The position numbers and the translations under genes were made by a program. From NCBI RefSeq assembly GCF_002074055.1, contig NZ_CP014619.1:682001-746000 (forward strand): a DNA stretch of 64,000 bases, in the 5' to 3' direction. Shown one piece after another: positions 1 to 64,000 of this stretch. The notes beneath the pieces are model-generated. The model was not told where the DNA came from and made no database searches. It saw only the letters and a program-made list of their open reading frames with translations. How positions within the stretch are numbered: position 1 is the first letter of the stretch; each line of letters starts with the position of its first letter. Source of the DNA: Frondihabitans sp. 762G35 (lineage in GTDB: Bacteria; Actinomycetota; Actinomycetes; Actinomycetales; Microbacteriaceae).

Positions 1-864
1 GTGGAGAGCAGTCCTCAGATACGCGGTACTCATCTGCTGGATGACGGCCACCCGCTCAGGGTTCTCGTCGGTGGTCTCGGCCACTTCGTAGCCGACGATC
101 CCGCCGAGGGCGTGCTCGGCCCCGTAGAAGGTGAGGAGGTCGGTGGCGCCGGGGCTGTATGTGTAGGCGTCGGTGAACCAGTCGGGTCCGCGGCTGGACA
201 TCTTGGACTGGTCATGATCGCCCGCGATGACGAGGGTGGGTGTGGTCAGCTCCTGGAATGAGGGGCGCATGAACGGAAAGTTCGCCTGCGCGAACGGATG
301 CAGGTCTTCGCCGCCGACGCCGGTTGCTGCGAACAAAATGCCAGCGGTGACTCGGCTGTCAGACAGGTCCTCGCCGACCTGGCCGGCTTCGTCGAAGATC
401 CGTGCGCCGAGGAGCGACTGGGCCGTCTGTCCGCCCCAGGAGTGACCGGTCGCGGCAACGCGGCTGCGGTCGATGCGGCCAGCAAGTCCGGGTACGGCGG
501 TCTCGATGGTGTCGAGCTGGTCGAGGATCCGGGTGAGATCCGCGATCCGCTCGGTCCAGATCGTCGGAAACGCCGGGTGGTCGAACCCGAAACCGTTTCG
601 GCGCGAGTCGAGGTGGGTGGGCTGGATTACGACGAACCCTCGCGAGGCCCAGAACGCGGTGAGCGGCGCGTAGCCGTCGAGGTTCCACCCGTTGCCGTGG
701 GAGAACACCACCACGGGGAGGTTCGTGCCGGCAGTCGGCGCGGACACACGCACCTCCAGCGGGACCGGACGGTCGGGGGCGGACAACGTCACTGGAGCGA
801 CGGAGACGACCGGAGTGCTGGCGCCGATGATGCCGTCCAGCGCGTCGAAGAGAAGCGAGGTCAT
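1..864 (-). CDS. Alpha/beta hydrolase (dienelactone hydrolase/PAF-acetylhydrolase-like), 3' end outside window
   Basis: The minus strand reads open for 288 codons and runs off the window start, so the C-terminus is missing. The product has an alpha/beta-hydrolase layout: an oxyanion-type FSHGNG early on, the nucleophile elbow GHSWGG near residue 140, an acid-bearing AGDHD further on and a candidate catalytic His in EHALGG. It is probably a cytoplasmic esterase or lipase-like enzyme; the substrate is unknown. I chose the ATG at 864 over that at 870 because AGAAAGGA then sits six bases upstream. It is divergent from a TetR gene, with a large palindrome between them, so it is probably repressed by that regulator. 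Confidence 0.85.
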   Translation of the reverse strand, partial: MTSLLFDALDGIIGASTPVVSVAPVTLSAPDRPVPLEVRVSAPTAGTNLPVVVFSHGNGWNLDGYAPLTAFWASRGFVVIQPTHLDSRRNGFGFDHPAFPTIWTERIADLTRILDQLDTIETAVPGLAGRIDRSRVAATGHSWGGQTAQSLLGARIFDEAGQVGEDLSDSRVTAGILFAATGVGGEDLHPFAQANFPFMRPSFQELTTPTLVIAGDHDQSKMSSRGPDWFTDAYTYSPGATDLLTFYGAEHALGGIVGYEVAETTDENPERVAVIQQMSTAYLRTALH

Positions 865-904
865 GGCCATTCCTTTCTGAGGCGCGCTCTAAGATACGAT
901 TTAT

Positions 905-942
905 CGGAGCGTCGTTCCGTAACGTTACGGAACTATGCTCCG
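905..942. promoter_or_regulatory. Large palindromic operator between hydrolase and TetR genes
   Basis: A perfect 20-bp palindrome, GTTCCGTAACGTTACGGAAC at 914-933, is nested in a wider dyad whose outer arms CGGAGC (905-910) and GCTCCG (937-942) are exactly symmetrical about the same centre. A further half-site, CTCCGTAA, lies at 939-946. It sits in the divergent spacer, as expected for autorepression and hydrolase control by the TetR protein; that link is inferred. Confidence 0.7.
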
Positions 943-982
943 TAATGCAAGTATGCGCGATCAGTATGGAGAGGACGGGCAC

Positions 983-1582
983 ATGGCTGAGACCGAGAGC
1001 GACCGGTCGCACCCTGCGCGGCCCCAGCAAGTGGGCCGTCCGCGTCGAAGCCAGCAGGCGCTCCTAGACGCCGCGGCAGCGGTGTTCGTGACCTCCGGAG
1101 TCGACGCTCCGGTGCGCGAGATCGCAGTCGAGGCCGGCGTTGGTGTGGGGACGATCTACCGTCATTTCCCGACCCGTCCGGAGCTCGTGGTGGCGGTGTA
1201 CCGGCACCAGGTCGAGGCGTGTGCAGAGGCAGGCCCGCGACTACTCGCTGAGAGCTCGACGCCCGAGGCAGCCTTGCGGGCATGGGTGGCTTTGTTTGTG
1301 GAGTTCCTCGTCACCAAGCACGGCCTCGCCAGCGCACTCCACGGAGACAGCGCCGGGTCCGATGCTCTGCATACCTACTTCGTCGGACGTCTCATGCCAG
1401 TGTGTGGCGACCTCCTCGAGGCAGCACTCGAATCCGTCGACGCAGCTCCGTCGGTCGATGCGTACAACGTGCTCAAAGGCATCGGCAACCTCTGCATCGG
1501 CGCCGCAAGTGACGCCCGGTACGAGGCCGGCGCCCTCGTGCAGCTATTCATCACTGGCGTGCTTAGCCGAGGGCCACGCTAG
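983..1582 (+). CDS. TetR/AcrR-family transcriptional regulator
   Basis: This 199-residue protein has a TetR N-terminal HTH (residues ~20-65): GRPRRSQQALLDAAAAVF, then VREIAVEAGVGVGTIYRHF, which is the classic recognition helix. The C-terminal ligand domain is poorly conserved, as usual. Earlier in-frame starts exist at 935 and 953, but they lie on or beside the palindrome and lack a ribosome binding site. The ATG at 983 follows GAGAGGA. It is divergent from the hydrolase and most likely represses it until an effector, perhaps the hydrolase substrate, binds. Confidence 0.85.
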   Translation: MAETESDRSHPARPQQVGRPRRSQQALLDAAAAVFVTSGVDAPVREIAVEAGVGVGTIYRHFPTRPELVVAVYRHQVEACAEAGPRLLAESSTPEAALRAWVALFVEFLVTKHGLASALHGDSAGSDALHTYFVGRLMPVCGDLLEAALESVDAAPSVDAYNVLKGIGNLCIGAASDARYEAGALVQLFITGVLSRGPR

Positions 1583-1763
1583 CCCGTGCCGATTGCGCCC
1601 TCGCGCGGAGCACGACAGGAAGCGCCGCGAGAATCAAGCCATTTGTCGTTGCGATTCACATCCCTACCCGTGCAGAAGGGCTTTCCAACGGAACATGCAC
1701 GATGAACGTTCCTCTTGGGACCGTGGCTTGGTCGGGTAGGCCCGCACGACGCATACTCAGCGG

Positions 1764-1940
1764 ATGGCCCGTAGATCCTGGATTCTCCTTGCCGCCGAAG
1801 GGGCGGTCATGCTCTCGATTGGCGGTGAGCTGGCCGGTGCGGGCCACGGAATCGTTTGAGCGATCCTCGTGGTGCTTGGTGCAGTGACGATTGGCATCGC
1901 GATCGGGCGCTACCTTTCGAGTAGGCCGCCCCTCAAATGA
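1764..1940 (+). pseudogene. Small membrane protein ORF interrupted by in-frame TGA
   Basis: From ATG 1764 the frame reads MARRSWILLAAEGAV... for 31 codons to a TGA at 1857-1859. It then continues in the same frame with AILVVLGAVTIGIAIGRYL and stops naturally at 1938-1940. Together the halves make a sensible 57-residue protein with two hydrophobic helices and a basic tail, so the TGA looks like a recent nonsense mutation (for example from TGG). No selenocysteine element is apparent. The family is not recognised. Confidence 0.4.
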
Positions 1941-2013
1941 GCCGGATTTGCGGCCAGCGGATCCCTGAGGGCATTAGGGTCCTTTCGGAAACCCGGAAGG
2001 GTAACTTTCCACC

Positions 2014-2280
2014 ATGCCGTCCTTGATTCAGCAGCGCCAAGCTATCGACCGGCGGCGGACAATAGGAACTTTCCAAGTCGTCACTGGCTTGCTCTTTTTG
2101 CTCCTCGTCGGAGCCTTAGCCCTTAGCGGCAGTTTCACAGGGACCGTTTTCCTAGAAGCGCTGATCGGAATCTCGATGGTGGTTTTCGGGCTCGTGCGGC
2201 GCCGCGATGCCCGACGTAAACAGTCGGCCTTCGAGGCAAAAGGAGGCGCGGACACAGGAAAGCAACGTCCGATCACGTAA
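2014..2280 (+). CDS. Small two-helix membrane protein, unknown
   Basis: An 88-residue product: a polar N-terminus (~20 residues), two hydrophobic segments at ~20-42 and ~46-60, then a basic, Arg/Lys-rich cytoplasmic tail (RRRDARRKQ). It looks like an inner-membrane protein. The ribosome binding site is weak. No family is recognised. It resembles in size and topology several other orphan membrane proteins in the first 12 kb. Confidence 0.55.
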   Translation: MPSLIQQRQAIDRRRTIGTFQVVTGLLFLLLVGALALSGSFTGTVFLEALIGISMVVFGLVRRRDARRKQSAFEAKGGADTGKQRPIT

Positions 2281-2476
2281 CCAACTCTGACCTGCTGGGA
2301 ACCAGCCGTAGACCGCTATCAACGCGGAGTTTGTGTCGGCGCCGTTCGGTGGGAAGCAGAGTACGCGAATCCTCCATCCGGCCGTCTTTACCTGGTTTCC
2401 CATTCGTGCTTGGACGACTCAGCAGTTTCGCGAACGTAGAAGGTCCGGCTTGCGGGCGAGCATTGGACGCAGCACT

Positions 2477-2893
2477 TCACGAGCCGCATACCACCGTCTT
2501 CGTCGGCGTTGGGCGCATGGTGCACAGGAGCGCGAGATCTGCCGTTGCCTGGCTCCACGTCAGTTGCGTCGTTCCGACCGCTGCCGGATACCGCATTGCT
2601 TCTTCCTTCCAGCTCGCTGCGCTCTCGCACTCGACTATGGAGTTTTGGAGTTCCTTGAGCCGGGTTTCCCCTCGGGGTGGCTGTGCGGACAACTGCAAGT
2701 ATGTCGAGCATCCTGTGTGACTCGAGACGTTCGACGCGGGAGTGTGGGAGGGCGTCTGCATGCTCGAAGTGTGTGTCGTCGGCTGACCTGATACGGGTGA
2801 TTCCGCGCACCCGCACAATGTCAGTGCGGTAGCCGCGAAAAAGGTCACTCCACCAACGCACGACGCGGAAGGTGTCCTGCGGGGTTGTCGCAT
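2477..2893 (-). CDS. Putative lipoprotein, unknown function
   Basis: The 138-residue product starts with basic residues (MRQPRRT), has a hydrophobic stretch VGGVTFFAATALTLCGC and a lipobox-like LCGC whose Cys would be lipidated, followed by a Ser/Thr/Pro-rich linker. This is a standard lipoprotein architecture. The mature part contains three more cysteines and no recognised domain. The ATG at 2893 is preceded by GAGG seven bases upstream. An in-frame start at 2983 would add an improbable hydrophilic leader. Confidence 0.55.
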   Translation of the reverse strand: MRQPRRTPSASCVGGVTFFAATALTLCGCAESPVSGQPTTHTSSMQTPSHTPASNVSSHTGCSTYLQLSAQPPRGETRLKELQNSIVECESAASWKEEAMRYPAAVGTTQLTWSQATADLALLCTMRPTPTKTVVCGS

Positions 2894-3046
2894 TCGACCG
2901 CCTCGACCGTCAACTCGTGAATGGATTGCCCCGATCGCCTCACCGAGCATCGAGACGGAGTAGCTACTTCTGCGATAGATCACGGCTACCCGACCGCCCG
3001 GAATTGTGGTCTGAGCTGCCGACGACTGGGCCCCGCATCAGCAGGG

Positions 3047-3310
3047 CTAAGCGTCGCGGCCGGAAGAGGTCGCTCCAGTCGAGGCTTCGGCGCGAGGTCG
3101 AACGGGCGGGTTTGCCGCGTCCTCTTTGAGGCGAATCTTGGCCTGTCGTTCGACGAGGACGGGGACGTAGTCGCGGATGGGTTTCCCGGCGAACACCTGG
3201 TGTTCCTGGTTGACGACATCCCGGATGTGGTCGCGTTCGAGTAACGGGAACTTCTCCGCTAGCCGGTCGATGACTTGTCCGACGGACTGATCCTCACCTG
3301 GGGTATCCAT
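3047..3310 (-). CDS. Small three-helix-bundle dimerisation domain protein
   Basis: An 87-residue protein whose first ~60 residues (VIDRLAEKFPLLERDHIRDV, then RDYVPVLVERQAKIRLK) match the actinobacterial small-protein family called three-helix bundle dimerisation domain. In that family the pattern is an amphipathic helix, a short turn and a basic last helix. The C-terminal ~25 residues look disordered. It lies 60 bases downstream of a second small helical gene and is probably co-transcribed with it. The molecular role of the family is not established. Confidence 0.65.
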   Translation of the reverse strand: MDTPGEDQSVGQVIDRLAEKFPLLERDHIRDVVNQEHQVFAGKPIRDYVPVLVERQAKIRLKEDAANPPVRPRAEASTGATSSGRDA

Positions 3311-3370
3311 GCCGGAAGTCTGTCCCGGTCGGGCGAAGACCGCAATCCCGGTCCTTTCCTGCGGTGCGGG

Positions 3371-3586
3371 TCAGGCGGCGCGGGTGAGGCGTCGACGGAG
3401 TGCGTCGAATTCTTCTGCCGCATGCTCCGACGTCATGGCGCCGTCCTCCACAGAGTGACGGATCGTCTCCAGCTGGAGCCTCAAGGATGCGCGGTCTCGG
3501 TCGGTGATGTCGGTGACGTTCATGAGGGCCGTCTCGGCGGCCATTCGTGCCAGGACGGCGTCACGGGTCCAGCGGTGCACCAGCAT
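3371..3586 (-). CDS. Small helical protein, unknown
   Basis: A 71-residue, charged, all-helical product (LRLQLETIRHSVEDGAMTSE, ending FDALRRRLTRAA) with no membrane segment. A strong ribosome binding site, GGGAGG, stands about six bases before the ATG at 3586, which supports a real gene. It is upstream of and in line with the three-helix-bundle gene, so the two probably form a small operon. No family recognised. Confidence 0.55.
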   Translation of the reverse strand: MLVHRWTRDAVLARMAAETALMNVTDITDRDRASLRLQLETIRHSVEDGAMTSEHAAEEFDALRRRLTRAA

Positions 3587-3667
3587 GAGCGCCTCCCTCG
3601 ATGTCTTCGTTCCCAGGGTTCAAGGATGAGCGATCCCGGTACGGCTCGGGTGGACGGTGTGTGAAAG

Positions 3668-4480
3668 GTGGGCGAAGACGACTCAACGTCTTTCCGGGAC
3701 TGCGAGTGGGACGAGGTCATCGAATTGTCGTATGAACCCCACCTCGTCGAGCCGGCCCTTGACGCACTTGCTGATCGCGCCAAGCATTGGACGCTCGTAT
3801 CGACTGTCTCCGTGTACGCCAAGAACGATCAACCGGATGCGGACGGGTCAGCGTTGCTCGTTGAACCGTTGGACATGGCCGAATAGGCGGACGCCAAGGT
3901 GGCGGCCGAGCGAAGCGCCGCCGCTCGTCTTGGATCTCGCCTTCTCATAGGACGACGAGGGCTCATCGTCGGAGTGGGTGATCCGAGCGACCGCTTCGGG
4001 TACTGGCCGGCACGCTTCAGCCGAATTGGGCCGACGCTGGTGCCTAGGACGGAAGGACGTTTCGTTCAGGCCATCGACGTCTCTGACCTGGCCGCCTGGA
4101 TCGGCCAGGCGGGGCGGGCCGGACACACCGGCACCGTCAATGCGGTTGGCGAGACGATTCCCCTGGCTGATTTTTTCCGTCGAGCGTCATCGGTCGCTGG
4201 CTACAGCGGCGAGCTGGTTGAACTCGACGACGATGTCCTGCTCTCCCAGGATGTTCGCTACTGGGCAGGACCTCGCTCGCTTCCGCTGTGGTCGCCCATT
4301 GAAGATGATGCTTTTGCGCAGCGATCCGCCCATGCGTTCCACGAGTCAGGCGGCACCACGCGATCTCTCGAAGAGACGCTGAAGAGTGTTTTGACCGACG
4401 CTCCCGTGGCGTCGCTCGAGCACGCCGTTTCGGTCTTTCCGCGGCCGAAGGAAGAGGCAGTCCTGCGGAGCGTGCGTTAG
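3668..4480 (+). pseudogene. NAD-dependent epimerase/dehydratase remnant (SDR) with stop at catalytic Tyr
   Basis: Two same-frame stretches, 3668-3886 and 3899-4480, together match an extended SDR of the actinobacterial epimerase type: WTLVSTVSVYA, then AAERSAAARLGSRLL, GLIVGVGDPSDRFGYWPARF and the C-terminal IDVSDLAAWIG. The TAG at 3884-3886 falls exactly where the YxxxK catalytic Tyr should be (stop-A-D-A-K). The N-terminal Rossmann glycine motif, about 70 residues, is missing, with a TGA at 3662-3664 just upstream. The gene is therefore truncated and inactivated. Confidence 0.8.
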
Positions 4481-4508
4481 AGGCTCCCCTGCAAACGCCA
4501 ACCCTCAC

Positions 4509-4546
4509 GAACGATAAAGGTTCCCTTCCGAACACCAGCCGGCTAG
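4509..4546 (+). repeat. Dispersed hairpin repeat, copy 1
   Basis: Contains CGAAC-GATAAAG-GTTCC at 4508-4524 (four paired bases, 7-nt loop), followed by the family's second block, CCCTTCCGAACACC. It lies 3' of the epimerase remnant, in a spacer. Confidence 0.5.
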
Positions 4547-4636
4547 CACGCACCGCGTCCTCCAGCGAATGCCGTCCGAGCCGGACCAAAGTTGTCCAAC
4601 TGCCGCCGTTTCGACGGAACCGAGTGGAATACCTTC

Positions 4637-4792
4637 TTACTTCTTGCGTCGCTTGCGTCTCTGGACGAGCCAAACGATAAAGCACGCCAGCAGAGTAGGC
4701 GGAAGCAAGATAAGAGCGAGGTTTGTGCGGGTATCGGCCACCGACGCTAGCGACAGAATTGACGCCAGATTTCCCCACAGATGAATCGGCAC
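4637..4792 (-). CDS. Very small single-helix membrane protein
   Basis: A 51-residue product from GTG 4792: MPIHLWGNLASILSLAS..., a hydrophobic helix LALILLPPTLLACFIVWLV, then an unusually basic tail QRRKRRKK. GGGAG lies about nine bases upstream of the GTG. The same frame is open much further upstream, but that part is Arg/Pro-rich and unlike protein, so I prefer the short start. It would insert with the basic tail in the cytoplasm. Function unknown. Confidence 0.4.
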   Translation of the reverse strand: MPIHLWGNLASILSLASVADTRTNLALILLPPTLLACFIVWLVQRRKRRKK

Positions 4793-5146
4793 CTGGTTCA
4801 ACTCCCATGATTTTCGATGATCGCGTTCCACACCAATAATGCGCTTGAAGCCAAAGGGAACGCCGCGACGGGGAGCACGCGGTGGTGCTCGTGACGGGCG
4901 ACGGTGCGCGCTGACCGTACGGTCCCCTTGAGAATAATTGCGACCCGACCACCGAACAGGTCCCGGATGGGAGCGCGTCATGGCGGCGCCTCGGTCATAA
5001 GAGAGCCCCCTGGGTCGAACCAACGATTCAAAATTGGGCCGTGGCCGCCCCCTGGCTGATTGACGTTCCTCTGCGGACGCGGGCCTGCAACCACCGAGCA
5101 ACTTCGACCATTGGGCCCATGTCAAATCCAGGAGTAGCCTCCGTCC
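4793..5146. other. Spacer with no supported gene
   Basis: About 350 bases between two small divergent membrane-protein genes. I see no convincing coding frame, RNA gene or clear hairpin here, only open frames of improbable Arg/Pro-rich composition. Confidence 0.5.
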
Positions 5147-5395
5147 ATGATGGACCAGAGGCCGGTTGACGATCAGCAGCCGCGTTGGGTCCGCCGGGAT
5201 AGTCAGCAGGCCTGCTTCCTGGTCGGCGCCCTTTTTCTCGTCCTCGCGATCCTTCTGCCCGTTCTTTTCATTGCGGGTAGAGAGTGGACCGCCCCCTCGA
5301 TCGTGCTCGCAGCCGTCCTCGAGATCTCCTGGATCGGTCTTGCCCAGGCGTACCTTCGCAGTGGCATCTACAAGAGAAACGGTACGAGGCGATAG
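5147..5395 (+). CDS. Small two-helix membrane protein, unknown
   Basis: An 82-residue product with a polar N-terminus (MMDQRPVDDQQPRWVRRDSQ), two hydrophobic helices (~24-44 and ~50-68) and a short basic tail. AGGAG is 12 bases before the first ATG, slightly far. No family recognised. The layout (charged tail, two helices, basic end) recurs in neighbouring orphan genes, but sequences are not obviously homologous. Confidence 0.55.
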   Translation: MMDQRPVDDQQPRWVRRDSQQACFLVGALFLVLAILLPVLFIAGREWTAPSIVLAAVLEISWIGLAQAYLRSGIYKRNGTRR

Positions 5396-5482
5396 GTCAA
5401 GGGTTGAGCTCTTGACCTCTTTATATAAGCGGCACAACGCGGCCGAGGAGTCCTCGTGTGCCCATAACATCCCTCGGGATTC

Positions 5483-5540
5483 GCGAACGCTCAGGGTCTC
5501 CTTGCGACCAGCGCGTCTGGTGCACGCTGATGGTCCGGCT
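5483..5540 (+). repeat. Dispersed hairpin repeat, copy 2 (degenerate)
   Basis: Has two family blocks, GAACGCTCAGGGTCTCC and, 40 bases on, ACGCTGATGGTCCGGC. The stem is imperfect. It sits between two small membrane-protein genes. Confidence 0.4.
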
Positions 5541-5612
5541 TCCGCACCTGAGAGGAGAACACGATTGCCTGCAGTCCCTTACTCTGCAAGTCACGAGCGG
5601 AAAGGGCTCAGC

Positions 5613-5852
5613 ATGGATGAAGACGAGGACGGCTTCCAGTTCGCACCGAACCAGCGGCAAAATTCCGTCCAGAAGGCTGGCTTCAACTTCAGCCTTGTTT
5701 TCGGCATCGCGCTGGTGCCCATCGGCATCGCTTTCATAGTTGTCCTAGCGGCAAAGCAGGAAAATCCGATTTTTGGCATACTTGCCGTCGCCGCGGGCGT
5801 CTTGCTCACCTTCGGTGCTCGTTCGGTCAACCGGGACCAAAAGCGAAGATAG
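5613..5852 (+). CDS. Small two-helix membrane protein, unknown
   Basis: A 79-residue protein with an acidic start (MDEDEDGFQFAPNQRQN), two predicted membrane helices (~24-46 and ~51-69) and a basic C-terminal tail NRDQKRR. GGAAAGGG lies six bases before the ATG, which is why I use this start although the frame is open upstream. Unknown function; same general class as the 5147-5395 product. Confidence 0.6.
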   Translation: MDEDEDGFQFAPNQRQNSVQKAGFNFSLVFGIALVPIGIAFIVVLAAKQENPIFGILAVAAGVLLTFGARSVNRDQKRR

Positions 5853-6051
5853 TGCAGGAGAACCTGGGTCGAACAACGACGACGACCAGTTCACTCCCGG
5901 TGCAAACATGACGCCTCTCCGAACCGCGATGGAAACTAACGCCGAGGCTCCTGCGCGACCGCAGTGAACCACACGGTAGGGGTTCCCGATCGGACGCCGG
6001 CCGCGAGCCGCACGTAGCGGGTTGGCGTGGACGCGCCAGTAGGCTCCGAGG

Positions 6052-6150
6052 ATGACTCTGCGCCGTGTCCTCGACTACATCGGCATCACCCGTCCAAAGG
6101 GTGAGCGCAGCTGGTTACAGAAGCTTCTGGAGCGACGTCGCGCGCGGTAG
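6052..6150 (+). CDS. Tiny basic ORF, uncertain
   Basis: A 32-codon frame, MTLRRVLDYIGITRPKGERS... ending LLERRRAR. Composition is protein-like and basic, but the GAGG before the ATG is too close to be a good ribosome binding site and there is no homology I recognise. It could be the surviving tail of a lost gene. The rest of 5853-6225 shows nothing. Confidence 0.2.
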   Translation: MTLRRVLDYIGITRPKGERSWLQKLLERRRAR

Positions 6151-6225
6151 GGATACCCCACGACACTTCGTTGAGCCCTGAACTGGGATGTGTTCCAGTC
6201 CTCGTCGCGCCCGTATGGTCGCGAC

Positions 6226-6726
6226 ATGCGCATTAACTCCAGCTACCTTTACCGGTCCGTCGTGGTGCTCGCGATCTTGGGGGCCGTTGCCGATACCGTT
6301 CTGTTCGCGGTGGCTCTCCTTCACCTCGCCACCGGCCCCTCGAACTTTGCCTATGAGCTGCTGAACGTCGCCGTCCACGGTTCCATCATCGAGACTGTGA
6401 TGGTGGCCGTCGCGTCTGTAGCGGCCGCGCTTCTTCGTCAGGGCCCCGCAATCTTCCACGGTTTCGTGATGTTGCTCGCGAGTGGCTTTACCGGTGGAAT
6501 CGCACTCGGCCTTTTCTGGACAGGTTCCGGGCTGGCCGGTATCGACTCCACCAGGCAGCCGGCACGACTGAGTTCGATGATCTACGCGATCTGGGGCGTC
6601 GGATCGCAACTGTGGCCCATTCCCGTCATCTTGACGGTGACTGCGGGAATCGTCTGGGTTTCGCCCAGTCTTCGCTCGACCTGGTCCCGTCGCGGCCAAC
6701 AGGCAACGTTGCAAACAGCTAGCTAG
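6226..6726 (+). CDS. Four-helix integral membrane protein, unknown
   Basis: A 166-residue product with four clear hydrophobic segments (roughly residues 10-35, 47-70, 80-100 and 120-146) joined by short loops and a basic C-terminal tail. The ATG at 6226 is preferred; an upstream in-frame ATG at 6190 would add a polar dozen residues before the first helix. No ribosome binding site is obvious. It resembles small unassigned actinobacterial membrane proteins. Confidence 0.6.
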   Translation: MRINSSYLYRSVVVLAILGAVADTVLFAVALLHLATGPSNFAYELLNVAVHGSIIETVMVAVASVAAALLRQGPAIFHGFVMLLASGFTGGIALGLFWTGSGLAGIDSTRQPARLSSMIYAIWGVGSQLWPIPVILTVTAGIVWVSPSLRSTWSRRGQQATLQTAS

Positions 6727-6811
6727 AAAGCCTCGAGCCGGAACGTTCCGGGCGAGCGCCGTGTGGATATGGAGGTTCCCAGGAGTCCACCGCCATGCGG
6801 CGTACGCATGC

Positions 6812-6855
6812 GATTCCCTCTGCCCGTCCGCCAAGGCGGACTCAGAAGGTCCGTC
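6812..6855 (+). repeat. Dispersed hairpin repeat, copy 3
   Basis: Carries a perfect five-base stem, CGGAC-TCAGAAG-GTCCG, at 6837-6853, preceded by the block TTCCCTCTGCCCGTC. Lies in the convergent spacer between the four-helix gene and the HAD gene. Confidence 0.6.
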
Positions 6856-6915
6856 TATCGTGCCCGAGCTTGGAATAAGTCGCGGCGCCAGGGCGGCGAC
6901 GGAAGCGAACGGCGT

Positions 6916-7644
6916 TCACCGTGGGCAAGCGAGTTCTAGCGCCCGCCACATCTGTTCAGGTCGAGTAATCACACATTGCATTCCCAAGACCGCACCGCCG
7001 ACGTCGTCGTGCGCTGAGTCGCCGATCATCAAACAATCCGTCGGGTCCGTGTCGAGCAAATCCGCCGTTAGTTGAAAGATCCGTGGATCGGGTTTGACGT
7101 ATCCGACCTCATAGGACAGGACCACTGCGTCCAGTGCCGAGGCGATGCCCCAACCTTCCAGCGCGGGGCGAATGTTTAGGGCAATGTTTGAGATGAGAGC
7201 CAGACGCACCCCCGCGCTCGATGCTCGGACGATGAACTCGGATACGCCCCGGTTCAACTCCCATTGGTTCGGCATCGTCTCGTAGAGAGCTTCGGCGTCA
7301 TCGAGTGCGATCGCGCCGTCGTGGCTCAGGGTTGAAACGAAAGCGTGCCTGTGTGCTGCCGGATCGAGATTCCAATCCAGGGTTGGGAAGAGATTTCTCG
7401 CGTCGCCCCAAACGTTTCCGAGCCTCTCCACTGCCATCGGCCTTGACGCAGGACTACTCGCCGTCAGGGATCCTGCCTCATCGATCCACATCTCCATGGA
7501 TCGCACGACTGCCGTGGTGTTATGAAAGTCCAGCAGCACGGCCCGAGGATGAGCACCCGATCGGCTGGACAGGGGCGACTCGCCTAACAATGCTTTGCCG
7601 CCGAACTGATCGCTTTGCGCTGGGTTGCTACCGTGTCCGCTCAT
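6916..7644 (-). CDS. HAD-superfamily hydrolase
   Basis: A 242-residue HAD-like protein. Motif I is LLDFHNT: the nucleophilic Asp is present, but the usual second Asp (DxD) is His. Motif II is LISNI, motif III is the Lys in VKPDPRIF, and motif IV is MIGDSAHDDVGGA. The helical cap lies between residues ~50 and 140. It is probably a phosphatase- or dehalogenase-like hydrolase; the altered second Asp weakens a simple phosphatase call. The start at 7644 has a poor ribosome binding site. Confidence 0.8.
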   Translation of the reverse strand: MSGHGSNPAQSDQFGGKALLGESPLSSRSGAHPRAVLLDFHNTTAVVRSMEMWIDEAGSLTASSPASRPMAVERLGNVWGDARNLFPTLDWNLDPAAHRHAFVSTLSHDGAIALDDAEALYETMPNQWELNRGVSEFIVRASSAGVRLALISNIALNIRPALEGWGIASALDAVVLSYEVGYVKPDPRIFQLTADLLDTDPTDCLMIGDSAHDDVGGAVLGMQCVITRPEQMWRALELACPR

Positions 7645-7841
7645 AGAACAAACCTAAGCCGGCGAGATCGCTCATCGAGGGATTGCGACTCCCGCTGGAA
7701 CAACAGAAGCGGTAGCGGTAGCGGCTCCTCTGTGATTGCTCGATCAGGCGCGGAGCGAAGATCCTCTTGGAAGGGCTAGTAATCCGTTGACCGGGTGCTG
7801 CTGCCCTCCTGGCACGGGGGTGGAGCTTATTTGGAACACTG

Positions 7842-8458
7842 ATGGCTATGAACTCAGAAACCCGTGTCGTTGGGTTCGTGACCACGATGGCAGTTGGCAC
7901 GATCGTCTGGGGCGAGTGGTTCACGTGGAAAGCCTCGCTCGATGGCTTCCCTGGCCGCCGCCTTGAGTCGAGCAAGGACAGCCAGCGCGAGATCATTCTC
8001 GTGCCAGGATTTCCATCACGTGACGATGGCCGTGCGAGCCTCGTTCAGAAGTGGCGTTGCCGGATTGTAGATCGATCCACGAGTTCTTCTGCAGCACTGT
8101 TTGTGTTCAGCGGAGGCCCGTCTCGCGGAGGCCGATCCGAAGCTGCCGTTATGTCCGCCTACGCTGTCGACCGCTCGGTATCCAGGCGCACTCTGTTGTG
8201 CTCGAAGAGGAGTCCAAGAACACCTGGGAAAACGTGGCCATGTCGCTTCCGTTTCTCGAAGACGCTCAATCCATTGTGATCGCCTCCAACACGTTTCACG
8301 CTCGCCGCGTGAGGAGCTACCTCCAGAAGCAGCGGCCCGATCTTGCCCTTGCGTTGCTCCGAGGACGCGACTCGATTCCCGGTGAGCTCGCGCCGATCAA
8401 ACCCGTTCTCGCGTTATACGAATGGCGACGTGCCAGGAAAGCTCGTTCGCAGGGCTGA
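7842..8458 (+). pseudogene. YdcF/ElyC-like (DUF218) gene with single frameshift
   Basis: Frame one gives REIILVPGFPSRDDGRASL... LFVFSGGPSRGGRSEAAVMS; from about 8174 the next frame continues with LGIQAHSVVLEEESKNTWEN and IASNTFHARRVRSYLQ. Joined, these give the conserved DUF218 order (hydrophobic strand with the GG/SGG turn, the E..S.NT.EN motif and the NxxHxxR strand). One missing base near 8171-8176 explains the break. In intact form it would be a membrane-anchored protein of the SanA/YdcF type linked to envelope metabolism. Confidence 0.7.
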
Positions 8459-8505
8459 AGCTAACTGCACGGTCACCGTTCTCCTGCGGACGCCCACCGC
8501 CTCCA

Positions 8506-8558
8506 ACGGTGAGGGTTCCCTGGCGAACGGCGGCCGGGGAACGATCAGGGTCCGGCCT
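8506..8558 (+). repeat. Dispersed hairpin repeat, copy 4 (tandem blocks)
   Basis: Two family blocks in tandem: AACGGTGAGGGTTCCC then GGAACGATCAGGGTCCGG, with GCGAACGGCGGCC between them. A partial extra block, GTTCTCCTGCGGACGC, lies at about 8479-8494. Located 3' of the YdcF-like remnant. Confidence 0.55.
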
Positions 8559-8620
8559 GTGTGCGGCTCATTTCGATTGACGAACCGTAGCGCTGGCGAT
8601 CCCTCGGGCAGAATCAAACG

Positions 8621-8932
8621 GTGTCGAACGATCTGAGCCCTCGCTCCCTCCCGCTAGTCGCCGTCATACTTGGGCTCGGCGGTTTTGGAACCCTCGGGTA
8701 CAGTTCCGTCCTCGCTTTCCAGGATGCTAGGGAATCCACGGGTCCGATTTTTGAGACCGCCGTGGTGGTCGGATTCGTGGGGCTATCTCTCGTGGCGGTC
8801 GGCATCGTACTTTCAGCCCGGGCCGTCCGACTCAGGACTGCATTCGCGCGTCTTGCCCTTGGGATTTGTGTCGCGGCCTTACCCGTTGTCATTCTTGGCT
8901 ACCTGGTCGTCCTATTCCTGTTCTACAGCTGA
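8621..8932 (+). CDS. Small three-helix membrane protein, unknown
   Basis: A 103-residue product starting at GTG 8621 (MSNDLSPRSLP), with three hydrophobic segments at ~11-29, ~44-66 and ~77-101, almost no extramembrane loops and a C-terminus ending LFLFYS. No family recognised. There is little ribosome-binding sequence before the GTG. It follows a repeat copy and precedes another spacer with a repeat. Confidence 0.55.
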   Translation: MSNDLSPRSLPLVAVILGLGGFGTLGYSSVLAFQDARESTGPIFETAVVVGFVGLSLVAVGIVLSARAVRLRTAFARLALGICVAALPVVILGYLVVLFLFYS

Positions 8933-9053
8933 TTGAAGAGGAAGACACCTAGTCGGCTAATCGCAGGAGATCTGATGCCTTGGGCGTGACCTTCGTGCGG
9001 GCCGATACGAAGCAGAGTCCTCGCCCTCCCGCGATTACGCGATCGATGCCGCC

Positions 9054-9100
9054 GGGAGTTCCGCTTCGAACGTCGGCCGAGACGAATGCTGAAGACCGCC
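9054..9100 (+). repeat. Dispersed hairpin repeat, copy 5
   Basis: Shares the block TTCGAACGTCGGCCGAG with the copy at 11406, followed by ACGAATGCTGAAGACCG; the stem itself has decayed. The remainder of 8933-9257 holds no supported gene. Confidence 0.5.
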
Positions 9101-9257
9101 TACCGCATGCGTCAAGTAAGTGAACAGCAGTGCTTGTGGTACACCGATCTAAGGCTTGGGAAGGTGATGGGCGGATTTCTTCCCCTCGTTCCCCGTCACG
9201 AACCCTTCGTTGTCGTAGCGGACCGATACGATCAACCAACACTGGAAAGGGAAAAGC

Positions 9258-9488
9258 ATGTTTGCCAATGTAGGTGGATACGGCTTCGCCGTTGGGGTCA
9301 TCGTCGCCTACGTCGTCATTGCCGCCCTGGGGATCTTCGTCGGGTACCTCATCATCCGCACCGCGATCCTCCGCGCCCTAAACAGTCATTACAAGACCGT
9401 TCGACTCTTCGAGAAAACCGGTCAATGGCAACCCCGCTACCAAGGCAATCGGCGACCTCACGGAGCCGACACCACCGAGAACTCCTGA
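9258..9488 (+). CDS. Small single-helix membrane protein, unknown
   Basis: A 76-residue protein: a short N-terminus, one long hydrophobic helix at ~8-34 (GVIVAYVVIAALGIFVGYLI), then a polar basic region. GGAAAGGG a few bases before the ATG supports the start. Such architecture fits a membrane anchor or a small superinfection/holin-like protein, but nothing in the sequence decides that. Confidence 0.6.
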   Translation: MFANVGGYGFAVGVIVAYVVIAALGIFVGYLIIRTAILRALNSHYKTVRLFEKTGQWQPRYQGNRRPHGADTTENS

Positions 9489-9885
9489 ACGAGGATCGAG
9501 CGCTTGCAAGGCGTCACCTCTGCCCAAGAATGATGCACGCAGGATGACGTGGACACAGGATCGTTCTCGCTCACACCGGCCTCGCTTATCGCGCACTTCT
9601 GCCGTAGCTCGGCACTGCGCGTTTGGGAACGGACGCGGCGGTGCGGACACGGGCGACCCTTCATTCAGCCACTTTCGGCGGGTACACACGCGCACCTCTT
9701 AGCCACACGAACTTCCGCCCCAAGGACGGGTCGCCCCTCACGCTCTGCAGGACCGGGTTGAATGCCATCGGCCTCGTCATTGTCTGGTTCTGCTCAGGCC
9801 ACACCATCGCCCGCCGCAACATACCCTCACGGTGAAGGTCCAGCCGCTAGACGGTGCCGGTCGAGCGCGAGCCCATGTCGATGCA
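9489..9885. other. Spacer with no supported gene
   Basis: About 400 bases. Short open frames exist, one reading like a Ser/Ala/Pro linker (SASSLSGSAQATPSPAA), which may be a scrap of a lost secreted protein. None has a ribosome binding site or a recognisable domain. Confidence 0.4.
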
Positions 9886-10410
9886 TTACCTCGGGGTTGC
9901 GTATCCACCGCTCCGAGCAAGCCGACCCAGCTTCGGAACGGCGCGCGAGAAGCGGTGGCCTGGTGCGGCGAGAGCTTTGGTCATAGGCGACCTCGGGGAC
10001 GCGAACTCGTTGTCGAACACCGGCCGAAGGAGCTGCTCTTCTAGCCACGTAGCGGCAAGTGACGCGAACAGATCCGGGGTTCCAGAAAGCCCGCGCACTT
10101 TCAACTCATGCGGTGAGCCGAACACATAGTCGCCAGGATCTGGAAAACCCGTTTGACCCCACCCGCCGCGAAGTATCGGAACGCGATCGTCCCGGAACTG
10201 CACGAACACATGCAGCGCATTGACGGACCCAGCGATCCCTTGAACCGCCACCGCCACCATGAGCGGATCGGGCGAGGAGAACGTCTCCACGAGGGTGTCC
10301 TCGGGCTTCACGTCCGTCTTCCATCGCGCAGCGGCCGCCCGAAGAACTGTCAGGTACTCCGCCTCGCGGCTCTGGCGCGGTCGAATGTCGCGGAAGAAAT
10401 CGGAAGTCAC
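9886..10410 (-). CDS. Conserved-looking soluble protein, unknown
   Basis: A 174-residue protein beginning at GTG 10410, without signal peptide or membrane helices. It has a mixed alpha/beta appearance: an N-terminal helix (SREAEYLTVLRAAAARWK), then strands such as VAVAVQGIAGSVNALHVFVQ and DRVPILRGGWGQ, and a final helical part. It resembles small actinobacterial proteins of unknown function, possibly immunity-like, but I cannot name a family. Confidence 0.6.
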   Translation of the reverse strand: MTSDFFRDIRPRQSREAEYLTVLRAAAARWKTDVKPEDTLVETFSSPDPLMVAVAVQGIAGSVNALHVFVQFRDDRVPILRGGWGQTGFPDPGDYVFGSPHELKVRGLSGTPDLFASLAATWLEEQLLRPVFDNEFASPRSPMTKALAAPGHRFSRAVPKLGRLARSGGYATPR

Positions 10411-10491
10411 GCGCTCAGTGTCTCAGGGCGGCGGATGACCACACCGCCTTTCAGGGCCGTCGTCGCGTCGCGTGACTCTCACACGCGCTCG

Positions 10492-10535
10492 GGGTTCCCT
10501 CTGCGCGTCTGTCGAGGCGGACGTTGAAGGTCCGG
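10492..10535 (+). repeat. Dispersed hairpin repeat, copy 6
   Basis: Perfect stem CGGAC-GTTGAAG-GTCCG at 10518-10534, preceded by GGTTCCCTCTGCGCGTC. It abuts the 3' end of the minus-strand gene ending at 10544. Confidence 0.6.
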
Positions 10536-10543
10536 TTGCGGAG

Positions 10544-10834
10544 TTAGTCGACGAGAGAGACAAGGGACTCGACGGCGTTCCACAGGTCGTGCTGAGTGCC
10601 GCTAGCAATGTGCGCATCGGTCTTCGTGTACTTGTATTGCGCCGAGAGAGCGATCCTGTGGATGGTTCCGATTTGCGCGTTCGTGCCAGCGGAGGTGACC
10701 GTCCAGTTCCTGCCATCGTTCCGACGAACCGTGTAGGAACCCCCGTCATCCGTCTTGGCTTCGAAGACGACTTCTCCTGTCAAGTCGGAGTCGCGTGATG
10801 CGGACCGTCCGTCAACCTGGACGTCGGTGATCAT
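10544..10834 (-). CDS. Small soluble protein, unknown
   Basis: A 96-residue product rich in beta-strand pattern (ITDVQVDGRSASRDSDLTGE, then GGSYTVRRNDGRNWTV) and a C-terminal amphipathic helix (QHDLWNAVESLVSLVD). I start it at ATG 10834 because AAAGGA stands six bases upstream; the frame is also open to 10900. No signal or membrane segment. Function unknown. A hairpin repeat follows its stop codon directly. Confidence 0.55.
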   Translation of the reverse strand: MITDVQVDGRSASRDSDLTGEVVFEAKTDDGGSYTVRRNDGRNWTVTSAGTNAQIGTIHRIALSAQYKYTKTDAHIASGTQHDLWNAVESLVSLVD

Positions 10835-10961
10835 GACGGGTCCTTTCATAGCTGCCATCTCTTGTGACGATGTTTGGGAGGTGTCTTCCTTGCGATGCAA
10901 GCACTTTCATAGTCCTCTTCGCCGGAAGACGCCTTGCGGGTCGCTAATGACCTTCTCCCAC

Positions 10962-11027
10962 GCAGAGGGTTCCCCCGCGGACGCGAGTCGAGATCCCTCG
11001 AAGGCGAACGCTGTACGTCCGGCTAGC
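10962..11027 (+). repeat. Dispersed hairpin repeat, copy 7
   Basis: Long copy: GGGTTCCCCCGCGGACGCG, a middle block, and GCGAACGCTGTACGTCCGG. It overlaps the stop codon (11023-11025) of the minus-strand membrane-protein gene. Confidence 0.55.
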
Positions 11028-11295
11028 GGTCCTCGTCAACGGGACCCACATCAGTCCCATTGTCCGCAACCTTGGCTCGCCGGAATAGGGACCCTCGATT
11101 CGAGGTCAGCGCCAGAGCAATAAAGGCAAGAATGGATGCGACCACCACATTTCCACCAACAAGCGGCCGGGAAAACACGTCGACTGCCAAAAGCGCAACG
11201 GTTGCGGCAAGGTATGCGCAAGACGCAATAAGCCAATTCCGCGCGTGCCGAACCGATCGCTGCCGTCGAGGCTTTGAACTGTTGCCGGTGTTCAT
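11023..11295 (-). CDS. Small two-helix membrane protein, unknown
   Basis: A 90-residue product: a basic N-terminal tail (SSKPRRQRSVRHARN), two hydrophobic helices (~20-42 and ~46-64) and an acidic end. The ATG at 11295 has no strong ribosome binding site. Its stop codon is formed inside a copy of the dispersed repeat. No family recognised. Confidence 0.5.
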   Translation of the reverse strand: MNTGNSSKPRRQRSVRHARNWLIASCAYLAATVALLAVDVFSRPLVGGNVVVASILAFIALALTSNRGSLFRRAKVADNGTDVGPVDEDR

Positions 11296-11393
11296 GACAG
11301 GACCTTATCGCCGACTGATGGCTTCGCCGAGCACGCAGGTCGCTGCCCTCTGCCAGCGGCAGTTCGCGCTCCCTTTTGGCAGACAGTGGTGAT

Positions 11394-11405
11394 CCCCCCC
11401 CCCCC
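11394..11405. repeat. Poly-C tract of twelve bases
   Basis: An uninterrupted run of 12 C directly before a dispersed repeat copy. Runs this long are slippage-prone. It is not inside a supported coding frame. Confidence 0.8.
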
Positions 11406-11439
11406 GAACGTCGGCCGAGGCGGACGCTGAAGGTCCGGC
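11406..11439 (+). repeat. Dispersed hairpin repeat, copy 8
   Basis: Perfect stem CGGAC-GCTGAAG-GTCCG at 11421-11437, preceded by GAACGTCGGCCGAGG. This copy is close to the family consensus. Confidence 0.6.
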
Positions 11440-11562
11440 CCGCGCGCGCCATTGGTCAACTGATCTGACAGCAGTCCCTCCCGAGGTAACCGCTCCGAGT
11501 GGCCCGGCCTTGGTGGCACGATGCGGGTTCGTCTTCCGGCTGCGGTCACATAGTCTCGCTCC

Positions 11563-11793
11563 ATGGAGGAAGTAACCGGTGTCGTCGTCTGGTGGAGCGA
11601 GGAAGAGGGATGGGGCACCCTCCGGTCGGAGATGGCTCGTTCCGACGTGTTCGCCCACTTCTCGAACCTGGACATGGAGGGACATCACGTCCTGCAGCCG
11701 GGCCAGAGAGTCGATTTTCTCCTAGAGGAATACCCGCGTGGACAAGATGGGTATTTCTATCGGGCCGAGCAAGTTCGGGTCATCGGCCTTTAG
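11563..11793 (+). CDS. Cold-shock-domain-like protein
   Basis: A 76-residue single-domain protein with CSD spacing: GVVVWWSEEEGWGTLRSE in place of the usual KWFN..KGFGFI (RNP1 region), then SDVFAHFSNL (the DVFVHFS RNP2 motif) and QRVDFLLEE (the VxFxxxxG strand). The RNP1 aromatic residues are partly substituted, so RNA binding may be altered. It is a divergent member of the CspA/CSD family, probably cytoplasmic. Confidence 0.75.
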   Translation: MEEVTGVVVWWSEEEGWGTLRSEMARSDVFAHFSNLDMEGHHVLQPGQRVDFLLEEYPRGQDGYFYRAEQVRVIGL

Positions 11794-11869
11794 GGCGAAA
11801 GTCCAACGCCGCAGCAGGCGAATGAACAGTCGGCGTTCCCGCTCCGCGACGGAGCGATACTGTGGCGCA

Positions 11870-12049
11870 ATGCTGAGTTCGCGTCGTCTCCTTACCGTCG
11901 AAGCGGTTCTCACGCTGGCCCTGGTCCTGCTCGTTCTCACGTCCGCGTTCGGGTGGGATGTCAGGCTGTATTGGGTGGGCGGATTCATTGCCCTGGTTGC
12001 TCTCACAATGATCATTCTGAATTCGCTGGATCGTCGCCGCCGGCTCTAG
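11870..12049 (+). CDS. Small two-helix membrane protein, unknown
   Basis: A 59-residue protein, MLSSRRLLTVEAVLTLALVL..., with two hydrophobic helices (~8-28, ~34-52) and a basic tail SLDRRRRL. The frame is open back to 11738, overlapping the cold-shock gene, but the upstream part is Arg/Ser-rich and unlike protein. GGAGCG lies 13 bases before this ATG. Function unknown. Confidence 0.45.
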   Translation: MLSSRRLLTVEAVLTLALVLLVLTSAFGWDVRLYWVGGFIALVALTMIILNSLDRRRRL

Positions 12050-12158
12050 CGTCCGTAGACCCTTCCCTCATATGTGCCGGTCTAAGGAATCCACAAACGG
12101 TAAAGACCGGGCTTGTGGGGAGCCCGGGCCCCTCGTTGAGATAAGAGGTTGCTGCTCT

Positions 12159-12374
12159 CTATGGACGAGGTCGAAACGAACCGCGCGCCGTCCAGGCGAA
12201 AATGCCTACGGCGATGAACGCCAGCCCGAGAAGGACGAAGAGGCCTCCTTGCGCCTGCCCGTGAATCAGCTCGACAGCCCCAAGCACGACGCAGAGCAGG
12301 CCAGCCAGGGGGAATGTGAAGCCTACGAGGATGAGGGCCACCCTCGCCTGAAAGAGCCAGAACCGCTTGAACAT
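12159..12374 (-). CDS. Small two-helix membrane protein, unknown
   Basis: A 71-residue protein with two long hydrophobic helices (~8-35 and ~42-62) and a short basic end. GAGGAT is about nine bases upstream of the ATG at 12374. It is transcribed away from the sensor kinase operon that follows. No family recognised. Confidence 0.55.
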   Translation of the reverse strand: MFKRFWLFQARVALILVGFTFPLAGLLCVVLGAVELIHGQAQGGLFVLLGLAFIAVGIFAWTARGSFRPRP

Positions 12375-12476
12375 GAAGTCGATCCTCGCCCAGGAAGGGA
12401 CCTTGCACTCAACCCGAGATTTCGACGCTCCGGCAGATGTGCGCAGGACGTTGCGATTCCGGGCAAAGTACGACTT

Positions 12477-12495
12477 GTCTCCTCCGCGAGGAGGA
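12477..12495. promoter_or_regulatory. 19-bp inverted repeat upstream of sensor kinase (site 1)
   Basis: GTCTCCTCCGCGAGGAGGA, with arms CTCCTC and GAGGAG around CGCGAG. The identical 19 bases recur at 14386. It is centred about 60 bases before the predicted transcription start of the kinase gene, a suitable position for a NarL/FixJ-type activator site. Confidence 0.55.
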
Positions 12496-12547
12496 TCCCT
12501 GAGGCGGAAAGCGTGAGAATTGCGCGAGAGAATCTACTTTGGGTCCC

Positions 12548-13729
12548 ATGAGGAATCTCGTCCGGCTCGTCGACGCTGCCTTGCTCCCCGTTGTCGGGGT
12601 CGTCTTCGGCGTTCTGTGGATCATCGGCACTGCCAACACGATCTCGGACAGGACGCCGGTCGAGTGGATCCCCTACGCCCTGATCGGCGTGGCGATCGCC
12701 ACCGCGCGCCTCTCCTCGGCGGGAGCGCTGAGTCTCGTCATCTCCGGGCTGGCCGTTCAGGCGGCCGTTCCTCGGCTGCGGTTTGCGGAGGGGGGCTGGC
12801 CGGCGTACGCGGGTCTTCTGATCGTGCTCTTCGTCGTCGCAGCCAAGCCGGATGCCAGATCGCGGGTATTCGGTCTGATCGTGGGGGTCACAGGATCCGT
12901 CGCCGTGGGGATCCTGGTCGGCGCCGCTGGCGGTCAGCCGCTGGTGGCGATGCTGGTCGCCGGTGTCAGCACCGTCGCAGCGTGGGTGCTCGGTCTAGCG
13001 GTCACGCTCGTCCGCCAGCGGAACGTCGCATCGAAGCGCAGTCGCGCCCTCGAACACGAGGTGGATGCTGCCGCGACAGAGCTCGCCGTCGCCCGGGAGC
13101 GCGAGAGGACCGCGCAGGACGTGCATGACATCATGGCGCACTCGCTGGCGGTGATCGTCGCTCAGGCCGATGGGGCCCTATTCCTGCAAGGGGAGAGACC
13201 CGCTGCTGCAACGGAGAGCCTGACGGCGATCTCCGTGGCCGCGCGCGAATCCCTGGGAGAGCTGCGGGTGATGCTGCAGTCGCTGACGGCGGATCCCGAG
13301 GGGCACTCTCATCCGACGCTGCAAGACCTCGACTCACTTCTTGCTCGCATGCGGTCCGCGGGTCTGCGGGTCTCGGAGACGACGTTCGGTGAACCCGGCC
13401 TACTCACGGCCGGGCAACAGCTGGCCGTCTACCGAATCGTGCAGGAGAGCCTGACGAATGCCCTCAAGCATTCGGGGCCCACGTCCGAGGTGCGCGTCAC
13501 TCAAGACTGGCGCGGCCCGGGGCTCGCTCTCGGCGTCACCTCGATTGGCGGCCATGAACCACGACCAGGGTCGCCTGCCGGAACTTCTCGTGGAATCACC
13601 GGGATGACCGAGCGGGCGCGGCTCGCCGGGGGCTGGCTCGTAGCGGAGCAGGATCACGAGGATGCTCGCACCTTCGTCGTCACCGCCTTCATCCCCACGG
13701 TGGCCGCACCATCGGTAGCTGTCCGATGA
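12548..13729 (+). CDS. Sensor histidine kinase (HisKA_3/NarL-type partner)
   Basis: A 393-residue membrane kinase. About six hydrophobic segments fill residues 5-150. Then follows a coiled segment and the HisKA_3 dimerisation/phosphoacceptor motif ERTAQDVHDIMAHSLAVIVA, with the phosphorylated His in DVHD. The ATP-binding N-box is ESLTNALKHSG, and the C-terminal GITGMTERARLAGG closes the domain. It pairs with the overlapping response regulator (ATGA junction). I start it at ATG 12548: TACTTT lies exactly seven bases upstream, which suggests a leaderless mRNA; a TTG at 12539 is the alternative. Confidence 0.9.
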   Translation: MRNLVRLVDAALLPVVGVVFGVLWIIGTANTISDRTPVEWIPYALIGVAIATARLSSAGALSLVISGLAVQAAVPRLRFAEGGWPAYAGLLIVLFVVAAKPDARSRVFGLIVGVTGSVAVGILVGAAGGQPLVAMLVAGVSTVAAWVLGLAVTLVRQRNVASKRSRALEHEVDAAATELAVARERERTAQDVHDIMAHSLAVIVAQADGALFLQGERPAAATESLTAISVAARESLGELRVMLQSLTADPEGHSHPTLQDLDSLLARMRSAGLRVSETTFGEPGLLTAGQQLAVYRIVQESLTNALKHSGPTSEVRVTQDWRGPGLALGVTSIGGHEPRPGSPAGTSRGITGMTERARLAGGWLVAEQDHEDARTFVVTAFIPTVAAPSVAVR

Positions 13730-14382
13730 GTCCGATCCGTGTCGCGATCGCCGACGACCAACGGCTTTTCTGCTCGGGCATTCAGATGCTCATCGAGTCG
13801 CAGTCTGACCTGGAGTTCGCGGGCGCCGCGTATGACGGCGACACCATAGTGAATCTCGCGGCGACTGTCGGACCAGACGTCATTCTGATGGACATTCGTA
13901 TGCCCGGCCGCAATGGGATCACGGCGACTGAAGCGATCTGCGACCGGGCCGGCGATGCCGCTCCGAAGGTCATCATCCTGACAACTCACGAACGAGACGT
14001 CGCCGTACTTCAGGCGATCACCGCCGGCGCGAGCGGGTTCCTCCTCAAAGACACCAACCCGGACTTCCTCCTCGCCGCGATCAGGACCGTGCACGAGGGC
14101 CAGTCCGTGATCGCCCCTCGCAGCACGGTCGCGCTCATCCAGGACCTGATCCCGGCAGGCGGCAAGCCGGCCGACCAGTCGGTCATCCAAGCCCTGTCCG
14201 TGCGAGAGAAGGAAATCTTTCTCCTGGCCGCGCGCGGTCTCACCAACGCAGAGATAGCCTCGACGGCCTTCATCTCAGAGACGACGGTGAAAAGTCACGT
14301 CTCGAGTATCTTCGCCAAACTTGACCTGACGTCGAGACTGCAGATCGTCGCGTTCGCGTACGAGCACGGCCTCTTGAGGTAG
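13726..14382 (+). CDS. NarL/LuxR-family response regulator
   Basis: A 218-residue two-domain regulator. The receiver domain has the acidic pair in IADDQ, the phosphorylated Asp in VILMDIRMPG and the conserved Lys in FLLKDT. The C-terminal LuxR HTH is complete: LSVREKEIFLLAARGLTNAE then STAFISETTVKSHVSSIF. It overlaps the kinase gene by four bases and is its evident partner. The 19-bp inverted repeats before the kinase and directly after this stop codon are the best candidates for its DNA sites. Confidence 0.92.
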   Translation: MSPIRVAIADDQRLFCSGIQMLIESQSDLEFAGAAYDGDTIVNLAATVGPDVILMDIRMPGRNGITATEAICDRAGDAAPKVIILTTHERDVAVLQAITAGASGFLLKDTNPDFLLAAIRTVHEGQSVIAPRSTVALIQDLIPAGGKPADQSVIQALSVREKEIFLLAARGLTNAEIASTAFISETTVKSHVSSIFAKLDLTSRLQIVAFAYEHGLLR

Positions 14383-14385
14383 GCA

Positions 14386-14404
14386 GTCTCCTCCGCGAGG
14401 AGGA
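14386..14404. promoter_or_regulatory. 19-bp inverted repeat upstream of glycosyltransferase (site 2)
   Basis: Identical over 19 bases to the element at 12477 (GTCTCCTCCGCGAGGAGGA). It begins four bases after the response-regulator stop codon and lies about 60-75 bases before the glycosyltransferase start. Confidence 0.55.
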
Positions 14405-14417
14405 GAGAAACCCTCCC

Positions 14418-14440
14418 GGGTGAACAGTCGTAGTTCACCC
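14418..14440. promoter_or_regulatory. Inverted repeat before glycosyltransferase
   Basis: Perfect eight-base arms, GGGTGAAC and GTTCACCC, separated by AGTCGTA. It could be an operator or an RNA hairpin/attenuator in the leader of the downstream gene. Confidence 0.45.
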
Positions 14441-14462
14441 CGCAAACGATGAGGTTGGAGGT

Positions 14463-15680
14463 ATGAAAGCCCTTCGGATTCTTCTCGTCATCGACTACAA
14501 GCTCGCCTACCTCGGAGGCGCTCAAACGGCCCTGCGGCAGCAGGCGATGGCCCTCGCCGGCGCCGGTCACGACGTCACGGTGATCGGATCGGACGCCACG
14601 TCCGATCCGGTCCTCGCCGAGACGGGGGTCTCCACCGTGGACCTCCGACCGCTGCTGACCGTCCCAGTCGTGGACCTGCCCATTTTCGTCAACAGTGCCG
14701 CCATGCGGACGCGGCTCGCCGGTCTTCTCGATCGGCGGCGCGTCGAAATCGTAATCGCCCACTCCGAGTTCGGCCTTGCCGCGGCAGCCCTCGAGGTCGC
14801 CGGCGACCGAGGAATCCCCACGATGCACACCGTCCACACGTTCTTCTGGCGGGGCCCGCGTCTCGCCGGCGTCGTGGCCCCGCTCGCCTCCGCTCTGCAC
14901 GCCGCGGTCACCGGGCTGCCGGTCCCTCGCGGGGAGTTGGCCGAGCGACGACTGGACAGCTCTCTGCGCAAGATGACCCTGGCCGTGTCCCGCCGAGCGG
15001 ACCTGGTCGTCTCACCGTCCCACCACCAAGGTCATGCGCTGCGCAGGGCCGGTCTCCCGAGGGTGGCCGTCATCTCCAACGCGACACGCATCCCCGCCGA
15101 GCACGCGGTGCTCCCGCCGCTCGACGGGCCGCTTCGGCTTGTCTGGGCAGCCCGGCTCGCGCCCGAGAAGCGTCTGAACGTCGCACTGCAGGCCATGCAG
15201 ATCGTCGAAGCGACGATGGGGACCGGCGCAGTGCACCTGGACGTCGCGGGCGGGACACCGCGGTCGGGACCCCAGGCGAGGTCTGTCACGTTGCACGACC
15301 GCGTGACGCCCGAGGAGATCGTGGCGCTGCTCGGGAACGCGCACGCAGCAGTCATCACGTCGCACGGGTTCGACAACCAACCCATGATCGCCATCGAAGC
15401 GTTTCAAGCCGGTCGCCCCGTCATCGTCTCCGATCCCACCCTCGCGGCCGAGTTCGGGGCCGCGGCCATCGCCACGCGCACACCGGACGCCCCGGGTCTC
15501 GCCCGCATGATCATCCGGCTGGCAACTCACAGCGAACAACTCCTAGAGCACGTGAGGGCGGCGACGGCGGCCGGGCTCGCATCTTCGCCAGAGTGCCACG
15601 TCGCGCAGCTCGAGGCTGCCTACAAGCGGCTGAACCAGAATCGAACAGGATCTGTCCTCGCCGCGCGAAGGTCCGCATGA
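14463..15680 (+). CDS. Glycosyltransferase family 4 protein
   Basis: A 405-residue GT-B fold enzyme. The N-terminal domain begins LRILLVIDYKLAYLGGAQTA and the C-terminal domain opens with VWAARLAPEKRLNVALQAM, followed by the acidic/sugar-nucleotide region GFDNQPMIAIEAFQAGRPVI. It probably transfers a sugar from a nucleotide donor to an envelope or secondary-metabolite acceptor. GAGGTTGGAGG stands just before the ATG. It is separated from the two-component genes only by two inverted repeats and may be their regulatory target. Confidence 0.85.
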   Translation: MKALRILLVIDYKLAYLGGAQTALRQQAMALAGAGHDVTVIGSDATSDPVLAETGVSTVDLRPLLTVPVVDLPIFVNSAAMRTRLAGLLDRRRVEIVIAHSEFGLAAAALEVAGDRGIPTMHTVHTFFWRGPRLAGVVAPLASALHAAVTGLPVPRGELAERRLDSSLRKMTLAVSRRADLVVSPSHHQGHALRRAGLPRVAVISNATRIPAEHAVLPPLDGPLRLVWAARLAPEKRLNVALQAMQIVEATMGTGAVHLDVAGGTPRSGPQARSVTLHDRVTPEEIVALLGNAHAAVITSHGFDNQPMIAIEAFQAGRPVIVSDPTLAAEFGAAAIATRTPDAPGLARMIIRLATHSEQLLEHVRAATAAGLASSPECHVAQLEAAYKRLNQNRTGSVLAARRSA

Positions 15681-15717
15681 GCATGCGGTGCCCCGGCGCG
15701 GCCCGACCAATAGACCC

Positions 15718-15837
15718 TCAGACCCGACGCTCTGCGCCTTGATAAGGCGGCTCACCCTCCGCCACCCTGAGGTCTTGCTCCTCAAGCGTCTCGAGGGTTG
15801 GAAGGCGCTCGTCCTCCCGCCGGCCTTCCATGTTCAT
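15718..15837 (-). CDS. Tiny acidic protein, unknown
   Basis: A 39-residue product, MNMEGRREDERLPTLETLEE..., ending PPYQGAERRV. The strongest argument is a near-ideal GGAGG nine bases before ATG 15837. It is charged and soluble, with no recognisable domain. It lies convergent with the glycosyltransferase gene. It is too short for homology-free certainty. Confidence 0.4.
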   Translation of the reverse strand: MNMEGRREDERLPTLETLEEQDLRVAEGEPPYQGAERRV

Positions 15838-15999
15838 CGTCGTAATCCTCCACCGCCTCCCTTCTTGTCGAGAAGGCTCCAGCACAGAGTTCCCCCGCAC
15901 GTATCCGGTTCCTTATTTGTTTTGTCCAGCGGCCACACCCTTCCAAGTTCGGTCTTGCGATGGATGTGAAGGGCCTCGAATATCTGAGACTTTTTCCCC

Positions 16000-16452
16000 G
16001 TGAAGAAACCCTTTTTGATCGGCATCGCGGCCGTGGCCCTCGGTGCGGGCGCCACCGTACTGGCCTTGGAAACGACAGACGCTGCGATTTATCTTCCGCC
16101 CCGTGGAGACGTCCCTGCGGCGTCGGCGTCCGTGTCAGTCGTCGCCCGTACGTATTTGGAAGCTGCTGAGCACAGTGACTGTGGCTTGACGAGAGCCCTC
16201 ACGGATGCACGCTCAGCAATGGCGCCTTGGTGCAGGCATCCTCACGTCGTCTCGTTCCACAATTTGGAGACACCAATTTCTTCCCCGGCCACGGAATCCT
16301 CGGGGAACGAAGCGGAGACTGTCGTGCGTTTCCACTTTGTGATCACGGGCGGAGCCGATGCGGGTTTTTCGTCCAACGCAGATCAAATTTGGGGCCTTTG
16401 GTTCCGGCACACGCAGGCGGGGTGGCGCGTGTGGGATCAAGGCGTCGCCTAG
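16000..16452 (+). CDS. Small secreted or membrane-anchored protein, unknown
   Basis: A 150-residue product from GTG 16000: a signal-peptide-like start MKKPFLIGIAAVALGAGATV, then a mature region with helices (SVVARTYLEAAEHSDCGL) and a beta-rich end (ETVVRFHFVITGG, GWRVWDQGVA). The strand pattern is reminiscent of NTF2-like/DUF4878 extracellular domains, with two Cys that could pair. Assignment to a family is tentative. The ribosome binding site is weak. Confidence 0.55.
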   Translation: MKKPFLIGIAAVALGAGATVLALETTDAAIYLPPRGDVPAASASVSVVARTYLEAAEHSDCGLTRALTDARSAMAPWCRHPHVVSFHNLETPISSPATESSGNEAETVVRFHFVITGGADAGFSSNADQIWGLWFRHTQAGWRVWDQGVA

Positions 16453-16469
16453 ATCATCGGCGCCCATGG

Positions 16470-16655
16470 CTGTCCAACGCTGAGGTCCTAAAGGCCCTTA
16501 ACAAGGCTCAGGCCGACCGTGCCGCCGCACAGCTCCGACGCGCCGGCCGCACTCCCGAGGCGCAGGACCCCCGCCGCAGCGGGGCCCGCGAGGCGGCGGA
16601 GCGGGAGCGTCAGCGCCGCGACCGCGCCCGCGGGGACGACGCCCGCGAACGCTGA
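16470..16655 (+). pseudogene. Orphan C-terminal fragment of a charged helical protein
   Basis: One frame reads as plausible protein, ALNKAQADRAAAQLRRAGRT then AAERERQRRDRARGDDARER, ending TGA at 16653-16655. It has no start codon or ribosome binding site. It looks like the 3' remnant of a basic coiled-coil protein. The remaining bases up to 16838 show nothing else. Confidence 0.25.
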
Positions 16656-16838
16656 GAGTATTCAGTCGGTGCTGTCGTCTCCCAAGAGGTCTGAATTCGC
16701 GTAGGCCAGACGTCGCAGGTAATTCGACAAGAAGTACAAGGTTGACGCCCCGGACGGAGCTAAGCCCCCGCACCACAGCGCGTCAGCTCCACCAAGAGCA
16801 AAGTGCCCACGTTCATAGCGACACACACGTCGTTTTTT

Positions 16839-16896
16839 ATACTCAGAGAGTTTGAGGGTTGACGGTTAGGACTCGAACAGTTAGAGTTCTGAGTAT
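16839..16896 (+). promoter_or_regulatory. marR promoter and operator
   Basis: A near-canonical promoter: TTGACG at 16859-16864, a 17-base spacer, and TAGAGT at 16882-16887, with the ATG seven bases on. Nine-base inverted arms ATACTCAGA (16839-16847) and TCTGAGTAT (16888-16896) flank the whole promoter. The right arm includes the start codon, so binding there would block initiation. Confidence 0.65.
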
Positions 16897-17341
16897 GAAC
16901 GACGCAGAGCCCACCTTCACCAGCAACCTTGAACTGCTGCGCTGGGTTGGCTGGGCCCAGCAGCAGGCCGGGCTCGACTGGATCCGCGAACGCGGGCTCA
17001 GCCACCAGCAGAGCTTCGCGCTCGGCTTCCTCGTCCAGAACCCCGGCTCCATCCAGCGCGACATCGCCGAGATGACCCGCACCACACCGGCCAGCGTCTC
17101 GAGCCTCCTGCAGGGGCTCGAGGCACGAGGCCTCATCGAACGACGCACCGAAAGCGGTAACGAGCGCAGCAAGCGCGTCTACGCCACCTCGGCCGGCACC
17201 GAACTAATCTCTGGGTTCGACACCGCCATGCGAGCGGCCGAAGACATCATCCTGGCTCCCCTCGACGAGGCCGAGCGAGAGACGCTGCACGGCCTCCTCA
17301 CCAAGATCACCTCCGTCCTCCCCCAGCCGACCCGGCAGTAA
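16895..17341 (+). CDS. MarR-family transcriptional regulator
   Basis: A 148-residue winged-helix protein: dimerisation helix ELLRWVGWAQQQAGLDW, HTH SIQRDIAEMTRTTPASVSSL with recognition helix LLQGLEARGLIERR, and a wing with ESGNERSKRVYATSAG. The start at ATG 16895 fits a leaderless transcript from the promoter directly upstream; a GTG at 16859 lies inside the -35 box and is unlikely. It precedes a MATE transporter gene by 88 bases on the same strand and likely represses itself and the pump. Confidence 0.85.
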   Translation: MNDAEPTFTSNLELLRWVGWAQQQAGLDWIRERGLSHQQSFALGFLVQNPGSIQRDIAEMTRTTPASVSSLLQGLEARGLIERRTESGNERSKRVYATSAGTELISGFDTAMRAAEDIILAPLDEAERETLHGLLTKITSVLPQPTRQ

Positions 17342-17429
17342 CCGGGCGGCGCGGCATCGGCCCCACCCTCGATCCTTCTTCTTCCCCACCTACCGGGGCG
17401 GCTTCGCCGCGCCCGAAAGGAGTTCCGCC

Positions 17430-18857
17430 ATGAGTACCTTCTCCCCCAGCGCCGACGTGGTCGGCAGCAACCGCTGGTACCTCGCCTCCGCGCCGATCGT
17501 GCGCGCACTCGTCCACCTCTGCATCCCGATGGCAGCCGCCATGATCGTCGGCGCCGTCTACAACGTCATCAATGCCGGCTTCATCGGGTCCCTCCACGAC
17601 CCGATCCTGCTGGCCGCCGTCACCTTCGGCTCGCCGATCCTCGGCCTCGTCATGGCCGTCGGCGGGGTGTTCGGCGTGGGCGGCTCCTCGCTCATCTCGC
17701 GCCTCCTCGGAGCATCCGAGCAGGATCCCGCGAGGGCCGGAGACATCAAGCACGTCGCGTCGTTCGCCGTCTGGGGCGCCGTATTCGCGGGCGCCGTCGT
17801 CGGGGCGCTCGGCCTCATCTTCCTGAACCCGCTGGTCGGGCTGCTCGGCGCCCAAGGCTCGGCGGTCCCGGCCACAAGTGCCTTCGTCGGTGTGATGCTG
17901 GCGTTCGTGCCCGTGCTGGCCGCAGCCTTCTGCCTCGAGCAGATCGTCCGGTCGGAGGGCGCCGCGCACCAGGTGATGGTCGGCCTCATCGCCTCGACGG
18001 TCGCCAACCTCGTCTTCGACGTGCTGTTCATCCTCGTGCTGCACTGGGGCGTGGCCGGTGCCGCCCTCGCGGTCGGCCTCTCGAACGTCGTCACGATCGT
18101 CTACTTCGTCACCTACCTGATTCGGCACAGCGAGAACATCAGCCTGTCGCCGAAGTGGTTCACCCTCCGCGCTGACATCCTGAAGCCCGTGTTCGGCGTC
18201 GGCGTCGGCGAGCTGCTCCAGTCGGCGTTCCTCATCGTCACGTCGCTCGTGCTGAACAACCTCGCCGCGAACTACGGCGACGGCCCGCTCGCGGCGATGG
18301 GCGTCGCGGTCCGGATCGCGCAGGTGCCGGAGTTCCTCATCATGGGCGTCACCCTCGGAGTCCTGCCGCTCCTCGCCTACTCGTTCGGCAAGGGCGACGC
18401 GGCGCGGTTGGCCTCGTCGATCCGCGGCTCAGCCATCGCGGTCGGGGCGATCGCATTCTTCTTCTCGATTGTCGTGTTCGTCTTCCGCGACCAGGTGTTC
18501 TCACTGTTCGTGTCGGATCGCTCATTGCTGTCGCTCGGCGCGATCATCATCACCGCGCAGCTCGTGTCGATGATCTTCAACGGCTTCACCGGGCTCATCA
18601 CGTCGCTCTTCCAGGCGACCGGGCGGGCACTGCCGGCCATGATCATGTCGATCACGCAGGGGGTGCTGTTCATCCCGATCGTCATCTTCGCGAACCTCTG
18701 GTTCGGGCTCGACGGCATCATCTGGGCGCTGACGGTCAGCGAGGGCCTCGTCCTGGTGGCCGGACTCGTGATGTGGTTCGCCTCGCGCGGCAGCATCGCC
18801 CGCGGGCTCGCCGAGGGCAGCCCCGAGCGCGCCGAGGCCGTGCTCGAAGAGGCCTGA
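17430..18857 (+). CDS. MATE-family multidrug/toxin efflux transporter
   Basis: A 475-residue protein with twelve hydrophobic segments in two similar halves. MATE signatures are visible: LVHLCIPMAAAMIVGAVYNV at the first helix, GVFGVGGSSLISRLLG (the conserved G-x-x-x-x-x-x-R region), and in the second half VRIAQVPEFLIMGVTLGVLP. It should be a Na+- or H+-driven drug antiporter of the inner membrane. AAAGGAG is seven bases before the ATG. It lies directly behind the MarR gene. Confidence 0.92.
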   Translation: MSTFSPSADVVGSNRWYLASAPIVRALVHLCIPMAAAMIVGAVYNVINAGFIGSLHDPILLAAVTFGSPILGLVMAVGGVFGVGGSSLISRLLGASEQDPARAGDIKHVASFAVWGAVFAGAVVGALGLIFLNPLVGLLGAQGSAVPATSAFVGVMLAFVPVLAAAFCLEQIVRSEGAAHQVMVGLIASTVANLVFDVLFILVLHWGVAGAALAVGLSNVVTIVYFVTYLIRHSENISLSPKWFTLRADILKPVFGVGVGELLQSAFLIVTSLVLNNLAANYGDGPLAAMGVAVRIAQVPEFLIMGVTLGVLPLLAYSFGKGDAARLASSIRGSAIAVGAIAFFFSIVVFVFRDQVFSLFVSDRSLLSLGAIIITAQLVSMIFNGFTGLITSLFQATGRALPAMIMSITQGVLFIPIVIFANLWFGLDGIIWALTVSEGLVLVAGLVMWFASRGSIARGLAEGSPERAEAVLEEA

Positions 18858-19001
18858 GCAGGATCGCGAGTCGGCAGGATCGTGGGCGACCAGCAGGATC
18901 GCGCCGGCCCCTCTACAAAGCCGCAGTGACATGGTCGCTTTCCTTCAGGCCCGGCCATGACCGCGCGGGACCACGAGAGTGGTGACAGGTGACGCGGACG
19001 G

Positions 19002-19044
19002 GGGTCTGCTCCGAACGCTGGCCGAGACGAATGATGGTGTCTGA
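19002..19044 (+). repeat. Dispersed hairpin repeat, copy 9 (degenerate)
   Basis: Matches copy 5 over CGAACG(C/T)(T/C)GGCCGAGACGAATG; the stem has decayed. Lies between the MATE gene and the next minus-strand gene. Confidence 0.45.
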
Positions 19045-19127
19045 CTTTCGTGTACCGGGTGTCGCCACCCATTCGACGCTCGGTCACCATGCCATCAGAC
19101 GCAAGTTCCGCCTCGGGACCTGGTCGG

Positions 19128-19757
19128 TTAGGTGTTCTCGATGGTCGCGGGGTGGCTGGTAGCCGTTGTCTGGTCTCGCTTTTTCCGCATCCACCGGCGA
19201 CTCATCAGCCACGGGTAGTTGATGAGGATCCACGAGAAAGCAACCGGCGTCCACGGATCAAAGCGGGCACGCGCCTCATAGCCCGACTTCGACAAGGAGA
19301 GCACCCTGTCCGTGCCGTCGACACTGACTCTGTAAACAGACTCCCGAACTGAATCCAAGGTCACGCTCACGTGCTGAACTTCGGCAACGATGAGCCACGC
19401 GACCGCCGCGGCAAACATCAGCACGAGAACGATGTCGAAAATTTGACGCCCGCCCGAGACATCGCGCAGATCAAGACCGAAGGCTCGAATGGATTTCCGG
19501 TTGCGATCCCGGTTTGTCAGCCACGCTCGGCTCCAGCCAACGAGCAAGGCGAAAACAACAAGACCGATCGACGCGACTTGGATCCAAGCTGCCGCAGGAA
19601 GAGGAAGAGTCAGCAAAACGAGACAGACGCCCAGGCCAAGGCAGAAACCAGAGAGCAAGGAGAGGATGCGGTTCACCTCGCGCACAAGGTCATCGCCAGC
19701 AAGGGTGACAAAGCGAGGTGACGATCTTGGTGCGTTCCACCACGACTTCAAGCCCAC
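19128..19757 (-). CDS. Membrane protein with four helices, unknown
   Basis: A 209-residue product from GTG 19757. Two helices (about residues 30-52 and 55-74) are followed by a basic loop NRDRNRKSIRAFGLDLRD, a third helix (~105-122), an extracytoplasmic-looking domain VQHVSVTLDSVRESVYRVSV and a final hydrophobic stretch near the C-terminus. No family recognised. A GGGGGT-like sequence precedes the GTG. Confidence 0.6.
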   Translation of the reverse strand: MGLKSWWNAPRSSPRFVTLAGDDLVREVNRILSLLSGFCLGLGVCLVLLTLPLPAAAWIQVASIGLVVFALLVGWSRAWLTNRDRNRKSIRAFGLDLRDVSGGRQIFDIVLVLMFAAAVAWLIVAEVQHVSVTLDSVRESVYRVSVDGTDRVLSLSKSGYEARARFDPWTPVAFSWILINYPWLMSRRWMRKKRDQTTATSHPATIENT

Positions 19758-19931
19758 CTACGCACCCCCTTGATCTCGGCGATCGCCAAGCGACTCGTGA
19801 CGACTCAGCTTGGACCCCGGGCGCGCTCTGAACAAGAAAGTGAGGATCCGGCTGCGGACGTCTGCGGAGTCAACCGGGAGATATCCCGGCTGTTTGTTAA
19901 CGCCTTGCTGCCATCGCATACGATCGGCCGC

Positions 19932-20303
19932 ATGACCGAGCCCCTCATCGCCGTCGGCTACTGGCGCAATGCGAATCGCCTAGACCTTCTCGACGTCGGA
20001 GCATCCGTGAACGCTGCTCTCACCACATCAGATGCCGAGGACACAGCGAATTACCTCTCTCGTGGTTTCGTTGCTCGAGCGTGGATGGGCCGAAGTACGT
20101 GTCGAATCTGCGGAGCAACTAACGGCAGCCTCGACCTCAGCGACGGAATCTACGTCTGGCCCGAAGGGCTGGCTCACTACGTCCCCGAACATAAAGTCCA
20201 GCTGCCCAACCAATTCTTGACTCACCTGGAGAGTCAGAGTGAGGCCCTCGAAAAGCGAGTCATCGACGAATCGTGGTGGAGTGGCCAAGTGGCGACCTCG
20301 TAG
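19932..20303 (+). CDS. Small soluble protein with CxxC motif, unknown
   Basis: A 123-residue protein beginning MTEPLIAVGYWRNANRLDLL. The middle has CRICGATNGSLDLSDGIYVW followed by PEGLAHYVPEHKVQLP, a distinct motif set that looks conserved, with one Cys pair that could bind a metal. I start at ATG 19932, where the protein-like sequence begins, though the frame is open from 19770. The function is unknown; it could be an immunity-type protein, which is only a guess. Confidence 0.6.
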   Translation: MTEPLIAVGYWRNANRLDLLDVGASVNAALTTSDAEDTANYLSRGFVARAWMGRSTCRICGATNGSLDLSDGIYVWPEGLAHYVPEHKVQLPNQFLTHLESQSEALEKRVIDESWWSGQVATS

Positions 20304-20366
20304 ATGCCGGTCGTAATCGAAGTGGGCAGGACATCCTCGTGCGTTCTTCGAGGCGTTGCCTGAGTC

Positions 20367-20401
20367 GGGAACGCTGAGGGTTCCTCAACTCGCGGTCGGC
20401 C
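20367..20401 (+). repeat. Dispersed hairpin repeat, copy 10
   Basis: Perfect stem GGAAC-GCTGAGG-GTTCC at 20368-20384. Compared with copies 6 and 8, the stem bases change on both sides (A-T for G-C) and keep pairing. Confidence 0.6.
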
Positions 20402-20458
20402 ATCTGCCACTGGCGTCCCGAGCAGGGGGCTCCGATTCGTGGTGACAAGAAGTACTTT

Positions 20459-20898
20459 GTGGGCGTCGGGAAGAGAAGCGGGTCTCGAGCGATTCTCGTC
20501 GTGTCGATCATCGCGGTGGTACAGGTTGCGCTCGTCTTGGGATACCGGGTTTGGTCGGACGTGAATGAGCACACGCAGACCGCGGACGTTTTCACTGCCC
20601 TGCGAATCGTGGACAAGCGCATCGACCTGTCCGGAGAGGTTCCGGATACCACTCGCACCGAAAGCGGCCTGGCCGTCCGTCGAGGGGCTCAGGAATCGCG
20701 CCGACCATTGTCTATTCGTTCACCGCCGCCGAGACCCCAGATTGAGAGACGCGATTTCACGCCGCGGTGTCTCAGGGGCGCTATGGCAAAGGTGATGAGC
20801 CGTGGTCTCTCGAGATGCACGGCTACGACGTGACTGTTCTCTCGGCCGGTCCTGATGACTCGAACGGCCGCGTGTACATTTCCATCTCGACGCTTTGA
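20459..20898 (+). pseudogene. Degraded membrane-anchored protein gene with several frameshifts
   Basis: The 5' part encodes one helix and a soluble start: GSRAILVVSIIAVVQVALVL, then WSDVNEHTQTADVFTALRIV. After about 20,670 the sensible protein jumps to another frame (GIAPTIVYSFTAAETP), meets a TGA, and resumes with GRYGKGDEPWSLEMHGYDVT and DDSNGRVYISISTL before the final stop at 20,896. At least two shifts and one stop are needed. The intact product would be a small single-pass protein; family unknown. Confidence 0.5.
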
Positions 20899-21040
20899 CC
20901 CCCACACACCCCGGCAGTTGCTGTCGCCAAGTAGAGGTTCCGCGCGCTGACTATGTCAAAGTTTTCTGGCCCCGGCCGGACGGAGAAAGTTGGCCCCAGC
21001 CTGGCCAGCAAAGAGCCCTTGGTTTCAGCGCATGTCGTTC

Positions 21041-21604
21041 TTAGTCCGTTTCCGGAGGTGCTTCGGGCGCAATGGCCGCAAGCGCCGTGAGGTAGTGATT
21101 GTTGATACTCACTGACGTCACTTCTTTGAGCCGGTAACCAAACGGCTTTCGATGCCAGGACGCGTTGGGACGAACCTCGAGGAGGCCGAACCACTTGCCG
21201 TGTTTGCCGACGTATTCGCCGATCCACAAGCAGTCGGTAATCACTCGGTCGCGTTCGATGGCAACCAAGGAGGCTAGGGACGACATCGTCTCTATGACTT
21301 GGTCGGTTTGCTCCAGGTCGACGGTGGCCAGGTCTTCGGGAGCGGGTTGTGGTTGCGTCATCGCGAAGTCCGTTTCAAAGGACCGATCTTTCTTGAGTGA
21401 CGAGATGTCGCGGACTCGGATGGCGATCAGGCCATCTGAGTAGCCGCCATCCATGGTGCGGGCGATGAGGGCCCACTTCTTGCTGAGACCCACGACGAAT
21501 CCGTCGATGCGATCCATGTCGTCGATCTCGCGGGTGATTCGATAGATCGATGAGGTCTCCAGTGCTCGCTGAAGCTTGGCCTGGACCTCTGATCGATTGC
21601 TCAC
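21041..21604 (-). CDS. Soluble protein, unknown (~187 aa)
   Basis: A 187-residue protein from GTG 21604, chosen because GGAGAGG lies just upstream. Two halves with related beta-rich character are visible: TREIDDMDRIDGFVVGLSKK with ARTMDGGYSDGLIAIRVRDI, and later CLWIGEYVGKHGKWFGLLEV with YRLKEVTSVSINNHYLTALA. This resembles proteins with paired SH3/WYL-like or DUF-type beta barrels of unknown role. There is no signal sequence. I cannot name a family. Confidence 0.6.
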   Translation of the reverse strand: MSNRSEVQAKLQRALETSSIYRITREIDDMDRIDGFVVGLSKKWALIARTMDGGYSDGLIAIRVRDISSLKKDRSFETDFAMTQPQPAPEDLATVDLEQTDQVIETMSSLASLVAIERDRVITDCLWIGEYVGKHGKWFGLLEVRPNASWHRKPFGYRLKEVTSVSINNHYLTALAAIAPEAPPETD

Positions 21605-21635
21605 TATGACCTCTCCGCCTCGAACCGGACAGGTC

Positions 21636-21758
21636 ATGGCAGTTGTCGACCTTATCGGCCTCCAGGAACTCCTGAGACAAGTCAGGCGCGTCTTAGAGTC
21701 CAACCGAGACACCGTCGAGCTGCGCTACTGGGAAATAGGCCGCGGGAAGGGCCTCTAG
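21636..21758 (+). pseudogene. Possible DUF1016/YhcG N-terminal remnant
   Basis: A 40-codon frame reads DLIGLQELLRQVRRVLESNR then ELRYWEIGRGKGL and stops. The YW-IGR ending after an amphipathic helix is characteristic of the start of DUF1016 (YhcG, PDDEXK-associated) proteins, which are normally ~350 residues. Here the frame ends right after the motif and a repeat copy follows, so it looks like a truncated relic. The link rests on a short motif. Confidence 0.3.
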
Positions 21759-21780
21759 GAGCTGACAGTTCTTTTCATTG

Positions 21781-21850
21781 GAGGTTCCCCCGCGGACAAG
21801 CTCCAGCTGACCCGCAAGACTTCCCCCCGCGAACGCCGGCCGAGCTGTGC
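21781..21850 (+). repeat. Dispersed hairpin repeat, copy 11 (long form)
   Basis: Contains GAGGTTCCCCCGCGGACAAG and, about 40 bases on, TTCCCCCCGCGAACGCCGGC followed by CGAG: the second family block twice. Located between the DUF1016-like scrap and the GNAT gene; it is the last copy before the core genome. Confidence 0.5.
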
Positions 21851-21979
21851 GAAGGCCGCCCCTCATCGTTTGCTCGACAGGACGACCGACCCGACAGCGA
21901 ACCGGACGAAGCGCTCGCGACTCCGCGCATCCACGCCGCTGACGCGCTCCGAGGCCTCCCGTGGGGCACAATCTGGATT

Positions 21980-22552
21980 GTGACGACTCGACTAGCCACT
22001 CCACAGGATGCGGCGGAGATCAGCGAAGTGATCACCGACGCCTTCGCAGACGGCGGACGCGTGGCAGCCCTGTGGACCGCGGTCGTGGCAGCCGACCTAC
22101 ATCGGGCCAGTGTGGTTGCCGTTGAGGGTCATCGTGTGGTCGGTCACGTAGGGATGAGCCACGCGTGGCTGGATTCGCGGCGAGAACTCGTCGATGTTCT
22201 GCTGTTGAGCCCTCTCAGCGTCCGGATGGACCGCCAAGGCGAAGGCATCGGCACGGAACTCGTCGCAGCGGCGATTCACGCCGCCGATGAGCTGGGGGCG
22301 CCCGCAGTGTTCCTCGAGGGCAGCCCTGACTACTACGGCGAGCGCGGCTTTGAGAGGGCGAACCTCAAGGGTTTTCAGGGGCCCTCGCGGAGAATTCCGG
22401 AAAAGGCTTTTCAGGTCGCAGTCCTTTCGACCCATGCCCCCTGGATGACGGGGAGAGTCGTGTATCGCGACGTCTGGTGGATCCACGATGCCGCCGGGTT
22501 GCGAGATCCAGAGTTGCTCGCCATTGAGGAGCAATTCGAAGCAGATCGATGA
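21980..22552 (+). CDS. GNAT-family N-acetyltransferase
   Basis: A 190-residue GNAT: N-terminal TRLATPQDAAEISEVITDAF, motif A with VDVLLLSPLSVRMDRQGEGI and the acetyl-CoA loop RQGEGIGTEL, then motif B DELGAPAVFLEGSPDYYGER. The YYxRxGF-type ending (DYYGERGFER) is typical of the YhbS-like subgroup. It probably acetylates a small molecule or protein N-terminus. GTG 21980 has no ribosome binding site; CACAAT seven bases upstream suggests a leaderless mRNA. It overlaps the next gene. Confidence 0.85.
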   Translation: MTTRLATPQDAAEISEVITDAFADGGRVAALWTAVVAADLHRASVVAVEGHRVVGHVGMSHAWLDSRRELVDVLLLSPLSVRMDRQGEGIGTELVAAAIHAADELGAPAVFLEGSPDYYGERGFERANLKGFQGPSRRIPEKAFQVAVLSTHAPWMTGRVVYRDVWWIHDAAGLRDPELLAIEEQFEADR

Positions 22553-23148
22553 CGCGTGCGAAGGAGTTCCACGTCGAGCAGCCGTCGATGACCTGGACCG
22601 GGCACACCCGGAGTGGCACGCTCGACTGCATGGTGCGCGACAGCTTGAAAGCCGAGGGATTCCGCCCCACGTTGACCTTGTTCTCGGGGCTGCCGGGCGC
22701 GGGGAAGACGACGCTCGCGCGCCGTCTCGAACGGGAAGGCAGGGGCATTCGTCTCGCCACGGATGAATGGCAGGACCGTTTGGGCATTCCGCATTCCGAC
22801 AGCGACTTCCACGAGCGCCTACAAGCTGCCCTCTATCGGCACGCCCTCATCCTCCTGCGGCAAGGGGTCGACGTGATCCTGGAGGACGGCCTGTGGATGA
22901 AGGCCGAGCAGATCGAGAAGTTCGCCGATGCACGATCCTGCGGCGCTCTCATCGACCTGCACGTCTTCGACGTGGACCAAGACACCTTGTGGAGCCGGCT
23001 GCAGGAACGAAACACCGACGGCAACGCCGGAGCTGTACCGATCACATCGGAACACCTCCGAGCCGCGTGGGCCATTTTCCAGCCGGTATCCGCTGACGAG
23101 CTTTCCCACGCTGACTCCTACCAGACACACACAGGCGGCCTCGCTTGA
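22549..23148 (+). CDS. P-loop kinase-like ATPase (AAA_33/zeta-toxin type)
   Basis: A 199-residue P-loop protein: TLTLFSGLPGAGKTTLARRL carries the Walker A motif, IRLATDEWQDRLG supplies the Asp found in the second position of this family, and VDVILEDGLWMKAEQIEK is the Walker-B-like strand. The lid region with Arg residues is near LWSRLQERN. Such proteins phosphorylate small molecules (antibiotic or sugar kinases, zeta-like). It overlaps the GNAT stop by four bases, so the two are translationally coupled; both activities fit resistance or metabolite modification. Confidence 0.8.
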   Translation: MTRAKEFHVEQPSMTWTGHTRSGTLDCMVRDSLKAEGFRPTLTLFSGLPGAGKTTLARRLEREGRGIRLATDEWQDRLGIPHSDSDFHERLQAALYRHALILLRQGVDVILEDGLWMKAEQIEKFADARSCGALIDLHVFDVDQDTLWSRLQERNTDGNAGAVPITSEHLRAAWAIFQPVSADELSHADSYQTHTGGLA

Positions 23149-23164
23149 AGGCCCCCGCGACGCA

Positions 23165-24838
23165 TCAGCGCACGAAACGCACCACGTCCACCTCGGTGAA
23201 GTGCCACCGCTCGTCGACGCGGAACCCGCGCTCCCGGAGCGCTGCCGCCACCGTGGCCGAGAACCCGCCGGAGTCGCGCGTCACCAGCCACACCACCGGG
23301 TGACCGTCGACGCGGTCGACCGCCCGGGCGAACGGGAGCCGTGTCTCCCAGAGCCGGCCGGTCGCAGCGGCGGGCTCGTCGAGCGTCACGTCCGTCATGC
23401 CGTCGAACGCCGCGGGGTAGGCGTAAGCGATGCTCCGGGTCGACCCGCCCGGGTGCCGCTGGATCCCGCCGTACACGATCGCATCCGACTGCCCCGCGGG
23501 CAGCTGCTCGGCGGCGCGCTCGCGGGCGACCAGCGCCGCGACGGCCTTCCACGACGAGGCGTCCTTCGCCTCCGGGAGTCGCTGCCACACGGCCGTCCCC
23601 GCGCTGAGCACGGCGATCACGGCGACCACGGCCACCATCGCTCGCCGGTCGCGGAGCCGGGCGACACCGGCGGCCATCAGCAGCCCCAGCGCCGGCGTCG
23701 AGAACGACAGGTAGCGGGCCGTGTAGAGCGGCGTGCCGAGCACCGACACCGCGACGAGCACGAGCGCGGGCAGCAGGAGCCACGGCAGAGCGACCCCCGC
23801 GACCCCCGGCACCCCGGCCCCGTCGCTCCTGCGCGCCTCGCTCCCGCGACCCCCGCGCCACCGCCGCCAGGCGACAGTCACCGCCACGATCACGAACGCC
23901 CAGCCGACGACCGCGAGCGGCGGATTCTCCGGGAACCACTGGGTCACGAGCAGCGACTGCACGACCCCGGAGTCGGGCTTCGGCAGCCACGACACCTGCG
24001 CCTGCTGGCTCCGGGCCAGGGCGACGAGGGGGACCAGCAGGATGCCCGCGGCGACGGCTGCCAGAAGCCAGCCGACCACGGCGCGACCCGGGCCCTTCCC
24101 GTCGCTGCGCCGCGACTCCTGCGGGCGCCGCCCCGACCGATGCGCCAGCGCCGCGAGCACCAGCGTGACCCCGTGCGCCACGACGACGAGGGCCGTGTAG
24201 ATGAAGAGCGTCGACGCGACCACGGCCACGGCGCCGTAAAGCAGCCACCAGCGCCAGGCGCCGATCCCGGTCCGGCCGTCCCGCTCCGCTTCGGAGCGCC
24301 GCACGGCGATCACGAAGACGAGAGTCAGCAGCGTGGCGAACGTGGCGGTCAGCGCGTAGGAGCGCGCCTCCGTGCCCATCCACGTGACGCGCGGCAGCAG
24401 GGTGAAGAGCAGCCCTGCGAGGAGGCCGGTGGTCCGCGGGGCGAGTGTGCGGGCGAGCACGGCCACGAGGGCGGCGGCCACTCCGACGGCCAGCGCGCTG
24501 GGAAGGCGGAGCGTGAAGGGGCTGTAGCCGACGACGGCGAGCCAGCCATGCATCAGCGCGTAGTAGAGCGCGTGCACGGCGTCGACGTGCTGGATCTCCG
24601 TCCAGAGCTCGGACCAGGAGCGCCGGGCGGAGACGATCGTCGCCGACTCGTCGTACCAGATCGACGGGACCCACGAGAAGGCGACCGCGATCGCGAACCC
24701 GACGACGCCCGCGAGCAGCGGGTCGCCCCACGGGCGCGCTCGGAGGTCGCGCAGGAGCCGCGGCCCGCGGGAGGACGCTCGGCCGTCGCGTAATAGGGTG
24801 GAGGGGTCGTCGGCACGCGGAGAACGGAGGTCGGTCAT
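23165..24838 (-). CDS. Polytopic membrane glycosyltransferase (GT39/ArnT-like)
   Basis: A 557-residue protein with about ten to twelve membrane helices. Near residue 40 it has VPSIWYDESATIVSARRSW, whose DE pair after helix one is the catalytic hallmark of GT-C (GT39-like) enzymes using polyprenyl-phosphate sugars. The C-terminal ~100 residues form an extracytoplasmic domain. It should glycosylate an envelope acceptor from the outer face. The ATG at 24838 overlaps the start codon of the divergent moeZ-like gene, and GGAGGA lies nine bases upstream. It marks the beginning of high-GC core DNA. Confidence 0.85.
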   Translation of the reverse strand: MTDLRSPRADDPSTLLRDGRASSRGPRLLRDLRARPWGDPLLAGVVGFAIAVAFSWVPSIWYDESATIVSARRSWSELWTEIQHVDAVHALYYALMHGWLAVVGYSPFTLRLPSALAVGVAAALVAVLARTLAPRTTGLLAGLLFTLLPRVTWMGTEARSYALTATFATLLTLVFVIAVRRSEAERDGRTGIGAWRWWLLYGAVAVVASTLFIYTALVVVAHGVTLVLAALAHRSGRRPQESRRSDGKGPGRAVVGWLLAAVAAGILLVPLVALARSQQAQVSWLPKPDSGVVQSLLVTQWFPENPPLAVVGWAFVIVAVTVAWRRWRGGRGSEARRSDGAGVPGVAGVALPWLLLPALVLVAVSVLGTPLYTARYLSFSTPALGLLMAAGVARLRDRRAMVAVVAVIAVLSAGTAVWQRLPEAKDASSWKAVAALVARERAAEQLPAGQSDAIVYGGIQRHPGGSTRSIAYAYPAAFDGMTDVTLDEPAAATGRLWETRLPFARAVDRVDGHPVVWLVTRDSGGFSATVAAALRERGFRVDERWHFTEVDVVRFVR

Positions 24839-26099
24839 GGGGACGCTTCCTCCTCTGGTGCGGCCGCTCCCGCAGAGCGCCGCGGGCCCTGATCCGGCCC
24901 GGTACTCGCGGTCGTCCCGTCTCGCCGGCATCGGCCTCGACGGGCAGTCGCGCCTGGCCGCCGCGAGGGTTCTCGTGGTCGGAGCCGGGGGGCTCGGCTG
25001 CCCCGCGATCCAGTATCTCGCGCAATCCGGCGTCGGCACCCTGGGAATCGTCGACGACGACGTCATCGACCTCAGCAATCTGCAGCGCCAGGTTCTCTAC
25101 CGGGCCGACCAGGTCGGTCATCCGAAGGCGCGAGCCGCCGCCGAGTGGGTCCGCGCGGCCAACGTCGACGTGACGGTCCGCGTCCATCCCGTCCGCCTCA
25201 CCGACGCCAACGCCGACCTCCTCGACGACTACGACCTGGTCGTCGACGGCAGCGACTCCTTCGACACCTGCTACGTCGTCGCCCACGCCGCCGCCGAGCG
25301 CGGGCTCCCCGTCGTCTGGGCGAGCGTCAACCGGTTCGACGGGCAGGTCGCCGTCTTCTGGGACGCCGCCCCCGAGGGTCGCGGCGTCGACTACCTCGAC
25401 CTGCACCCCGAGAAGCCGTCCGGCGGCTGGGACGAATCCTGCGCCGACGTCGGCGTGCTCGGCCCGCTCTGCGGCACGGTCGGCTCCGTCATGGCCTCCG
25501 AGGCGATCAAACTCCTCACCGGGGCCGGCGAACCCCTCCTCGGCCGCATCGTCACGATCGACGCCGCAGGAGGATCGTGGCGCGAGAGCAGGCTGGTCCG
25601 CTCCGCCGCCCGGCGCGAGGCCCGCGCCGACGACGTGGCCCGCATCCTGCGTGGCCGCCCGGCCCTCGCCCCCGACACGGTGCCTGCCGAGATCCCGACC
25701 GTCACCGCCGACGAGCTCGAGGCGCGCCTCGCGGCGCGTGACCGCGGCGACGACGCGTTCGTGCTGCTCGATGTGCGCGAGGCGACGGAGCACGCGGGAG
25801 GGGCCATCGAGGGGTCCGTCCTGGCCGCGGGGTTCGGGTCGACGGCGGCGGGGCATCCTGGGCTCGAGAGCGACGTGCCCGTGGTCGTCTACTGCGCGCG
25901 CGGGCCGCGGTCGGAGGAGGCTGCGCGGCTGCTTCGCGCCGAGGGGCACGAGGTGACGGTGCTGCGGCGCGGGATGCTCGGCTGGTCGCTGCGCGCGAGC
26001 GCGCTGGCGACCGGCGACGGAGTCACCCCCGCGGGGCGTGTGCCCCTGCCGCTCGGCGACATCGATCCCGCGGCGTTCCACCCCAACCGCACGGCGTAG
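24837..26099 (+). CDS. moeZ: ThiF/MoeB adenylyltransferase-rhodanese fusion (MoeZ type)
   Basis: A 420-residue two-domain enzyme. The ThiF/MoeB domain starts with VLVVGAGGLGCPAIQYLAQS (ATP loop), then DDDVIDLSNLQRQVLYR; the catalytic Cys lies in GPLCGTVGSVMASEAIKLL. The zinc CxxC pairs of E. coli MoeB are absent, as in actinobacterial MoeZ. The rhodanese domain (~310-410) has VVYCARGPRSEEAARLL with the sulfur-carrying Cys. It adenylates and thiolates the C-terminal GlyGly of MoaD (and possibly ThiS-like carriers). GGAGG is six bases before ATG 24837. Confidence 0.9.
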   Translation: MGTLPPLVRPLPQSAAGPDPARYSRSSRLAGIGLDGQSRLAAARVLVVGAGGLGCPAIQYLAQSGVGTLGIVDDDVIDLSNLQRQVLYRADQVGHPKARAAAEWVRAANVDVTVRVHPVRLTDANADLLDDYDLVVDGSDSFDTCYVVAHAAAERGLPVVWASVNRFDGQVAVFWDAAPEGRGVDYLDLHPEKPSGGWDESCADVGVLGPLCGTVGSVMASEAIKLLTGAGEPLLGRIVTIDAAGGSWRESRLVRSAARREARADDVARILRGRPALAPDTVPAEIPTVTADELEARLAARDRGDDAFVLLDVREATEHAGGAIEGSVLAAGFGSTAAGHPGLESDVPVVVYCARGPRSEEAARLLRAEGHEVTVLRRGMLGWSLRASALATGDGVTPAGRVPLPLGDIDPAAFHPNRTA

Positions 26100-26124
26100 C
26101 GCCGAGCGCGAAGGCGAAGCGCGC

Positions 26125-26394
26125 TCAGCCGCCGGCGAAGGGCGGCATCACGTCGACGACGGCGCCCGAGGGCACCACCTGCGCGAGGTCGCGCGTCGTC
26201 ACGCCGTCGACGAGGAACGAGCAGCGCTCCAGCGTCGCCCGGAAGTCGTCCGGGTCGACGCCCGCGGCCGGCTGCACCGTTTCGACGAGGTCGCCGAGCG
26301 TCGGCTCGGACTCGGCCACGCACTCGAGCTGGTCGGTCCCCGCGGCGGCGCGCGCGGCGGCGAAGAAGCGGAGGGTGACGGTGACGACTCCCAC
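26125..26394 (-). CDS. moaD: Molybdopterin synthase small subunit MoaD
   Basis: An 89-residue beta-grasp protein from GTG 26394, VTVTLRFFAAARAAAGTDQL at the start and VVDVMPPFAGG at the end. The C-terminal GlyGly is the site adenylated by the MoeB/MoeZ enzyme and converted to thiocarboxylate to deliver sulfur to precursor Z. It follows the moaA stop by two bases and is in the same transcript; the MoeZ-like gene converges from the other side. Confidence 0.93.
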   Translation of the reverse strand: MGVVTVTLRFFAAARAAAGTDQLECVAESEPTLGDLVETVQPAAGVDPDDFRATLERCSFLVDGVTTRDLAQVVPSGAVVDVMPPFAGG

Positions 26395-26396
26395 GC

Positions 26397-27485
26397 TCAG
26401 CCCCCGATGGCGCTCATGGAGCGGGCCGGCTGCACGAACGAGGGGTCGTCGAGGCCGTGGCCCGCGGGCTTCGCCCACATGGCATCGCGCCAGAGGTCGG
26501 CCAGCGCCTGATCGTCGGCTCCGGCGCGGAGGGTGTCGCGGAGGCCGGTCTCGGTGTGCGAGAAGAGACAGCTCCGGACGCTGCCCTCGGAGGTCAGCCG
26601 AACGCGGCGGCAGTCGGCGCAGAACGGCTCGGTGACCGAGGCGATGATCCCGACGGTGCCCTCGAGGCCGAGGTCGTCCCCGGCTCGGCCCCGGGCGACG
26701 AAGCGCTCGGCGGGAGCACCGTCGCGGGGCTCCTGCGCGCGCTCGAGCGTGAAGCGCTCGCCGACGAGGCGGTGGACGTCGGCGGCCGTGATCATGGAGT
26801 CGCGGCTCCAGGTGTGATCGGCATCGAGCGGCATCTGCTCGATGAAGCGCAGCTCGTGGCCGTTGCGGAGGGCCCAGGCGACGAGCTCGGGAGCCTCGTG
26901 GTCGTTGACGCCCGGCAGCAGCACGGCGTTGATCTTGATCGGCCCGAGGCCGGCGGCCGCCGCGGCGTCGACGCCCTTGAGCACCCGCTCGAGGAAGGGG
27001 CGGCGCGTCAGCTGCGCGAAGGTGGCGGCGTGCAGCGAGTCGAGCGACACGTTGACGCGGTCGAGCCCCGCTGCCCGGAGGGTCTCCGCGCGCTCGGCCA
27101 GACCGATGGCGTTGGTGGTGAGCGAGATCTCGGGCCGAGGCTCGAGGGCGGCGCACCGGGTGATGATGTCGACGAGGTCGGCGCGCAGGAGCGGCTCGCC
27201 GCCGGTGAACCGGACCTGGCGGACGCCGAGCTCGCGGACGGCGATCCCGACGAGCCGCACGATCTCGTCGGCGGAGAGGGCCTGATCGCGGGGGAGCGCC
27301 GGGAGGCCCTCGGCGGGCATGCAGTAGGTGCACCGGAGGTTGCAGCGGTCGGTCAGCGACACCCGGAGATCGGTGGCCTCGCGGTCGTACCGATCGATGA
27401 GGCCTCGGGCTCCGGCCGGTCGCGGGGGGAGACCCGCCGGGGTGCGCCCGGGGAGGACGGGGATTCCGAGGCTGACTGTCATCAT
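26397..27485 (-). CDS. moaA: GTP 3',8-cyclase MoaA
   Basis: A 362-residue radical-SAM enzyme catalysing the first step of molybdenum-cofactor synthesis (GTP to 3',8-cH2GTP with MoaC). The SAM cluster is CNLRCTYC near residue 48, followed by VRFTGGEPLLRADL. The second cluster motif is FCADCRRVRLTSEGSVRSCL, and the chain ends with the conserved GlyGly (SAIGG). Two adjacent ATGs occur (27485 and 27482); TAGTCT lies six bases before the second, suggesting leaderless initiation there. Confidence 0.95.
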   Translation of the reverse strand: MMTVSLGIPVLPGRTPAGLPPRPAGARGLIDRYDREATDLRVSLTDRCNLRCTYCMPAEGLPALPRDQALSADEIVRLVGIAVRELGVRQVRFTGGEPLLRADLVDIITRCAALEPRPEISLTTNAIGLAERAETLRAAGLDRVNVSLDSLHAATFAQLTRRPFLERVLKGVDAAAAAGLGPIKINAVLLPGVNDHEAPELVAWALRNGHELRFIEQMPLDADHTWSRDSMITAADVHRLVGERFTLERAQEPRDGAPAERFVARGRAGDDLGLEGTVGIIASVTEPFCADCRRVRLTSEGSVRSCLFSHTETGLRDTLRAGADDQALADLWRDAMWAKPAGHGLDDPSFVQPARSMSAIGG

Positions 27486-27618
27486 CCGAGACTAATTCAC
27501 CGGAGCCGGGAGAGCGCCCCATCGGGGTGCAACGACGATGCCCGAGGGCCGCGGCGCGGGTTGTCCGCCACGGTCCCCGGGCTCAGCGCTGATCCGGCGC
27601 GATGCGCGTCCGGCCGAG

Positions 27619-27670
27619 GGTGAGTCGGCGGCGTGCGCGAAGGGGCGTCGTAGGGGGACGCCCACTCACC
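27619..27670. terminator. Stable two-helix hairpin downstream of HTH-TOBE gene
   Basis: Outer arms GGTGAGT (27619-27625) and ACTCACC (27664-27670) enclose an inner stem GGGCGTC (27643-27649) with GACGCCC (27657-27663); the right-hand arms are contiguous. It lies about 65 bases after the regulator's stop and 115 or more before moaA. It is most simply a terminator without U-tract, though a structured RNA is possible. The rest of 27486-27733 shows nothing. Confidence 0.4.
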
Positions 27671-27733
27671 GTTCGGAGTCGTCTCTCGAGCGGATGGGTC
27701 CCGGTCGACCGCGAAGCTCCGGTCGGGCGGCGC

Positions 27734-28138
27734 TCAGGCGCGCGCGGGCGGGGTCTCGACGATGACGGTCGTCGCCTTGACGACGGCGATGGCGACGCTC
27801 CCGAGTTCGAGCCCGAGCTCGCGGACCGCCTCCGAGCTCATCAGCGACACGACGCGGAACGGCCCGCACTGGAGCTCCACCTGCGCCATGACGGTGTCCA
27901 TCGTGATCGCGGTGACGAGGCCCATGAAGCGGTTCCGGGCGGAGCGGCCGACCGTCGACGGGTCGTCGGGCAGGACGGACGTTCGCTTCGCGAGCTGCGC
28001 GAGCTCCAGTCCGTCGACGACGGTCCGCCCGGCCGGGTTCTTCTCGCTCGCGAGGGTGCCGTTGTCGATCCAGCGGCGCACCGTGTCGTCGCTCACGCCG
28101 AGGTAGCGCGCGGCGTCGGACACCCGGATCTTCGGCAT
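27734..28138 (-). CDS. HTH-TOBE molybdate-responsive regulator/molbindin
   Basis: A 134-residue protein. Residues 1-55 are an excisionase/MerR-type HTH (IRVSDAARYLGVSDDTVRRW). Residues ~68-130 are a TOBE/Mop domain (SARNRFMGLVTAITMDTVMA, QVELQCGPFRVVSLMSSEAV) that binds molybdate or tungstate oxyanions. The combination occurs in actinobacteria as a small Mo sensor or store. It sits inside the cofactor cluster and may control moaA-moaD or the molybdoenzyme. It follows the GT gene by nine bases. Confidence 0.88.
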   Translation of the reverse strand: MPKIRVSDAARYLGVSDDTVRRWIDNGTLASEKNPAGRTVVDGLELAQLAKRTSVLPDDPSTVGRSARNRFMGLVTAITMDTVMAQVELQCGPFRVVSLMSSEAVRELGLELGSVAIAVVKATTVIVETPPARA

Positions 28139-28147
28139 GGCGGGAGC

Positions 28148-29560
28148 CTACCGCCGGAGGGCGCCCCGGCGGGTGACGAGGTGCCACTCCTCGGTGGCTC
28201 GGCCGCGGATCCTGCCCCACCACCCGGGACCGGACCGCAGGATGCTCGCCACGACGATGATCGCGAGCGCCGCCCCGAGGGTGAACGGGCGCAGGGAGTC
28301 CGCGATCCAGAACTGCCGGGTCGACATCGCGAGCACGAGCGCCAGCCACTCGACCCGACCGGTGAACGCGATGAAGGGGACGAGCAGGAGGGCGTACCAG
28401 GGGTAGCGCGGGCTGAGGATCAGCAGCGCCGATCCGATCATGACGAGCTGGCCCAGCCACGGCGCCGCCGGGTCGGTCGTCCGCCACACGACGACGCCGA
28501 TCACGAGGAGCAGCAGCACCGCGACGGGGGCCGCGGCCCGGCCGGGCGCCACGAGCGACACGAGGGCGAAGCGGTTGCCGCTGCTGTAGCCCTCCTCGGA
28601 GAGGTAGCCCGGCAGATAGCCGAGCACCTGCACCCCCGTCGTCACGACGAACGGCACGTAGAGCGCCACGAAGGTGACGACGGACGCCACGACGACGCGC
28701 CAGGGCTTCTCGCGGAGGAGCGCAGGAGCCGCCAGCACCGGGATCAGCTTCGTCGCGATCGCCGCCCCCAGCGCGATCCCGCCCGTGAGGCGTCGGCCCG
28801 AGGCGACGAGGAGGGTCGCCGCGAGCGCGAGAGCCGCCCCGATGAGATCGATGTGCGAGTTGGTGATCGCCTCCGAGGCGACGAGCGGGCACCAGCCCCA
28901 GAGCGCCGCCCAGCGTGGATCGAGACCCCGGCGGCGGAGGGCGAGGAGGAGCGCGACGGTGGTGCCGAGGCTCACGAGGAGGCCCACGGCCTGGAAGGGC
29001 CAGTAGGTCGCTCCGACCGGGACCACGGCGCGGACCGCGGCGAAGTAGAGCTCGGCGGCGGCCGGGTAGATCGTGAAGACGCCCGGCCGGTTGATCGTCG
29101 TGCAGAGCGTGTCGGAGGTGCCGAGGTCGGTCGTCGTCATGACACGGGTGCCCCGGCAGACCTCCTCGCCCGCGGCGTCGGTCGAGGTCGCCGGGAAGAG
29201 CCAGTCGGGGCGCAGGTCGCGGAGAGCGGGGTCGTTCGGCCGATGCGCGTAGGGGGAGATCCCGGCGTTCTGGACGATGCCGTCCCAGGCGTAGCGGGCG
29301 GAGTCGGTGCTCGTGTTCGGCGGGCCCACGATGGCCGCGCCTCCCACGAGGGCCGACCCGACGAGGACCACCGCGGCCACGGACCGTGCGGGGACCCGGC
29401 GGAGCAGGACGAACGCCAGAACGAAGAGGGCCCAGCAGACGAGGGTCCAGACGCGGAACCCCGCGGGGTGGGAGGTCGAGAAGAAACCCAGCGTGGCGAC
29501 GCCCCAGCCGATGGTCGCGGCGAGGACCGCCGCGGCGAGGAGGCTGAGGAAGGTGCGCAC
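28148..29560 (-). CDS. GT87-like polytopic mannosyltransferase/membrane glycosyltransferase
   Basis: A 470-residue integral membrane protein with about twelve helices. After helix three, DSARYAWDGIVQNAGISPYA shows the GT-C catalytic-loop pattern seen in DUF2029/GT87 and in archaeal/actinobacterial alpha-mannosyltransferases. The first extracytoplasmic loop continues with DWLFPATSTDAAGEEVC. It likely uses polyprenyl-phosphomannose or a similar donor for lipoglycan or protein glycosylation. It is divergent from the cytochrome/molybdopterin gene and upstream of the Mo regulator. Confidence 0.82.
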   Translation of the reverse strand: MRTFLSLLAAAVLAATIGWGVATLGFFSTSHPAGFRVWTLVCWALFVLAFVLLRRVPARSVAAVVLVGSALVGGAAIVGPPNTSTDSARYAWDGIVQNAGISPYAHRPNDPALRDLRPDWLFPATSTDAAGEEVCRGTRVMTTTDLGTSDTLCTTINRPGVFTIYPAAAELYFAAVRAVVPVGATYWPFQAVGLLVSLGTTVALLLALRRRGLDPRWAALWGWCPLVASEAITNSHIDLIGAALALAATLLVASGRRLTGGIALGAAIATKLIPVLAAPALLREKPWRVVVASVVTFVALYVPFVVTTGVQVLGYLPGYLSEEGYSSGNRFALVSLVAPGRAAAPVAVLLLLVIGVVVWRTTDPAAPWLGQLVMIGSALLILSPRYPWYALLLVPFIAFTGRVEWLALVLAMSTRQFWIADSLRPFTLGAALAIIVVASILRSGPGWWGRIRGRATEEWHLVTRRGALRR

Positions 29561-29668
29561 GCTCCTACTCTGCCCGAACCCTCGGGGCGTCCGGTCCGAA
29601 CTCCTTACACATCGGTGACATCTCCTCCCCCCGGAGGCGGAAACCGCTCTCGGGAGGGAGGATCCGTG

Positions 29669-30967
29669 GTGAGATTCAGCATGCGAGAACTGCTCTACGG
29701 TCTTCGGCGCGGCGTGACGTCGCCGAACCGCAACGCGAGGACGGCCGTCGTGATCGGGCGACTCCTAGGCCTGGCCTTCGTCGTCTGCCTCGGCACGGGG
29801 CTCTACAGCCACTTCCTGCAGGAGCCGCTGGCCTGGATGCGGTTCCCGACCCGCCCCGTCGCGCTCTACCAGGTGACCCAGGGCGTCCACATCACCGCGG
29901 GCATCCTGTGCTTCCCGCTCCTCTTCGCGAAGCTCTACGCCGTCTACCCCCAGCTGTTCACCTTCCCGCCGATCAAGAGCGTGCCCGAGTTCTTCGAGCG
30001 CGCGTCCATCGCGATCTTCGTGGCCTCCTCGCTGGTGCAGATCTTCACGGGCCTGCTCAACACGTTCCAGTACTACCCGTGGCCGTTCCCGTTCAAGCAG
30101 GTGCACTACGCGCTCTCCTACGTCATCATCGGGTCGCTCATCGTCCACATCGGCGTGAAGCTGCCGATCATCGCCCGCTACTGGCGGAAGCGCGACAGCT
30201 ACGACGCCGAGGGCCGCTTCCTCGAGGGGGATGCGGCTCCTGCGGAGGCTCCGGCCGGCGACTCCGCCGATGCTCCCGCTCGTGTCCCGGTGACGGTCGA
30301 GAACGCCGCCCCCGCGCGCGGCGTCGTGGGCCGCATCGGCGCCTGGATCGACCGCACCCCCGAGGTCGACGTGAAGTCCTCCAGGCGCGGCTTCTTCGGC
30401 GCGATCGGCGTCACGGCCGCCGCCCTCCTCGTCCTCACGGGTGGGCAGTCGTTCCGCGCCCTCGACCCGGTCAACGCGTTCGCCCCGCGGAAGCGCGGCA
30501 TCGGCCCGAACGACCTGCCGATCAACCGGACGGCGAAGGCCGCGCAGGTGCTCGACACGGCCGTCGATCCGGCCTGGGCCCTGACCGTCTCGAACGGGTC
30601 CACGAAGCGCACCTTCACCCTCGCCGAGCTCGAGGCCCTGCCGCAGACGCAGGTCGACCTCCCGATCGCCTGCGTCGAGGGCTGGAGCCAGATGGCGACC
30701 TGGAAGGGCGTCCGCCTGGTCGACCTCGCCGACGCCGTCGGAGCGGGATCCGACTCGGCCCTTAAGATCACGAGCCTCGAGAAGCGCGGCGGCTACCGCG
30801 TGACCACGATGGGCTCGGAGTACGTCCGCGATCCTGCGACCCTCGTCGCTCTGCACCTCAACGGGGAGCGGCTCTCGATCGACCACGGATATCCGGCGCG
30901 GATGATCGCGCCCGGGCGCCCCGGCGTCCTGCAGACGAAGTGGCTCAGCACACTGGAGGTGATCTGA
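29669..30967 (+). CDS. Membrane cytochrome-like/sulfite-oxidase-type molybdopterin oxidoreductase
   Basis: A 432-residue fusion. The N-terminal ~180 residues hold four helices with His in positions typical of b-type haem binding (GVHITAGILCFP, QVHYALSYVIIGSLIVHIGV). Then comes a fifth helix preceded by KSSRRGFFGAIG, which looks like a Tat-type twin-arginine motif used internally. The C-terminal domain is SUOX-like, with LPIACVEGWSQMATWKGVRL supplying the Mo-ligating Cys and a downstream HGYPARMIAPGRPG. It should transfer electrons between an extracytoplasmic substrate and the quinone pool. I start at GTG 29669 behind GGGAGGGAGGA; ATG 29681 is the alternative. Confidence 0.85.
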   Translation: MRFSMRELLYGLRRGVTSPNRNARTAVVIGRLLGLAFVVCLGTGLYSHFLQEPLAWMRFPTRPVALYQVTQGVHITAGILCFPLLFAKLYAVYPQLFTFPPIKSVPEFFERASIAIFVASSLVQIFTGLLNTFQYYPWPFPFKQVHYALSYVIIGSLIVHIGVKLPIIARYWRKRDSYDAEGRFLEGDAAPAEAPAGDSADAPARVPVTVENAAPARGVVGRIGAWIDRTPEVDVKSSRRGFFGAIGVTAAALLVLTGGQSFRALDPVNAFAPRKRGIGPNDLPINRTAKAAQVLDTAVDPAWALTVSNGSTKRTFTLAELEALPQTQVDLPIACVEGWSQMATWKGVRLVDLADAVGAGSDSALKITSLEKRGGYRVTTMGSEYVRDPATLVALHLNGERLSIDHGYPARMIAPGRPGVLQTKWLSTLEVI

Positions 30968-31416
30968 TGCGCGCGACCCGCATCGTGTTCGTGACCGTCG
31001 GAGCCCTCGGCATCGTGTTCGGCGCCTGGGTGATGGTCGACACCGTCCGACCGAAGAGCATCTGGGGTCTCGCGACCTGGCTCATCGGCGCCGTCATCAT
31101 CCACGACGCGATCATCGCGCCCGCTGTCGTGGCGATCAGCATCGCCATGCGCCGGGTCGGACGGAGGATCCCGCCGGCCGTCATCGCGATCGTCCAGGGC
31201 GCCGTCGTCGTGGGCAGCGTCTTCACGCTGGTGGTCGTGCCGGAGATCATCCGGAAGGCCAAGGTCCCGAACAACGACACGGTCCTGCCATTCGACTACG
31301 CGTCGCGGCTCGTCGTGCTTTGGGCGGCGATCGTCGTGATCACCGCCCTCGTCGTGACGGTCTACCTGCGGCGGAGCAGCCGGCAGAAGGCGCGGCCGTC
31401 GACCCGCCAGGTCTGA
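30967..31416 (+). CDS. Four-helix membrane protein linked to molybdopterin oxidoreductase
   Basis: A 149-residue protein overlapping the stop of the oxidoreductase gene by one base. Four hydrophobic segments (about residues 5-25, 37-60, 68-90 and 108-132) are separated by short loops, and the C-terminus is basic. The tight coupling suggests it is a subunit or assembly partner of the cytochrome/molybdoenzyme. Its last 55 bases overlap the 3' end of the convergent methyltransferase gene. Confidence 0.7.
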   Translation: MRATRIVFVTVGALGIVFGAWVMVDTVRPKSIWGLATWLIGAVIIHDAIIAPAVVAISIAMRRVGRRIPPAVIAIVQGAVVVGSVFTLVVVPEIIRKAKVPNNDTVLPFDYASRLVVLWAAIVVITALVVTVYLRRSSRQKARPSTRQV

Positions 31417-32039
31417 TCGAGCGCGAAGCCCGCGGCCTCCGCGTGACGCACGAGGGCGACGCTGCCGACCTCGGCCCACGGGAACGCCTCGCTGGCGCGG
31501 CCATGGTCGTCGACCACGGTGGCCGAGAACGTGTCGTCGACGTCGTCGTCGGGCTGGACCTCGACGATGAGCGTGCCCCGGCGACCGAGGAGTTCGTGGC
31601 AGCGCAGGAGCAGCGCGAACGGGTCGCCGCCGATCCCGATGTTGCCGTCGAGGAGGAGCGCCGTGCCCCAGTGGCCCTCGCGCGGCAGGCGCTCGAAGAC
31701 GCTGTGCGCCAGAACGGGGAGTCCCGCCCGACGGGCGACCTTGACGGCGGCGCGGGAGACGTCCACACCGAGCGTGACGAAACCCTGCTCGACGGCGGCC
31801 TCGACCATCCGGCCCGGGCCGCAGCCGATGTCGAGCACGGGGCCCGATTCTCCGGCCAGAAGGGCGCGATCGACGTCGTCGGCCGCGGCCATCCAGCGAC
31901 CGAGGTCGTAGCGTCCGCGCTCCGCACCCTCGGCGTCGTCGCGGACCAGCGTGAGCCGGCCCTCGCGTCGGAGAGCGTGCGCGTAGGGTTCCGAGCCACC
32001 CGAGCCGAAGGTCGCGGCGCGATCGGCCGCGATGCTCAC
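31362..32039 (-). CDS. Class I SAM-dependent methyltransferase
   Basis: A 225-residue enzyme from GTG 32039. Motif I is VLDIGCGPGRMVEAAVEQGF, followed by the acidic residue in TLGVDVSRAAV; later motifs are ALLLDGNIGIGGDPFALL and GTLIVEVQPDDD. The substrate is not evident from sequence. It overlaps tail-to-tail with the membrane partner of the molybdoenzyme and is divergent from the two-component regulator, in a neighbourhood of sugar-handling genes, so a small-molecule or sugar methylation is plausible. Confidence 0.85.
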   Translation of the reverse strand: MSIAADRAATFGSGGSEPYAHALRREGRLTLVRDDAEGAERGRYDLGRWMAAADDVDRALLAGESGPVLDIGCGPGRMVEAAVEQGFVTLGVDVSRAAVKVARRAGLPVLAHSVFERLPREGHWGTALLLDGNIGIGGDPFALLLRCHELLGRRGTLIVEVQPDDDVDDTFSATVVDDHGRASEAFPWAEVGSVALVRHAEAAGFALDQTWRVDGRAFCRLLRRR

Positions 32040-32218
32040 GACGACCGCCCGTCGAGGGGGCGGTCGCTGAGGCGGTCGGCGGTGCGGAGGCTCGGAGGGA
32101 TCACATCACTCTGTTCGGAGCGGAGGGTGGTGCGGTTGCCCCGGGCGGGCGCGATCACGTGCATGCCCTCGACAGTATGTGTCGGCGGCGCATCGTGTTC
32201 GCCGCGGACCTTACGAAA

Positions 32219-32241
32219 CGGGAACGTCTCGCGGATTCCCG
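32219..32241. promoter_or_regulatory. Inverted repeat upstream of OmpR-type regulator
   Basis: CGGGAA and TTCCCG arms separated by 11 bases, 36 bases before the regulator ATG. A candidate operator in the divergent spacer (32040-32276). Assignment is by position only. Confidence 0.35.
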
Positions 32242-32276
32242 GTCGCCGCCGAGCCGAAGCGCTCCATGATGGGGGC

Positions 32277-33065
32277 ATGCCTCCTCAGGACGTGTCCCGC
32301 GCGCCCGCCGTCGCGCCGGCGGCCGTCCCGGTGCCGCGCGCCGTCCCCGTGCCGCGCGCCGGGGCCGACGCCCCCCGGAGGGTCCTGGTCGTGGAGGACG
32401 ACCCGATCGTCCGCGAGGTCGTCGTGAGCTACCTCGTGAGGCACGGCCACGCCGCCGAGGCCGTGGCCGACGGGCTCACCGCCGTGGCGCGGGTGGCGGC
32501 GTCCCGCCCCGACCTGGTCCTGCTCGACCGCATGCTGCCCGGGATCGACGGCCTGGAGGCGTGCCGGCGGATCCGCGCCGTGGCCGACGTGCCGGTGATC
32601 ATGCTCACGGCGCTCGGTCAGGAGCACGACCGCATCGGCGGCCTCGAGGCCGGCGCCGACGACTACCTCGTCAAACCCTTCTCGCCGCGCGAGCTGATGC
32701 TCCGCGTCGACGCCGTGCTGCGCCGCACGGCCGCGGCCCCGTTCGAGCCGGAGGCCGTGCTCACCGTGGGGGCCTTCCGCCTCGACGCCGCCCAGCGCAC
32801 CCTGGCCCGATCGGGCGCGCCTCTGTCACTGACCGTCCGCGAGTTCGACCTGCTCGCCTTCCTCGTCCGCCATCCCGACCGGGTCTTCACGCGCGAGGAG
32901 CTCCTCCGGGGCGTCTGGGGCTGGGAGTTCGGCGACCTGTCGACCGTGACGGTCCACGTGCGACGCCTCCGCGAGAAGATCGAGCCGGATCCCGCGGCGC
33001 CGCGGCACCTCCACACCGTGTGGGGCGTCGGGTACCGCTTCACGGCCTCGTCCGGGGAGGAGTGA
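32277..33065 (+). CDS. OmpR/PhoB-family response regulator
   Basis: A 262-residue regulator. An unusual ~34-residue Ala/Pro/Val leader with a short internal duplication (VPVPRAVPVPRA) precedes the receiver, which has VLVVEDDPIVREVV, the phosphoacceptor Asp in LVLLDRMLPGIDG and the Lys in YLVKPF. The DNA-binding winged helix includes LSLTVREFDLLAFLVRHPDR and STVTVHVRRLREKIEPDP. It is followed at three bases by its sensor kinase. The leader may mean the true start is a few codons downstream, but GGGGGC is near this ATG. Confidence 0.92.
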   Translation: MPPQDVSRAPAVAPAAVPVPRAVPVPRAGADAPRRVLVVEDDPIVREVVVSYLVRHGHAAEAVADGLTAVARVAASRPDLVLLDRMLPGIDGLEACRRIRAVADVPVIMLTALGQEHDRIGGLEAGADDYLVKPFSPRELMLRVDAVLRRTAAAPFEPEAVLTVGAFRLDAAQRTLARSGAPLSLTVREFDLLAFLVRHPDRVFTREELLRGVWGWEFGDLSTVTVHVRRLREKIEPDPAAPRHLHTVWGVGYRFTASSGEE

Positions 33066-33067
33066 GC

Positions 33068-34210
33068 GTGGCTCCCGCCGACTACCTCGTCGTCTCCCTG
33101 CTCGCCCTCGGCACGGCGCTCGTCGTCGGCGCGCTGGCCCTCGTCGCCCTCAAGCTGCTCAGTCGGGCGTCGCTCGTGGTGCAGGTCGCGGCCGTCGCGG
33201 TCGCCGCCGTCGTGTCGCTCATCGGCGGCATGCTGCTCGCGGCGGAGTTCATGTACGTCTCGTCGCACGATCTCGAGGTGTTCCTCTGGCTGGCCCTCTC
33301 GTCGGGCGCCGTGTCCGTCGTCCTCGCGCTGCTGCTCGGGCGGAGCCTCGTCGGCAACAGCCGGCTGCTGATCGCCCGCGCCCGGCGGGTCGGGGAGGAG
33401 AGTTCCGGGCATCCTGCGCCCCTCGCTCCCGAGCGGCACGTCGCCAACGAGTTCGCGACCCTGGCCCGCGAGCTCGCCGCCTCCGACGAGCGCCTCGCCC
33501 TCTCGCGCGAGCGGGAGGCCCGCACCGAGACGGCCCGGCGCGAGCTGGTCGCCTGGATCTCGCACGACCTCCGGACGCCGCTGGCCGGGCTCCGCGCCAT
33601 GGCCGAGGCGCTGGAGGACGGCCTCGTCGACGACCCCGACCGGTATCACCGGCAGATGCGCGCGCAGGTCGACCGGCTGGGCGGCATGATCGACGACCTC
33701 TTCCAGCTGAGCACGATCCACTCGGGCAACCTGCGCCTGACGCTCCGGCGGGTCCGTGTCTCCGACCTCGTCGACGACCTCGTGGTGGAGCTCGGGCCCA
33801 TCGCGACCGCTCGCGGCGTCCACCTCGTGGCGCGGGACGTCGCCGACGAGACGATCGTGGCCGATCCCGACGAGCTGGCGCGCGCCGTCGCCAACCTCGC
33901 GATGAACAGCATCCGCCTGTCGCCACCCGGCAGCGAGATCACGCTCTCGGCCGAGGCGGCCCCCGGCGACCTCGTGCTGCTCTCCGTCGCGGACAGCGCG
34001 GGCGGCATCCTCGAGACCGATCTCGCCCGCGTCTTCGAGCCGGGGTGGCGGGCCGGTGAGGCCCGGACACCGCTCGCCGACGGCTCGGCAGGAGGCGCGG
34101 GTCTCGGCCTCGCGATCGTGCAGGGCATCGTCGAGGCTCACCGCGGCCACGTCTCGGTCCGCAACGTCGACGGCGGCTGCCGGTTCGACGTGGCGCTGCC
34201 GCGGTCCTGA
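33068..34210 (+). CDS. EnvZ/HisKA-type sensor histidine kinase
   Basis: A 380-residue kinase with three or four N-terminal helices (to ~residue 100), a short HAMP-like linker, and a HisKA motif ELVAWISHDLRTPLAGLRAM whose His is phosphorylated. ATPase boxes follow: N-box LARAVANLAMNSIRLSPPGS, G1 VADSAGGI and G2 GSAGGAGLGLAIVQGIVEAH. GTG 33068 is favoured over 33062 because GGAGGAG then has proper spacing. It partners the preceding regulator; there is almost no extracytoplasmic domain, so it may sense a membrane event. Confidence 0.92.
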   Translation: MAPADYLVVSLLALGTALVVGALALVALKLLSRASLVVQVAAVAVAAVVSLIGGMLLAAEFMYVSSHDLEVFLWLALSSGAVSVVLALLLGRSLVGNSRLLIARARRVGEESSGHPAPLAPERHVANEFATLARELAASDERLALSREREARTETARRELVAWISHDLRTPLAGLRAMAEALEDGLVDDPDRYHRQMRAQVDRLGGMIDDLFQLSTIHSGNLRLTLRRVRVSDLVDDLVVELGPIATARGVHLVARDVADETIVADPDELARAVANLAMNSIRLSPPGSEITLSAEAAPGDLVLLSVADSAGGILETDLARVFEPGWRAGEARTPLADGSAGGAGLGLAIVQGIVEAHRGHVSVRNVDGGCRFDVALPRS

Positions 34211-34242
34211 CGGGGGAGCCGCCCGCGGCAGAGGAGCCGCCG

Positions 34243-34911
34243 CTACTCGCGGACGGCGTCGCTCCCGCTCGCCTGGAGGGCGTGGGTGCCGCGCAGGGCC
34301 TCGGTCGAGGCCAGGGCCCGGGCGAAACGACTGCGCGGCGCGACGGCGGCCACGTCGAGGGCGTCGTCGATCGTGTCGACGTCGACGAGCTCGGGCAGCA
34401 TGCCGACGCGCAGGCCGGCTTCGGCGAGGCGGGCCAGCTGGTGCGCACCCGTGTCGTCCTGCGACATCGGGACTCCGCGGAGGAGGTCGCCCCGGGGCTC
34501 CCGGAGCGCAAGCGCCCAGAAGCCGCCGTCGTTCGCGGGGCCGAACCACGCGTCGACGTCGCTCGTCCAGCCGTCGAAGACGGGGGCGAGGTCGGCGACG
34601 GTGAGCTGCGGGGTGTCCATCCCGACGAGGACGGTGGGACCCGTCACGACGTCGAACATCGCCCCGAGGCGGGCGTCGAGGCCGCCCTGCACCTGGGGCA
34701 GGATCTCGTAGCCCCGGGCCTCCTGCGGCGGCACGACACCGTCGAACAGCAGGATGCGCCGGGTCGCCGGCAGCGCGGACGCGACGGCCAGGGTGTCGGC
34801 GAGAGCGGCGCTCGCGACCCGGGCGGCCTCCTCCAGACTGAGGGGCGGGTGGAGGCGCGTCTTCACCTTGCCGGGCAGGCACTCCTTGGCGATCACGACG
34901 AGGGTGGTCAT
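34243..34911 (-). CDS. DUF2064/TIGR04282-type glycosyl- or nucleotidyltransferase
   Basis: A 222-residue GT-A fold protein: LVVIAKECLPGKVKTRLHPP at the start replaces the nucleotidyltransferase signature, then VGMDTPQLTVADLAPVF and FGPANDGGFWALALREPR, which are family hallmarks (the GMDTPQ and DGGFWALG motifs). Homologues are found beside GT2 enzymes and are thought to act on nucleotide-sugar or related substrates. Its ATG overlaps the stop of the upstream GT2 gene (ATGA), so the two are coupled. Confidence 0.82.
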   Translation of the reverse strand: MTTLVVIAKECLPGKVKTRLHPPLSLEEAARVASAALADTLAVASALPATRRILLFDGVVPPQEARGYEILPQVQGGLDARLGAMFDVVTGPTVLVGMDTPQLTVADLAPVFDGWTSDVDAWFGPANDGGFWALALREPRGDLLRGVPMSQDDTGAHQLARLAEAGLRVGMLPELVDVDTIDDALDVAAVAPRSRFARALASTEALRGTHALQASGSDAVRE

Positions 34912-35585
34912 CGGCGCGGTCCTTTCGCGTCTCGCAGCAGCGCGGACATGTCGTGGACGGCGCGGGCCGTCCCGCGGATGGTGCCGGTGACCTTGCTCCG
35001 GCCGACTCGGGGCGCGTAGGGCGCGTCGAGCTCCCGGATGCGCCAGCCCGCCTCGCTGGCACGGAGGACCATCTCGAGCGGGTAACCGCTCCGGCGGTCG
35101 CGGAGGTCGAGGGCGAGCAGCGCCTCGCGGCGGGCGGCGCGCATCGGCCCCAGGTCGTGGAGGGCGACGCCGGACGCCCGACGCATCAGTCTCGCGAGCA
35201 CGAGGTTCGCGATCCGGGCGTGCAGCGGCCAGGCGCCGCGCGTCGTCGGACGGCGACGGCCGAGCGTGAGATCGGCCTCGCCCGCGAGGATCGGGGCCAC
35301 GAGCGCGGGCAGGTCGGCGGGGTTCATGGAGGCGTCGGCGTCGCAGAACGTCACCACGGGGGCCGTGGCCGCCACGAGGCCCGCGTGGGCGGCGGCGCCG
35401 AAGCCGCGCCGCGACTCCTGAACGACCGTCGCGCCGAGCGAGCGGGCGACCTCGGCCGAGCGGTCGGTCGATCCGTTGTCGACGACGATGGCGCGGTAGC
35501 CCTCGGGGAGCCGGGAGAGGATCCAGGGGAGGGCGCGCTCCTCGTTCAGGCAGGGCAGCACGACGTCGACGGTCGCTGTGGTCAT
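34908..35585 (-). CDS. Glycosyltransferase family 2 (dolichyl-phosphate sugar synthase-like)
   Basis: A 225-residue cytoplasmic GT2: VDVVLPCLNEERALPWILSR binds the donor, VVDNGSTDRSAEVA follows, and the metal-binding region is VTFCDADASMNPADLPALV. A later acceptor motif is RRSGYPLEMVLRASEAGW. No membrane helix. The size and motifs resemble polyprenyl-phosphate glucosyl/mannosyl synthases. I start at ATG 35585, where the conserved domain begins. It could supply the lipid-linked sugar used by the two GT-C enzymes nearby. Confidence 0.85.
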   Translation of the reverse strand: MTTATVDVVLPCLNEERALPWILSRLPEGYRAIVVDNGSTDRSAEVARSLGATVVQESRRGFGAAAHAGLVAATAPVVTFCDADASMNPADLPALVAPILAGEADLTLGRRRPTTRGAWPLHARIANLVLARLMRRASGVALHDLGPMRAARREALLALDLRDRRSGYPLEMVLRASEAGWRIRELDAPYAPRVGRSKVTGTIRGTARAVHDMSALLRDAKGPRR

Positions 35586-35733
35586 CCTCCGAGAATACGA
35601 AGGAGCACCTGAGAGGAGCGGGCGAGCGGGTCGCGGTCGGACGGTCGGCATGGCTGCTCCGGTTCGTGGGGGCAGCCGGGTGGCGCCGCACCCCTGGTTC
35701 GGAGCGGAGGCCGCGGGGGACGGGGTGCGGCGC

Positions 35734-36804
35734 TCAGCGGACGGCGGCGCGCAGGGGGGCGGTCGCGAATTCGCGCATCCCGTCCTCGAAGGACACGCCG
35801 GGCTCCCAGTGGAGCTCCCGCCGGAGTCGCTCCGACGAGGCCGTGATGTGACGGACGTCGCCCGCCCGGTAGTCGCCCGTCACGACGGGAGCCGGGCCGC
35901 CCGCGTGCCGGGCCAGCGCCTCCGCCATCTCGCCGATCGTGTGCACGGAGCCGCTGCCGACGTTGAACGCGCGGAACGTGTCCGGCTCCTGCGATGCGGT
36001 CCAGTCGAGCGCCGCGAGATTGGCGGAGGCCACGTCGCGGACGTGGACGAAGTCGCGCCGCTGCCGGCCGTCCTCGTAGACGCGCGGGGCCTCGCCACGC
36101 TCGAGGGCCGAGCGGAAGAGCGAGGCGACGCCGGCGTAGGGCGTGTTCTGCGGCATGCCGGGGCCGTAGACGTTGTGGTAGCGGAGGGCGGCGGCGCGGC
36201 CGCCCGTGCTCCTGGCCCACGAGGTCGCGAGGTGCTCCTGCGTGAGCTTCGTGATGGCGTAGACGTTGCGGGGATCGAGCGGGGCGTCCTCCGCGATGAG
36301 CTCCGGGCGGAGGAGCTCGCCGTCGGCGTCGCGCGGATCGAAGACGCCCGCGTCGAGGTCGGCGATGCGCCGGGGGGCGGGGCGTTCGAGGCCCTTCGGA
36401 CCGCGATACGCGCCCTCGCCGTACACGACCATCGACGACGCGACGACGAGGCGGTCGACTCCTGCGCGCGCCATCGCGGCGAGCACCGTGGCGGTGCCGA
36501 GGTCGTTCGAGGAGACGTAGTCGGGGGCGTCCTGGAAGTCGACGCCGAGCCCCACCTTCGCGGCCTGGTGGCAGACGGCGGCGACCCCGCGGAGGGCGTC
36601 GTCGAGCGCGTCGGCGTCGCGGACGTCGGCCCGCAGGAAGTCGACCCGCTCGTCGAACGACGGCTCGCCGCCGTGCACGTCGGGTCGGAGGTCGTCGATG
36701 ACGCGCACGGCCCAGCCCCGGTCGAGGGCACCCGTCACGATCTCGCCGCCGATGAAGCCGGCTCCGCCCGTGACGAGCAGGAGGGGCGGGGCCGCCTCGC
36801 TCAC
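35734..36804 (-). CDS. NAD-dependent sugar-nucleotide epimerase/dehydratase
   Basis: A 356-residue extended SDR: LLLVTGGAGFIGGEIVTGAL binds NAD, and the catalytic YxxxK is YAITK near residue 187, with the preceding Ser/Thr in ASSMVVYGEGAYRG. C-terminal YRAGDVRHITASSERLRREL is typical of UDP-sugar epimerases of the GalE/WcaG group. It overlaps the upstream MTA phosphorylase gene by four bases (GTGA), so its GTG at 36804 is well fixed. It likely supplies an activated sugar for the adjacent transferases. Confidence 0.88.
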   Translation of the reverse strand: MSEAAPPLLLVTGGAGFIGGEIVTGALDRGWAVRVIDDLRPDVHGGEPSFDERVDFLRADVRDADALDDALRGVAAVCHQAAKVGLGVDFQDAPDYVSSNDLGTATVLAAMARAGVDRLVVASSMVVYGEGAYRGPKGLERPAPRRIADLDAGVFDPRDADGELLRPELIAEDAPLDPRNVYAITKLTQEHLATSWARSTGGRAAALRYHNVYGPGMPQNTPYAGVASLFRSALERGEAPRVYEDGRQRRDFVHVRDVASANLAALDWTASQEPDTFRAFNVGSGSVHTIGEMAEALARHAGGPAPVVTGDYRAGDVRHITASSERLRRELHWEPGVSFEDGMREFATAPLRAAVR

Positions 36805-37679
36805 GCGGTCGCGCCCGAGACGGGGCGGGCGAGCACCTCGGCCACGGCCTCGGCGGGGATCAGCGCCCTCGGCTCGAAGTCGTCGGGAAGGGCCTGCAGG
36901 ATGCGCTCGATCGCCTTCACGATCAGCGGCTGGGCCTCGGCCAGGCGCGTGAAGACGAGCTCCGCGCTGACCGTGTCGTCGTCGCTGCCCTCCTCGGGTG
37001 CCAGCCCGGCGTCGCTGTCGGTGACGAACGAGAGGTTCACCGTGCCGATGTTGAGCTCGGCGGCGAGCGGCACCTCGGGGACCATCGTCATGTTGACCGT
37101 GTGCGCTCCGGCCTGGCGGTACCAGACCGACTCGGCGCGCGTGGAGAACCGCGGCCCCTGGACGACGACGCAGGTGCCCGTCGGGGCGAAGTCGCCGAGC
37201 TCCTTGGCGAGGGCCTCGATGGCCGCCTGCCGGAGCACCGGGTCGAACGGGTCGGCGGCCGCCAGGTGCTGCACGGAGCCCTCGTCGAAGAACGTGTCGC
37301 GCCGGCCCCAGGTGCGGTCGATGAACTGGTCGGTGACCACGAGGGTCCCCGGCGGGTAGTCCGGGTGGACGCCGCCGACGGCGGACGACGACACGATGGC
37401 CTTCGCGCCGAGCGAGGCGAGCGCCCAGATGTTCGCGCGGTAGCCGATGAGGTGGGGGGCCACGGAGTGGTCGCTGCCGTGACGCGTGAGGAACGCCACG
37501 CGCTTCCCGCCCAGCTCGCCGATCGTGACGGGGCTCGAGGTGGGCCCGTACGGGGTGTCGACGTGGAGCGTCTCGGCGGCGCCCTCCTCGAAGAGCGAGT
37601 AGAGGCCGGAGCCGCCGATCACGGCGACGTCGACCCGTTCTGAAGGGGCTGTGGATAAGTCCGGAGGGGTCGGCGCCAT
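36801..37679 (-). CDS. S-methyl-5'-thioadenosine (or purine nucleoside) phosphorylase
   Basis: A 292-residue PNP/MTAP-fold enzyme. Phosphate and nucleoside site motifs are visible: VIGGSGLYSLFEEG, FLTRHGSDHSVAPHLIGYRA, VVQGPRFSTRAESVWYR and VNMTMVPEVPLAAELNI. It cleaves 5'-methylthioadenosine (or inosine) with phosphate in methionine/purine salvage; the MTAP branch is favoured. The ATG at 37679 has TAGTCT exactly seven bases upstream and no ribosome binding site, so the mRNA may be leaderless. It leads the operon containing the epimerase. Confidence 0.88.
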   Translation of the reverse strand: MAPTPPDLSTAPSERVDVAVIGGSGLYSLFEEGAAETLHVDTPYGPTSSPVTIGELGGKRVAFLTRHGSDHSVAPHLIGYRANIWALASLGAKAIVSSSAVGGVHPDYPPGTLVVTDQFIDRTWGRRDTFFDEGSVQHLAAADPFDPVLRQAAIEALAKELGDFAPTGTCVVVQGPRFSTRAESVWYRQAGAHTVNMTMVPEVPLAAELNIGTVNLSFVTDSDAGLAPEEGSDDDTVSAELVFTRLAEAQPLIVKAIERILQALPDDFEPRALIPAEAVAEVLARPVSGATA

Positions 37680-37730
37680 GAATGCGAGACTACTGGGACG
37701 AGACGGCCGGAAGATGGGAAAGGGGCGCGA

Positions 37731-39053
37731 GTGCGAACGATCGAGGAGCATGCGGCGGCGATCGACGCGCTGGTGACGACCGCTCTCGCCGGGCGAGCAC
37801 CCGAGGTCCTTCCCGTCGACGCGAGCGCGATGGCGCGCTCGCCCGAGAGGTACCGCGACCGCCTCCTGCTCGCCGACGTCCTGGCACCCCTCGATCTCCC
37901 GCCCTTCGACAACTCGCAGATGGACGGCTACGCGGTCGACTCGTCGGAGCTCGCCGCGTCGAGCGCCGCCGGCAGCGCCGTTCTCGCTGTCGGCACGCGC
38001 ATCCCGGCGGGCACCCTCCCCGCCGATCTCGGTCCGGGCACAGCGGCGCCCATCATGACGGGAGCGCCGATCCCGCGGGGGGCCGACGCGGTGATCCCCA
38101 TCGAGCAGGCCGATCCACCCCGCTTCCTCGGTGAGTCGGCGGGGCAGACGGTCGTCCTCCCGGCGGCGGTCGACTCCGGTGCCTTCGTGCGCACGGTCGG
38201 GTCCGACGTCCGTGCCGGCGACCTGCTGCTGCCCGCCGGCACGGTGCTCCGAGCGGCCCACTTCGGCATCCTCGCGGCGTCGGGCGTGGGCGAGGTCGGG
38301 GTCGCCGCACGGCCCCGAGTCCTCGTCGTCTCCACGGGGTCCGAGCTGGCCGACGGCGGCGAGCTCGTCCCCGGCTCCATCCACGACGCGAACGCGATCA
38401 TGCTCGCGTCCCTCCTCACGAGCGCCGGAGCCACGGTCGACCTCGCCCGGGCCCCCGACGACGCAGCGCACCTCCTCGACGTGCTCCGCGAGCACGGTCT
38501 CGGCGTGTCCGGCCGTGCTCCCGGCGCCTCCGGCGGTGCTCCCAGTGCCTCCGGCGACGCGCCCGCCCCCGACCTCGTCGTCACCACGGGCGGCGTGAGC
38601 GCCGGCGCCTACGAGGTCGTGCGCGAGACGTTCGCTCCCCGGGGCGTCGAGTTCGGGTCGGTCGCGATGCAGCCCGGCGGTCCGCAGGGGTGGGGCGAGC
38701 TGGATCTCGACGGGGGGCGACGCGTCGCGGTCGTGTGCTTCCCGGGCAACCCGGTGTCGGCGCTGGTGTCGTTCGAGGCGTTCCTCCGGGGTCCGTTGCT
38801 CCGGGCCTCCTGCGGGCGGTCACCGCGGCGCGACGCCACCGCGACGCTCGCGGAGGGCGCCGATTCGCCGGCGGGAAAACACCAGGTGCGTCGTGGGCGG
38901 CTCGACGACTCGGGCCTCGTGCACTTCGTCGGCGGTGCGAGTTCGCACCTCCTGCACGCCTACGCGCGGTCCACGGTGCTCGTCGGCATCCCCGTCGGCA
39001 CCTCGCGGGTCGAACCCGGCGATGAGGTCGTAGTGTGGCCCCTCGATGACTGA
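37731..39053 (+). CDS. moeA: Molybdopterin molybdotransferase MoeA
   Basis: A 440-residue enzyme that inserts molybdate into adenylylated molybdopterin. Conserved pieces include [48 protein letters not shown] and [15 protein letters not shown], plus [20 protein letters not shown] in domain III. An unusual Gly/Ser/Ala/Pro insert from a short DNA tandem repeat lies near residue 265. It starts at GTG 37731 behind AAAGGGGC. It leads the moeA-moaC-mog-moaE operon, where every junction overlaps. Confidence 0.95.
38515..38556 (+). repeat. 21-bp tandem duplication inside moeA
   Basis: Two adjacent 21-base units differing at two positions add a GAPSASG-type linker between conserved MoeA blocks. The length keeps the reading frame, so it is tolerated and probably variable among strains. 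Confidence 0.75.
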
Positions 39054-39540
39054 CCTCGATCCGGTCGCCGCCTCGGGCGACCTCACCCACCTCCGCTCCG
39101 ACGGCAGCGCCCACATGGTCGACGTGACCGGCAAGGCCGAGACCACGCGCACCGCTACGGCCCAGGCCGTGCTCCGCACTCGGGCCGACGTCGTCTCGCG
39201 CATCGCCGACGGCACGCTCCCCAAGGGCGAGGCGCTCGGCACCGCCCGCATCGCCGGCATCATGGCCGCGAAGCAGACCTCGACGCTCATTCCGCTCTGC
39301 CACCCGCTGCCCATCGGGTCGGTCACGGTCGACTTCGAGACCGCGCCCGAGTCGGTGCGCGTCACGGCGACCGTGTCCACCCGGGGTGTGACCGGGGTCG
39401 AGATGGAGGCCCTGACGGCCGCCACCGTCGCCGCGCTCACCCTCTACGACATGATCAAGGCGGTCGACAAGCTGGCCGTCATCGAGGCCGTCCAGGTGCT
39501 CGAGAAGAGCGGCGGGAAGAGCGGAGACTGGTCGCGATGA
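39046..39540 (+). CDS. moaC: Cyclic pyranopterin monophosphate synthase MoaC
   Basis: A 164-residue protein with the diagnostic motifs [20 protein letters not shown] at the N-terminus, [18 protein letters not shown] in the middle and [20 protein letters not shown] followed by IKAVDK at the end. It converts MoaA's product to cyclic pyranopterin monophosphate. It overlaps the moeA 3' end by eight bases and mog by four, consistent with one operon. Confidence 0.96.
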
Positions 39541-40061
39541 CCGACACCGAACTCCGTCCCCACCCGCGCACGGCCCTCGTGGTCGTGGCCTCGACCTCCG
39601 CGTCGCTCGGCAACGCCTCCGACGACACCGGCCCCGTGATCGCGGAGTGGCTCACCGAGCGCGGCTTCGCCGTGGACGAGACCGTCGTCGTGGCCGACGG
39701 CGAACCGGTCGGGCGGGCCCTCGTCGCCGGCATCGCCCAGGGCGTCTCGCTGATCGTCACCACCGGCGGCACCGGGGTGTCGCCGACCGACGCGACGCCC
39801 GAGGTCACCCTGCCGCTCATCGACAAGCGCCTCCTCGGCGTGGAGGAGGAGCTCCGCCGCCGCGGCTCCCGCCACGTCGTCACCGCCCTCCTCAGCCGCG
39901 GCGTCGTCGGCGTCGCGGGCCGGAGCCTCGTGGTCAACCTGCCCGGTTCGCCGGGTGGCGTCCGCGACGGTCTCGAGCTCCTCGGGGAGGTCGTCGACCA
40001 CCTCCTCGAACAGATCGTCGGCGGGCGCGGTCACAGTGCGCGGGGCGGGCAGCATGGCTGA
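39537..40061 (+). CDS. mog: Molybdopterin adenylyltransferase (Mog/MoaB family)
   Basis: A 174-residue MogA-fold protein: [20 protein letters not shown], the active-site loop [19 protein letters not shown] and a C-terminal [16 protein letters not shown]. It activates molybdopterin with ATP before MoeA-catalysed molybdate insertion. ATG 39537 overlaps the moaC stop, and the moaE start lies inside its last codons. Confidence 0.93.
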
Positions 40062-40503
40062 CCCGCGCGAGAACGCCGAGTCCCGCATCCTGCTGGCCCG
40101 CGTCATGCTCGACGAGCTGTCGGTGGCGCACTGCGCCGACCTCGTGAGCAGCGCGTCGGCGGGAGCCGTCGTGACGTTCGAGGGCGTGGTCCGCGACCAC
40201 GACGACGGTCGGGGCGTCGAGGCGCTCGAGTACGAGGCGCACCCGTCGGCGACGGCGGTGCTGCGCGAGGTGGCCGTCGAGATCGCGCACGAGCATCCTG
40301 CGGTCGCGATCGCGGTCGAGCACCGCTCGGGCCCGCTCGGCATCGGCGACGTGGCGCTCGCCTGCGCCGTCGCGAGCGCTCACCGCGCGGAGGCGTTCGC
40401 CGCCTGCGGCGCCCTGGTCGACCGCGTCAAGGAGCGCGTCCCGATCTGGAAGAAGCAGGACTTCACCGACGGCAGCACCGAGTGGGTCGCGTCGCTCTCG
40501 TAG
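40054..40503 (+). CDS. moaE: Molybdopterin synthase large subunit MoaE
   Basis: A 149-residue protein with AGAVVTFEGVVRDHDDGRGV, EHRSGPLGIGDVALACAVAS and the C-terminal catalytic VKERVPIWKKQDF, whose Lys residues contact the substrate. It forms a heterotetramer with MoaD to add the dithiolene sulfurs. I use ATG 40054, overlapping the mog stop by eight bases. A frame open upstream is the mog shadow. Confidence 0.95.
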   Translation: MADPRENAESRILLARVMLDELSVAHCADLVSSASAGAVVTFEGVVRDHDDGRGVEALEYEAHPSATAVLREVAVEIAHEHPAVAIAVEHRSGPLGIGDVALACAVASAHRAEAFAACGALVDRVKERVPIWKKQDFTDGSTEWVASLS

Positions 40504-40520
40504 CCCCGTACCCTTGACGG

Positions 40521-42338
<1,818 letters not shown>

Positions 42339-42449
42339 CGCCCGCCGCCGTCCGCTGAACCCTCGTGTTCGGCTGCGGCGGTGGTCCTAGGCGGTGTGCG
42401 GCGACCGAGCGCGAGGGTCTAGCGGCTCGCGGCGGCAGGCGCCAGCGCC

Positions 42450-42953
42450 TCAGGCGCCGAGGCGCAGCGACAGGGAGCGCAGGAGCCCCGACAACTGCTC
42501 CCGCTCGACGCCCGACAGATCGCCGAGCAGGTCGCGCTCCGCCTCGATGAGGTTCGCGATGGCGACGTCGACCGTGGTGCGTCCCCGCCGGGTCATCGTG
42601 ACCAGGATGCCCCGGCCGTCGCGCGGGTCGGTCCGCCGCTCCACGAGTTCGCGCTCCACCAGTCGGTCGATGCGGTTGGTCATGGTGCCGCTGGAGACGA
42701 GGGTCTGCGTGAGGAGGGCCTTCGGGGAGAGCTGGTACGGGGCTCCTGCTCTCCGCAGCGCGCTCAGGACGTCGAACTCCCACGACTCGAGGCCGCTCGC
42801 GGTGAAGGCGGCCTTGCGCGCACGATCGAGGTGCTTCGCCAGCCGGCCGACGCGCGACAGCACGTGGAGGGGCGTGAAGTCGAGGTCGGGACGCTCGCGA
42901 TTCCACGCGGCGACGATCCGGTCGACCTCGTCCTGCGCGGCGTCTTCGGGCAT
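42450..42953 (-). CDS. MarR-family transcriptional regulator
   Basis: A 167-residue winged-helix regulator: helix GRLAKHLDRARKAAFTASGL, HTH LSPKALLTQTLVSSGTMTNR with recognition helix IDRLVERELVERR, and a wing DPRDGRGILVTMTRRG. ATG 42953 is favoured because CATAAT (a -10-like hexamer) lies six bases before it, indicating leaderless initiation; the frame is open to 43058. It is divergent from a small monooxygenase gene that it may control. Confidence 0.87.
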   Translation of the reverse strand: MPEDAAQDEVDRIVAAWNRERPDLDFTPLHVLSRVGRLAKHLDRARKAAFTASGLESWEFDVLSALRRAGAPYQLSPKALLTQTLVSSGTMTNRIDRLVERELVERRTDPRDGRGILVTMTRRGRTTVDVAIANLIEAERDLLGDLSGVEREQLSGLLRSLSLRLGA

Positions 42954-43020
42954 CCGTCCATTATGTCGGCCTACGCTCCGAGGCGGTGGGCACCGTCGCC
43001 CGCCGGAATCGAGGAGCATC

Positions 43021-43314
43021 GTGTCCGATCTCGACGTCGTCGCCGTCATCACCGCCAAGCCCGGCCAGGAGGAGACGGTCCGAGCCGCCCTCGAAGCGCT
43101 GGTCGCACCGACCCGGGCGGAGGAGGGCTGCCTCGCCTACTCGCTCTCCGTCTCGCAGGCCGACCCCACCGTCTTCGTCACCGTCGAGCGCTGGCGCTCG
43201 CAGGCCGACCTCGACGCTCACGTCGACTCCCCGCACCTGAAGGCGGCTCTCGTCGCCGCGGGGGAGGCCCTCGCCGTCGCTCCGGCGATCCACCCGCTGA
43301 CACCCGTCGCCTGA
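43021..43314 (+). CDS. Antibiotic biosynthesis monooxygenase (ABM)-domain protein
   Basis: A 97-residue ferredoxin-like alpha/beta protein: LDVVAVITAKPGQEETVRAA, GCLAYSLSVSQADPTVFVTV, ERWRSQADLDAHVDSPHLKA. This is the complete YgiN/ABM fold, found in small quinol or heme-independent monooxygenases and isomerases. GAGGAG precedes GTG 43021. The divergent MarR gene is the obvious candidate regulator, as such pairs often respond to electrophiles or quinones. Confidence 0.85.
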   Translation: MSDLDVVAVITAKPGQEETVRAALEALVAPTRAEEGCLAYSLSVSQADPTVFVTVERWRSQADLDAHVDSPHLKAALVAAGEALAVAPAIHPLTPVA

Positions 43315-43411
43315 CCGCTCGCGCCACGGCACCGCAGGATGCCCGGGGCCGGCCCCGCGGGGGTCCGGTCGTTCCCCGTCTGGCAGACTGGAACGGCGCC
43401 GCCGTGCGCGA

Positions 43412-43483
43412 TCCGCCTTGGTGTAATGGCAGCACGACAGCCTTTGGAGCTGTTAGGTCCAGGTTCGAGTCCTGGAGGCGGAG
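43412..43483 (+). tRNA. tRNA-Gln (anticodon TTG)
   Basis: A full cloverleaf: acceptor TCCGCCT pairs with AGGCGGA, the anticodon stem ACAGC/GCTGT encloses CTTTGGA, giving anticodon TTG (Gln, CAA), and the T-arm is CCAGG-TTCGAGT-CCTGG. Discriminator G at 43483; CCA is not encoded. Confidence 0.95.
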
Positions 43484-43567
43484 CGCGGAGGACGCGCCGG
43501 TCGGCGAGGCTCTCGCGGTCCCGAACGGGGGCAGCGGGCCACCGCCTCCGTCTCGTACTCTCGGAGC

Positions 43568-43930
43568 ATGGGGATCGGGACGACACTGCGCGGGCTTCTA
43601 AGCCGGAGCGATCGGGTGGCTGCGCCCGCCCCCGAGCACGCAGGGCACGCCGAGCAGACCGGGCACTCCGAGCGCGGCCTCGACCTGGAGCTCATCATCC
43701 GGGCCGCCCGGCTGGCGGTGACGACGAGAACGGCCTCGAAGACCCTCTTCGTCCGGCACCTCGCCGTCGAGAGCGACGTGGCGGAGCGGCTCCTGCGGAA
43801 GTTGGAGCACTGCGAGGTCATCGCGCCGGAGGCTCAGGACGCGCCCGGCAGGCCGCGCCGTGTGCTCACGACGTCCGGGCAGCTGCCCGACGTGGTCGCC
43901 GAATTCGAGCGGCGCCACCGCACCGCGTGA
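43568..43930 (+). CDS. Small FtsK-gamma-like winged-helix protein
   Basis: A 120-residue protein. A polar leader is followed by LELIIRAARLAVTTRTASKT and FVRHLAVESDVAERLLRKLE, then EHCEVIAPEAQDAPGRPRRV. The arrangement (strand-helix, xxTRTASxxxxxRHLxxxxxxAxRLLxxLExxxVIxP) is that of the FtsK gamma DNA-binding domain standing alone. TACTCT lies six bases before the ATG, so it may be leaderless. It could bind DNA; targets are unknown. Confidence 0.65.
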   Translation: MGIGTTLRGLLSRSDRVAAPAPEHAGHAEQTGHSERGLDLELIIRAARLAVTTRTASKTLFVRHLAVESDVAERLLRKLEHCEVIAPEAQDAPGRPRRVLTTSGQLPDVVAEFERRHRTA

Positions 43931-44015
43931 AGCCGTCGGCGAACATGGTCCGTCGCCCACGCGACGCCACCTAGAGTGGCGGCGAGCACCACCACCTCGA
44001 CTTCAGGAGATCACC

Positions 44016-44312
44016 ATGGCAGCGGACTACGACGCCCCCCGGAACGCCCCCGACGGTGACGGCGACGACACCGTGCAGTCGCTCGCGGCCCGCGGACCGC
44101 AGGCCACCGGCCTGGTCGCCGATCTCGACGACGGCGACGCCTCGGGCGGCTTCCAGCTCGACGCCGCCGACGTCGACGAGGCGCTCGACGTCGTGGTGCT
44201 CCCGATGCAGGAGAACGAGTTCACCTGCGTCGAGTGCTTCCTCGTGCGCCCGCGGATCCAGCTCGACCACGAGTCGAAGCTCGGCCCGGTCTGCATCGAG
44301 TGCGCGGCCTGA
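44016..44312 (+). CDS. DUF4193 family protein
   Basis: A 98-residue acidic protein with FQLDAADVDEALDVVVLPMQ then NEFTCVECFLVRPRIQLDHE and VCIECAA. The two CxxC pairs at the end are the hallmark of this actinobacterial family, which likely binds Zn. AGGAG precedes the ATG by seven bases. Members are widespread single genes; their role is unknown. Confidence 0.9.
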   Translation: MAADYDAPRNAPDGDGDDTVQSLAARGPQATGLVADLDDGDASGGFQLDAADVDEALDVVVLPMQENEFTCVECFLVRPRIQLDHESKLGPVCIECAA

Positions 44313-44406
44313 CCCGCACGGGCATCCCGGCGGCGACGCGATACGCTCGAAAGCGCTGATCCGCACCTCGATCGGCACTCCGCCCAGCACTCCGAGGAGA
44401 CTCCGC

Positions 44407-45852
44407 ATGCCCCAGACCCCACTCGCCGTCGTCGTCCTGGCGGCAGGCCAGGGCACCCGGATGAAGTCCTCCACCCCCAAGGTCCTGCACCGGCTGGCCG
44501 GCCTCCCGCTGATCGCCCACGTCCTCGAGTCGGCCCGCGCGCTCGAACCCGCGCACCTCGTCGTCGTCGTCCGGCACGAGCGCGACACGGTCGCGGCCAG
44601 CGTCCTCGAGGTCGCCCCGCACGCGCAGCTCGTCGACCAGGACGACGTGCCCGGTACCGGCCGCGCGGTCGAGCAGGCGGTCGAGGCGCTCCCCGCCGAC
44701 TTCGCGGGCGACGTCGTCGTCGTCAGCGCCGACGTCCCGTTCGTCGACCACGGCACCCTCGCGGCCCTCATCGCGCAGCACCGCGAGGAGGAGGCCGAGG
44801 CGACCCTCCTGAGCGCCGTGGTCCCGGATCCTGCGGGCTACGGCCGTGTCATCCGACGCCGCGGCGACCTCGTCGACCGCATCGTCGAGCAGAAGGACGC
44901 CACCGACGCCGAGCGCGAGGTCACCGAGATCAACTCGGGCACCTACGTGTTCCGCGTCGCGGCGCTCCGCCAGCACCTCCCGTTCGTCACTCCGGCGAAC
45001 GCCCAGAACGAGAAGTACCTCACCGACGTCATCGGCCTCGTCACCGTCAACGGCGGCACCGTCGCCGCGCGCACCGTCGAGGAGGCGTGGCGGGTCGAGG
45101 GGATCAACGACCGCGTGCAGCTGGCCGCGGCGGCGCGTCGCCTCAATGACCGGATCGTGCGCCACTGGCAGCTCGAGGGCGTCTCCATCGTCGACCCGGC
45201 CACCACCTGGATCGACCGCGACGTCAGCCTCGCGCGCGACGTCGAGATCCTGCCGGGCACGCAGCTCCGGGGCGCCACCGTCATCGAGACCGGCGCCGTC
45301 GTCGGGCCCGACACGACCCTCGTCGACACCGAGGTGGGGGCAGGAGCCACGGTCAAGCGCACCGACGCCACGCTCGCGATCATCGGGGCCGGCGCCACCG
45401 TCGGTCCGTGGTCGTACCTCCGCCCGGGCACCGACCTCGGCGAGCGGGGCAAGATCGGCGCGTTCGTCGAGACGAAGAACGCCGTCATCGGCGAGGGCAG
45501 CAAGGTCCCGCACCTCAGCTACATCGGCGACACCGAGATCGGAGTCGAGTCGAACATCGGCGCGGGCTCCATCACCGCCAACTACGACGGCGTCGAGAAG
45601 CACCGCACGGTCATCGGGTCGCACGTGCGGATGGGGTCGCACAACGTCTACGTCGCGCCCGTTAGGATTGGCGACGGAGCGCACTCCGGTGCGGGAGCGG
45701 TCGTGCGCAAAGACGTGCCGGCCGGAGCCCTGGTCTTGAGCGTCGCTCCACAGCGAACCATCGGCGGATGGGTCGAGGCCAAGCGTCCCGGCTCGGCTGC
45801 GGCGAAGGCCGCGGCGGCTTCTCAGGAGGCCGAAGCGCAAGGCACAGAGTGA
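44407..45852 (+). CDS. glmU: Bifunctional GlmU (UDP-GlcNAc pyrophosphorylase/GlcN-1-P acetyltransferase)
   Basis: A 481-residue enzyme making UDP-GlcNAc for peptidoglycan. The uridylyltransferase domain begins VVVLAAGQGTRMKSSTPKVL. The left-handed beta-helix acetyltransferase domain follows from about residue 250 with hexapeptide repeats, including NIGAGSITANYDGVEKHRTV. ATG 44407 follows GAGGAGACTC. The C-terminal Ala/Glu tail is actinobacteria-like. prs lies 24 bases downstream, the common glmU-prs order. Confidence 0.96.
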   Translation: MPQTPLAVVVLAAGQGTRMKSSTPKVLHRLAGLPLIAHVLESARALEPAHLVVVVRHERDTVAASVLEVAPHAQLVDQDDVPGTGRAVEQAVEALPADFAGDVVVVSADVPFVDHGTLAALIAQHREEEAEATLLSAVVPDPAGYGRVIRRRGDLVDRIVEQKDATDAEREVTEINSGTYVFRVAALRQHLPFVTPANAQNEKYLTDVIGLVTVNGGTVAARTVEEAWRVEGINDRVQLAAAARRLNDRIVRHWQLEGVSIVDPATTWIDRDVSLARDVEILPGTQLRGATVIETGAVVGPDTTLVDTEVGAGATVKRTDATLAIIGAGATVGPWSYLRPGTDLGERGKIGAFVETKNAVIGEGSKVPHLSYIGDTEIGVESNIGAGSITANYDGVEKHRTVIGSHVRMGSHNVYVAPVRIGDGAHSGAGAVVRKDVPAGALVLSVAPQRTIGGWVEAKRPGSAAAKAAAASQEAEAQGTE

Positions 45853-45876
45853 CCTCACGGTCAGAGAGCGAGTGAC

Positions 45877-46854
45877 GTGTCCGGAATCAAGATCACCGGC
45901 GAAAATCGACTCGTCCTCGTGACGGGTCGGGCTCACCCGAGACTCGCCGATGAGATCGCTCTCGAACTGGGCACCGAACTCACTCACACCGACACCCGGA
46001 CCTTCGCCTCCAGCGAGGTCTACGCCCGCTATGACGAGAGCGTCCGCGGTTCCGACGCGTTCGTGATCCAATCCCACACGCGGCCGATCAACGAGTGGCT
46101 CATGGAGCAGCTCATCATGGTCGACGCGCTCAAGCGCGCCTCGGCCAAGCGCATCACCGTCGTCGCCCCCTACTACCCCTACGCCCGGCAAGACAAGAAG
46201 GGCCGCGGCCGCGAGCCGATCTCGGCCCGCCTCGTCGCCGACCTCTTCAAAGCGGCCGGCGCGCACCGGATCATGAGCGTCGACCTCCACGCCCCCCAGA
46301 TCCAGGGCTTCTTCGACGGCCCCGTCGACCACCTCTTCGCGATGCCCGTGCTGCTCAAGCACTTCCAGGAGAAGCTCGACCCGTCGACCCTCACGGTCGT
46401 CTCGCCCGACATGGGCCGCGTCAAGGTCGCCGACATCTGGAGCGAGAAGCTCGGGGCTCCGCTCGCCATCATCCACAAGCGCCGCGACCCCCGCGTGATG
46501 AACGAGGTGTCCGTCCACGAGATCGTGGGCGAGGTCCGCGGGCGCGTCTGCCTGCTCGTCGACGACCTCATCGACACCGGGCGCACCATCGCCAAGGCGG
46601 CAGAGGCCCTCAAGAAGGCAGGAGCACTCGGGGTCGTCGTGGCAGCCACGCACGCCGTCTTCTCGGATCCTGCGCCCGAGATCCTCAGCAACGAGTTCAT
46701 CGACTCGGTCGTCGTCACCGACACCCTGCCGCTGACCGACAGCCAGAGGTTCGACAGTCTCACCGTGCTGCCGATCGCGCCGCTCATCGCCCGCGCGATC
46801 CACGAGGTGTTCGACAACGGGTCGGTCACGTCGATGTTCGACGGCGCGGCCTAG
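45877..46854 (+). CDS. prs: Ribose-phosphate pyrophosphokinase
   Basis: A 325-residue PRPP synthase: the flexible-loop region VVAPYYPYARQDKKGRGREP binds ATP, SVDLHAPQIQGFFDGPVDHL is characteristic, and the PRPP-binding loop is LVDDLIDTGRTIAKA. It converts ribose-5-phosphate and ATP to PRPP for nucleotide, His and Trp synthesis. GTG 45877 follows GAGAGCGAG. It is co-directional with glmU and convergent with gnd. Confidence 0.96.
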   Translation: MSGIKITGENRLVLVTGRAHPRLADEIALELGTELTHTDTRTFASSEVYARYDESVRGSDAFVIQSHTRPINEWLMEQLIMVDALKRASAKRITVVAPYYPYARQDKKGRGREPISARLVADLFKAAGAHRIMSVDLHAPQIQGFFDGPVDHLFAMPVLLKHFQEKLDPSTLTVVSPDMGRVKVADIWSEKLGAPLAIIHKRRDPRVMNEVSVHEIVGEVRGRVCLLVDDLIDTGRTIAKAAEALKKAGALGVVVAATHAVFSDPAPEILSNEFIDSVVVTDTLPLTDSQRFDSLTVLPIAPLIARAIHEVFDNGSVTSMFDGAA

Positions 46855-46865
46855 GTCGCTGCGGC

Positions 46866-46925
46866 GCGAAGCTCCACGATTGGCGCGTTTCCGCGAAGGT
46901 GAGCGGCGTGTCGTGGAGTCTCGGG
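46866..46925 (+). repeat. 60-bp palindromic repeat, unit 1
   Basis: Starts GCGAAGCTCCACG and ends CGTGGAGTCTCGGG, so the ends are inverted (about 8-9 paired bases). Roughly 88% identical to unit 2. Lies in the prs/gnd convergent spacer. Confidence 0.75.
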
Positions 46926-46948
46926 AGGTGCTGCTGCGGCGGGCCACC

Positions 46949-47008
46949 GCGAGACTCCACGTTTGGCGCGTTCTCGCGAAAGTGAGCGGCGTGTTGTGGA
47001 GTCTCGGG
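46949..47008 (+). repeat. 60-bp palindromic repeat, unit 2
   Basis: Starts GCGAGACTCCACG and ends GTGGAGTCTCGGG; inverted ends pair better than in unit 1. Between the arms both units share TTGGCGCGTT and GTGAGCGGCGTGT. The units are 23 bases apart, in direct orientation. Confidence 0.75.
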
Positions 47009-47040
47009 TCGGGGCGCAGGGACACGCCCGCGCGCACGAA

Positions 47041-47065
47041 CGCCCCGGGCACCGGGCCCGGGGCG
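47041..47065. terminator. Bidirectional terminator hairpin between prs and gnd
   Basis: A perfect ten-base stem, CGCCCCGGGC with GCCCGGGGCG, and loop ACCGG. It sits 15 bases after the gnd stop codon. There is no T-run, as often in high-GC actinobacteria. Confidence 0.75.
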
Positions 47066-47079
47066 CTCGCGCACTCGCC

Positions 47080-48573
47080 TCAGTGGGTCGAGGGCTCCGT
47101 CTCGATCTCGGAGCGGTCGTCCGACCAGAGCGTGTGGAACACCTTGTCGCTGTCGATCCGCTTGTAGGTGTGCGCTCCGAAGAAGTCGCGCTGCCCCTGG
47201 ATCAGCGAGGCCGGGAGCCGCTCCGACGCCAGCGAGTCGTAGTACGACAGCGCGGACGCGAACCCGGGCACGGGGATGCCCGACAGCGCGGCCTTGGCCA
47301 CGATGCGACGCCACGCCTCCTCGCCGTCGGCGATGGCCTTGGCGAAGTAGTCGTCCTCGAGGAGGGTCGCGATCGAGGCGTCCTTCTCGTAGGCGTCGAC
47401 GATGCGGTTCAGGAACTGCGCCCGGATGATGCAGCCACCGCGCCAGATCTTCGCGATCGCGCCCTTGTCGATGTCCCAGTCGTACTCCTTCGCGCCGGCG
47501 ATGATGGCGTCGAAGCCCTGCGCGTAGGCCACGATCTTGGAGGCGTAGAGCGCCTTCTGGACGTCGTCCTCGAAGCCGTCGCCCGGCTCCTGGATCTCGG
47601 GGCGGGAGGTGACGACCTTCTGCACGGCCTTGCGCTGGTCCGGCTTGGACGAGACGGCCCGGGCGAACACGGCCTCGGCGATGCCGCCGACGGGGACTCC
47701 GAGTCCGACGGAGTTCTGGACCGTCCAGACGCCCGTCCCCTTCGACCCCGCCTCGTCGACGATGATGTCGACGAGCGGCTTGCCCGTCTTCTCGTCGACC
47801 TGCTGGAGCACCTCGGCGGTGATCTCGATCAGGTACGACTCGAGGGCGCCCTTGTTCCACTCCTGGAACACCTCGGCGATGGCAGCGGGCTCGTGCCCGC
47901 CGACGCGGCGCAGCAGGTCGTACGACTCGGCGATGAGCTGCATGTCCGCGTACTCGATGCCGTTGTGGATCATCTTCACGAAGTGACCGGCCCCGTCGGT
48001 GCCGATGTGCGTCACGCAGGGCTCGCCCTCGGCGACGGCCGCGATCGACTTCAGGATCGGCCCGAGAGTCGCCCAGGCCTCCTTCGAGCCTCCGGGCATG
48101 ATCGACGGACCCTTGAGGGCTCCCTCCTCGCCGCCGGAGATCCCCGTGCCGACGAAGTTGAGGTTCTTCTCTTTGAGGGCGTGCTCGCGGCGGATCGTGT
48201 CGTGGAAGTTGGCGTTGCCGCCGTCGACGATGATGTCGCCCTCCTCGAAGAGGTCGGCGAGCTGGTCGATCACGGCGTCGGTGCCCTTGCCGGCCTGGAC
48301 CATGATGATCGCCGTGCGCGGCTTCGACAGCGAGGCGACGAAGTCCTCGATCGACTTCGAGGCGATGAATCCGACGTCGCCGTGCTCTTTCAGGAGCGTG
48401 TCGGTGCGCTCCGGCGAGCGGTTGTAGACCGCGACCGTGTTGCCCTCGCGCGACGCGAGGTTCCTGGCCAGGTTCGAACCCATCACCGCGAGTCCGATCA
48501 CGCCGATGTTGGCCTTGCCCGCGTCTGCCTTGCCGTCGTTCCCGACGGCGCTGTCGTTTCCGTGTTCGGCCAC
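47080..48573 (-). CDS. gnd: NADP-dependent 6-phosphogluconate dehydrogenase
   Basis: A 497-residue oxidative pentose-phosphate enzyme. A polar ~20-residue leader precedes IGVIGLAVMGSNLARNLASR, the NADP site. Catalytic-region motifs are FVGTGISGGEEGALKGPSIM and GAGHFVKMIHNGIEYADMQL. The C-terminal FFGAHTYKRIDSDKVFHTLW closes the long form (decarboxylating, ~480 residues) of the family. ATG 48573 is preceded by GAAGGAGG. It is convergent with prs. Confidence 0.96.
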   Translation of the reverse strand: MAEHGNDSAVGNDGKADAGKANIGVIGLAVMGSNLARNLASREGNTVAVYNRSPERTDTLLKEHGDVGFIASKSIEDFVASLSKPRTAIIMVQAGKGTDAVIDQLADLFEEGDIIVDGGNANFHDTIRREHALKEKNLNFVGTGISGGEEGALKGPSIMPGGSKEAWATLGPILKSIAAVAEGEPCVTHIGTDGAGHFVKMIHNGIEYADMQLIAESYDLLRRVGGHEPAAIAEVFQEWNKGALESYLIEITAEVLQQVDEKTGKPLVDIIVDEAGSKGTGVWTVQNSVGLGVPVGGIAEAVFARAVSSKPDQRKAVQKVVTSRPEIQEPGDGFEDDVQKALYASKIVAYAQGFDAIIAGAKEYDWDIDKGAIAKIWRGGCIIRAQFLNRIVDAYEKDASIATLLEDDYFAKAIADGEEAWRRIVAKAALSGIPVPGFASALSYYDSLASERLPASLIQGQRDFFGAHTYKRIDSDKVFHTLWSDDRSEIETEPSTH

Positions 48574-48730
48574 GGTGCCTCCTTCGCTTGGTGAGTGCCA
48601 ATCTAGCCACCCGGCCCGCGGATGACGCTGTGTCCGTCACGGGTGCCGTCCCCCGGCGCTCGGACCGGAGAATGCCCGGCTCGACGCGCCCGGGATCGTG
48701 CCGTAGACTCGACCACTGAACTTCGGCGAG

Positions 48731-48885
48731 GGATGCACGGCATCCGTGATCGACGCGGTGGGCGGGTCGGAATGCCTTCGAAAGGCCGTTCCCTGGCTTT
48801 CCTCACGCACGGTTTCACCAACTGCGTTCGAGTTGAAAACACAGACCCTGTCCGGGGTCGCACGAGAAGTGTGGGCCACGCCCAC
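48731..48885 (+). promoter_or_regulatory. Structured leader upstream of L25/Ctc gene
   Basis: The spacer 48574-48899 holds three perfect hairpins: GGATGC-ACG-GCATCC (48731-48745), GACCC...GGGTC (about 48844-48859) and GTGGGC-CAC-GCCCAC (48871-48885); the last one touches the GGAGGAG ribosome binding site. TAGACT near 48705 could be a -10 box. A translational control element is possible. Confidence 0.4.
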
Positions 48886-48899
48886 CGGAGGAGACACTC

Positions 48900-49529
48900 A
48901 TGGCTGACGACAACAAGCTTTCCGTCGAACGACGCACCAGCTTCGGCAAGGGCGCTGCGCGCAAGATCCGCGCCGCCGACAAGATCCCCGCGGTCATCTA
49001 CGGCCACGGCACCGACCCCGTGCACGTCTCGATGCCCGGTCACGAGACGATGCTGATCACGCGTCGTGCGAACTCGGTCCTCGAGCTCGACATCGAGGGC
49101 ACGCACCAGCTCGCCCTCGTGAAGGACATCCAGCGCGACCCGGTGCGCCAGATCATCGAGCACATCGACCTCGTCGTCGTCCGCGCCGGCGAGCGCGTCG
49201 AGGTCGAGATCCCCGTGCACGTCGAGGGCGAGTCCTACCCGGGCACGATCCACATCCTCGAGGCCAACACCCTGACGCTCGACGTCGAGGCCACGCACAT
49301 CCCGCAGAACGTCGTCGTGTCGGTCGAGGGCCTCGAAGAGGGCGCCCAGATCCTCGCCGGCGCCGTCGAGCTGCCCCGCGGCGCGAAGCTCGTCTCCGAC
49401 CCCGAGTCGCTCGTGGTCAACGTCACCGTCCCGCAGCTCGAGGTCGAGGAGCCCGAGGAGGGCGCCGAGGGCGACGAGACCGAGGAGGGCGACGACGAGT
49501 CGGCCGACTCCGACGAGAAGTCCGAGTAG
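48900..49529 (+). CDS. rplY: 50S ribosomal protein L25/general stress protein Ctc
   Basis: A 209-residue, long-form (CTC/TL5) L25: the N-terminal 5S-rRNA-binding domain has RRTSFGKGAARKIRAADKIP and AVIYGHGTDPVHVSMPGHET; the C-terminal beta domain runs from ~95 to 185 and the chain ends in an acidic Glu/Asp-rich tail. It binds 5S rRNA in the large subunit. GGAGGAG precedes the ATG. pth follows at 36 bases on the same strand. Confidence 0.93.
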   Translation: MADDNKLSVERRTSFGKGAARKIRAADKIPAVIYGHGTDPVHVSMPGHETMLITRRANSVLELDIEGTHQLALVKDIQRDPVRQIIEHIDLVVVRAGERVEVEIPVHVEGESYPGTIHILEANTLTLDVEATHIPQNVVVSVEGLEEGAQILAGAVELPRGAKLVSDPESLVVNVTVPQLEVEEPEEGAEGDETEEGDDESADSDEKSE

Positions 49530-49565
49530 CACTCCCTCTCCGCAGGGGGCGCGTTCTCGAGGGGC

Positions 49566-50156
49566 ATGGCACTGGACGACAACAGATGGCTCGTGGTCGG
49601 GCTCGGTAATCCCGGGCCCGACTACGCCTCCACCCGCCACAACGTGGGCCAGATGGTCCTGGCCCTCCTCGCGGACCGCCTCCGCGCGGGTTTCAAGAAC
49701 CACAAGACGCAGGCGACGGTCGCCGAGGGCCGCACGGCTCCCGGCGGCCCTCGGCTCGTCCTGGCGAAGCCGACGACGTTCATGAACGTCTCCGGCCCGC
49801 CGGTCGCGGCGCTCCTGCGCTACTACGACCTCGACGCGTCGCGTCTCGTCGTCGTGCACGACGAGCTCGACATCCCCTTCGACACTCTCAAGCTCAAGCA
49901 GGGCGGCGGGCACGGGGGGCACAACGGGCTCCGCGACATCATCGCCGCGTGCGGCACCAACGACTTCACCCGGGTGCGCGTCGGTATCGGCCGCCCGCCC
50001 GGCCGGCAGCCCGCCGCCGACTTCGTGCTGAACGACTTCTCGTCGACGGAGCGCAAGACGCTGCCGAACCTCCTCGACGAGGCGGCCGACGCCGTCGAGG
50101 CGATCGCGGTCGACGGGCTCACGGCGGCGCAGCTGAAGTTCCACACCGCCGTCTAG
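49566..50156 (+). CDS. pth: Peptidyl-tRNA hydrolase
   Basis: A 196-residue Pth with the catalytic set intact: VVGLGNPGPDYASTRHNVGQ (Asn and His), KPTTFMNVSGPPVAALLRYY, VVVHDELDIPFDTLKLK (Asp) and GHGGHNGLRDIIAACGTNDF. It frees tRNA from prematurely released peptidyl-tRNA. It follows the L25 gene and precedes mfd, the usual actinobacterial order. Confidence 0.95.
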   Translation: MALDDNRWLVVGLGNPGPDYASTRHNVGQMVLALLADRLRAGFKNHKTQATVAEGRTAPGGPRLVLAKPTTFMNVSGPPVAALLRYYDLDASRLVVVHDELDIPFDTLKLKQGGGHGGHNGLRDIIAACGTNDFTRVRVGIGRPPGRQPAADFVLNDFSSTERKTLPNLLDEAADAVEAIAVDGLTAAQLKFHTAV

Positions 50157-50225
50157 CGCGACCGCAGGAGCCCCGGGCCGACCCCGCAGGGCCCGATGTC
50201 AGACCCCCTGCGTACACTCGTGCGA

Positions 50226-53200
50226 GTGATACTCCAGGGCTTGATTCCTGCGCTTTCGCGCGCCTCCACGTTCGATGCTGCCCTGGCGCAGGCGAACCGG
50301 TCGAGCGACTTCTCCCTCGTCGACGGCCTCCGCATCCCGCTCCTGGCGGGCCTCCTCGATCGGCGTGAGGGCCCGCAGGCGATGCTCGTCATCACCGCCA
50401 CCGGCCGCGAGTCCGAGGCCGTCCGGGGCTCGCTGTCGAGCTACCTCCCGGGGGCCGAGATCATCGAGTTCCCGGCCTGGGAGACCCTGCCGCACGAGCG
50501 GCTGAGCCCGAGCGCCGAGACGGTCGGCAAGCGCATCCACGCGCTGCGGCGCCTGGCGTCGTGGTCGAAGGCCGCGGAGGCGGATCCTGCGGGCGTCACG
50601 CCGCTGATCGTCGTCGCGGGTGTCCGCGCGGCGCTGCAGCCGATCTCCGACAACCTGGCCGACATCGAGCCGGTGGTCCTGACGACGGGGGAGCGCGGCT
50701 ACGACCTCTCCGGGATCGCCGTGCACCTCGTCGACCTGGCCTACGCGCGCGTCGACATGGTGACGCGCCGCGGCGAGTTCGCCGTGCGCGGCGGCATCCT
50801 CGACGTCTTCCCGCCGACGTCGGAGCACCCCGTCCGCGTCGACTTCTTCGGCGACGAGGTCGAGCAGATCCGCCTGTTCTCGGTCGCCGACCAGCGGAGC
50901 CTCGAGACGTCGATCACGACCGTCGAGCTCCCGCCGAGCCGCGAGATGCTGCTGACCGAGGCGGTCCGGCAGCGCGCCCGCGAGATGCAGCACGAGTTCC
51001 CCAGCCTCTCGCAGATGCTCGAGAAGATCGGCCAGGGCATCCCGGTCGAGGGGATGGAGTCGCTCGCACCCGCCCTCGTCCACCGCCTCGTGCCGCTGAC
51101 CCACTACCTCCCGGTCTCGGCCGCGATCGCCGTGCTCTCTCCCGAGCGGGTCGTGTCGCGCGCAAAGAGCCTCGCCGAGACGAACCGCGAGTTCCTCGAG
51201 GCGGCCTGGAGCGCGGCGACCGCAGGAGCCGCTGCGCCGATCGACCTCGACGCGGGCGACTTCCTCACCCCGCGCGACCTCCGCGACAACGCGGGAGACC
51301 GCACCTGGTGGTCGCTCAGCGGCTTCGACTCGGGGATCGTGCTGACCGACGAGGAGAGGATCGAGGCGGCCGGCGACTACGTCCGGCTCGAAGCCGAGAC
51401 CGTGCCGAGCTTCTCCGGCAACGCCGAGGGGGCCATCGAGCACGTGGCGGCGCTGGCGCGCGACGGCTGGAGCATCGTGGTCACCGCCCGCGGCGCCGGT
51501 CTCGTCGAGCGCGCCCGCGACGTCCTCGCCGAGGCCGGAGTCGCGGCGAGGCTCGAGGAGTCGCTCCCGTCCGAGCTCGAACCCGGCATCGTCCACCTCG
51601 TCGCCGGCGGGATCGAGGCCGGGTTCCAGATCCCCGAGGCGAAGATCGCCGTGCTCGGCGAGGCCGACTTCTTCGGCCGTTCCGCCGGCTACGAGTCGCG
51701 GCAGGTCAAGAAGCTCGCCTCGAGGCGCAAGAACGTCGTCGACCCCCTGCAGCTCAAGACGGGCGACATCGTCGTCCACTCGACGCACGGGATCGGGCGG
51801 TTCCTCGAGCTCACGAGCCGCGAGGTCTCGACGGGCGGCAGGAACGCCGTGAAGCACAGCCGCGAGTACCTCGTCCTCGAGTACGCGCCGTCGAAGCGCG
51901 GGCAGGCGGGCGATCGCCTCTACGTCCCCACCGATCAGCTCGACCTCCTCAGCCGCTACGTCGGCGGCGAGGCCCCGAAGCTCAGCAAGATGGGCGGCAG
52001 CGACTGGTCGCAGGCGAAGGGCAAGGCCCGCCGGGCCGTCCGCGACATCGCCGTGGAGCTCGTGAAGCTCTACTCCGCGCGTATGGCGTCGCGCGGCTAT
52101 GCGTTCAGCCCCGACACCCCGTGGCAGCGCGAGCTCGAGGAGGCGTTCCCGTTCGCGGAGACGCCCGACCAGCTGACGACGATCGACGAGATCAAGGCCG
52201 ACATGGAGAGGCCCATCCCGATGGACCGCCTCATCTCGGGCGACGTCGGCTACGGCAAGACCGAGGTCGCCATCCGCGCCGCCTTCAAGGCGGTGCAGGA
52301 CGGCAAGCAGGTCGCGATGCTGGTGCCGACGACGCTCCTCGCCAAGCAGCACATGGAGACGTTCGCGGAGCGCTTCGCCGGGTTCCCGGTGCACCTGCGC
52401 GCCCTGAGCCGGTTCCAGACGGCGAAGGAGTCGCGGGAGACCATCGCGGGGCTCGCGGACGGCACCGTCGACATCGTGATCGGGACCCACCGCATCCTGA
52501 CCGACGGCCTCGTCTTCAAAGACCTCGGGCTCGTCATCATCGACGAGGAGCAGCGCTTCGGCGTCGAGCACAAAGACCAGCTCAAGAAGCTCAAGACGAA
52601 CGTCGACATCCTCGCGATGAGCGCCACGCCGATCCCGCGCACCCTCGAGATGGCCGTGACCGGGATCCGCGAGATGTCGACGCTGGCGACCCCGCCGGAG
52701 GACCGCCACCCGATCCTCACGTTCGTCGGGCCCAACAGCGACCGGCAGATCGCCGCCGCCATCCGCCGCGAGCTGCTGCGCGAGGGGCAGATCTTCTTCG
52801 TCCACAACCGCGTCTCCTCGATCAACCGGATCGCCGCGCAGCTGGCCGAGCTCGTGCCCGAGGCGCGCATCGCCGTCGCCCACGGGCAGATGGCCGAGTC
52901 GACGCTGGAGCAGGTCATGGTCGACTTCTGGGAGCGGAAGTTCGACGTGCTCGTCTCGACGACCATCATCGAGACCGGCCTCGACATCGCCAACGCCAAC
53001 ACGCTCATCATCGACCGCGCCGACCGCTACGGTTTGTCGCAGCTGCACCAGCTCCGCGGTCGCGTCGGTCGCGGGCGCGAACGCGGCTACGCGTACTTCC
53101 TCTACGACGCCGACAAGCCTCTCAGCGAGACCGCCCAGGACCGCCTCGAGACCATCGCCGCCAACAACGAGCTCGGCGCCGGGATGCAGGTGGCCCTGAA

Positions 53201-53840
53201 AGACCTGGAGATCCGCGGCGCCGGGAACCTGCTCGGCGGCGAGCAGTCCGGCCACATCGCCGGAGTCGGCTTCGACCTCTATCTGCGGATGATCGGCGAG
53301 GCCGTGAACGCGTTCCGCGGCGAGGTGGCGGAGGGGCAGACCGAGTTGCGCCTCGAGCTGCCCGTCGACGCCCACATCCCGGAGGAGTACGTCGAGAGCG
53401 AGCGGCTCCGGCTCGAGGCCTACCAGAAGCTGTCCACGGCGTCGTCGCCCACGTCGAACGACGAGCAGATCGACTCCGTCCTCGAGGAACTCACCGACCG
53501 GTACGGCGAGCCGCCGCAGCAGGTGCTCGCGCTGATCGAGGTGTCGCGCCTCCGGCGCATGGCCCAGAAGATCGGCCTCAGCGAGGTCGTGGCGATGGGA
53601 TCCAACGTCCGGGTCGCGGCGCAGGAGCTGCCCGACAGTGTCCAGCTGCGGCTCCAGCGGCTCTTCCCGGGTGCCCGCTACTTCGCCCAGACGAAGTCGG
53701 TCACGGTGCCGATGCCACGGAAGCACGGAGAGGCGCTGCCCGACGACGAGCTGATCGCCTGGGTGGAGTCGCTGCTCAGCGGCATCTACGGCGGCGAGAT
53801 CGCCCGGCCCGCGGCCGATTCGAGCGCGGCCGCGGGCTGA
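50226..53840 (+). CDS. mfd: Transcription-repair coupling factor Mfd
   Basis: A 1204-residue protein with all Mfd parts: UvrB-like N-terminal region (SSYLPGAEIIEFPAWETLPH), the RNA polymerase-interacting Tudor domain (GDIVVHSTHGIGRFLELTSR), translocase motifs with Walker A LISGDVGYGKTEVAIRAAF and LVIIDEEQRFGVEHK, and the TRCF C-terminal domain. It displaces stalled RNA polymerase and recruits UvrA. I start at GTG 50226, because TACACT lies exactly seven bases upstream (leaderless) and homologues start with a similar LQGLIPALS; 50196 is an alternative. Confidence 0.96.
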   Translation: MILQGLIPALSRASTFDAALAQANRSSDFSLVDGLRIPLLAGLLDRREGPQAMLVITATGRESEAVRGSLSSYLPGAEIIEFPAWETLPHERLSPSAETVGKRIHALRRLASWSKAAEADPAGVTPLIVVAGVRAALQPISDNLADIEPVVLTTGERGYDLSGIAVHLVDLAYARVDMVTRRGEFAVRGGILDVFPPTSEHPVRVDFFGDEVEQIRLFSVADQRSLETSITTVELPPSREMLLTEAVRQRAREMQHEFPSLSQMLEKIGQGIPVEGMESLAPALVHRLVPLTHYLPVSAAIAVLSPERVVSRAKSLAETNREFLEAAWSAATAGAAAPIDLDAGDFLTPRDLRDNAGDRTWWSLSGFDSGIVLTDEERIEAAGDYVRLEAETVPSFSGNAEGAIEHVAALARDGWSIVVTARGAGLVERARDVLAEAGVAARLEESLPSELEPGIVHLVAGGIEAGFQIPEAKIAVLGEADFFGRSAGYESRQVKKLASRRKNVVDPLQLKTGDIVVHSTHGIGRFLELTSREVSTGGRNAVKHSREYLVLEYAPSKRGQAGDRLYVPTDQLDLLSRYVGGEAPKLSKMGGSDWSQAKGKARRAVRDIAVELVKLYSARMASRGYAFSPDTPWQRELEEAFPFAETPDQLTTIDEIKADMERPIPMDRLISGDVGYGKTEVAIRAAFKAVQDGKQVAMLVPTTLLAKQHMETFAERFAGFPVHLRALSRFQTAKESRETIAGLADGTVDIVIGTHRILTDGLVFKDLGLVIIDEEQRFGVEHKDQLKKLKTNVDILAMSATPIPRTLEMAVTGIREMSTLATPPEDRHPILTFVGPNSDRQIAAAIRRELLREGQIFFVHNRVSSINRIAAQLAELVPEARIAVAHGQMAESTLEQVMVDFWERKFDVLVSTTIIETGLDIANANTLIIDRADRYGLSQLHQLRGRVGRGRERGYAYFLYDADKPLSETAQDRLETIAANNELGAGMQVALKDLEIRGAGNLLGGEQSGHIAGVGFDLYLRMIGEAVNAFRGEVAEGQTELRLELPVDAHIPEEYVESERLRLEAYQKLSTASSPTSNDEQIDSVLEELTDRYGEPPQQVLALIEVSRLRRMAQKIGLSEVVAMGSNVRVAAQELPDSVQLRLQRLFPGARYFAQTKSVTVPMPRKHGEALPDDELIAWVESLLSGIYGGEIARPAADSSAAAG

Positions 53841-53899
53841 GACCGCGGCGACGCGGGCGCGGGCCTGAGCGCGGGCGCCGGGGCGGCGCGGGGCCGGCG

Positions 53900-55096
53900 T
53901 CAGCGCGCGGCGAGTTCCGCCGCGCGCCGGGCCGCCCGCAGCTTCGTCTGCTTGCGCTTGAGGCCGCTCACGAGCACGGCAGCGATGACGAGCGAGATGC
54001 CCGAGCCGACGAGGACGGCCAGCGTGCCCTCGTCGACGATCTCCTGGGATCGCGCGAAGGCGAGCTCGTTCATCAGGAGCGACACCGTGAAGCCGATGCC
54101 GCCGAGCATGGCCACGGTGATGAGCTCGCGGACGCTGAGCACCTGGCTGCGCCGGGACGGGTCGGGGTTCCGGAAGATGCGCGTGGCGATGCCGCCGGCC
54201 AGCGTGATGCCGATCAGCTTGCCCACGGGCAGCGCCACGACGATGGCCCAGAACACCGGGCTCAGCTCGCCGAGGCCCACGCTCGGCACGGCGACCGCGG
54301 CCGCGGCGAACGCGAAGAGGGGCAGGACGAAGCCGTTTGTCGCGGGCTCGAGCGCGTGCACCGCCTTGCGGGCCGGCTTGAGCGGGAGGACGAGGCCGAC
54401 GGCGACCGCGGCGATCGTCGCGTGGACTCCCGATCGGTAGACGAGGTACCACGTGACGACGGCGAGGACGACGACGAGGGCGACCGCGAGGCCGCCGCGG
54501 AGACCCGTCGAACGTCCCAGCAGCTTGCCCGCCGCGAAGGTCACGGCCACGGCGACCACGCCGAGCACGAGGAACGTCAGATCGCTGTCGTGCGTGAAGA
54601 ACACGGCGATGATGAGGATCGCGATGAGGTCGTCGAGCACGGCCAGGGCGAGGAGGAAGACCCGGATGCGCCCGGGCAGGGCGGTGCCGAACACGGCCAG
54701 CACGCCCAGGGCGAAGGCGATGTCGGTCGCCGTCGGCACGGGCCAGCCGCTCGTGTACGGCGTGCCGGCGGTGAACGCGACGAACAGGAGCGCCGGCACG
54801 AGGACGCCGCCGAGCGCCGCGATCGCCGGCACGACGGCCTTCGAGACCGAGTTGAGATCGCCCCGCACGAGTTCGTGCTTGAGGTCGACGGCGACGACGA
54901 AGAAGAACAGCGCGAGGAGACCGTCGGAGATCCAGTGCCCCACGGAGAGGTTCAGGCCGATCGCGGGCAGATCGAGGTGGTGGTCTTTGAGAGCGAGGAG
55001 GCCGGGGCCCGTCGGCAGGTTGGCGAGCAGGAGGCCCAGGACGGCGGCACCGAGCAGGAGGCCGGCGGAGGCGCGTTCGGAACGGAGGAGGCTCAT
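53900..55096 (-). CDS. nhaA: Na+/H+ antiporter NhaA
   Basis: A 398-residue, ~12-helix antiporter. The functional core is visible: PVPTATDIAFALGVLAVFGT (first essential Asp) and LLALAVLDDLIAILIIAVFF (the Asp pair). The helix IV/XI-like segments and C-terminal GGIGFTVSLLMNELAFA match NhaA. It exports Na+ for H+. ATG 55096 is preferred over TTG 55105. It is divergent from mazG. The spacer 53841-53899 is GC-rich with short inverted segments. Confidence 0.93.
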   Translation of the reverse strand: MSLLRSERASAGLLLGAAVLGLLLANLPTGPGLLALKDHHLDLPAIGLNLSVGHWISDGLLALFFFVVAVDLKHELVRGDLNSVSKAVVPAIAALGGVLVPALLFVAFTAGTPYTSGWPVPTATDIAFALGVLAVFGTALPGRIRVFLLALAVLDDLIAILIIAVFFTHDSDLTFLVLGVVAVAVTFAAGKLLGRSTGLRGGLAVALVVVLAVVTWYLVYRSGVHATIAAVAVGLVLPLKPARKAVHALEPATNGFVLPLFAFAAAAVAVPSVGLGELSPVFWAIVVALPVGKLIGITLAGGIATRIFRNPDPSRRSQVLSVRELITVAMLGGIGFTVSLLMNELAFARSQEIVDEGTLAVLVGSGISLVIAAVLVSGLKRKQTKLRAARRAAELAAR

Positions 55097-55203
55097 GGAG
55101 TCCAATCGGGGTCGGCTGAATGAATGTCGACCAGACTTCCCGACTCACCTCGTCTGATTCTATCGTGGAACGTCCGGCATCCCGCCGGGCGGAGCGGAGC
55201 GGC

Positions 55204-56046
55204 ATGACACCGAACGATCCCTTGGCCGACCTCCGGGCCACCGTCGATCGGCTGCTCGATCCGCCGGGCTGCGAGTGGAACCGGGCCCAGACCCACCGCA
55301 CCCTCGTGACGTACCTCGTCGAGGAGGCGTTCGAGCTCGTCGAGGCCATCGAGGAGGGGACCGCCGACGACCTCCGCGAGGAGCTCGGCGACGTCCTCTA
55401 CCAGGTCGTCCTCCACGCCGGGATCGCCGAGCGCACCGGTGAGGGCTTCGGGCTCGCCGACGTCGCCGCCGAGGTCGACGAGAAGATCCGCCGGAGGCAC
55501 CCGCACGTCTTCGGTGCCGATCACGCCGACGGCGTGGACGACATCGTGCGGCTCTGGTCCGCCGCCAAGGCCCGCGAGAAGGCCGATCGCACGAGCGCCT
55601 ACGAAGGGGTGCCGCGGGGGCTGCCGGCACTCGCCCGGGCGCAGAAGATCGCCGAGCGGAGGGCGCGGGCCGGGCACGCTGCCGAGCGGGCCGACGCGGT
55701 CGAGGCGACCGCAGGATCCTGCGGGCCGGGAGGCGACGCCGGTGACGCTCCCGGCGTGGTCGCCGGGTCGGCGCGGACCGAGCTCGACTGGGGTCGGCTG
55801 CTCCTCGCCCAGGTCGACCGGGCCACGGAGCAGGGCTGGGATGCCGAGCGGGCCCTCCGGGCCGCTCTCCGCGAGCGGGAGGAGGCGTGGCGCGCGGAGG
55901 AGCGTGGCGGCGCGAGACAGGCGGACACGGCGCGGGGCGGCACGAGACAGCCGGATACGGCGCGGGGCGGCACGAGGATGGCGGACACGACGCCGTTCGA
56001 GGACGACCGGTCGGGTGAATGGCGGGGCACCCCACAACCCGAATAG
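55204..56046 (+). CDS. mazG: MazG nucleoside triphosphate pyrophosphohydrolase
   Basis: A 280-residue protein with one all-alpha NTP-PPase domain: WNRAQTHRTLVTYLVEEAFE, then LVEAIEEG, ELGDVLYQVVLHAGIAER (EExxE...ExxD metal sites). It hydrolyses dNTPs or ppGpp-like substrates. The C-terminal ~80 residues are atypical, ending in a 10-residue repeat (GGxRxxDTxx three times). I start at ATG 55204 behind GGAGCGG; the frame is open back to 55120, which would overlap promoter sequence. Confidence 0.9.
   Translation: MTPNDPLADLRATVDRLLDPPGCEWNRAQTHRTLVTYLVEEAFELVEAIEEGTADDLREELGDVLYQVVLHAGIAERTGEGFGLADVAAEVDEKIRRRHPHVFGADHADGVDDIVRLWSAAKAREKADRTSAYEGVPRGLPALARAQKIAERRARAGHAAERADAVEATAGSCGPGGDAGDAPGVVAGSARTELDWGRLLLAQVDRATEQGWDAERALRAALREREEAWRAEERGGARQADTARGGTRQPDTARGGTRMADTTPFEDDRSGEWRGTPQPE
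55906..55995 (+). repeat. 30-bp tandem repeat in mazG 3' end
   Basis: Three in-frame 30-base units encode GGARQADTAR, GGTRQPDTAR and GGTRMADTTP. Units 1 and 2 are most alike. They form a disordered, charged C-terminal extension absent from standard MazG. Confidence 0.75.
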
Positions 56047-56256
56047 AGGGGACCCCGCCCGGCCGGGTGATCAAGCCCGACCGGTCGCGCTTGTTCAGCG
56101 CGACTCGTCCACTATAGGGCAAACTAAAATGTCAGAGGTTCGTTCACGGTATTTCAGCAGGGAGTCACCGGCTGTCTAGCGTCTGTTATGGTGATCGTTG
56201 CTCGCCGGGGCTGCGTAGGGCGCCCCACGTCGGCGAGAGCACGAAGGACGGCGACC

Positions 56257-56853
56257 ATGCCCCGCAAACCCGATCCGACTCGCAAGCCGGAGCTCCTCGG
56301 TCAGATCCTCGATCACCTGACCGGACGCACCCTCGCCACGGTCTCGTTCCGCACCCTCGCCGACGCCCTGGGCGTCAGCACCTACGTCTTCGTCTACCAC
56401 TTCGGAAACCGCGCGCAGCTCATCGAGGAGATCGTGCGCGCGGTGGTCTCGCGACTCGACCACCTGCTCCGCGTCGACCCGTCCAGCCTCGACGACGAGG
56501 GGTGGCGACGCTTCATGGCCGACGCGTGGGCGGAGGTCTCGACGCCCCGCAATCTGCAGCTGCAGCGCCTGGAGTTCGAGGCGGCCATGCTCGAGATGGT
56601 CGACGGCGACCAGAAGGGCATCGCGCGCTCGGCAGTCAGCGCCTGGCAGGGCTTCGCCACGACGTGGGCCGAAGCGCGCGGCGTCGATCCCGTCCGCTCG
56701 GAGCGGGAGGCGCGGCTGTTCACCGACGGCGTCTACGGCCTCCAGTACGACGCGATGGCGACGGGCGAGATCGAGCGCGTCGGAGTGGCTTTCGCGGCGC
56801 ACGCCGACGCCTTCGCGGTCCGCGTCGCCTCGCTGAGCGCGGCCGCCGTCTAG
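56257..56853 (+). CDS. TetR-family transcriptional regulator
   Basis: A 198-residue regulator. The HTH is unusually short at the front (PDPTRKPELLGQILDHLTGR) with the recognition segment FRTLADALGVSTYVFVYHFG. The rest is a helical ligand domain (LQRLEFEAAMLEMVDGDQKG) like that of TetR_C-type proteins. AAGGACGGCGACC precedes ATG 56257; the frame is open to 56188. There is no obvious neighbouring target gene. The upstream spacer 56047-56256 is comparatively AT-rich (ACTATAGGGCAAACTAAAAT), probably its promoter. Confidence 0.82.
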   Translation: MPRKPDPTRKPELLGQILDHLTGRTLATVSFRTLADALGVSTYVFVYHFGNRAQLIEEIVRAVVSRLDHLLRVDPSSLDDEGWRRFMADAWAEVSTPRNLQLQRLEFEAAMLEMVDGDQKGIARSAVSAWQGFATTWAEARGVDPVRSEREARLFTDGVYGLQYDAMATGEIERVGVAFAAHADAFAVRVASLSAAAV

Positions 56854-57186
56854 GCGGCCTGCGCCCGACATGCGGCTGTCATCGGTATGACTGCTGCCGG
56901 AGTCGGTACGAGAAATGGCGGTGCCCCGCGCTCGCGCGCAGGACACCGCCGGCCAGGCGGTGGGCCGTCGCCGCAGGGAAGGGACGGATCGCCTGGCTAG
57001 GCAAGGCGCGCAACCCGATTCGCGCCCGCCGTTCGGTGACGAGAGTGCGGGTCGGTTCCGCTGCTCTCTCGCCGAGTCTCTCGCTCTCGGGTGGTCATCA
57101 CTGTACATGAAATGTCACATGGCGGCAAACGCGAGGTTATCCCCAGGCGCCGTCCGGAGCGGCGAGCGTCTGGAAGACTTGTGGCC
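56854..57186. other. Spacer before hisS, no supported gene
   Basis: About 330 bases. Open frames here are Arg/Gly-rich and unconvincing. I looked for T-box features (specifier stem, TGGNACCGCG-like box, antiterminator) because a tRNA synthetase follows, and found none. The segment near 57098-57122 (TGTACATGAAATGTCACA) is locally AT-rich and may hold the promoter. Confidence 0.5.
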
Positions 57187-58428
57187 ATGCCCAGCCCCGT
57201 GACTCCTGCCCGCGGAATGCGCGACTTCCTCCCCGCCGAGAAGCGCCGCCGCGATCTCGTTCTCGAGACGATCCGATCGACCTACCGCTCGTTCGGGTTC
57301 GATGAGATCGAGACCCCCGTGGTCGAAGACAGCGGGCGCCTCCACGCCGGCCTCGGCGGAGACAACGAGAAGCTCGCCTTCGCGGTCATGAAGCGGGGTC
57401 TCGATCGGGAGGCACTCCAGGCGGCCGACACACCCCTCGACCTCGCCGACCTGGGGCTCCGCTTCGACCTGACCGTCCCGCTCGCCCGCTTCTACGCCTC
57501 CCACCGCGCGACGCTGCCGACCGTGTTCCGGAGCATCCAGATCGCCCCGGTCTGGCGCGCCGAGCGCCCGCAGAAGGGCCGCTACCGGCAGTTCGTGCAG
57601 TGCGACATCGACATCATCGGCGAGCCGTCCGCGATGGCCGAGATCGAACTGCTGTCCGCGACGTCGGCCGTGGTCGAGAAGCTGGGCCTCGTCGGCACGA
57701 CGATCCGGATCAACGACCGACGCATCCTGCAGTCCCTCCTCCGGCACTGGAGCGTTCCGGCCGATCGCACCGAGACGGCGCTCGTCATCATCGACAAGCT
57801 CGACAAGATCGGTGTCGACGGCGTCGTCGCTGAGCTCGAGGGCATCGGCGTGCCGACCGAGGGTCTCGCGGCTCAGCTCGGCGAGCTCGCCGGAGCCACG
57901 TGGCGGACGGGCGAGGCGGCTCCCGCCTGGCTCGACGCCGCGGCCTTCGCCGACCTCGTCGCCCTGCGCGACGCTCTCCCCGAGGCCCGGCTCGAGTTCG
58001 ATCCGACCCTCGTGCGCGGCATGGGCTACTACACCGGCACCATCTTCGAGATCGCGCACCCCGACTTCGGCTACTCGCTCGGCGGAGGCGGCCGCTACGA
58101 CGGCATGATCGGGAGGTTCCTCGGCAGCGACGTCCCGGCGGCCGGCTTCTCGCTCGGGTTCGAGCGCCTCGTCGATCTCGTCGAGCTGCCCGAGGGTGGC
58201 GGCGACGGCGGGCTCGTCCTGCTCTACGACCGGGGGCTCGACCCCGTCGCCCTCGTCCGGCTGCAGGGCGAGCTCGTCGCCCGGGGGGAGCGCGTCCGTC
58301 TCGATCGCAAGGCGAAGAACCTCACCAACCAGTTGAGCGGCCTGGCGGGGCTGGGGTACTCCCGGTTCGCCGTGGTGCGCGACGCCGGGGTGTCGGCGGA
58401 GGAGCTCGAGGTGCGCGAGCTGTCCTGA
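57187..58428 (+). CDS. hisS: Histidyl-tRNA synthetase
   Basis: A 413-residue class II synthetase. Motif 2 is FRSIQIAPVWRAERPQKGRY; the His-specific loop is LVRGMGYYTGTIFEIAHPDF; motif 3 is GFSLGFERLVDLVE. The C-terminal anticodon-binding domain starts at about 325. It charges tRNA-His. The ATG at 57187 is consistent with the conserved start TPARGMRDFLP; no ribosome binding site is evident. Confidence 0.95.
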   Translation: MPSPVTPARGMRDFLPAEKRRRDLVLETIRSTYRSFGFDEIETPVVEDSGRLHAGLGGDNEKLAFAVMKRGLDREALQAADTPLDLADLGLRFDLTVPLARFYASHRATLPTVFRSIQIAPVWRAERPQKGRYRQFVQCDIDIIGEPSAMAEIELLSATSAVVEKLGLVGTTIRINDRRILQSLLRHWSVPADRTETALVIIDKLDKIGVDGVVAELEGIGVPTEGLAAQLGELAGATWRTGEAAPAWLDAAAFADLVALRDALPEARLEFDPTLVRGMGYYTGTIFEIAHPDFGYSLGGGGRYDGMIGRFLGSDVPAAGFSLGFERLVDLVELPEGGGDGGLVLLYDRGLDPVALVRLQGELVARGERVRLDRKAKNLTNQLSGLAGLGYSRFAVVRDAGVSAEELEVRELS

Positions 58429-58551
58429 GGCGCGGGTCCGGGCATCCTGCGGTCCACCCGGCCGGAGGCGCCGGTGGCCCTGTGGAGAACCGCACCTGGC
58501 CGGGAACCCTCGTGACTAGGATTGATCCGGGCTTCCGGCCCCAGGTGATGA

Positions 58552-59853
<1,302 letters not shown>

Positions 59854-59857
59854 CGCT

Positions 59858-59905
59858 GCACGACGAAGGCCCGTCCCGCTCGCGCGGGGCGGGCCTTCGT
59901 CGTGC
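59858..59905 (+). terminator. Strong terminator after eno
   Basis: A 48-base hairpin: arms GCACGACGAAGGCCCG and CGGGCCTTCGTCGTGC (near-perfect), with a further CCCGC/GCGGG pairing around the loop. It begins five bases after the enolase stop. Confidence 0.85.
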
Positions 59906-59926
59906 GGCGACCCGCCGCCGCCGTAC

Positions 59927-59988
59927 GCTGTCACGTTCCGTGCGTGATGTCGCGTCGAGACGTGACACGGCGCACGAAACGTGACAGC
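59927..59988. repeat. Nested 62-bp palindrome between eno terminator and ftsB
   Basis: Outer arms GCTGTCACGTTCCGTGCG and CGCACGAAACGTGACAGC match at 17 of 18 positions; inner arms TGTCGCGTC and GACGTGACA match at 8 of 9. TGTCACG-like half-sites therefore occur four times in alternating orientation. Confidence 0.65.
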
Positions 59989-60093
59989 GGGCGATGCGAC
60001 GGCGCGGGCCACGACGGCGCGCGCCCGACGAAAGGCTGGGAACGCGGCGGCGCCTGCAGCACCCCGGGGCGACCCTCGCCTATCGTCGTCGAC

Positions 60094-60681
60094 ATGCCCC
60101 GTGACTCCAGCGCCCCCGACACGCGTGCCCGCCCCGGTGCCGCGAGGGGCACGGCTGCGACCACCGGCCCGGCCGGGACGAAGAACCGCCGCGTCCCCGT
60201 CAGCCTGCCGGCGATGGAGTCGGCCGCCGGAGGGTTCCTGCGCGGCATGCGCTTCTCCGGCTTCAGCCTGCTGATGCTGGTCATCATCGTGCTGTTCGTC
60301 GTGGTCCTCGCGCCGAGCCTCAAGACGCTCATCCAGCAGCAGGAGCAGATCTCGCAGCTCAAGAGGTCTGTGGCGGCTCAGGAGGCCGACGTCGACTCGC
60401 TCAAGGACGACGTCGCGCGCTGGAACGACCCGGCCTACATCGAGGCGCAGGCCCGCGACCGCCTGCTCTACGTCTACCCGGGCGAGTACAGCTACCTCGT
60501 GATGAACCCGACCAAGTCGACCTCCAAAGCGACGACGAAGGCGGGCTCGCCGATCACGCGCGACATCCAGAACCCGAACGTGGACTGGGTGTCGGGCATG
60601 CTGTCGTCCGTCTACGACGCGGGGCTGACCACGAAGCCCGCGCCCGACCTGGTCGCCCCCGACATCACCGGCACCAAATAG
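60094..60681 (+). CDS. FtsB/DivIC septum formation initiator family protein
   Basis: A 195-residue bitopic protein: cytoplasmic ~55-residue polar tail, one helix LLMLVIIVLFVVVLAPSL, then a coiled coil (LIQQQEQISQLKRSVAAQEA) and the family motif WNDPAYIEAQARDRLLYVYP with PGE. It is the actinobacterial FtsB/DivIC homologue of the divisome. TATCGT lies exactly seven bases before ATG 60094, and there is no ribosome binding site (leaderless). The eno-ftsB order is conserved. Confidence 0.93.
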   Translation: MPRDSSAPDTRARPGAARGTAATTGPAGTKNRRVPVSLPAMESAAGGFLRGMRFSGFSLLMLVIIVLFVVVLAPSLKTLIQQQEQISQLKRSVAAQEADVDSLKDDVARWNDPAYIEAQARDRLLYVYPGEYSYLVMNPTKSTSKATTKAGSPITRDIQNPNVDWVSGMLSSVYDAGLTTKPAPDLVAPDITGTK

Positions 60682-60701
60682 CCCGGTATCGTGGGGTGCT
60701 C

Positions 60702-61283
60702 ATGAGTACGCCGCCCTTCGCCCCCGTCACCGAGCACGACGTCCGCGTCGTGACCGCCCAGCTGAGTCGTCCGGCTCGCGACGTGATCGGGATCGCCGCC
60801 CGGTGCGCGTGCGGCAACCCGACGGTGGTCGCCACGAAGCCGCGGCTCGGCGACGGCACCCCGTTCCCGACCCTCTACTACCTGTGCCACCCCGGTGCGA
60901 CGGCCGCGGTGTCGACCCTCGAGGCGACCGGGGTCATGGCCGAGTACACCGATCTCCTCGCCGAGAGCGACGACCTGCGGGCGCGCTACACGGCGGCTCA
61001 CGAGGCGTACCTCGCCGACCGCGAGAGCATCGAGCACGTCGACGAGATCGCCCACGTCACGGCGGGAGGCATGCCCGAGCGGGTCAAGTGCCTGCACGCG
61101 CTCGTCGGACACGCCCTCGCCGCCGGCCCGGGCGTCAACCCGTTCGGCGACCTCGCGCTCGAGCGCGCGGCATGGAGCCCCGAGGTCTGCGTGTGCGGCG
61201 ACCTTGTCGGCGACGCCGAGGGCGAGGCCGCGGCCCAGGCCGAGGCCGAGGACACCCGGCGACCCGACGCGTCGGGCTCGTAG
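60702..61283 (+). CDS. DUF501 family protein
   Basis: A 193-residue protein with the DUF501 features: VVTAQLSRPARDVIGIAARC then CGNPTVVATKPRLGDGTPFP and TLYYLCHPGATAAVSTLEAT, and near the end RVKCLHALVGHALAAGPGVN. The conserved Cys and His could bind a metal. It always follows ftsB in actinobacteria; function unknown. GGGGTG precedes ATG 60702. Confidence 0.92.
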   Translation: MSTPPFAPVTEHDVRVVTAQLSRPARDVIGIAARCACGNPTVVATKPRLGDGTPFPTLYYLCHPGATAAVSTLEATGVMAEYTDLLAESDDLRARYTAAHEAYLADRESIEHVDEIAHVTAGGMPERVKCLHALVGHALAAGPGVNPFGDLALERAAWSPEVCVCGDLVGDAEGEAAAQAEAEDTRRPDASGS

Positions 61284-61287
61284 AAAC

Positions 61288-62544
61288 GTGCGCCGCCTGC
61301 GACTCCTCGCCGCCGCGGTGGCGGTCGTCGCGCTGGTGGCGGCTCCGGGCATCCTGCTGTCCGCGTCTCCGGCCCGAGCGGACTCGCTCCGCGACCGCGA
61401 GTACTGGCTGAACGACTACGGGATCACCGAGGCCTGGAACACGACGAAGGGAAAGGGCGTCACCGTCGCGGTCATCGACACCGGCATCGACGGGAGCGTG
61501 CCGGAGCTGCGGGGCGCCGTCACCGCGGGCACCGACTTCTCGGGCGTCGGCGGCGCGGACGGACAGACGCCGATCGACGACGACTCGGCGCACGCGACCC
61601 TCGTCGGCTCGCTCATCGCCGGCCGGGGGACGGGGCCGGGCGCCGGGATGATCGGGGTCGCCCCGGAGGCGAACCTCCTGTCGATCTCGGTGGGCTTCGG
61701 CTCGTCCGCCGTCGACGCCGACGGGCAGATCGCGAAGGCGGTCCGCTGGGCGGTCGACCACGGCGCGAAGGTCATCAACATGTCGCTGACCCGGAACACC
61801 CTCGACTGGCCCGAGAGCTGGGACGACGCGTTCCTCTACGCGATGAAGCACGACGTCGTGATCGTCGCGGCGGCGGGCAACCGGGGGAGCGGGACCGACG
61901 AGGTCGGGGCTCCCGCGACGATGCCCGGCGTCCTCGCCGTGGCGGGCGTCGACGAATCCGGCAACGCCTCCTTCGACGCGTCGAGCCAGGGCATCACCAT
62001 CGGCGTCGCCGCCCCGAGCGAGGGCCTCGTCGGTGTCGCTCCGGGCGGTCAGTACCTCCTCTGGTCGGGCACGAGCGGCGCCACGCCGATCGTTGCCGGC
62101 GTCGCGGCCCTCGTCTACGCGGCGCATCCGGGCATCTCCGCCGATGACGTGATCCAGCGCATCGTCTCGACGGCCACGCCCAAGGGCAGCCCCTCGCCCG
62201 GTCCGATCTACGGCCACGGTCTCGTGAACGCGCATGAGGCGGTCACCCGCGACGTCGCGCACGTCACGACGAACCCGCTCGGCAGCCTCCCGGAGTGGAT
62301 CCGGCTCCACCGTCGCGCCGAGGCGTCGCCCCAGCCGACGTCCGCTCCGGTGCCGTCCTCGCGAGCGACCTCGACCCCGTCGACGGCTCCGCGGCAGGGG
62401 TCCGCGTCCGGCCCGTTCGCGTCGGCGGCGGCACTCCGCTCCACGGGGATCCCGCTGGCGGTTTATTCTGTCTTCGGAGTCATCCTTCTGGTGGTCGTCA
62501 TCGGGGCCGTCCGGCAGTACAGAAGGCTGCGCGCCGGGCGCTAG
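61288..62544 (+). CDS. Mycosin-like S8 serine protease, membrane anchored
   Basis: A 418-residue protease: signal peptide MRRLRLLAAAVAVVALVAAP to ~30, the catalytic Asp in VTVAVIDTGIDGSVPELRGA, the His in DSAHATLVGSLIAGRG (HAT instead of the common HGT), Asn in VIVAAAGNRGSG and Ser in LLWSGTSGATPIVAGVAALV. A Pro/Ser/Thr linker and a C-terminal helix (LAVYSVFGVILLVVVIGAV) anchor it outside. Topology matches mycosins, but no ESX genes are nearby. It starts four bases after the DUF501 stop. Confidence 0.9.
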   Translation: MRRLRLLAAAVAVVALVAAPGILLSASPARADSLRDREYWLNDYGITEAWNTTKGKGVTVAVIDTGIDGSVPELRGAVTAGTDFSGVGGADGQTPIDDDSAHATLVGSLIAGRGTGPGAGMIGVAPEANLLSISVGFGSSAVDADGQIAKAVRWAVDHGAKVINMSLTRNTLDWPESWDDAFLYAMKHDVVIVAAAGNRGSGTDEVGAPATMPGVLAVAGVDESGNASFDASSQGITIGVAAPSEGLVGVAPGGQYLLWSGTSGATPIVAGVAALVYAAHPGISADDVIQRIVSTATPKGSPSPGPIYGHGLVNAHEAVTRDVAHVTTNPLGSLPEWIRLHRRAEASPQPTSAPVPSSRATSTPSTAPRQGSASGPFASAAALRSTGIPLAVYSVFGVILLVVVIGAVRQYRRLRAGR

Positions 62545-62600
62545 CCTGCGCGGCAGGCACTAGCCTGTTTCAGATCACTCACACCTAGGAGACCATTTCT

Positions 62601-64000
62601 CGTGCCCAAAATCCTGATCGTCGGCGGCGGCTACGCCGGTTTCTACACCGCTTGGAAGCTCGAGAAGTGGCTGCGGAAGGGCGAGGCCGAGGTCACCGTG
62701 GTCGACCCGCTGCCCTACATGACGTACCAGCCGTTCCTCCCCGAGGTGGCCGCCGGCTCCATCGAGCCTCGCCACGCGATCGTGTCGCTGCGCCGCCACC
62801 TGAAGAAGACGGACGTCGTCACCGCGAAGGTCACGAAGGTCGACCACGCCACCAAGACGGCGACGATCACGCCCGAGATCGGCGAGCCCTGGCAGTACGA
62901 GTACGACCAGATCGTCATGACCGCAGGAGCCGTCTCCCGCACCTTCCCGATCCCGGGCGTCGCCGACGAGGCGATCGGCCTCAAGACGATCGAGGAGGCG
63001 GAGGCGATCCGCGACAAGCTCCTCACGAACTTCCAGAAGGCCGCGAACCTCCCGGCCGGTCCCGTGCGCGACCGTCTCCTCACGACCGTCGTCGTGGGTG
63101 GCGGCTTCGCCGGCATCGAGATCTTCGCCGAGCTCCGCAGCTTCGCGACCGACCTCCTCAAGAACTACCCGCAGCTCACGATCGACGACACCCACTTCCA
63201 CCTCGTCGAGGCGATGGGCCGGATCATGCCCGAGGTCGCCCTCGAGACGAGCCACTGGGTTCTCAAGAACCTCGCCGAGCGCCAGGCCATCGTGCACCTC
63301 GACACGCAGCTGCAGTCCGCCGTCGGCGGCAAGGTGGAGCTGTCGACCGGCGAGTCGTTCGAATCCGACCTCATCATCTGGACCGCCGGCGTCATGGCGA
63401 ACCCGGTCGTCCGGAGCACCGACTTCCCCATCGAGGCGCGCGGCCGCATCAGCGTGCAGCCCGACCTCCGCATCGTGACCGAGGACGGCTCCGTCGTCGA
63501 GGGCGCGTGGGCCTGCGGCGACGTCGCGGCGACCCCCGACATCACCGGCGGCGGCGTCGGCGGCTTCTGCGTGCCGAACGCCCAGCACGCGGTCCGCATG
63601 GGCAAGCAGCTCGCGAAGAACCTCGTGGCTTCGCTGCGCGGCGAGAACACCACCGACTACCGCCACGACAACCTCGGCGCCGTGGCCGGCCTCGGGCTCG
63701 GCATCGGAGTCTTCCAGAGCGGCAAGTTCGCGCTCAAGGGCTTTCCGGCCTGGGTGGCGCACCGCGGCTACCACGGCCTCGCGATGCCGTCGTGGGAGCG
63801 CAAGATCCGCGTCGTCTCCGGCTGGGCCAACAACATTGCGCTCGGTCGCGACATCGCCTCGCTCGACAACGTGACGCGCCCGCGCGCCGCGTTCGAGGAG
63901 TTCGCCTCGCGTCCCAAGCCCGCGGCTCCTGCCGAGTCCGCGGCACCCGCCGCCCCCGCCCCGGAGATCGGCAAGCCCGCCGACGCCGCCGGCCCGGCCT
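62601..64000 (+). CDS. NADH dehydrogenase type II (FAD-dependent), 3' end outside window
   Basis: At least 466 residues of NDH-2 or a related pyridine nucleotide-disulfide oxidoreductase: ILIVGGGYAGFYTAWKLEKW (FAD), TTVVVGGGFAGIEIFAELRS (NADH), and VEGAWACGDVAATPDITGGG (second FAD segment with GD). It oxidises NADH and reduces quinone without proton pumping. From about residue 435 an Ala/Pro-rich tail (PAAPAESAAPAAPAPE) begins and continues beyond the window. GTG 62601 follows AGGAG at ten bases. Confidence 0.93.

Follow-up and report, generated by a model that had tools for sequence, protein, structure and literature searches.

Integrons are the best-known way in which bacteria stockpile and swap small genes, and they consist of tandem small cassettes with one co-oriented site at each joint, beside a tyrosine recombinase that is transcribed away from the array next to its attI site. 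Arrays without the enzyme are also known, as CALIN, or clusters of attC sites lacking an integrase (PMC9024848, PMC8618304). One survey found no complete integron in Actinobacteria (PMC9024848). Small serine recombinases, including the Hin/Gin-type DNA invertases and the Tn3/gamma-delta resolvases, are generally associated with inversion or resolution of DNA between two sites. The large serine recombinases CcrA/B/C of the staphylococcal cassette chromosome do appear to move gene cargo into a fixed site, but likely within one big element and not as tandem arrays of single-gene cassettes. We analyzed a 64,000-nucleotide stretch of Frondihabitans sp. 762G35 (Microbacteriaceae; NZ_CP014619.1, positions 682,001 to 746,000, hereafter the window) and found that a dispersed repeat in it has the layout of an integron cassette array. 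Our data support that the repeats are recombination sites at the joints of gene cassettes, and we infer that these are most likely moved by a serine recombinase, unrelated to the integron integrase. Our searches revealed no description of a serine-recombinase integron, at least in the titles and opening lines of abstracts of the openly licensed papers listed.

The repeat had been described in an initial annotation as a family of at least eleven hairpins with a five-base stem and a seven-base loop, and our analyses confirmed that it is real. Its core pattern, with up to 2 mismatches allowed, has 15 matches in the window, comprising 11 places on the + strand, 4 of which were also matched on the - strand because they are near-palindromes. 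In comparison, 100 shuffles gave a mean of 4.3 matches and a maximum of 8. The perfect stems at 6837, 10518, 11421 and 20368, and the stop codon at 11023, are as described. A covariance model of 18 copies (R1) gave 16 hits with E<0.1 in the whole genome, 15 at 678,971-702,393 and one lone copy at 2,945,331, all on the + strand. All 15 are copies from which the model was built, whereas the lone one is not, and as only 150 of 3704 candidates were scored, weak copies elsewhere could have been missed. No copy was seen after 22 kb, in agreement with the initial annotation, but this 23-kb cluster begins about 3 kb left of the window. The features within the window are listed in Table 1.

Table 1. 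Sites, shared segments and genes of the Frondihabitans array within the window (position 1 is genome position 682,001). G002, G004 and G006 are other genomes in the comparison; R2 is a second site model.
Position	Strand	Feature	Evidence
1679..1721	+	Site, weak	R1 E 0.044 in own genome
2405..2456	+	Site, one clear core	R1 E 0.0025
3702..4490	+	Segment shared with G002; ends 7 bp past the core1 break of the site at 4462	87% over 793 bp
4462..4535	+	Site, two cores	R2 54.2 bits
5475..5549	+	Site, two cores	R2 47.5 bits
5961..6036	+	Site, weak; a segment shared with G004 starts at 6030	R2 25.5 bits
6792..6865	+	Site (includes the stem at 6837)	R2 49.2 bits
6916..7644	-	Gene between sites: haloacid dehalogenase-like hydrolase	PF00702, E 3e-13
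8466..8566	+	Site with three cores (8466, 8503, 8538)	R2 50.8 bits for 8494-8566; sequence
9037..9110	+	Site	R2 46.3 bits
9208..9845	+	Segment shared with G006; ends at a single core at 9826	75%
10473..10545	+	Site; 98% identical over 43 bp to a copy at genome 680,412	R2 52.7 bits
10948..11033	+	Site, cores 48 bp apart; abuts the stop codon of the - strand ORF 11023-11295	R2 41.2 bits
11399..11449	+	Site, one core after a run of 12 C	R2 46.5 bits
11563..11793	+	Gene between sites: cold-shock domain protein	PF00313, E 3e-12
18982..19055	+	Site, weak	R2 26.0 bits; R1 E 9.5e-4
20342..20393	+	Site, one core (includes the stem at 20368)	R1 E 0.0089
20378..20951	+	Segment shared with a G004 array; starts at GGG^TTCC of the core	90%
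21800..21873	+	Last site of the array, weak	R2 25.6 bits

Two aspects of the initial annotation required correction. The first is the proposal, based on compensatory stem changes, that the repeat is a functional hairpin, which was not supported. Covariation did not exceed that of shuffles on 18 copies, and although on 40 copies it did so slightly (the cells paired were reached by 3 of 500 shuffles), the middle pair is unpaired in 30 of the 40. RNAalifold gave no structure on 48 sites. The second is the additional sequence block noted near many copies, which belongs to the joint between two cores about 36 bp apart. The repeat is a directional site of about 57 bp built of two cores, although sites with one or three cores also occur. 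In contrast, the reading that the initial annotation considered the most interesting, that the repeats are recombination sites separating small cassette-like genes, was supported.

Comparison with other genomes revealed similar clusters in relatives, and 58 of 59 sites in nine clusters share the orientation of their cluster. Homology between arrays of different species breaks at the cores, with 15 of 102 ends of shared segments within 10 bp of a core (1.7 expected, 0 of 2000 shifts). That analysis left out blocks over 95% identity or under 100 bp, and its core list (matrix score over 7) is loose, with 33 hits on the array strand and 19 on the other in the array of the window's genome. However, when only model-called sites were used, 11 of 118 ends were still within 20 bp (3.1 expected, 2 of 2000). 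Shared segments also start at cores upstream of genes. A cassette is a short segment, usually with one gene, that begins just after a core (G^TC or G^TT) and ends with the next core. In two-core sites the exchange dinucleotide is mostly TT in core1 (35 of 40) and TC in core2 (30 of 40).

R1 found no site in the Frondihabitans genome G005 but R2 later found sites on two of its contigs (C6 and C7), so the genome-wide counts are lower bounds. A wider search for the Frondihabitans site, which was insensitive as 24 candidates were scored per genome, gave matches in 2 of 199 family genomes, both of this genus. A degenerate pattern searched against genome contigs gave 6 stretches, 2 in Frondihabitans sucicola and 4 single ones elsewhere that score at most 18.7 bits with R2. 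The search of viral contigs gave none, and array DNA had few short matches to plasmids.

The array shares with integrons its co-oriented sites, its small cassettes that recur in different arrays and its break at G^T. It differs in that none of 48 sites holds either of the attC boxes exactly (taken here as RYYYAAC and GTTRRRY) and in that no tyrosine integrase was found beside an array in the Frondihabitans genomes searched. In seven genomes of the genus there were 35 Phage_integrase (PF00589) matches, none of which lies in an array, and 3938 ORFs near arrays were also screened with a home-made profile. A divergent 350-aa protein at 29,511 has its relatives in genomes G001 and G003, where R1 found no site. 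A plasmid-borne family (L056/L057/L049) lies about 29 kb or more from the nearest site where it shares a replicon with sites, and it was not seen in the window's genome.

Instead, small serine recombinases of two families, which we called SR-A and SR-B, head several arrays. Two or more sites within 20 kb on the 5' side, pointing away, were present for 4 of 6 SR-A, 4 of 7 SR-B and 0 of 24 other serine recombinases treated equally. However, SR-A alone against all 31 others gives only 4 of 6 versus 4 of 31 (p 0.013), and SR-B was split off after that result had been seen. In addition, two fragments on a small contig of G002 (C12) were counted as having no site without a search of their surroundings, and three flanks were under 20 kb. 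SR-A has Resolvase and HTH_7 domains (PF00239 and PF02796, both above cut-offs), and its best solved relatives are a DNA-invertase (4m6f, E 5e-36) and gamma-delta/Tn3 resolvases. No NCBIfam model passes its cut-off, although there was a weak match to the domain shared with the Ccr recombinases.

Relatives of SR-A occur in 47 of 299 Microbacteriaceae genomes, and SR-A usually has a core in its leader (26 of 32, in a list made by hand after the leaders had been seen). With a matrix trained only on Frondihabitans array sites, cores were found in 8 of 27 family SR-A leaders against 0 of 17 controls, so that 19 of the 27 do not pass. A 1201-bp cassette, 98.75% identical between two genera, sits at the SR-A leader core in one (L171) and inside an array in the other (L168), with identity starting exactly at the core. 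This cassette has TC at its start and TT at its end, however, so one simple conservative event does not explain it. Furthermore, both ends of the conserved SR-A unit vary between copies, so the loss of identity to the right of the leader core does not by itself prove cassette insertion. The top dyad centre of core2 is at position 8 and not at the break, and only in the family leaders is 13.5 the top. Outside Frondihabitans only about 4-6 of 20 loci show a convincing array, and pooled strand counts are modest (28 v 13 with leader cores included; 120 v 96). On the Curtobacterium plasmid D35, the recombinase is followed by GNAT and nucleotidyltransferase genes with cores mostly between them. Of 17 array-strand hits on that plasmid, 10 were selected by eye, of which 8 are between genes, and all 14 in that stretch give 10 of 14 between genes.

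Overall, we favor with moderate confidence an integron-like capture platform in which cassettes are inserted and exchanged by a resolvase/invertase-type serine recombinase. While the cassettes are well supported, the enzyme is inferred. SR-A, which is transcribed away from the array and has a leader core that potentially plays the part of an integron attI, is the best candidate, and SR-B may act with it or instead of it. That either enzyme catalyzes the exchange, that cassettes move as circles and that the leader core acts as an attI are inferences without experimental support. The window holds an orphan array, as neither gene was found in its genome, so it is a relic or is served in trans. 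We hypothesize, as somewhat more likely than not, that serine-recombinase "integrons" are a second, independently evolved gene-capture platform spread through Microbacteriaceae and perhaps other Actinomycetota and their plasmids, in which the exchange dinucleotide (TC, TT, AC) decides which sites can recombine. Such a platform would represent convergent evolution of gene capture, and would explain small-gene accessory islands in this group that tools built on IntI and attC are not designed to see.

The alternative that survives best, although we consider it unlikely, is that the same cassette arrays are moved by another enzyme, such as XerCD, an undetected tyrosine recombinase or a plasmid-borne one, and that SR-A and SR-B are neighbors or plasmid resolvases whose own site resembles the cores. 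This is consistent with the absence of both families from the window's genome, with the presence in all seven genus genomes of Phage_integrase matches that are probably XerC/XerD, and with SR-A relatives being common on plasmids and annotated as resolvase or DNA invertase. However, no Phage_integrase match lies in a Frondihabitans array, SR-A and SR-B lie at the array head in a fixed geometry, and a leader core matches the array sites.

It is very unlikely that the sites are transcription terminators or 3'-end processing signals at which horizontally moved genes simply end. Many sites do sit at gene 3' ends, on both gene strands, and the cores are GC-rich and partly palindromic, but the sites are clustered and co-oriented, homology also starts at cores upstream of genes, and stem pairing is not conserved. 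Least likely is a MITE/REP-like repeat that inserted many times in a tolerant accessory region, since, although these are short repeated elements in spacers and two copies are nearly identical over 43 bp, insertion does not predict one orientation per cluster or gene-plus-site segments that recur in different arrays with breaks at the core.

The repeat pattern proposed in the initial annotation was far above chance in the window, with 11 places, or 15 matches when both strands are counted, whereas 100 shuffles gave a mean of 4.3 and a maximum of 8. Reading of 40 kb to the left revealed that the family starts outside the window, as its first copy lies near genome position 678,971 and the window begins at 682,001. 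To gain data on the whole 3.41-Mb genome, we built a covariance model from 18 copies (R1), which gave 16 hits with E<0.1 when 150 of 3704 candidates were scored. Fifteen of these hits, all of them training copies, lie in a single region and only one was new.

Comparison with the copies of relatives indicated that a full site reads roughly CG-N5-GG-TT-CC-N4-CG-NN-CG, followed by about 10 nt and then CGMACG-NTGAR-GG-TC-CG-GCTTSCG, that is, two cores in direct orientation about 36 bp apart. Some joints have one core and one joint has three. The initial annotation had argued for a functional hairpin from compensatory changes in the stem. However, the proposed hairpin did not covary above shuffles in 18 copies, and although it did so slightly in 40 copies, the middle pair was broken in 30 of the 40. 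We interpret the symmetry as a protein-binding dyad. The dinucleotide after the conserved G is TT in 35 of 40 copies of the first core (core1) and TC in 30 of 40 copies of the second (core2). In core2 the best dyad center is position 8 and the second best is 13.5, on that dinucleotide, while in the leaders of recombinase genes from across the family (see below) 13.5 is the best.

With R1 at E<=0.1, sites were found in four of the seven genomes of the genus: 16 in the window's own genome and 20, three and one in the genomes designated G004, G006 and G002. A second model built from 40 sites (R2) later found more on contigs C6 and C7 of another genome of the genus, G005, and another pair in G006. 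Over 604 kb of DNA, R2 listed 79 matches with E<=1. Of the 61 strongest, 59 fall in nine multi-site clusters, and 58 of these 59 share the orientation of their cluster. In 2-kb bins, the window's own array is 59-66% G+C, whereas most flanking bins are 68-75%, although a few on the left are 62-63%.

Comparison of array regions revealed shared segments that begin and end at cores. For blocks of at least 100 bp and at most 95% identity, 15 of 102 block ends inside arrays lie within 10 bp of a core break, where 1.7 were expected, and this was reached in 0 of 2000 random shifts. With model-called sites only and no identity filter, 11 of 118 ends lie within 20 bp (3.1 expected, reached in 2 of 2000 shifts). 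Some segments start at cores upstream of genes, which transcription terminators would not explain. Parts of known integrons were not found: exact attC boxes are absent from the sites (0 of 48), and none of 35 Phage_integrase matches in the seven genomes of the genus lies in an array.

The annotated plasmid of PAMC 28766 has two "recombinase family protein" genes just left of its first site. These are SR-A, of 188 aa and of the resolvase/invertase type, and SR-B, which is 39% identical to it. Six SR-A genes were found in the genus, one of them truncated. Their leaders hold a core facing away from the gene within about 130 nt of the start, with matrix scores of 26.0, 17.7, 16.0, 8.8 and 7.6, and 13.3 for the truncated gene. 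On two G004 replicons, SR-A and its leader are 91% identical up to the core and are followed by different DNA. For an equal test, R2 was also run on the 5' flanks of the other serine recombinases of the genus. Two or more matches of at least 25 bits within 20 kb, pointing away from the gene, occur for 4 of 6 SR-A genes and 4 of 31 others (p 0.013). All four of the others are SR-B copies (4 of 7), two of which share an array with SR-A. The remaining 24 gave 0, although two of these were fragments that were not searched, and one gene has a single match of 25.5 bits. SR-A plus SR-B against the rest is 8 of 13 against 0 of 24 (p 3e-5), but this split was made after seeing the data. The four SR-B leaders that were scored hold no core, and several arrays, including that of the window, have neither gene beside them.

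Relatives of SR-A (E<=1e-55) occur in 47 of 299 Microbacteriaceae genomes, representing 27 of 85 genera, with none at that level in the window's genome. A matrix trained only on Frondihabitans array sites passes 8 of 27 of their leaders against 0 of 17 other serine recombinases; a list made by hand afterwards covers 26 of 32 leaders, Frondihabitans included. Among eight close leaders, identity falls from 0.82 to 0.52 at the core (28 pairs). However, the other end of the unit, near the stop codon, also varies, so this fall alone does not prove cassette insertion. Of 20 loci whose array side was analyzed, convincing directional arrays are visible in four (L168, L171, L174 and L181) and less clearly in L163 and L165, while the rest show little. 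Pooled strand counts are 28 against 13 in one analysis and 120 against 96 in another. The strongest single case is a 1201-bp segment, 98.75% identical between two genera, that sits directly at the SR-A leader core in L171 and at an internal core in L168. Identity starts exactly at the core and ends at the next core, a few bases past its G^TT. L174 is plasmid D35 of Curtobacterium sp. MCBD17_035, where the recombinase is followed by GNAT, nucleotidyltransferase and hypothetical genes with cores mostly between them, although these cores were partly chosen by eye.

Overall, it is well supported by our data that these are cassette arrays with site-specific joints. As to how they probably work, we infer that recombinase dimers bind the cores, cut at the central dinucleotide and join a circular cassette to the leader core or to a matching core in the array. 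Since core1 (TT) and core2 (TC) differ, matching would let core2 pair with a TC leader core and core1 with other TT cores, which fits breaks at both. The 98.75% identical cassette, with TC at its start and TT at its end, would then need more than one event. SR-A, SR-B or both may act, with SR-A favored by its leader core and wide conservation. The array in the window is best seen as an orphan array. On this reading the system works like an integron but does not qualify as one on either its enzyme or its site, and we therefore consider it a categorically new kind of system, at least as judged from a search limited to open-licence papers.

Coordinates of the sites, shared segments and neighboring features
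Sequence	Position	Strand	Feature
Window's genome	678,971-702,393	+	15 R1 hits
Window's genome	2,945,331	+	one new R1 hit
Window	8466, 8503, 8538		joint with three cores
Window	-869 to -332		segment that occurs in two different G004 arrays; starts at TTCC in all three places
Window	20378-20951		segment that occurs in another G004 array (90%); starts at GGG^TTCC
Window; window's genome	11421-11478; 679,143-679,217		two sites sharing 44 identical bases beyond the core, ending CAGCAGTCCC
Window	11396-11407		run of 12 C directly before a site core
Window	12159-18857		site-free stretch inside the array
Window	12548-13729, 13726-14382, 14463-15680, 16895-17341, 17430-18857		longer ORFs in the site-free stretch; by eye like a sensor kinase, response regulator, glycosyltransferase, MarR regulator and MATE-type transporter
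L171	741		SR-A leader core at the 1201-bp segment
L168	3446		internal core at the 1201-bp segment
G005 C7 (L203/L205)	about 38.3-39.2 kb		broken SR-B gene followed by a leader that resembles the SR-A leader
G005 C6 (L193)	about 157.5-162 kb	+	further cluster of sites with no recombinase seen at its head

During these comparisons, we noted that a tail similar to that shared by the two sites with 44 identical bases follows several other sites, so the functional site may be longer than modeled. The run of 12 C replaces the usual left block of its site and could be length-variable. In G005, the broken SR-B gene and the leader after it appear as if SR-A had been lost from between them. Three SR-A copies (L121, L117 and L133) share a sharp far boundary 55-57 nt after the SR-A stop codon, just after CTCCACA, suggesting that the recombinase unit of about 0.8 kb is itself mobile.
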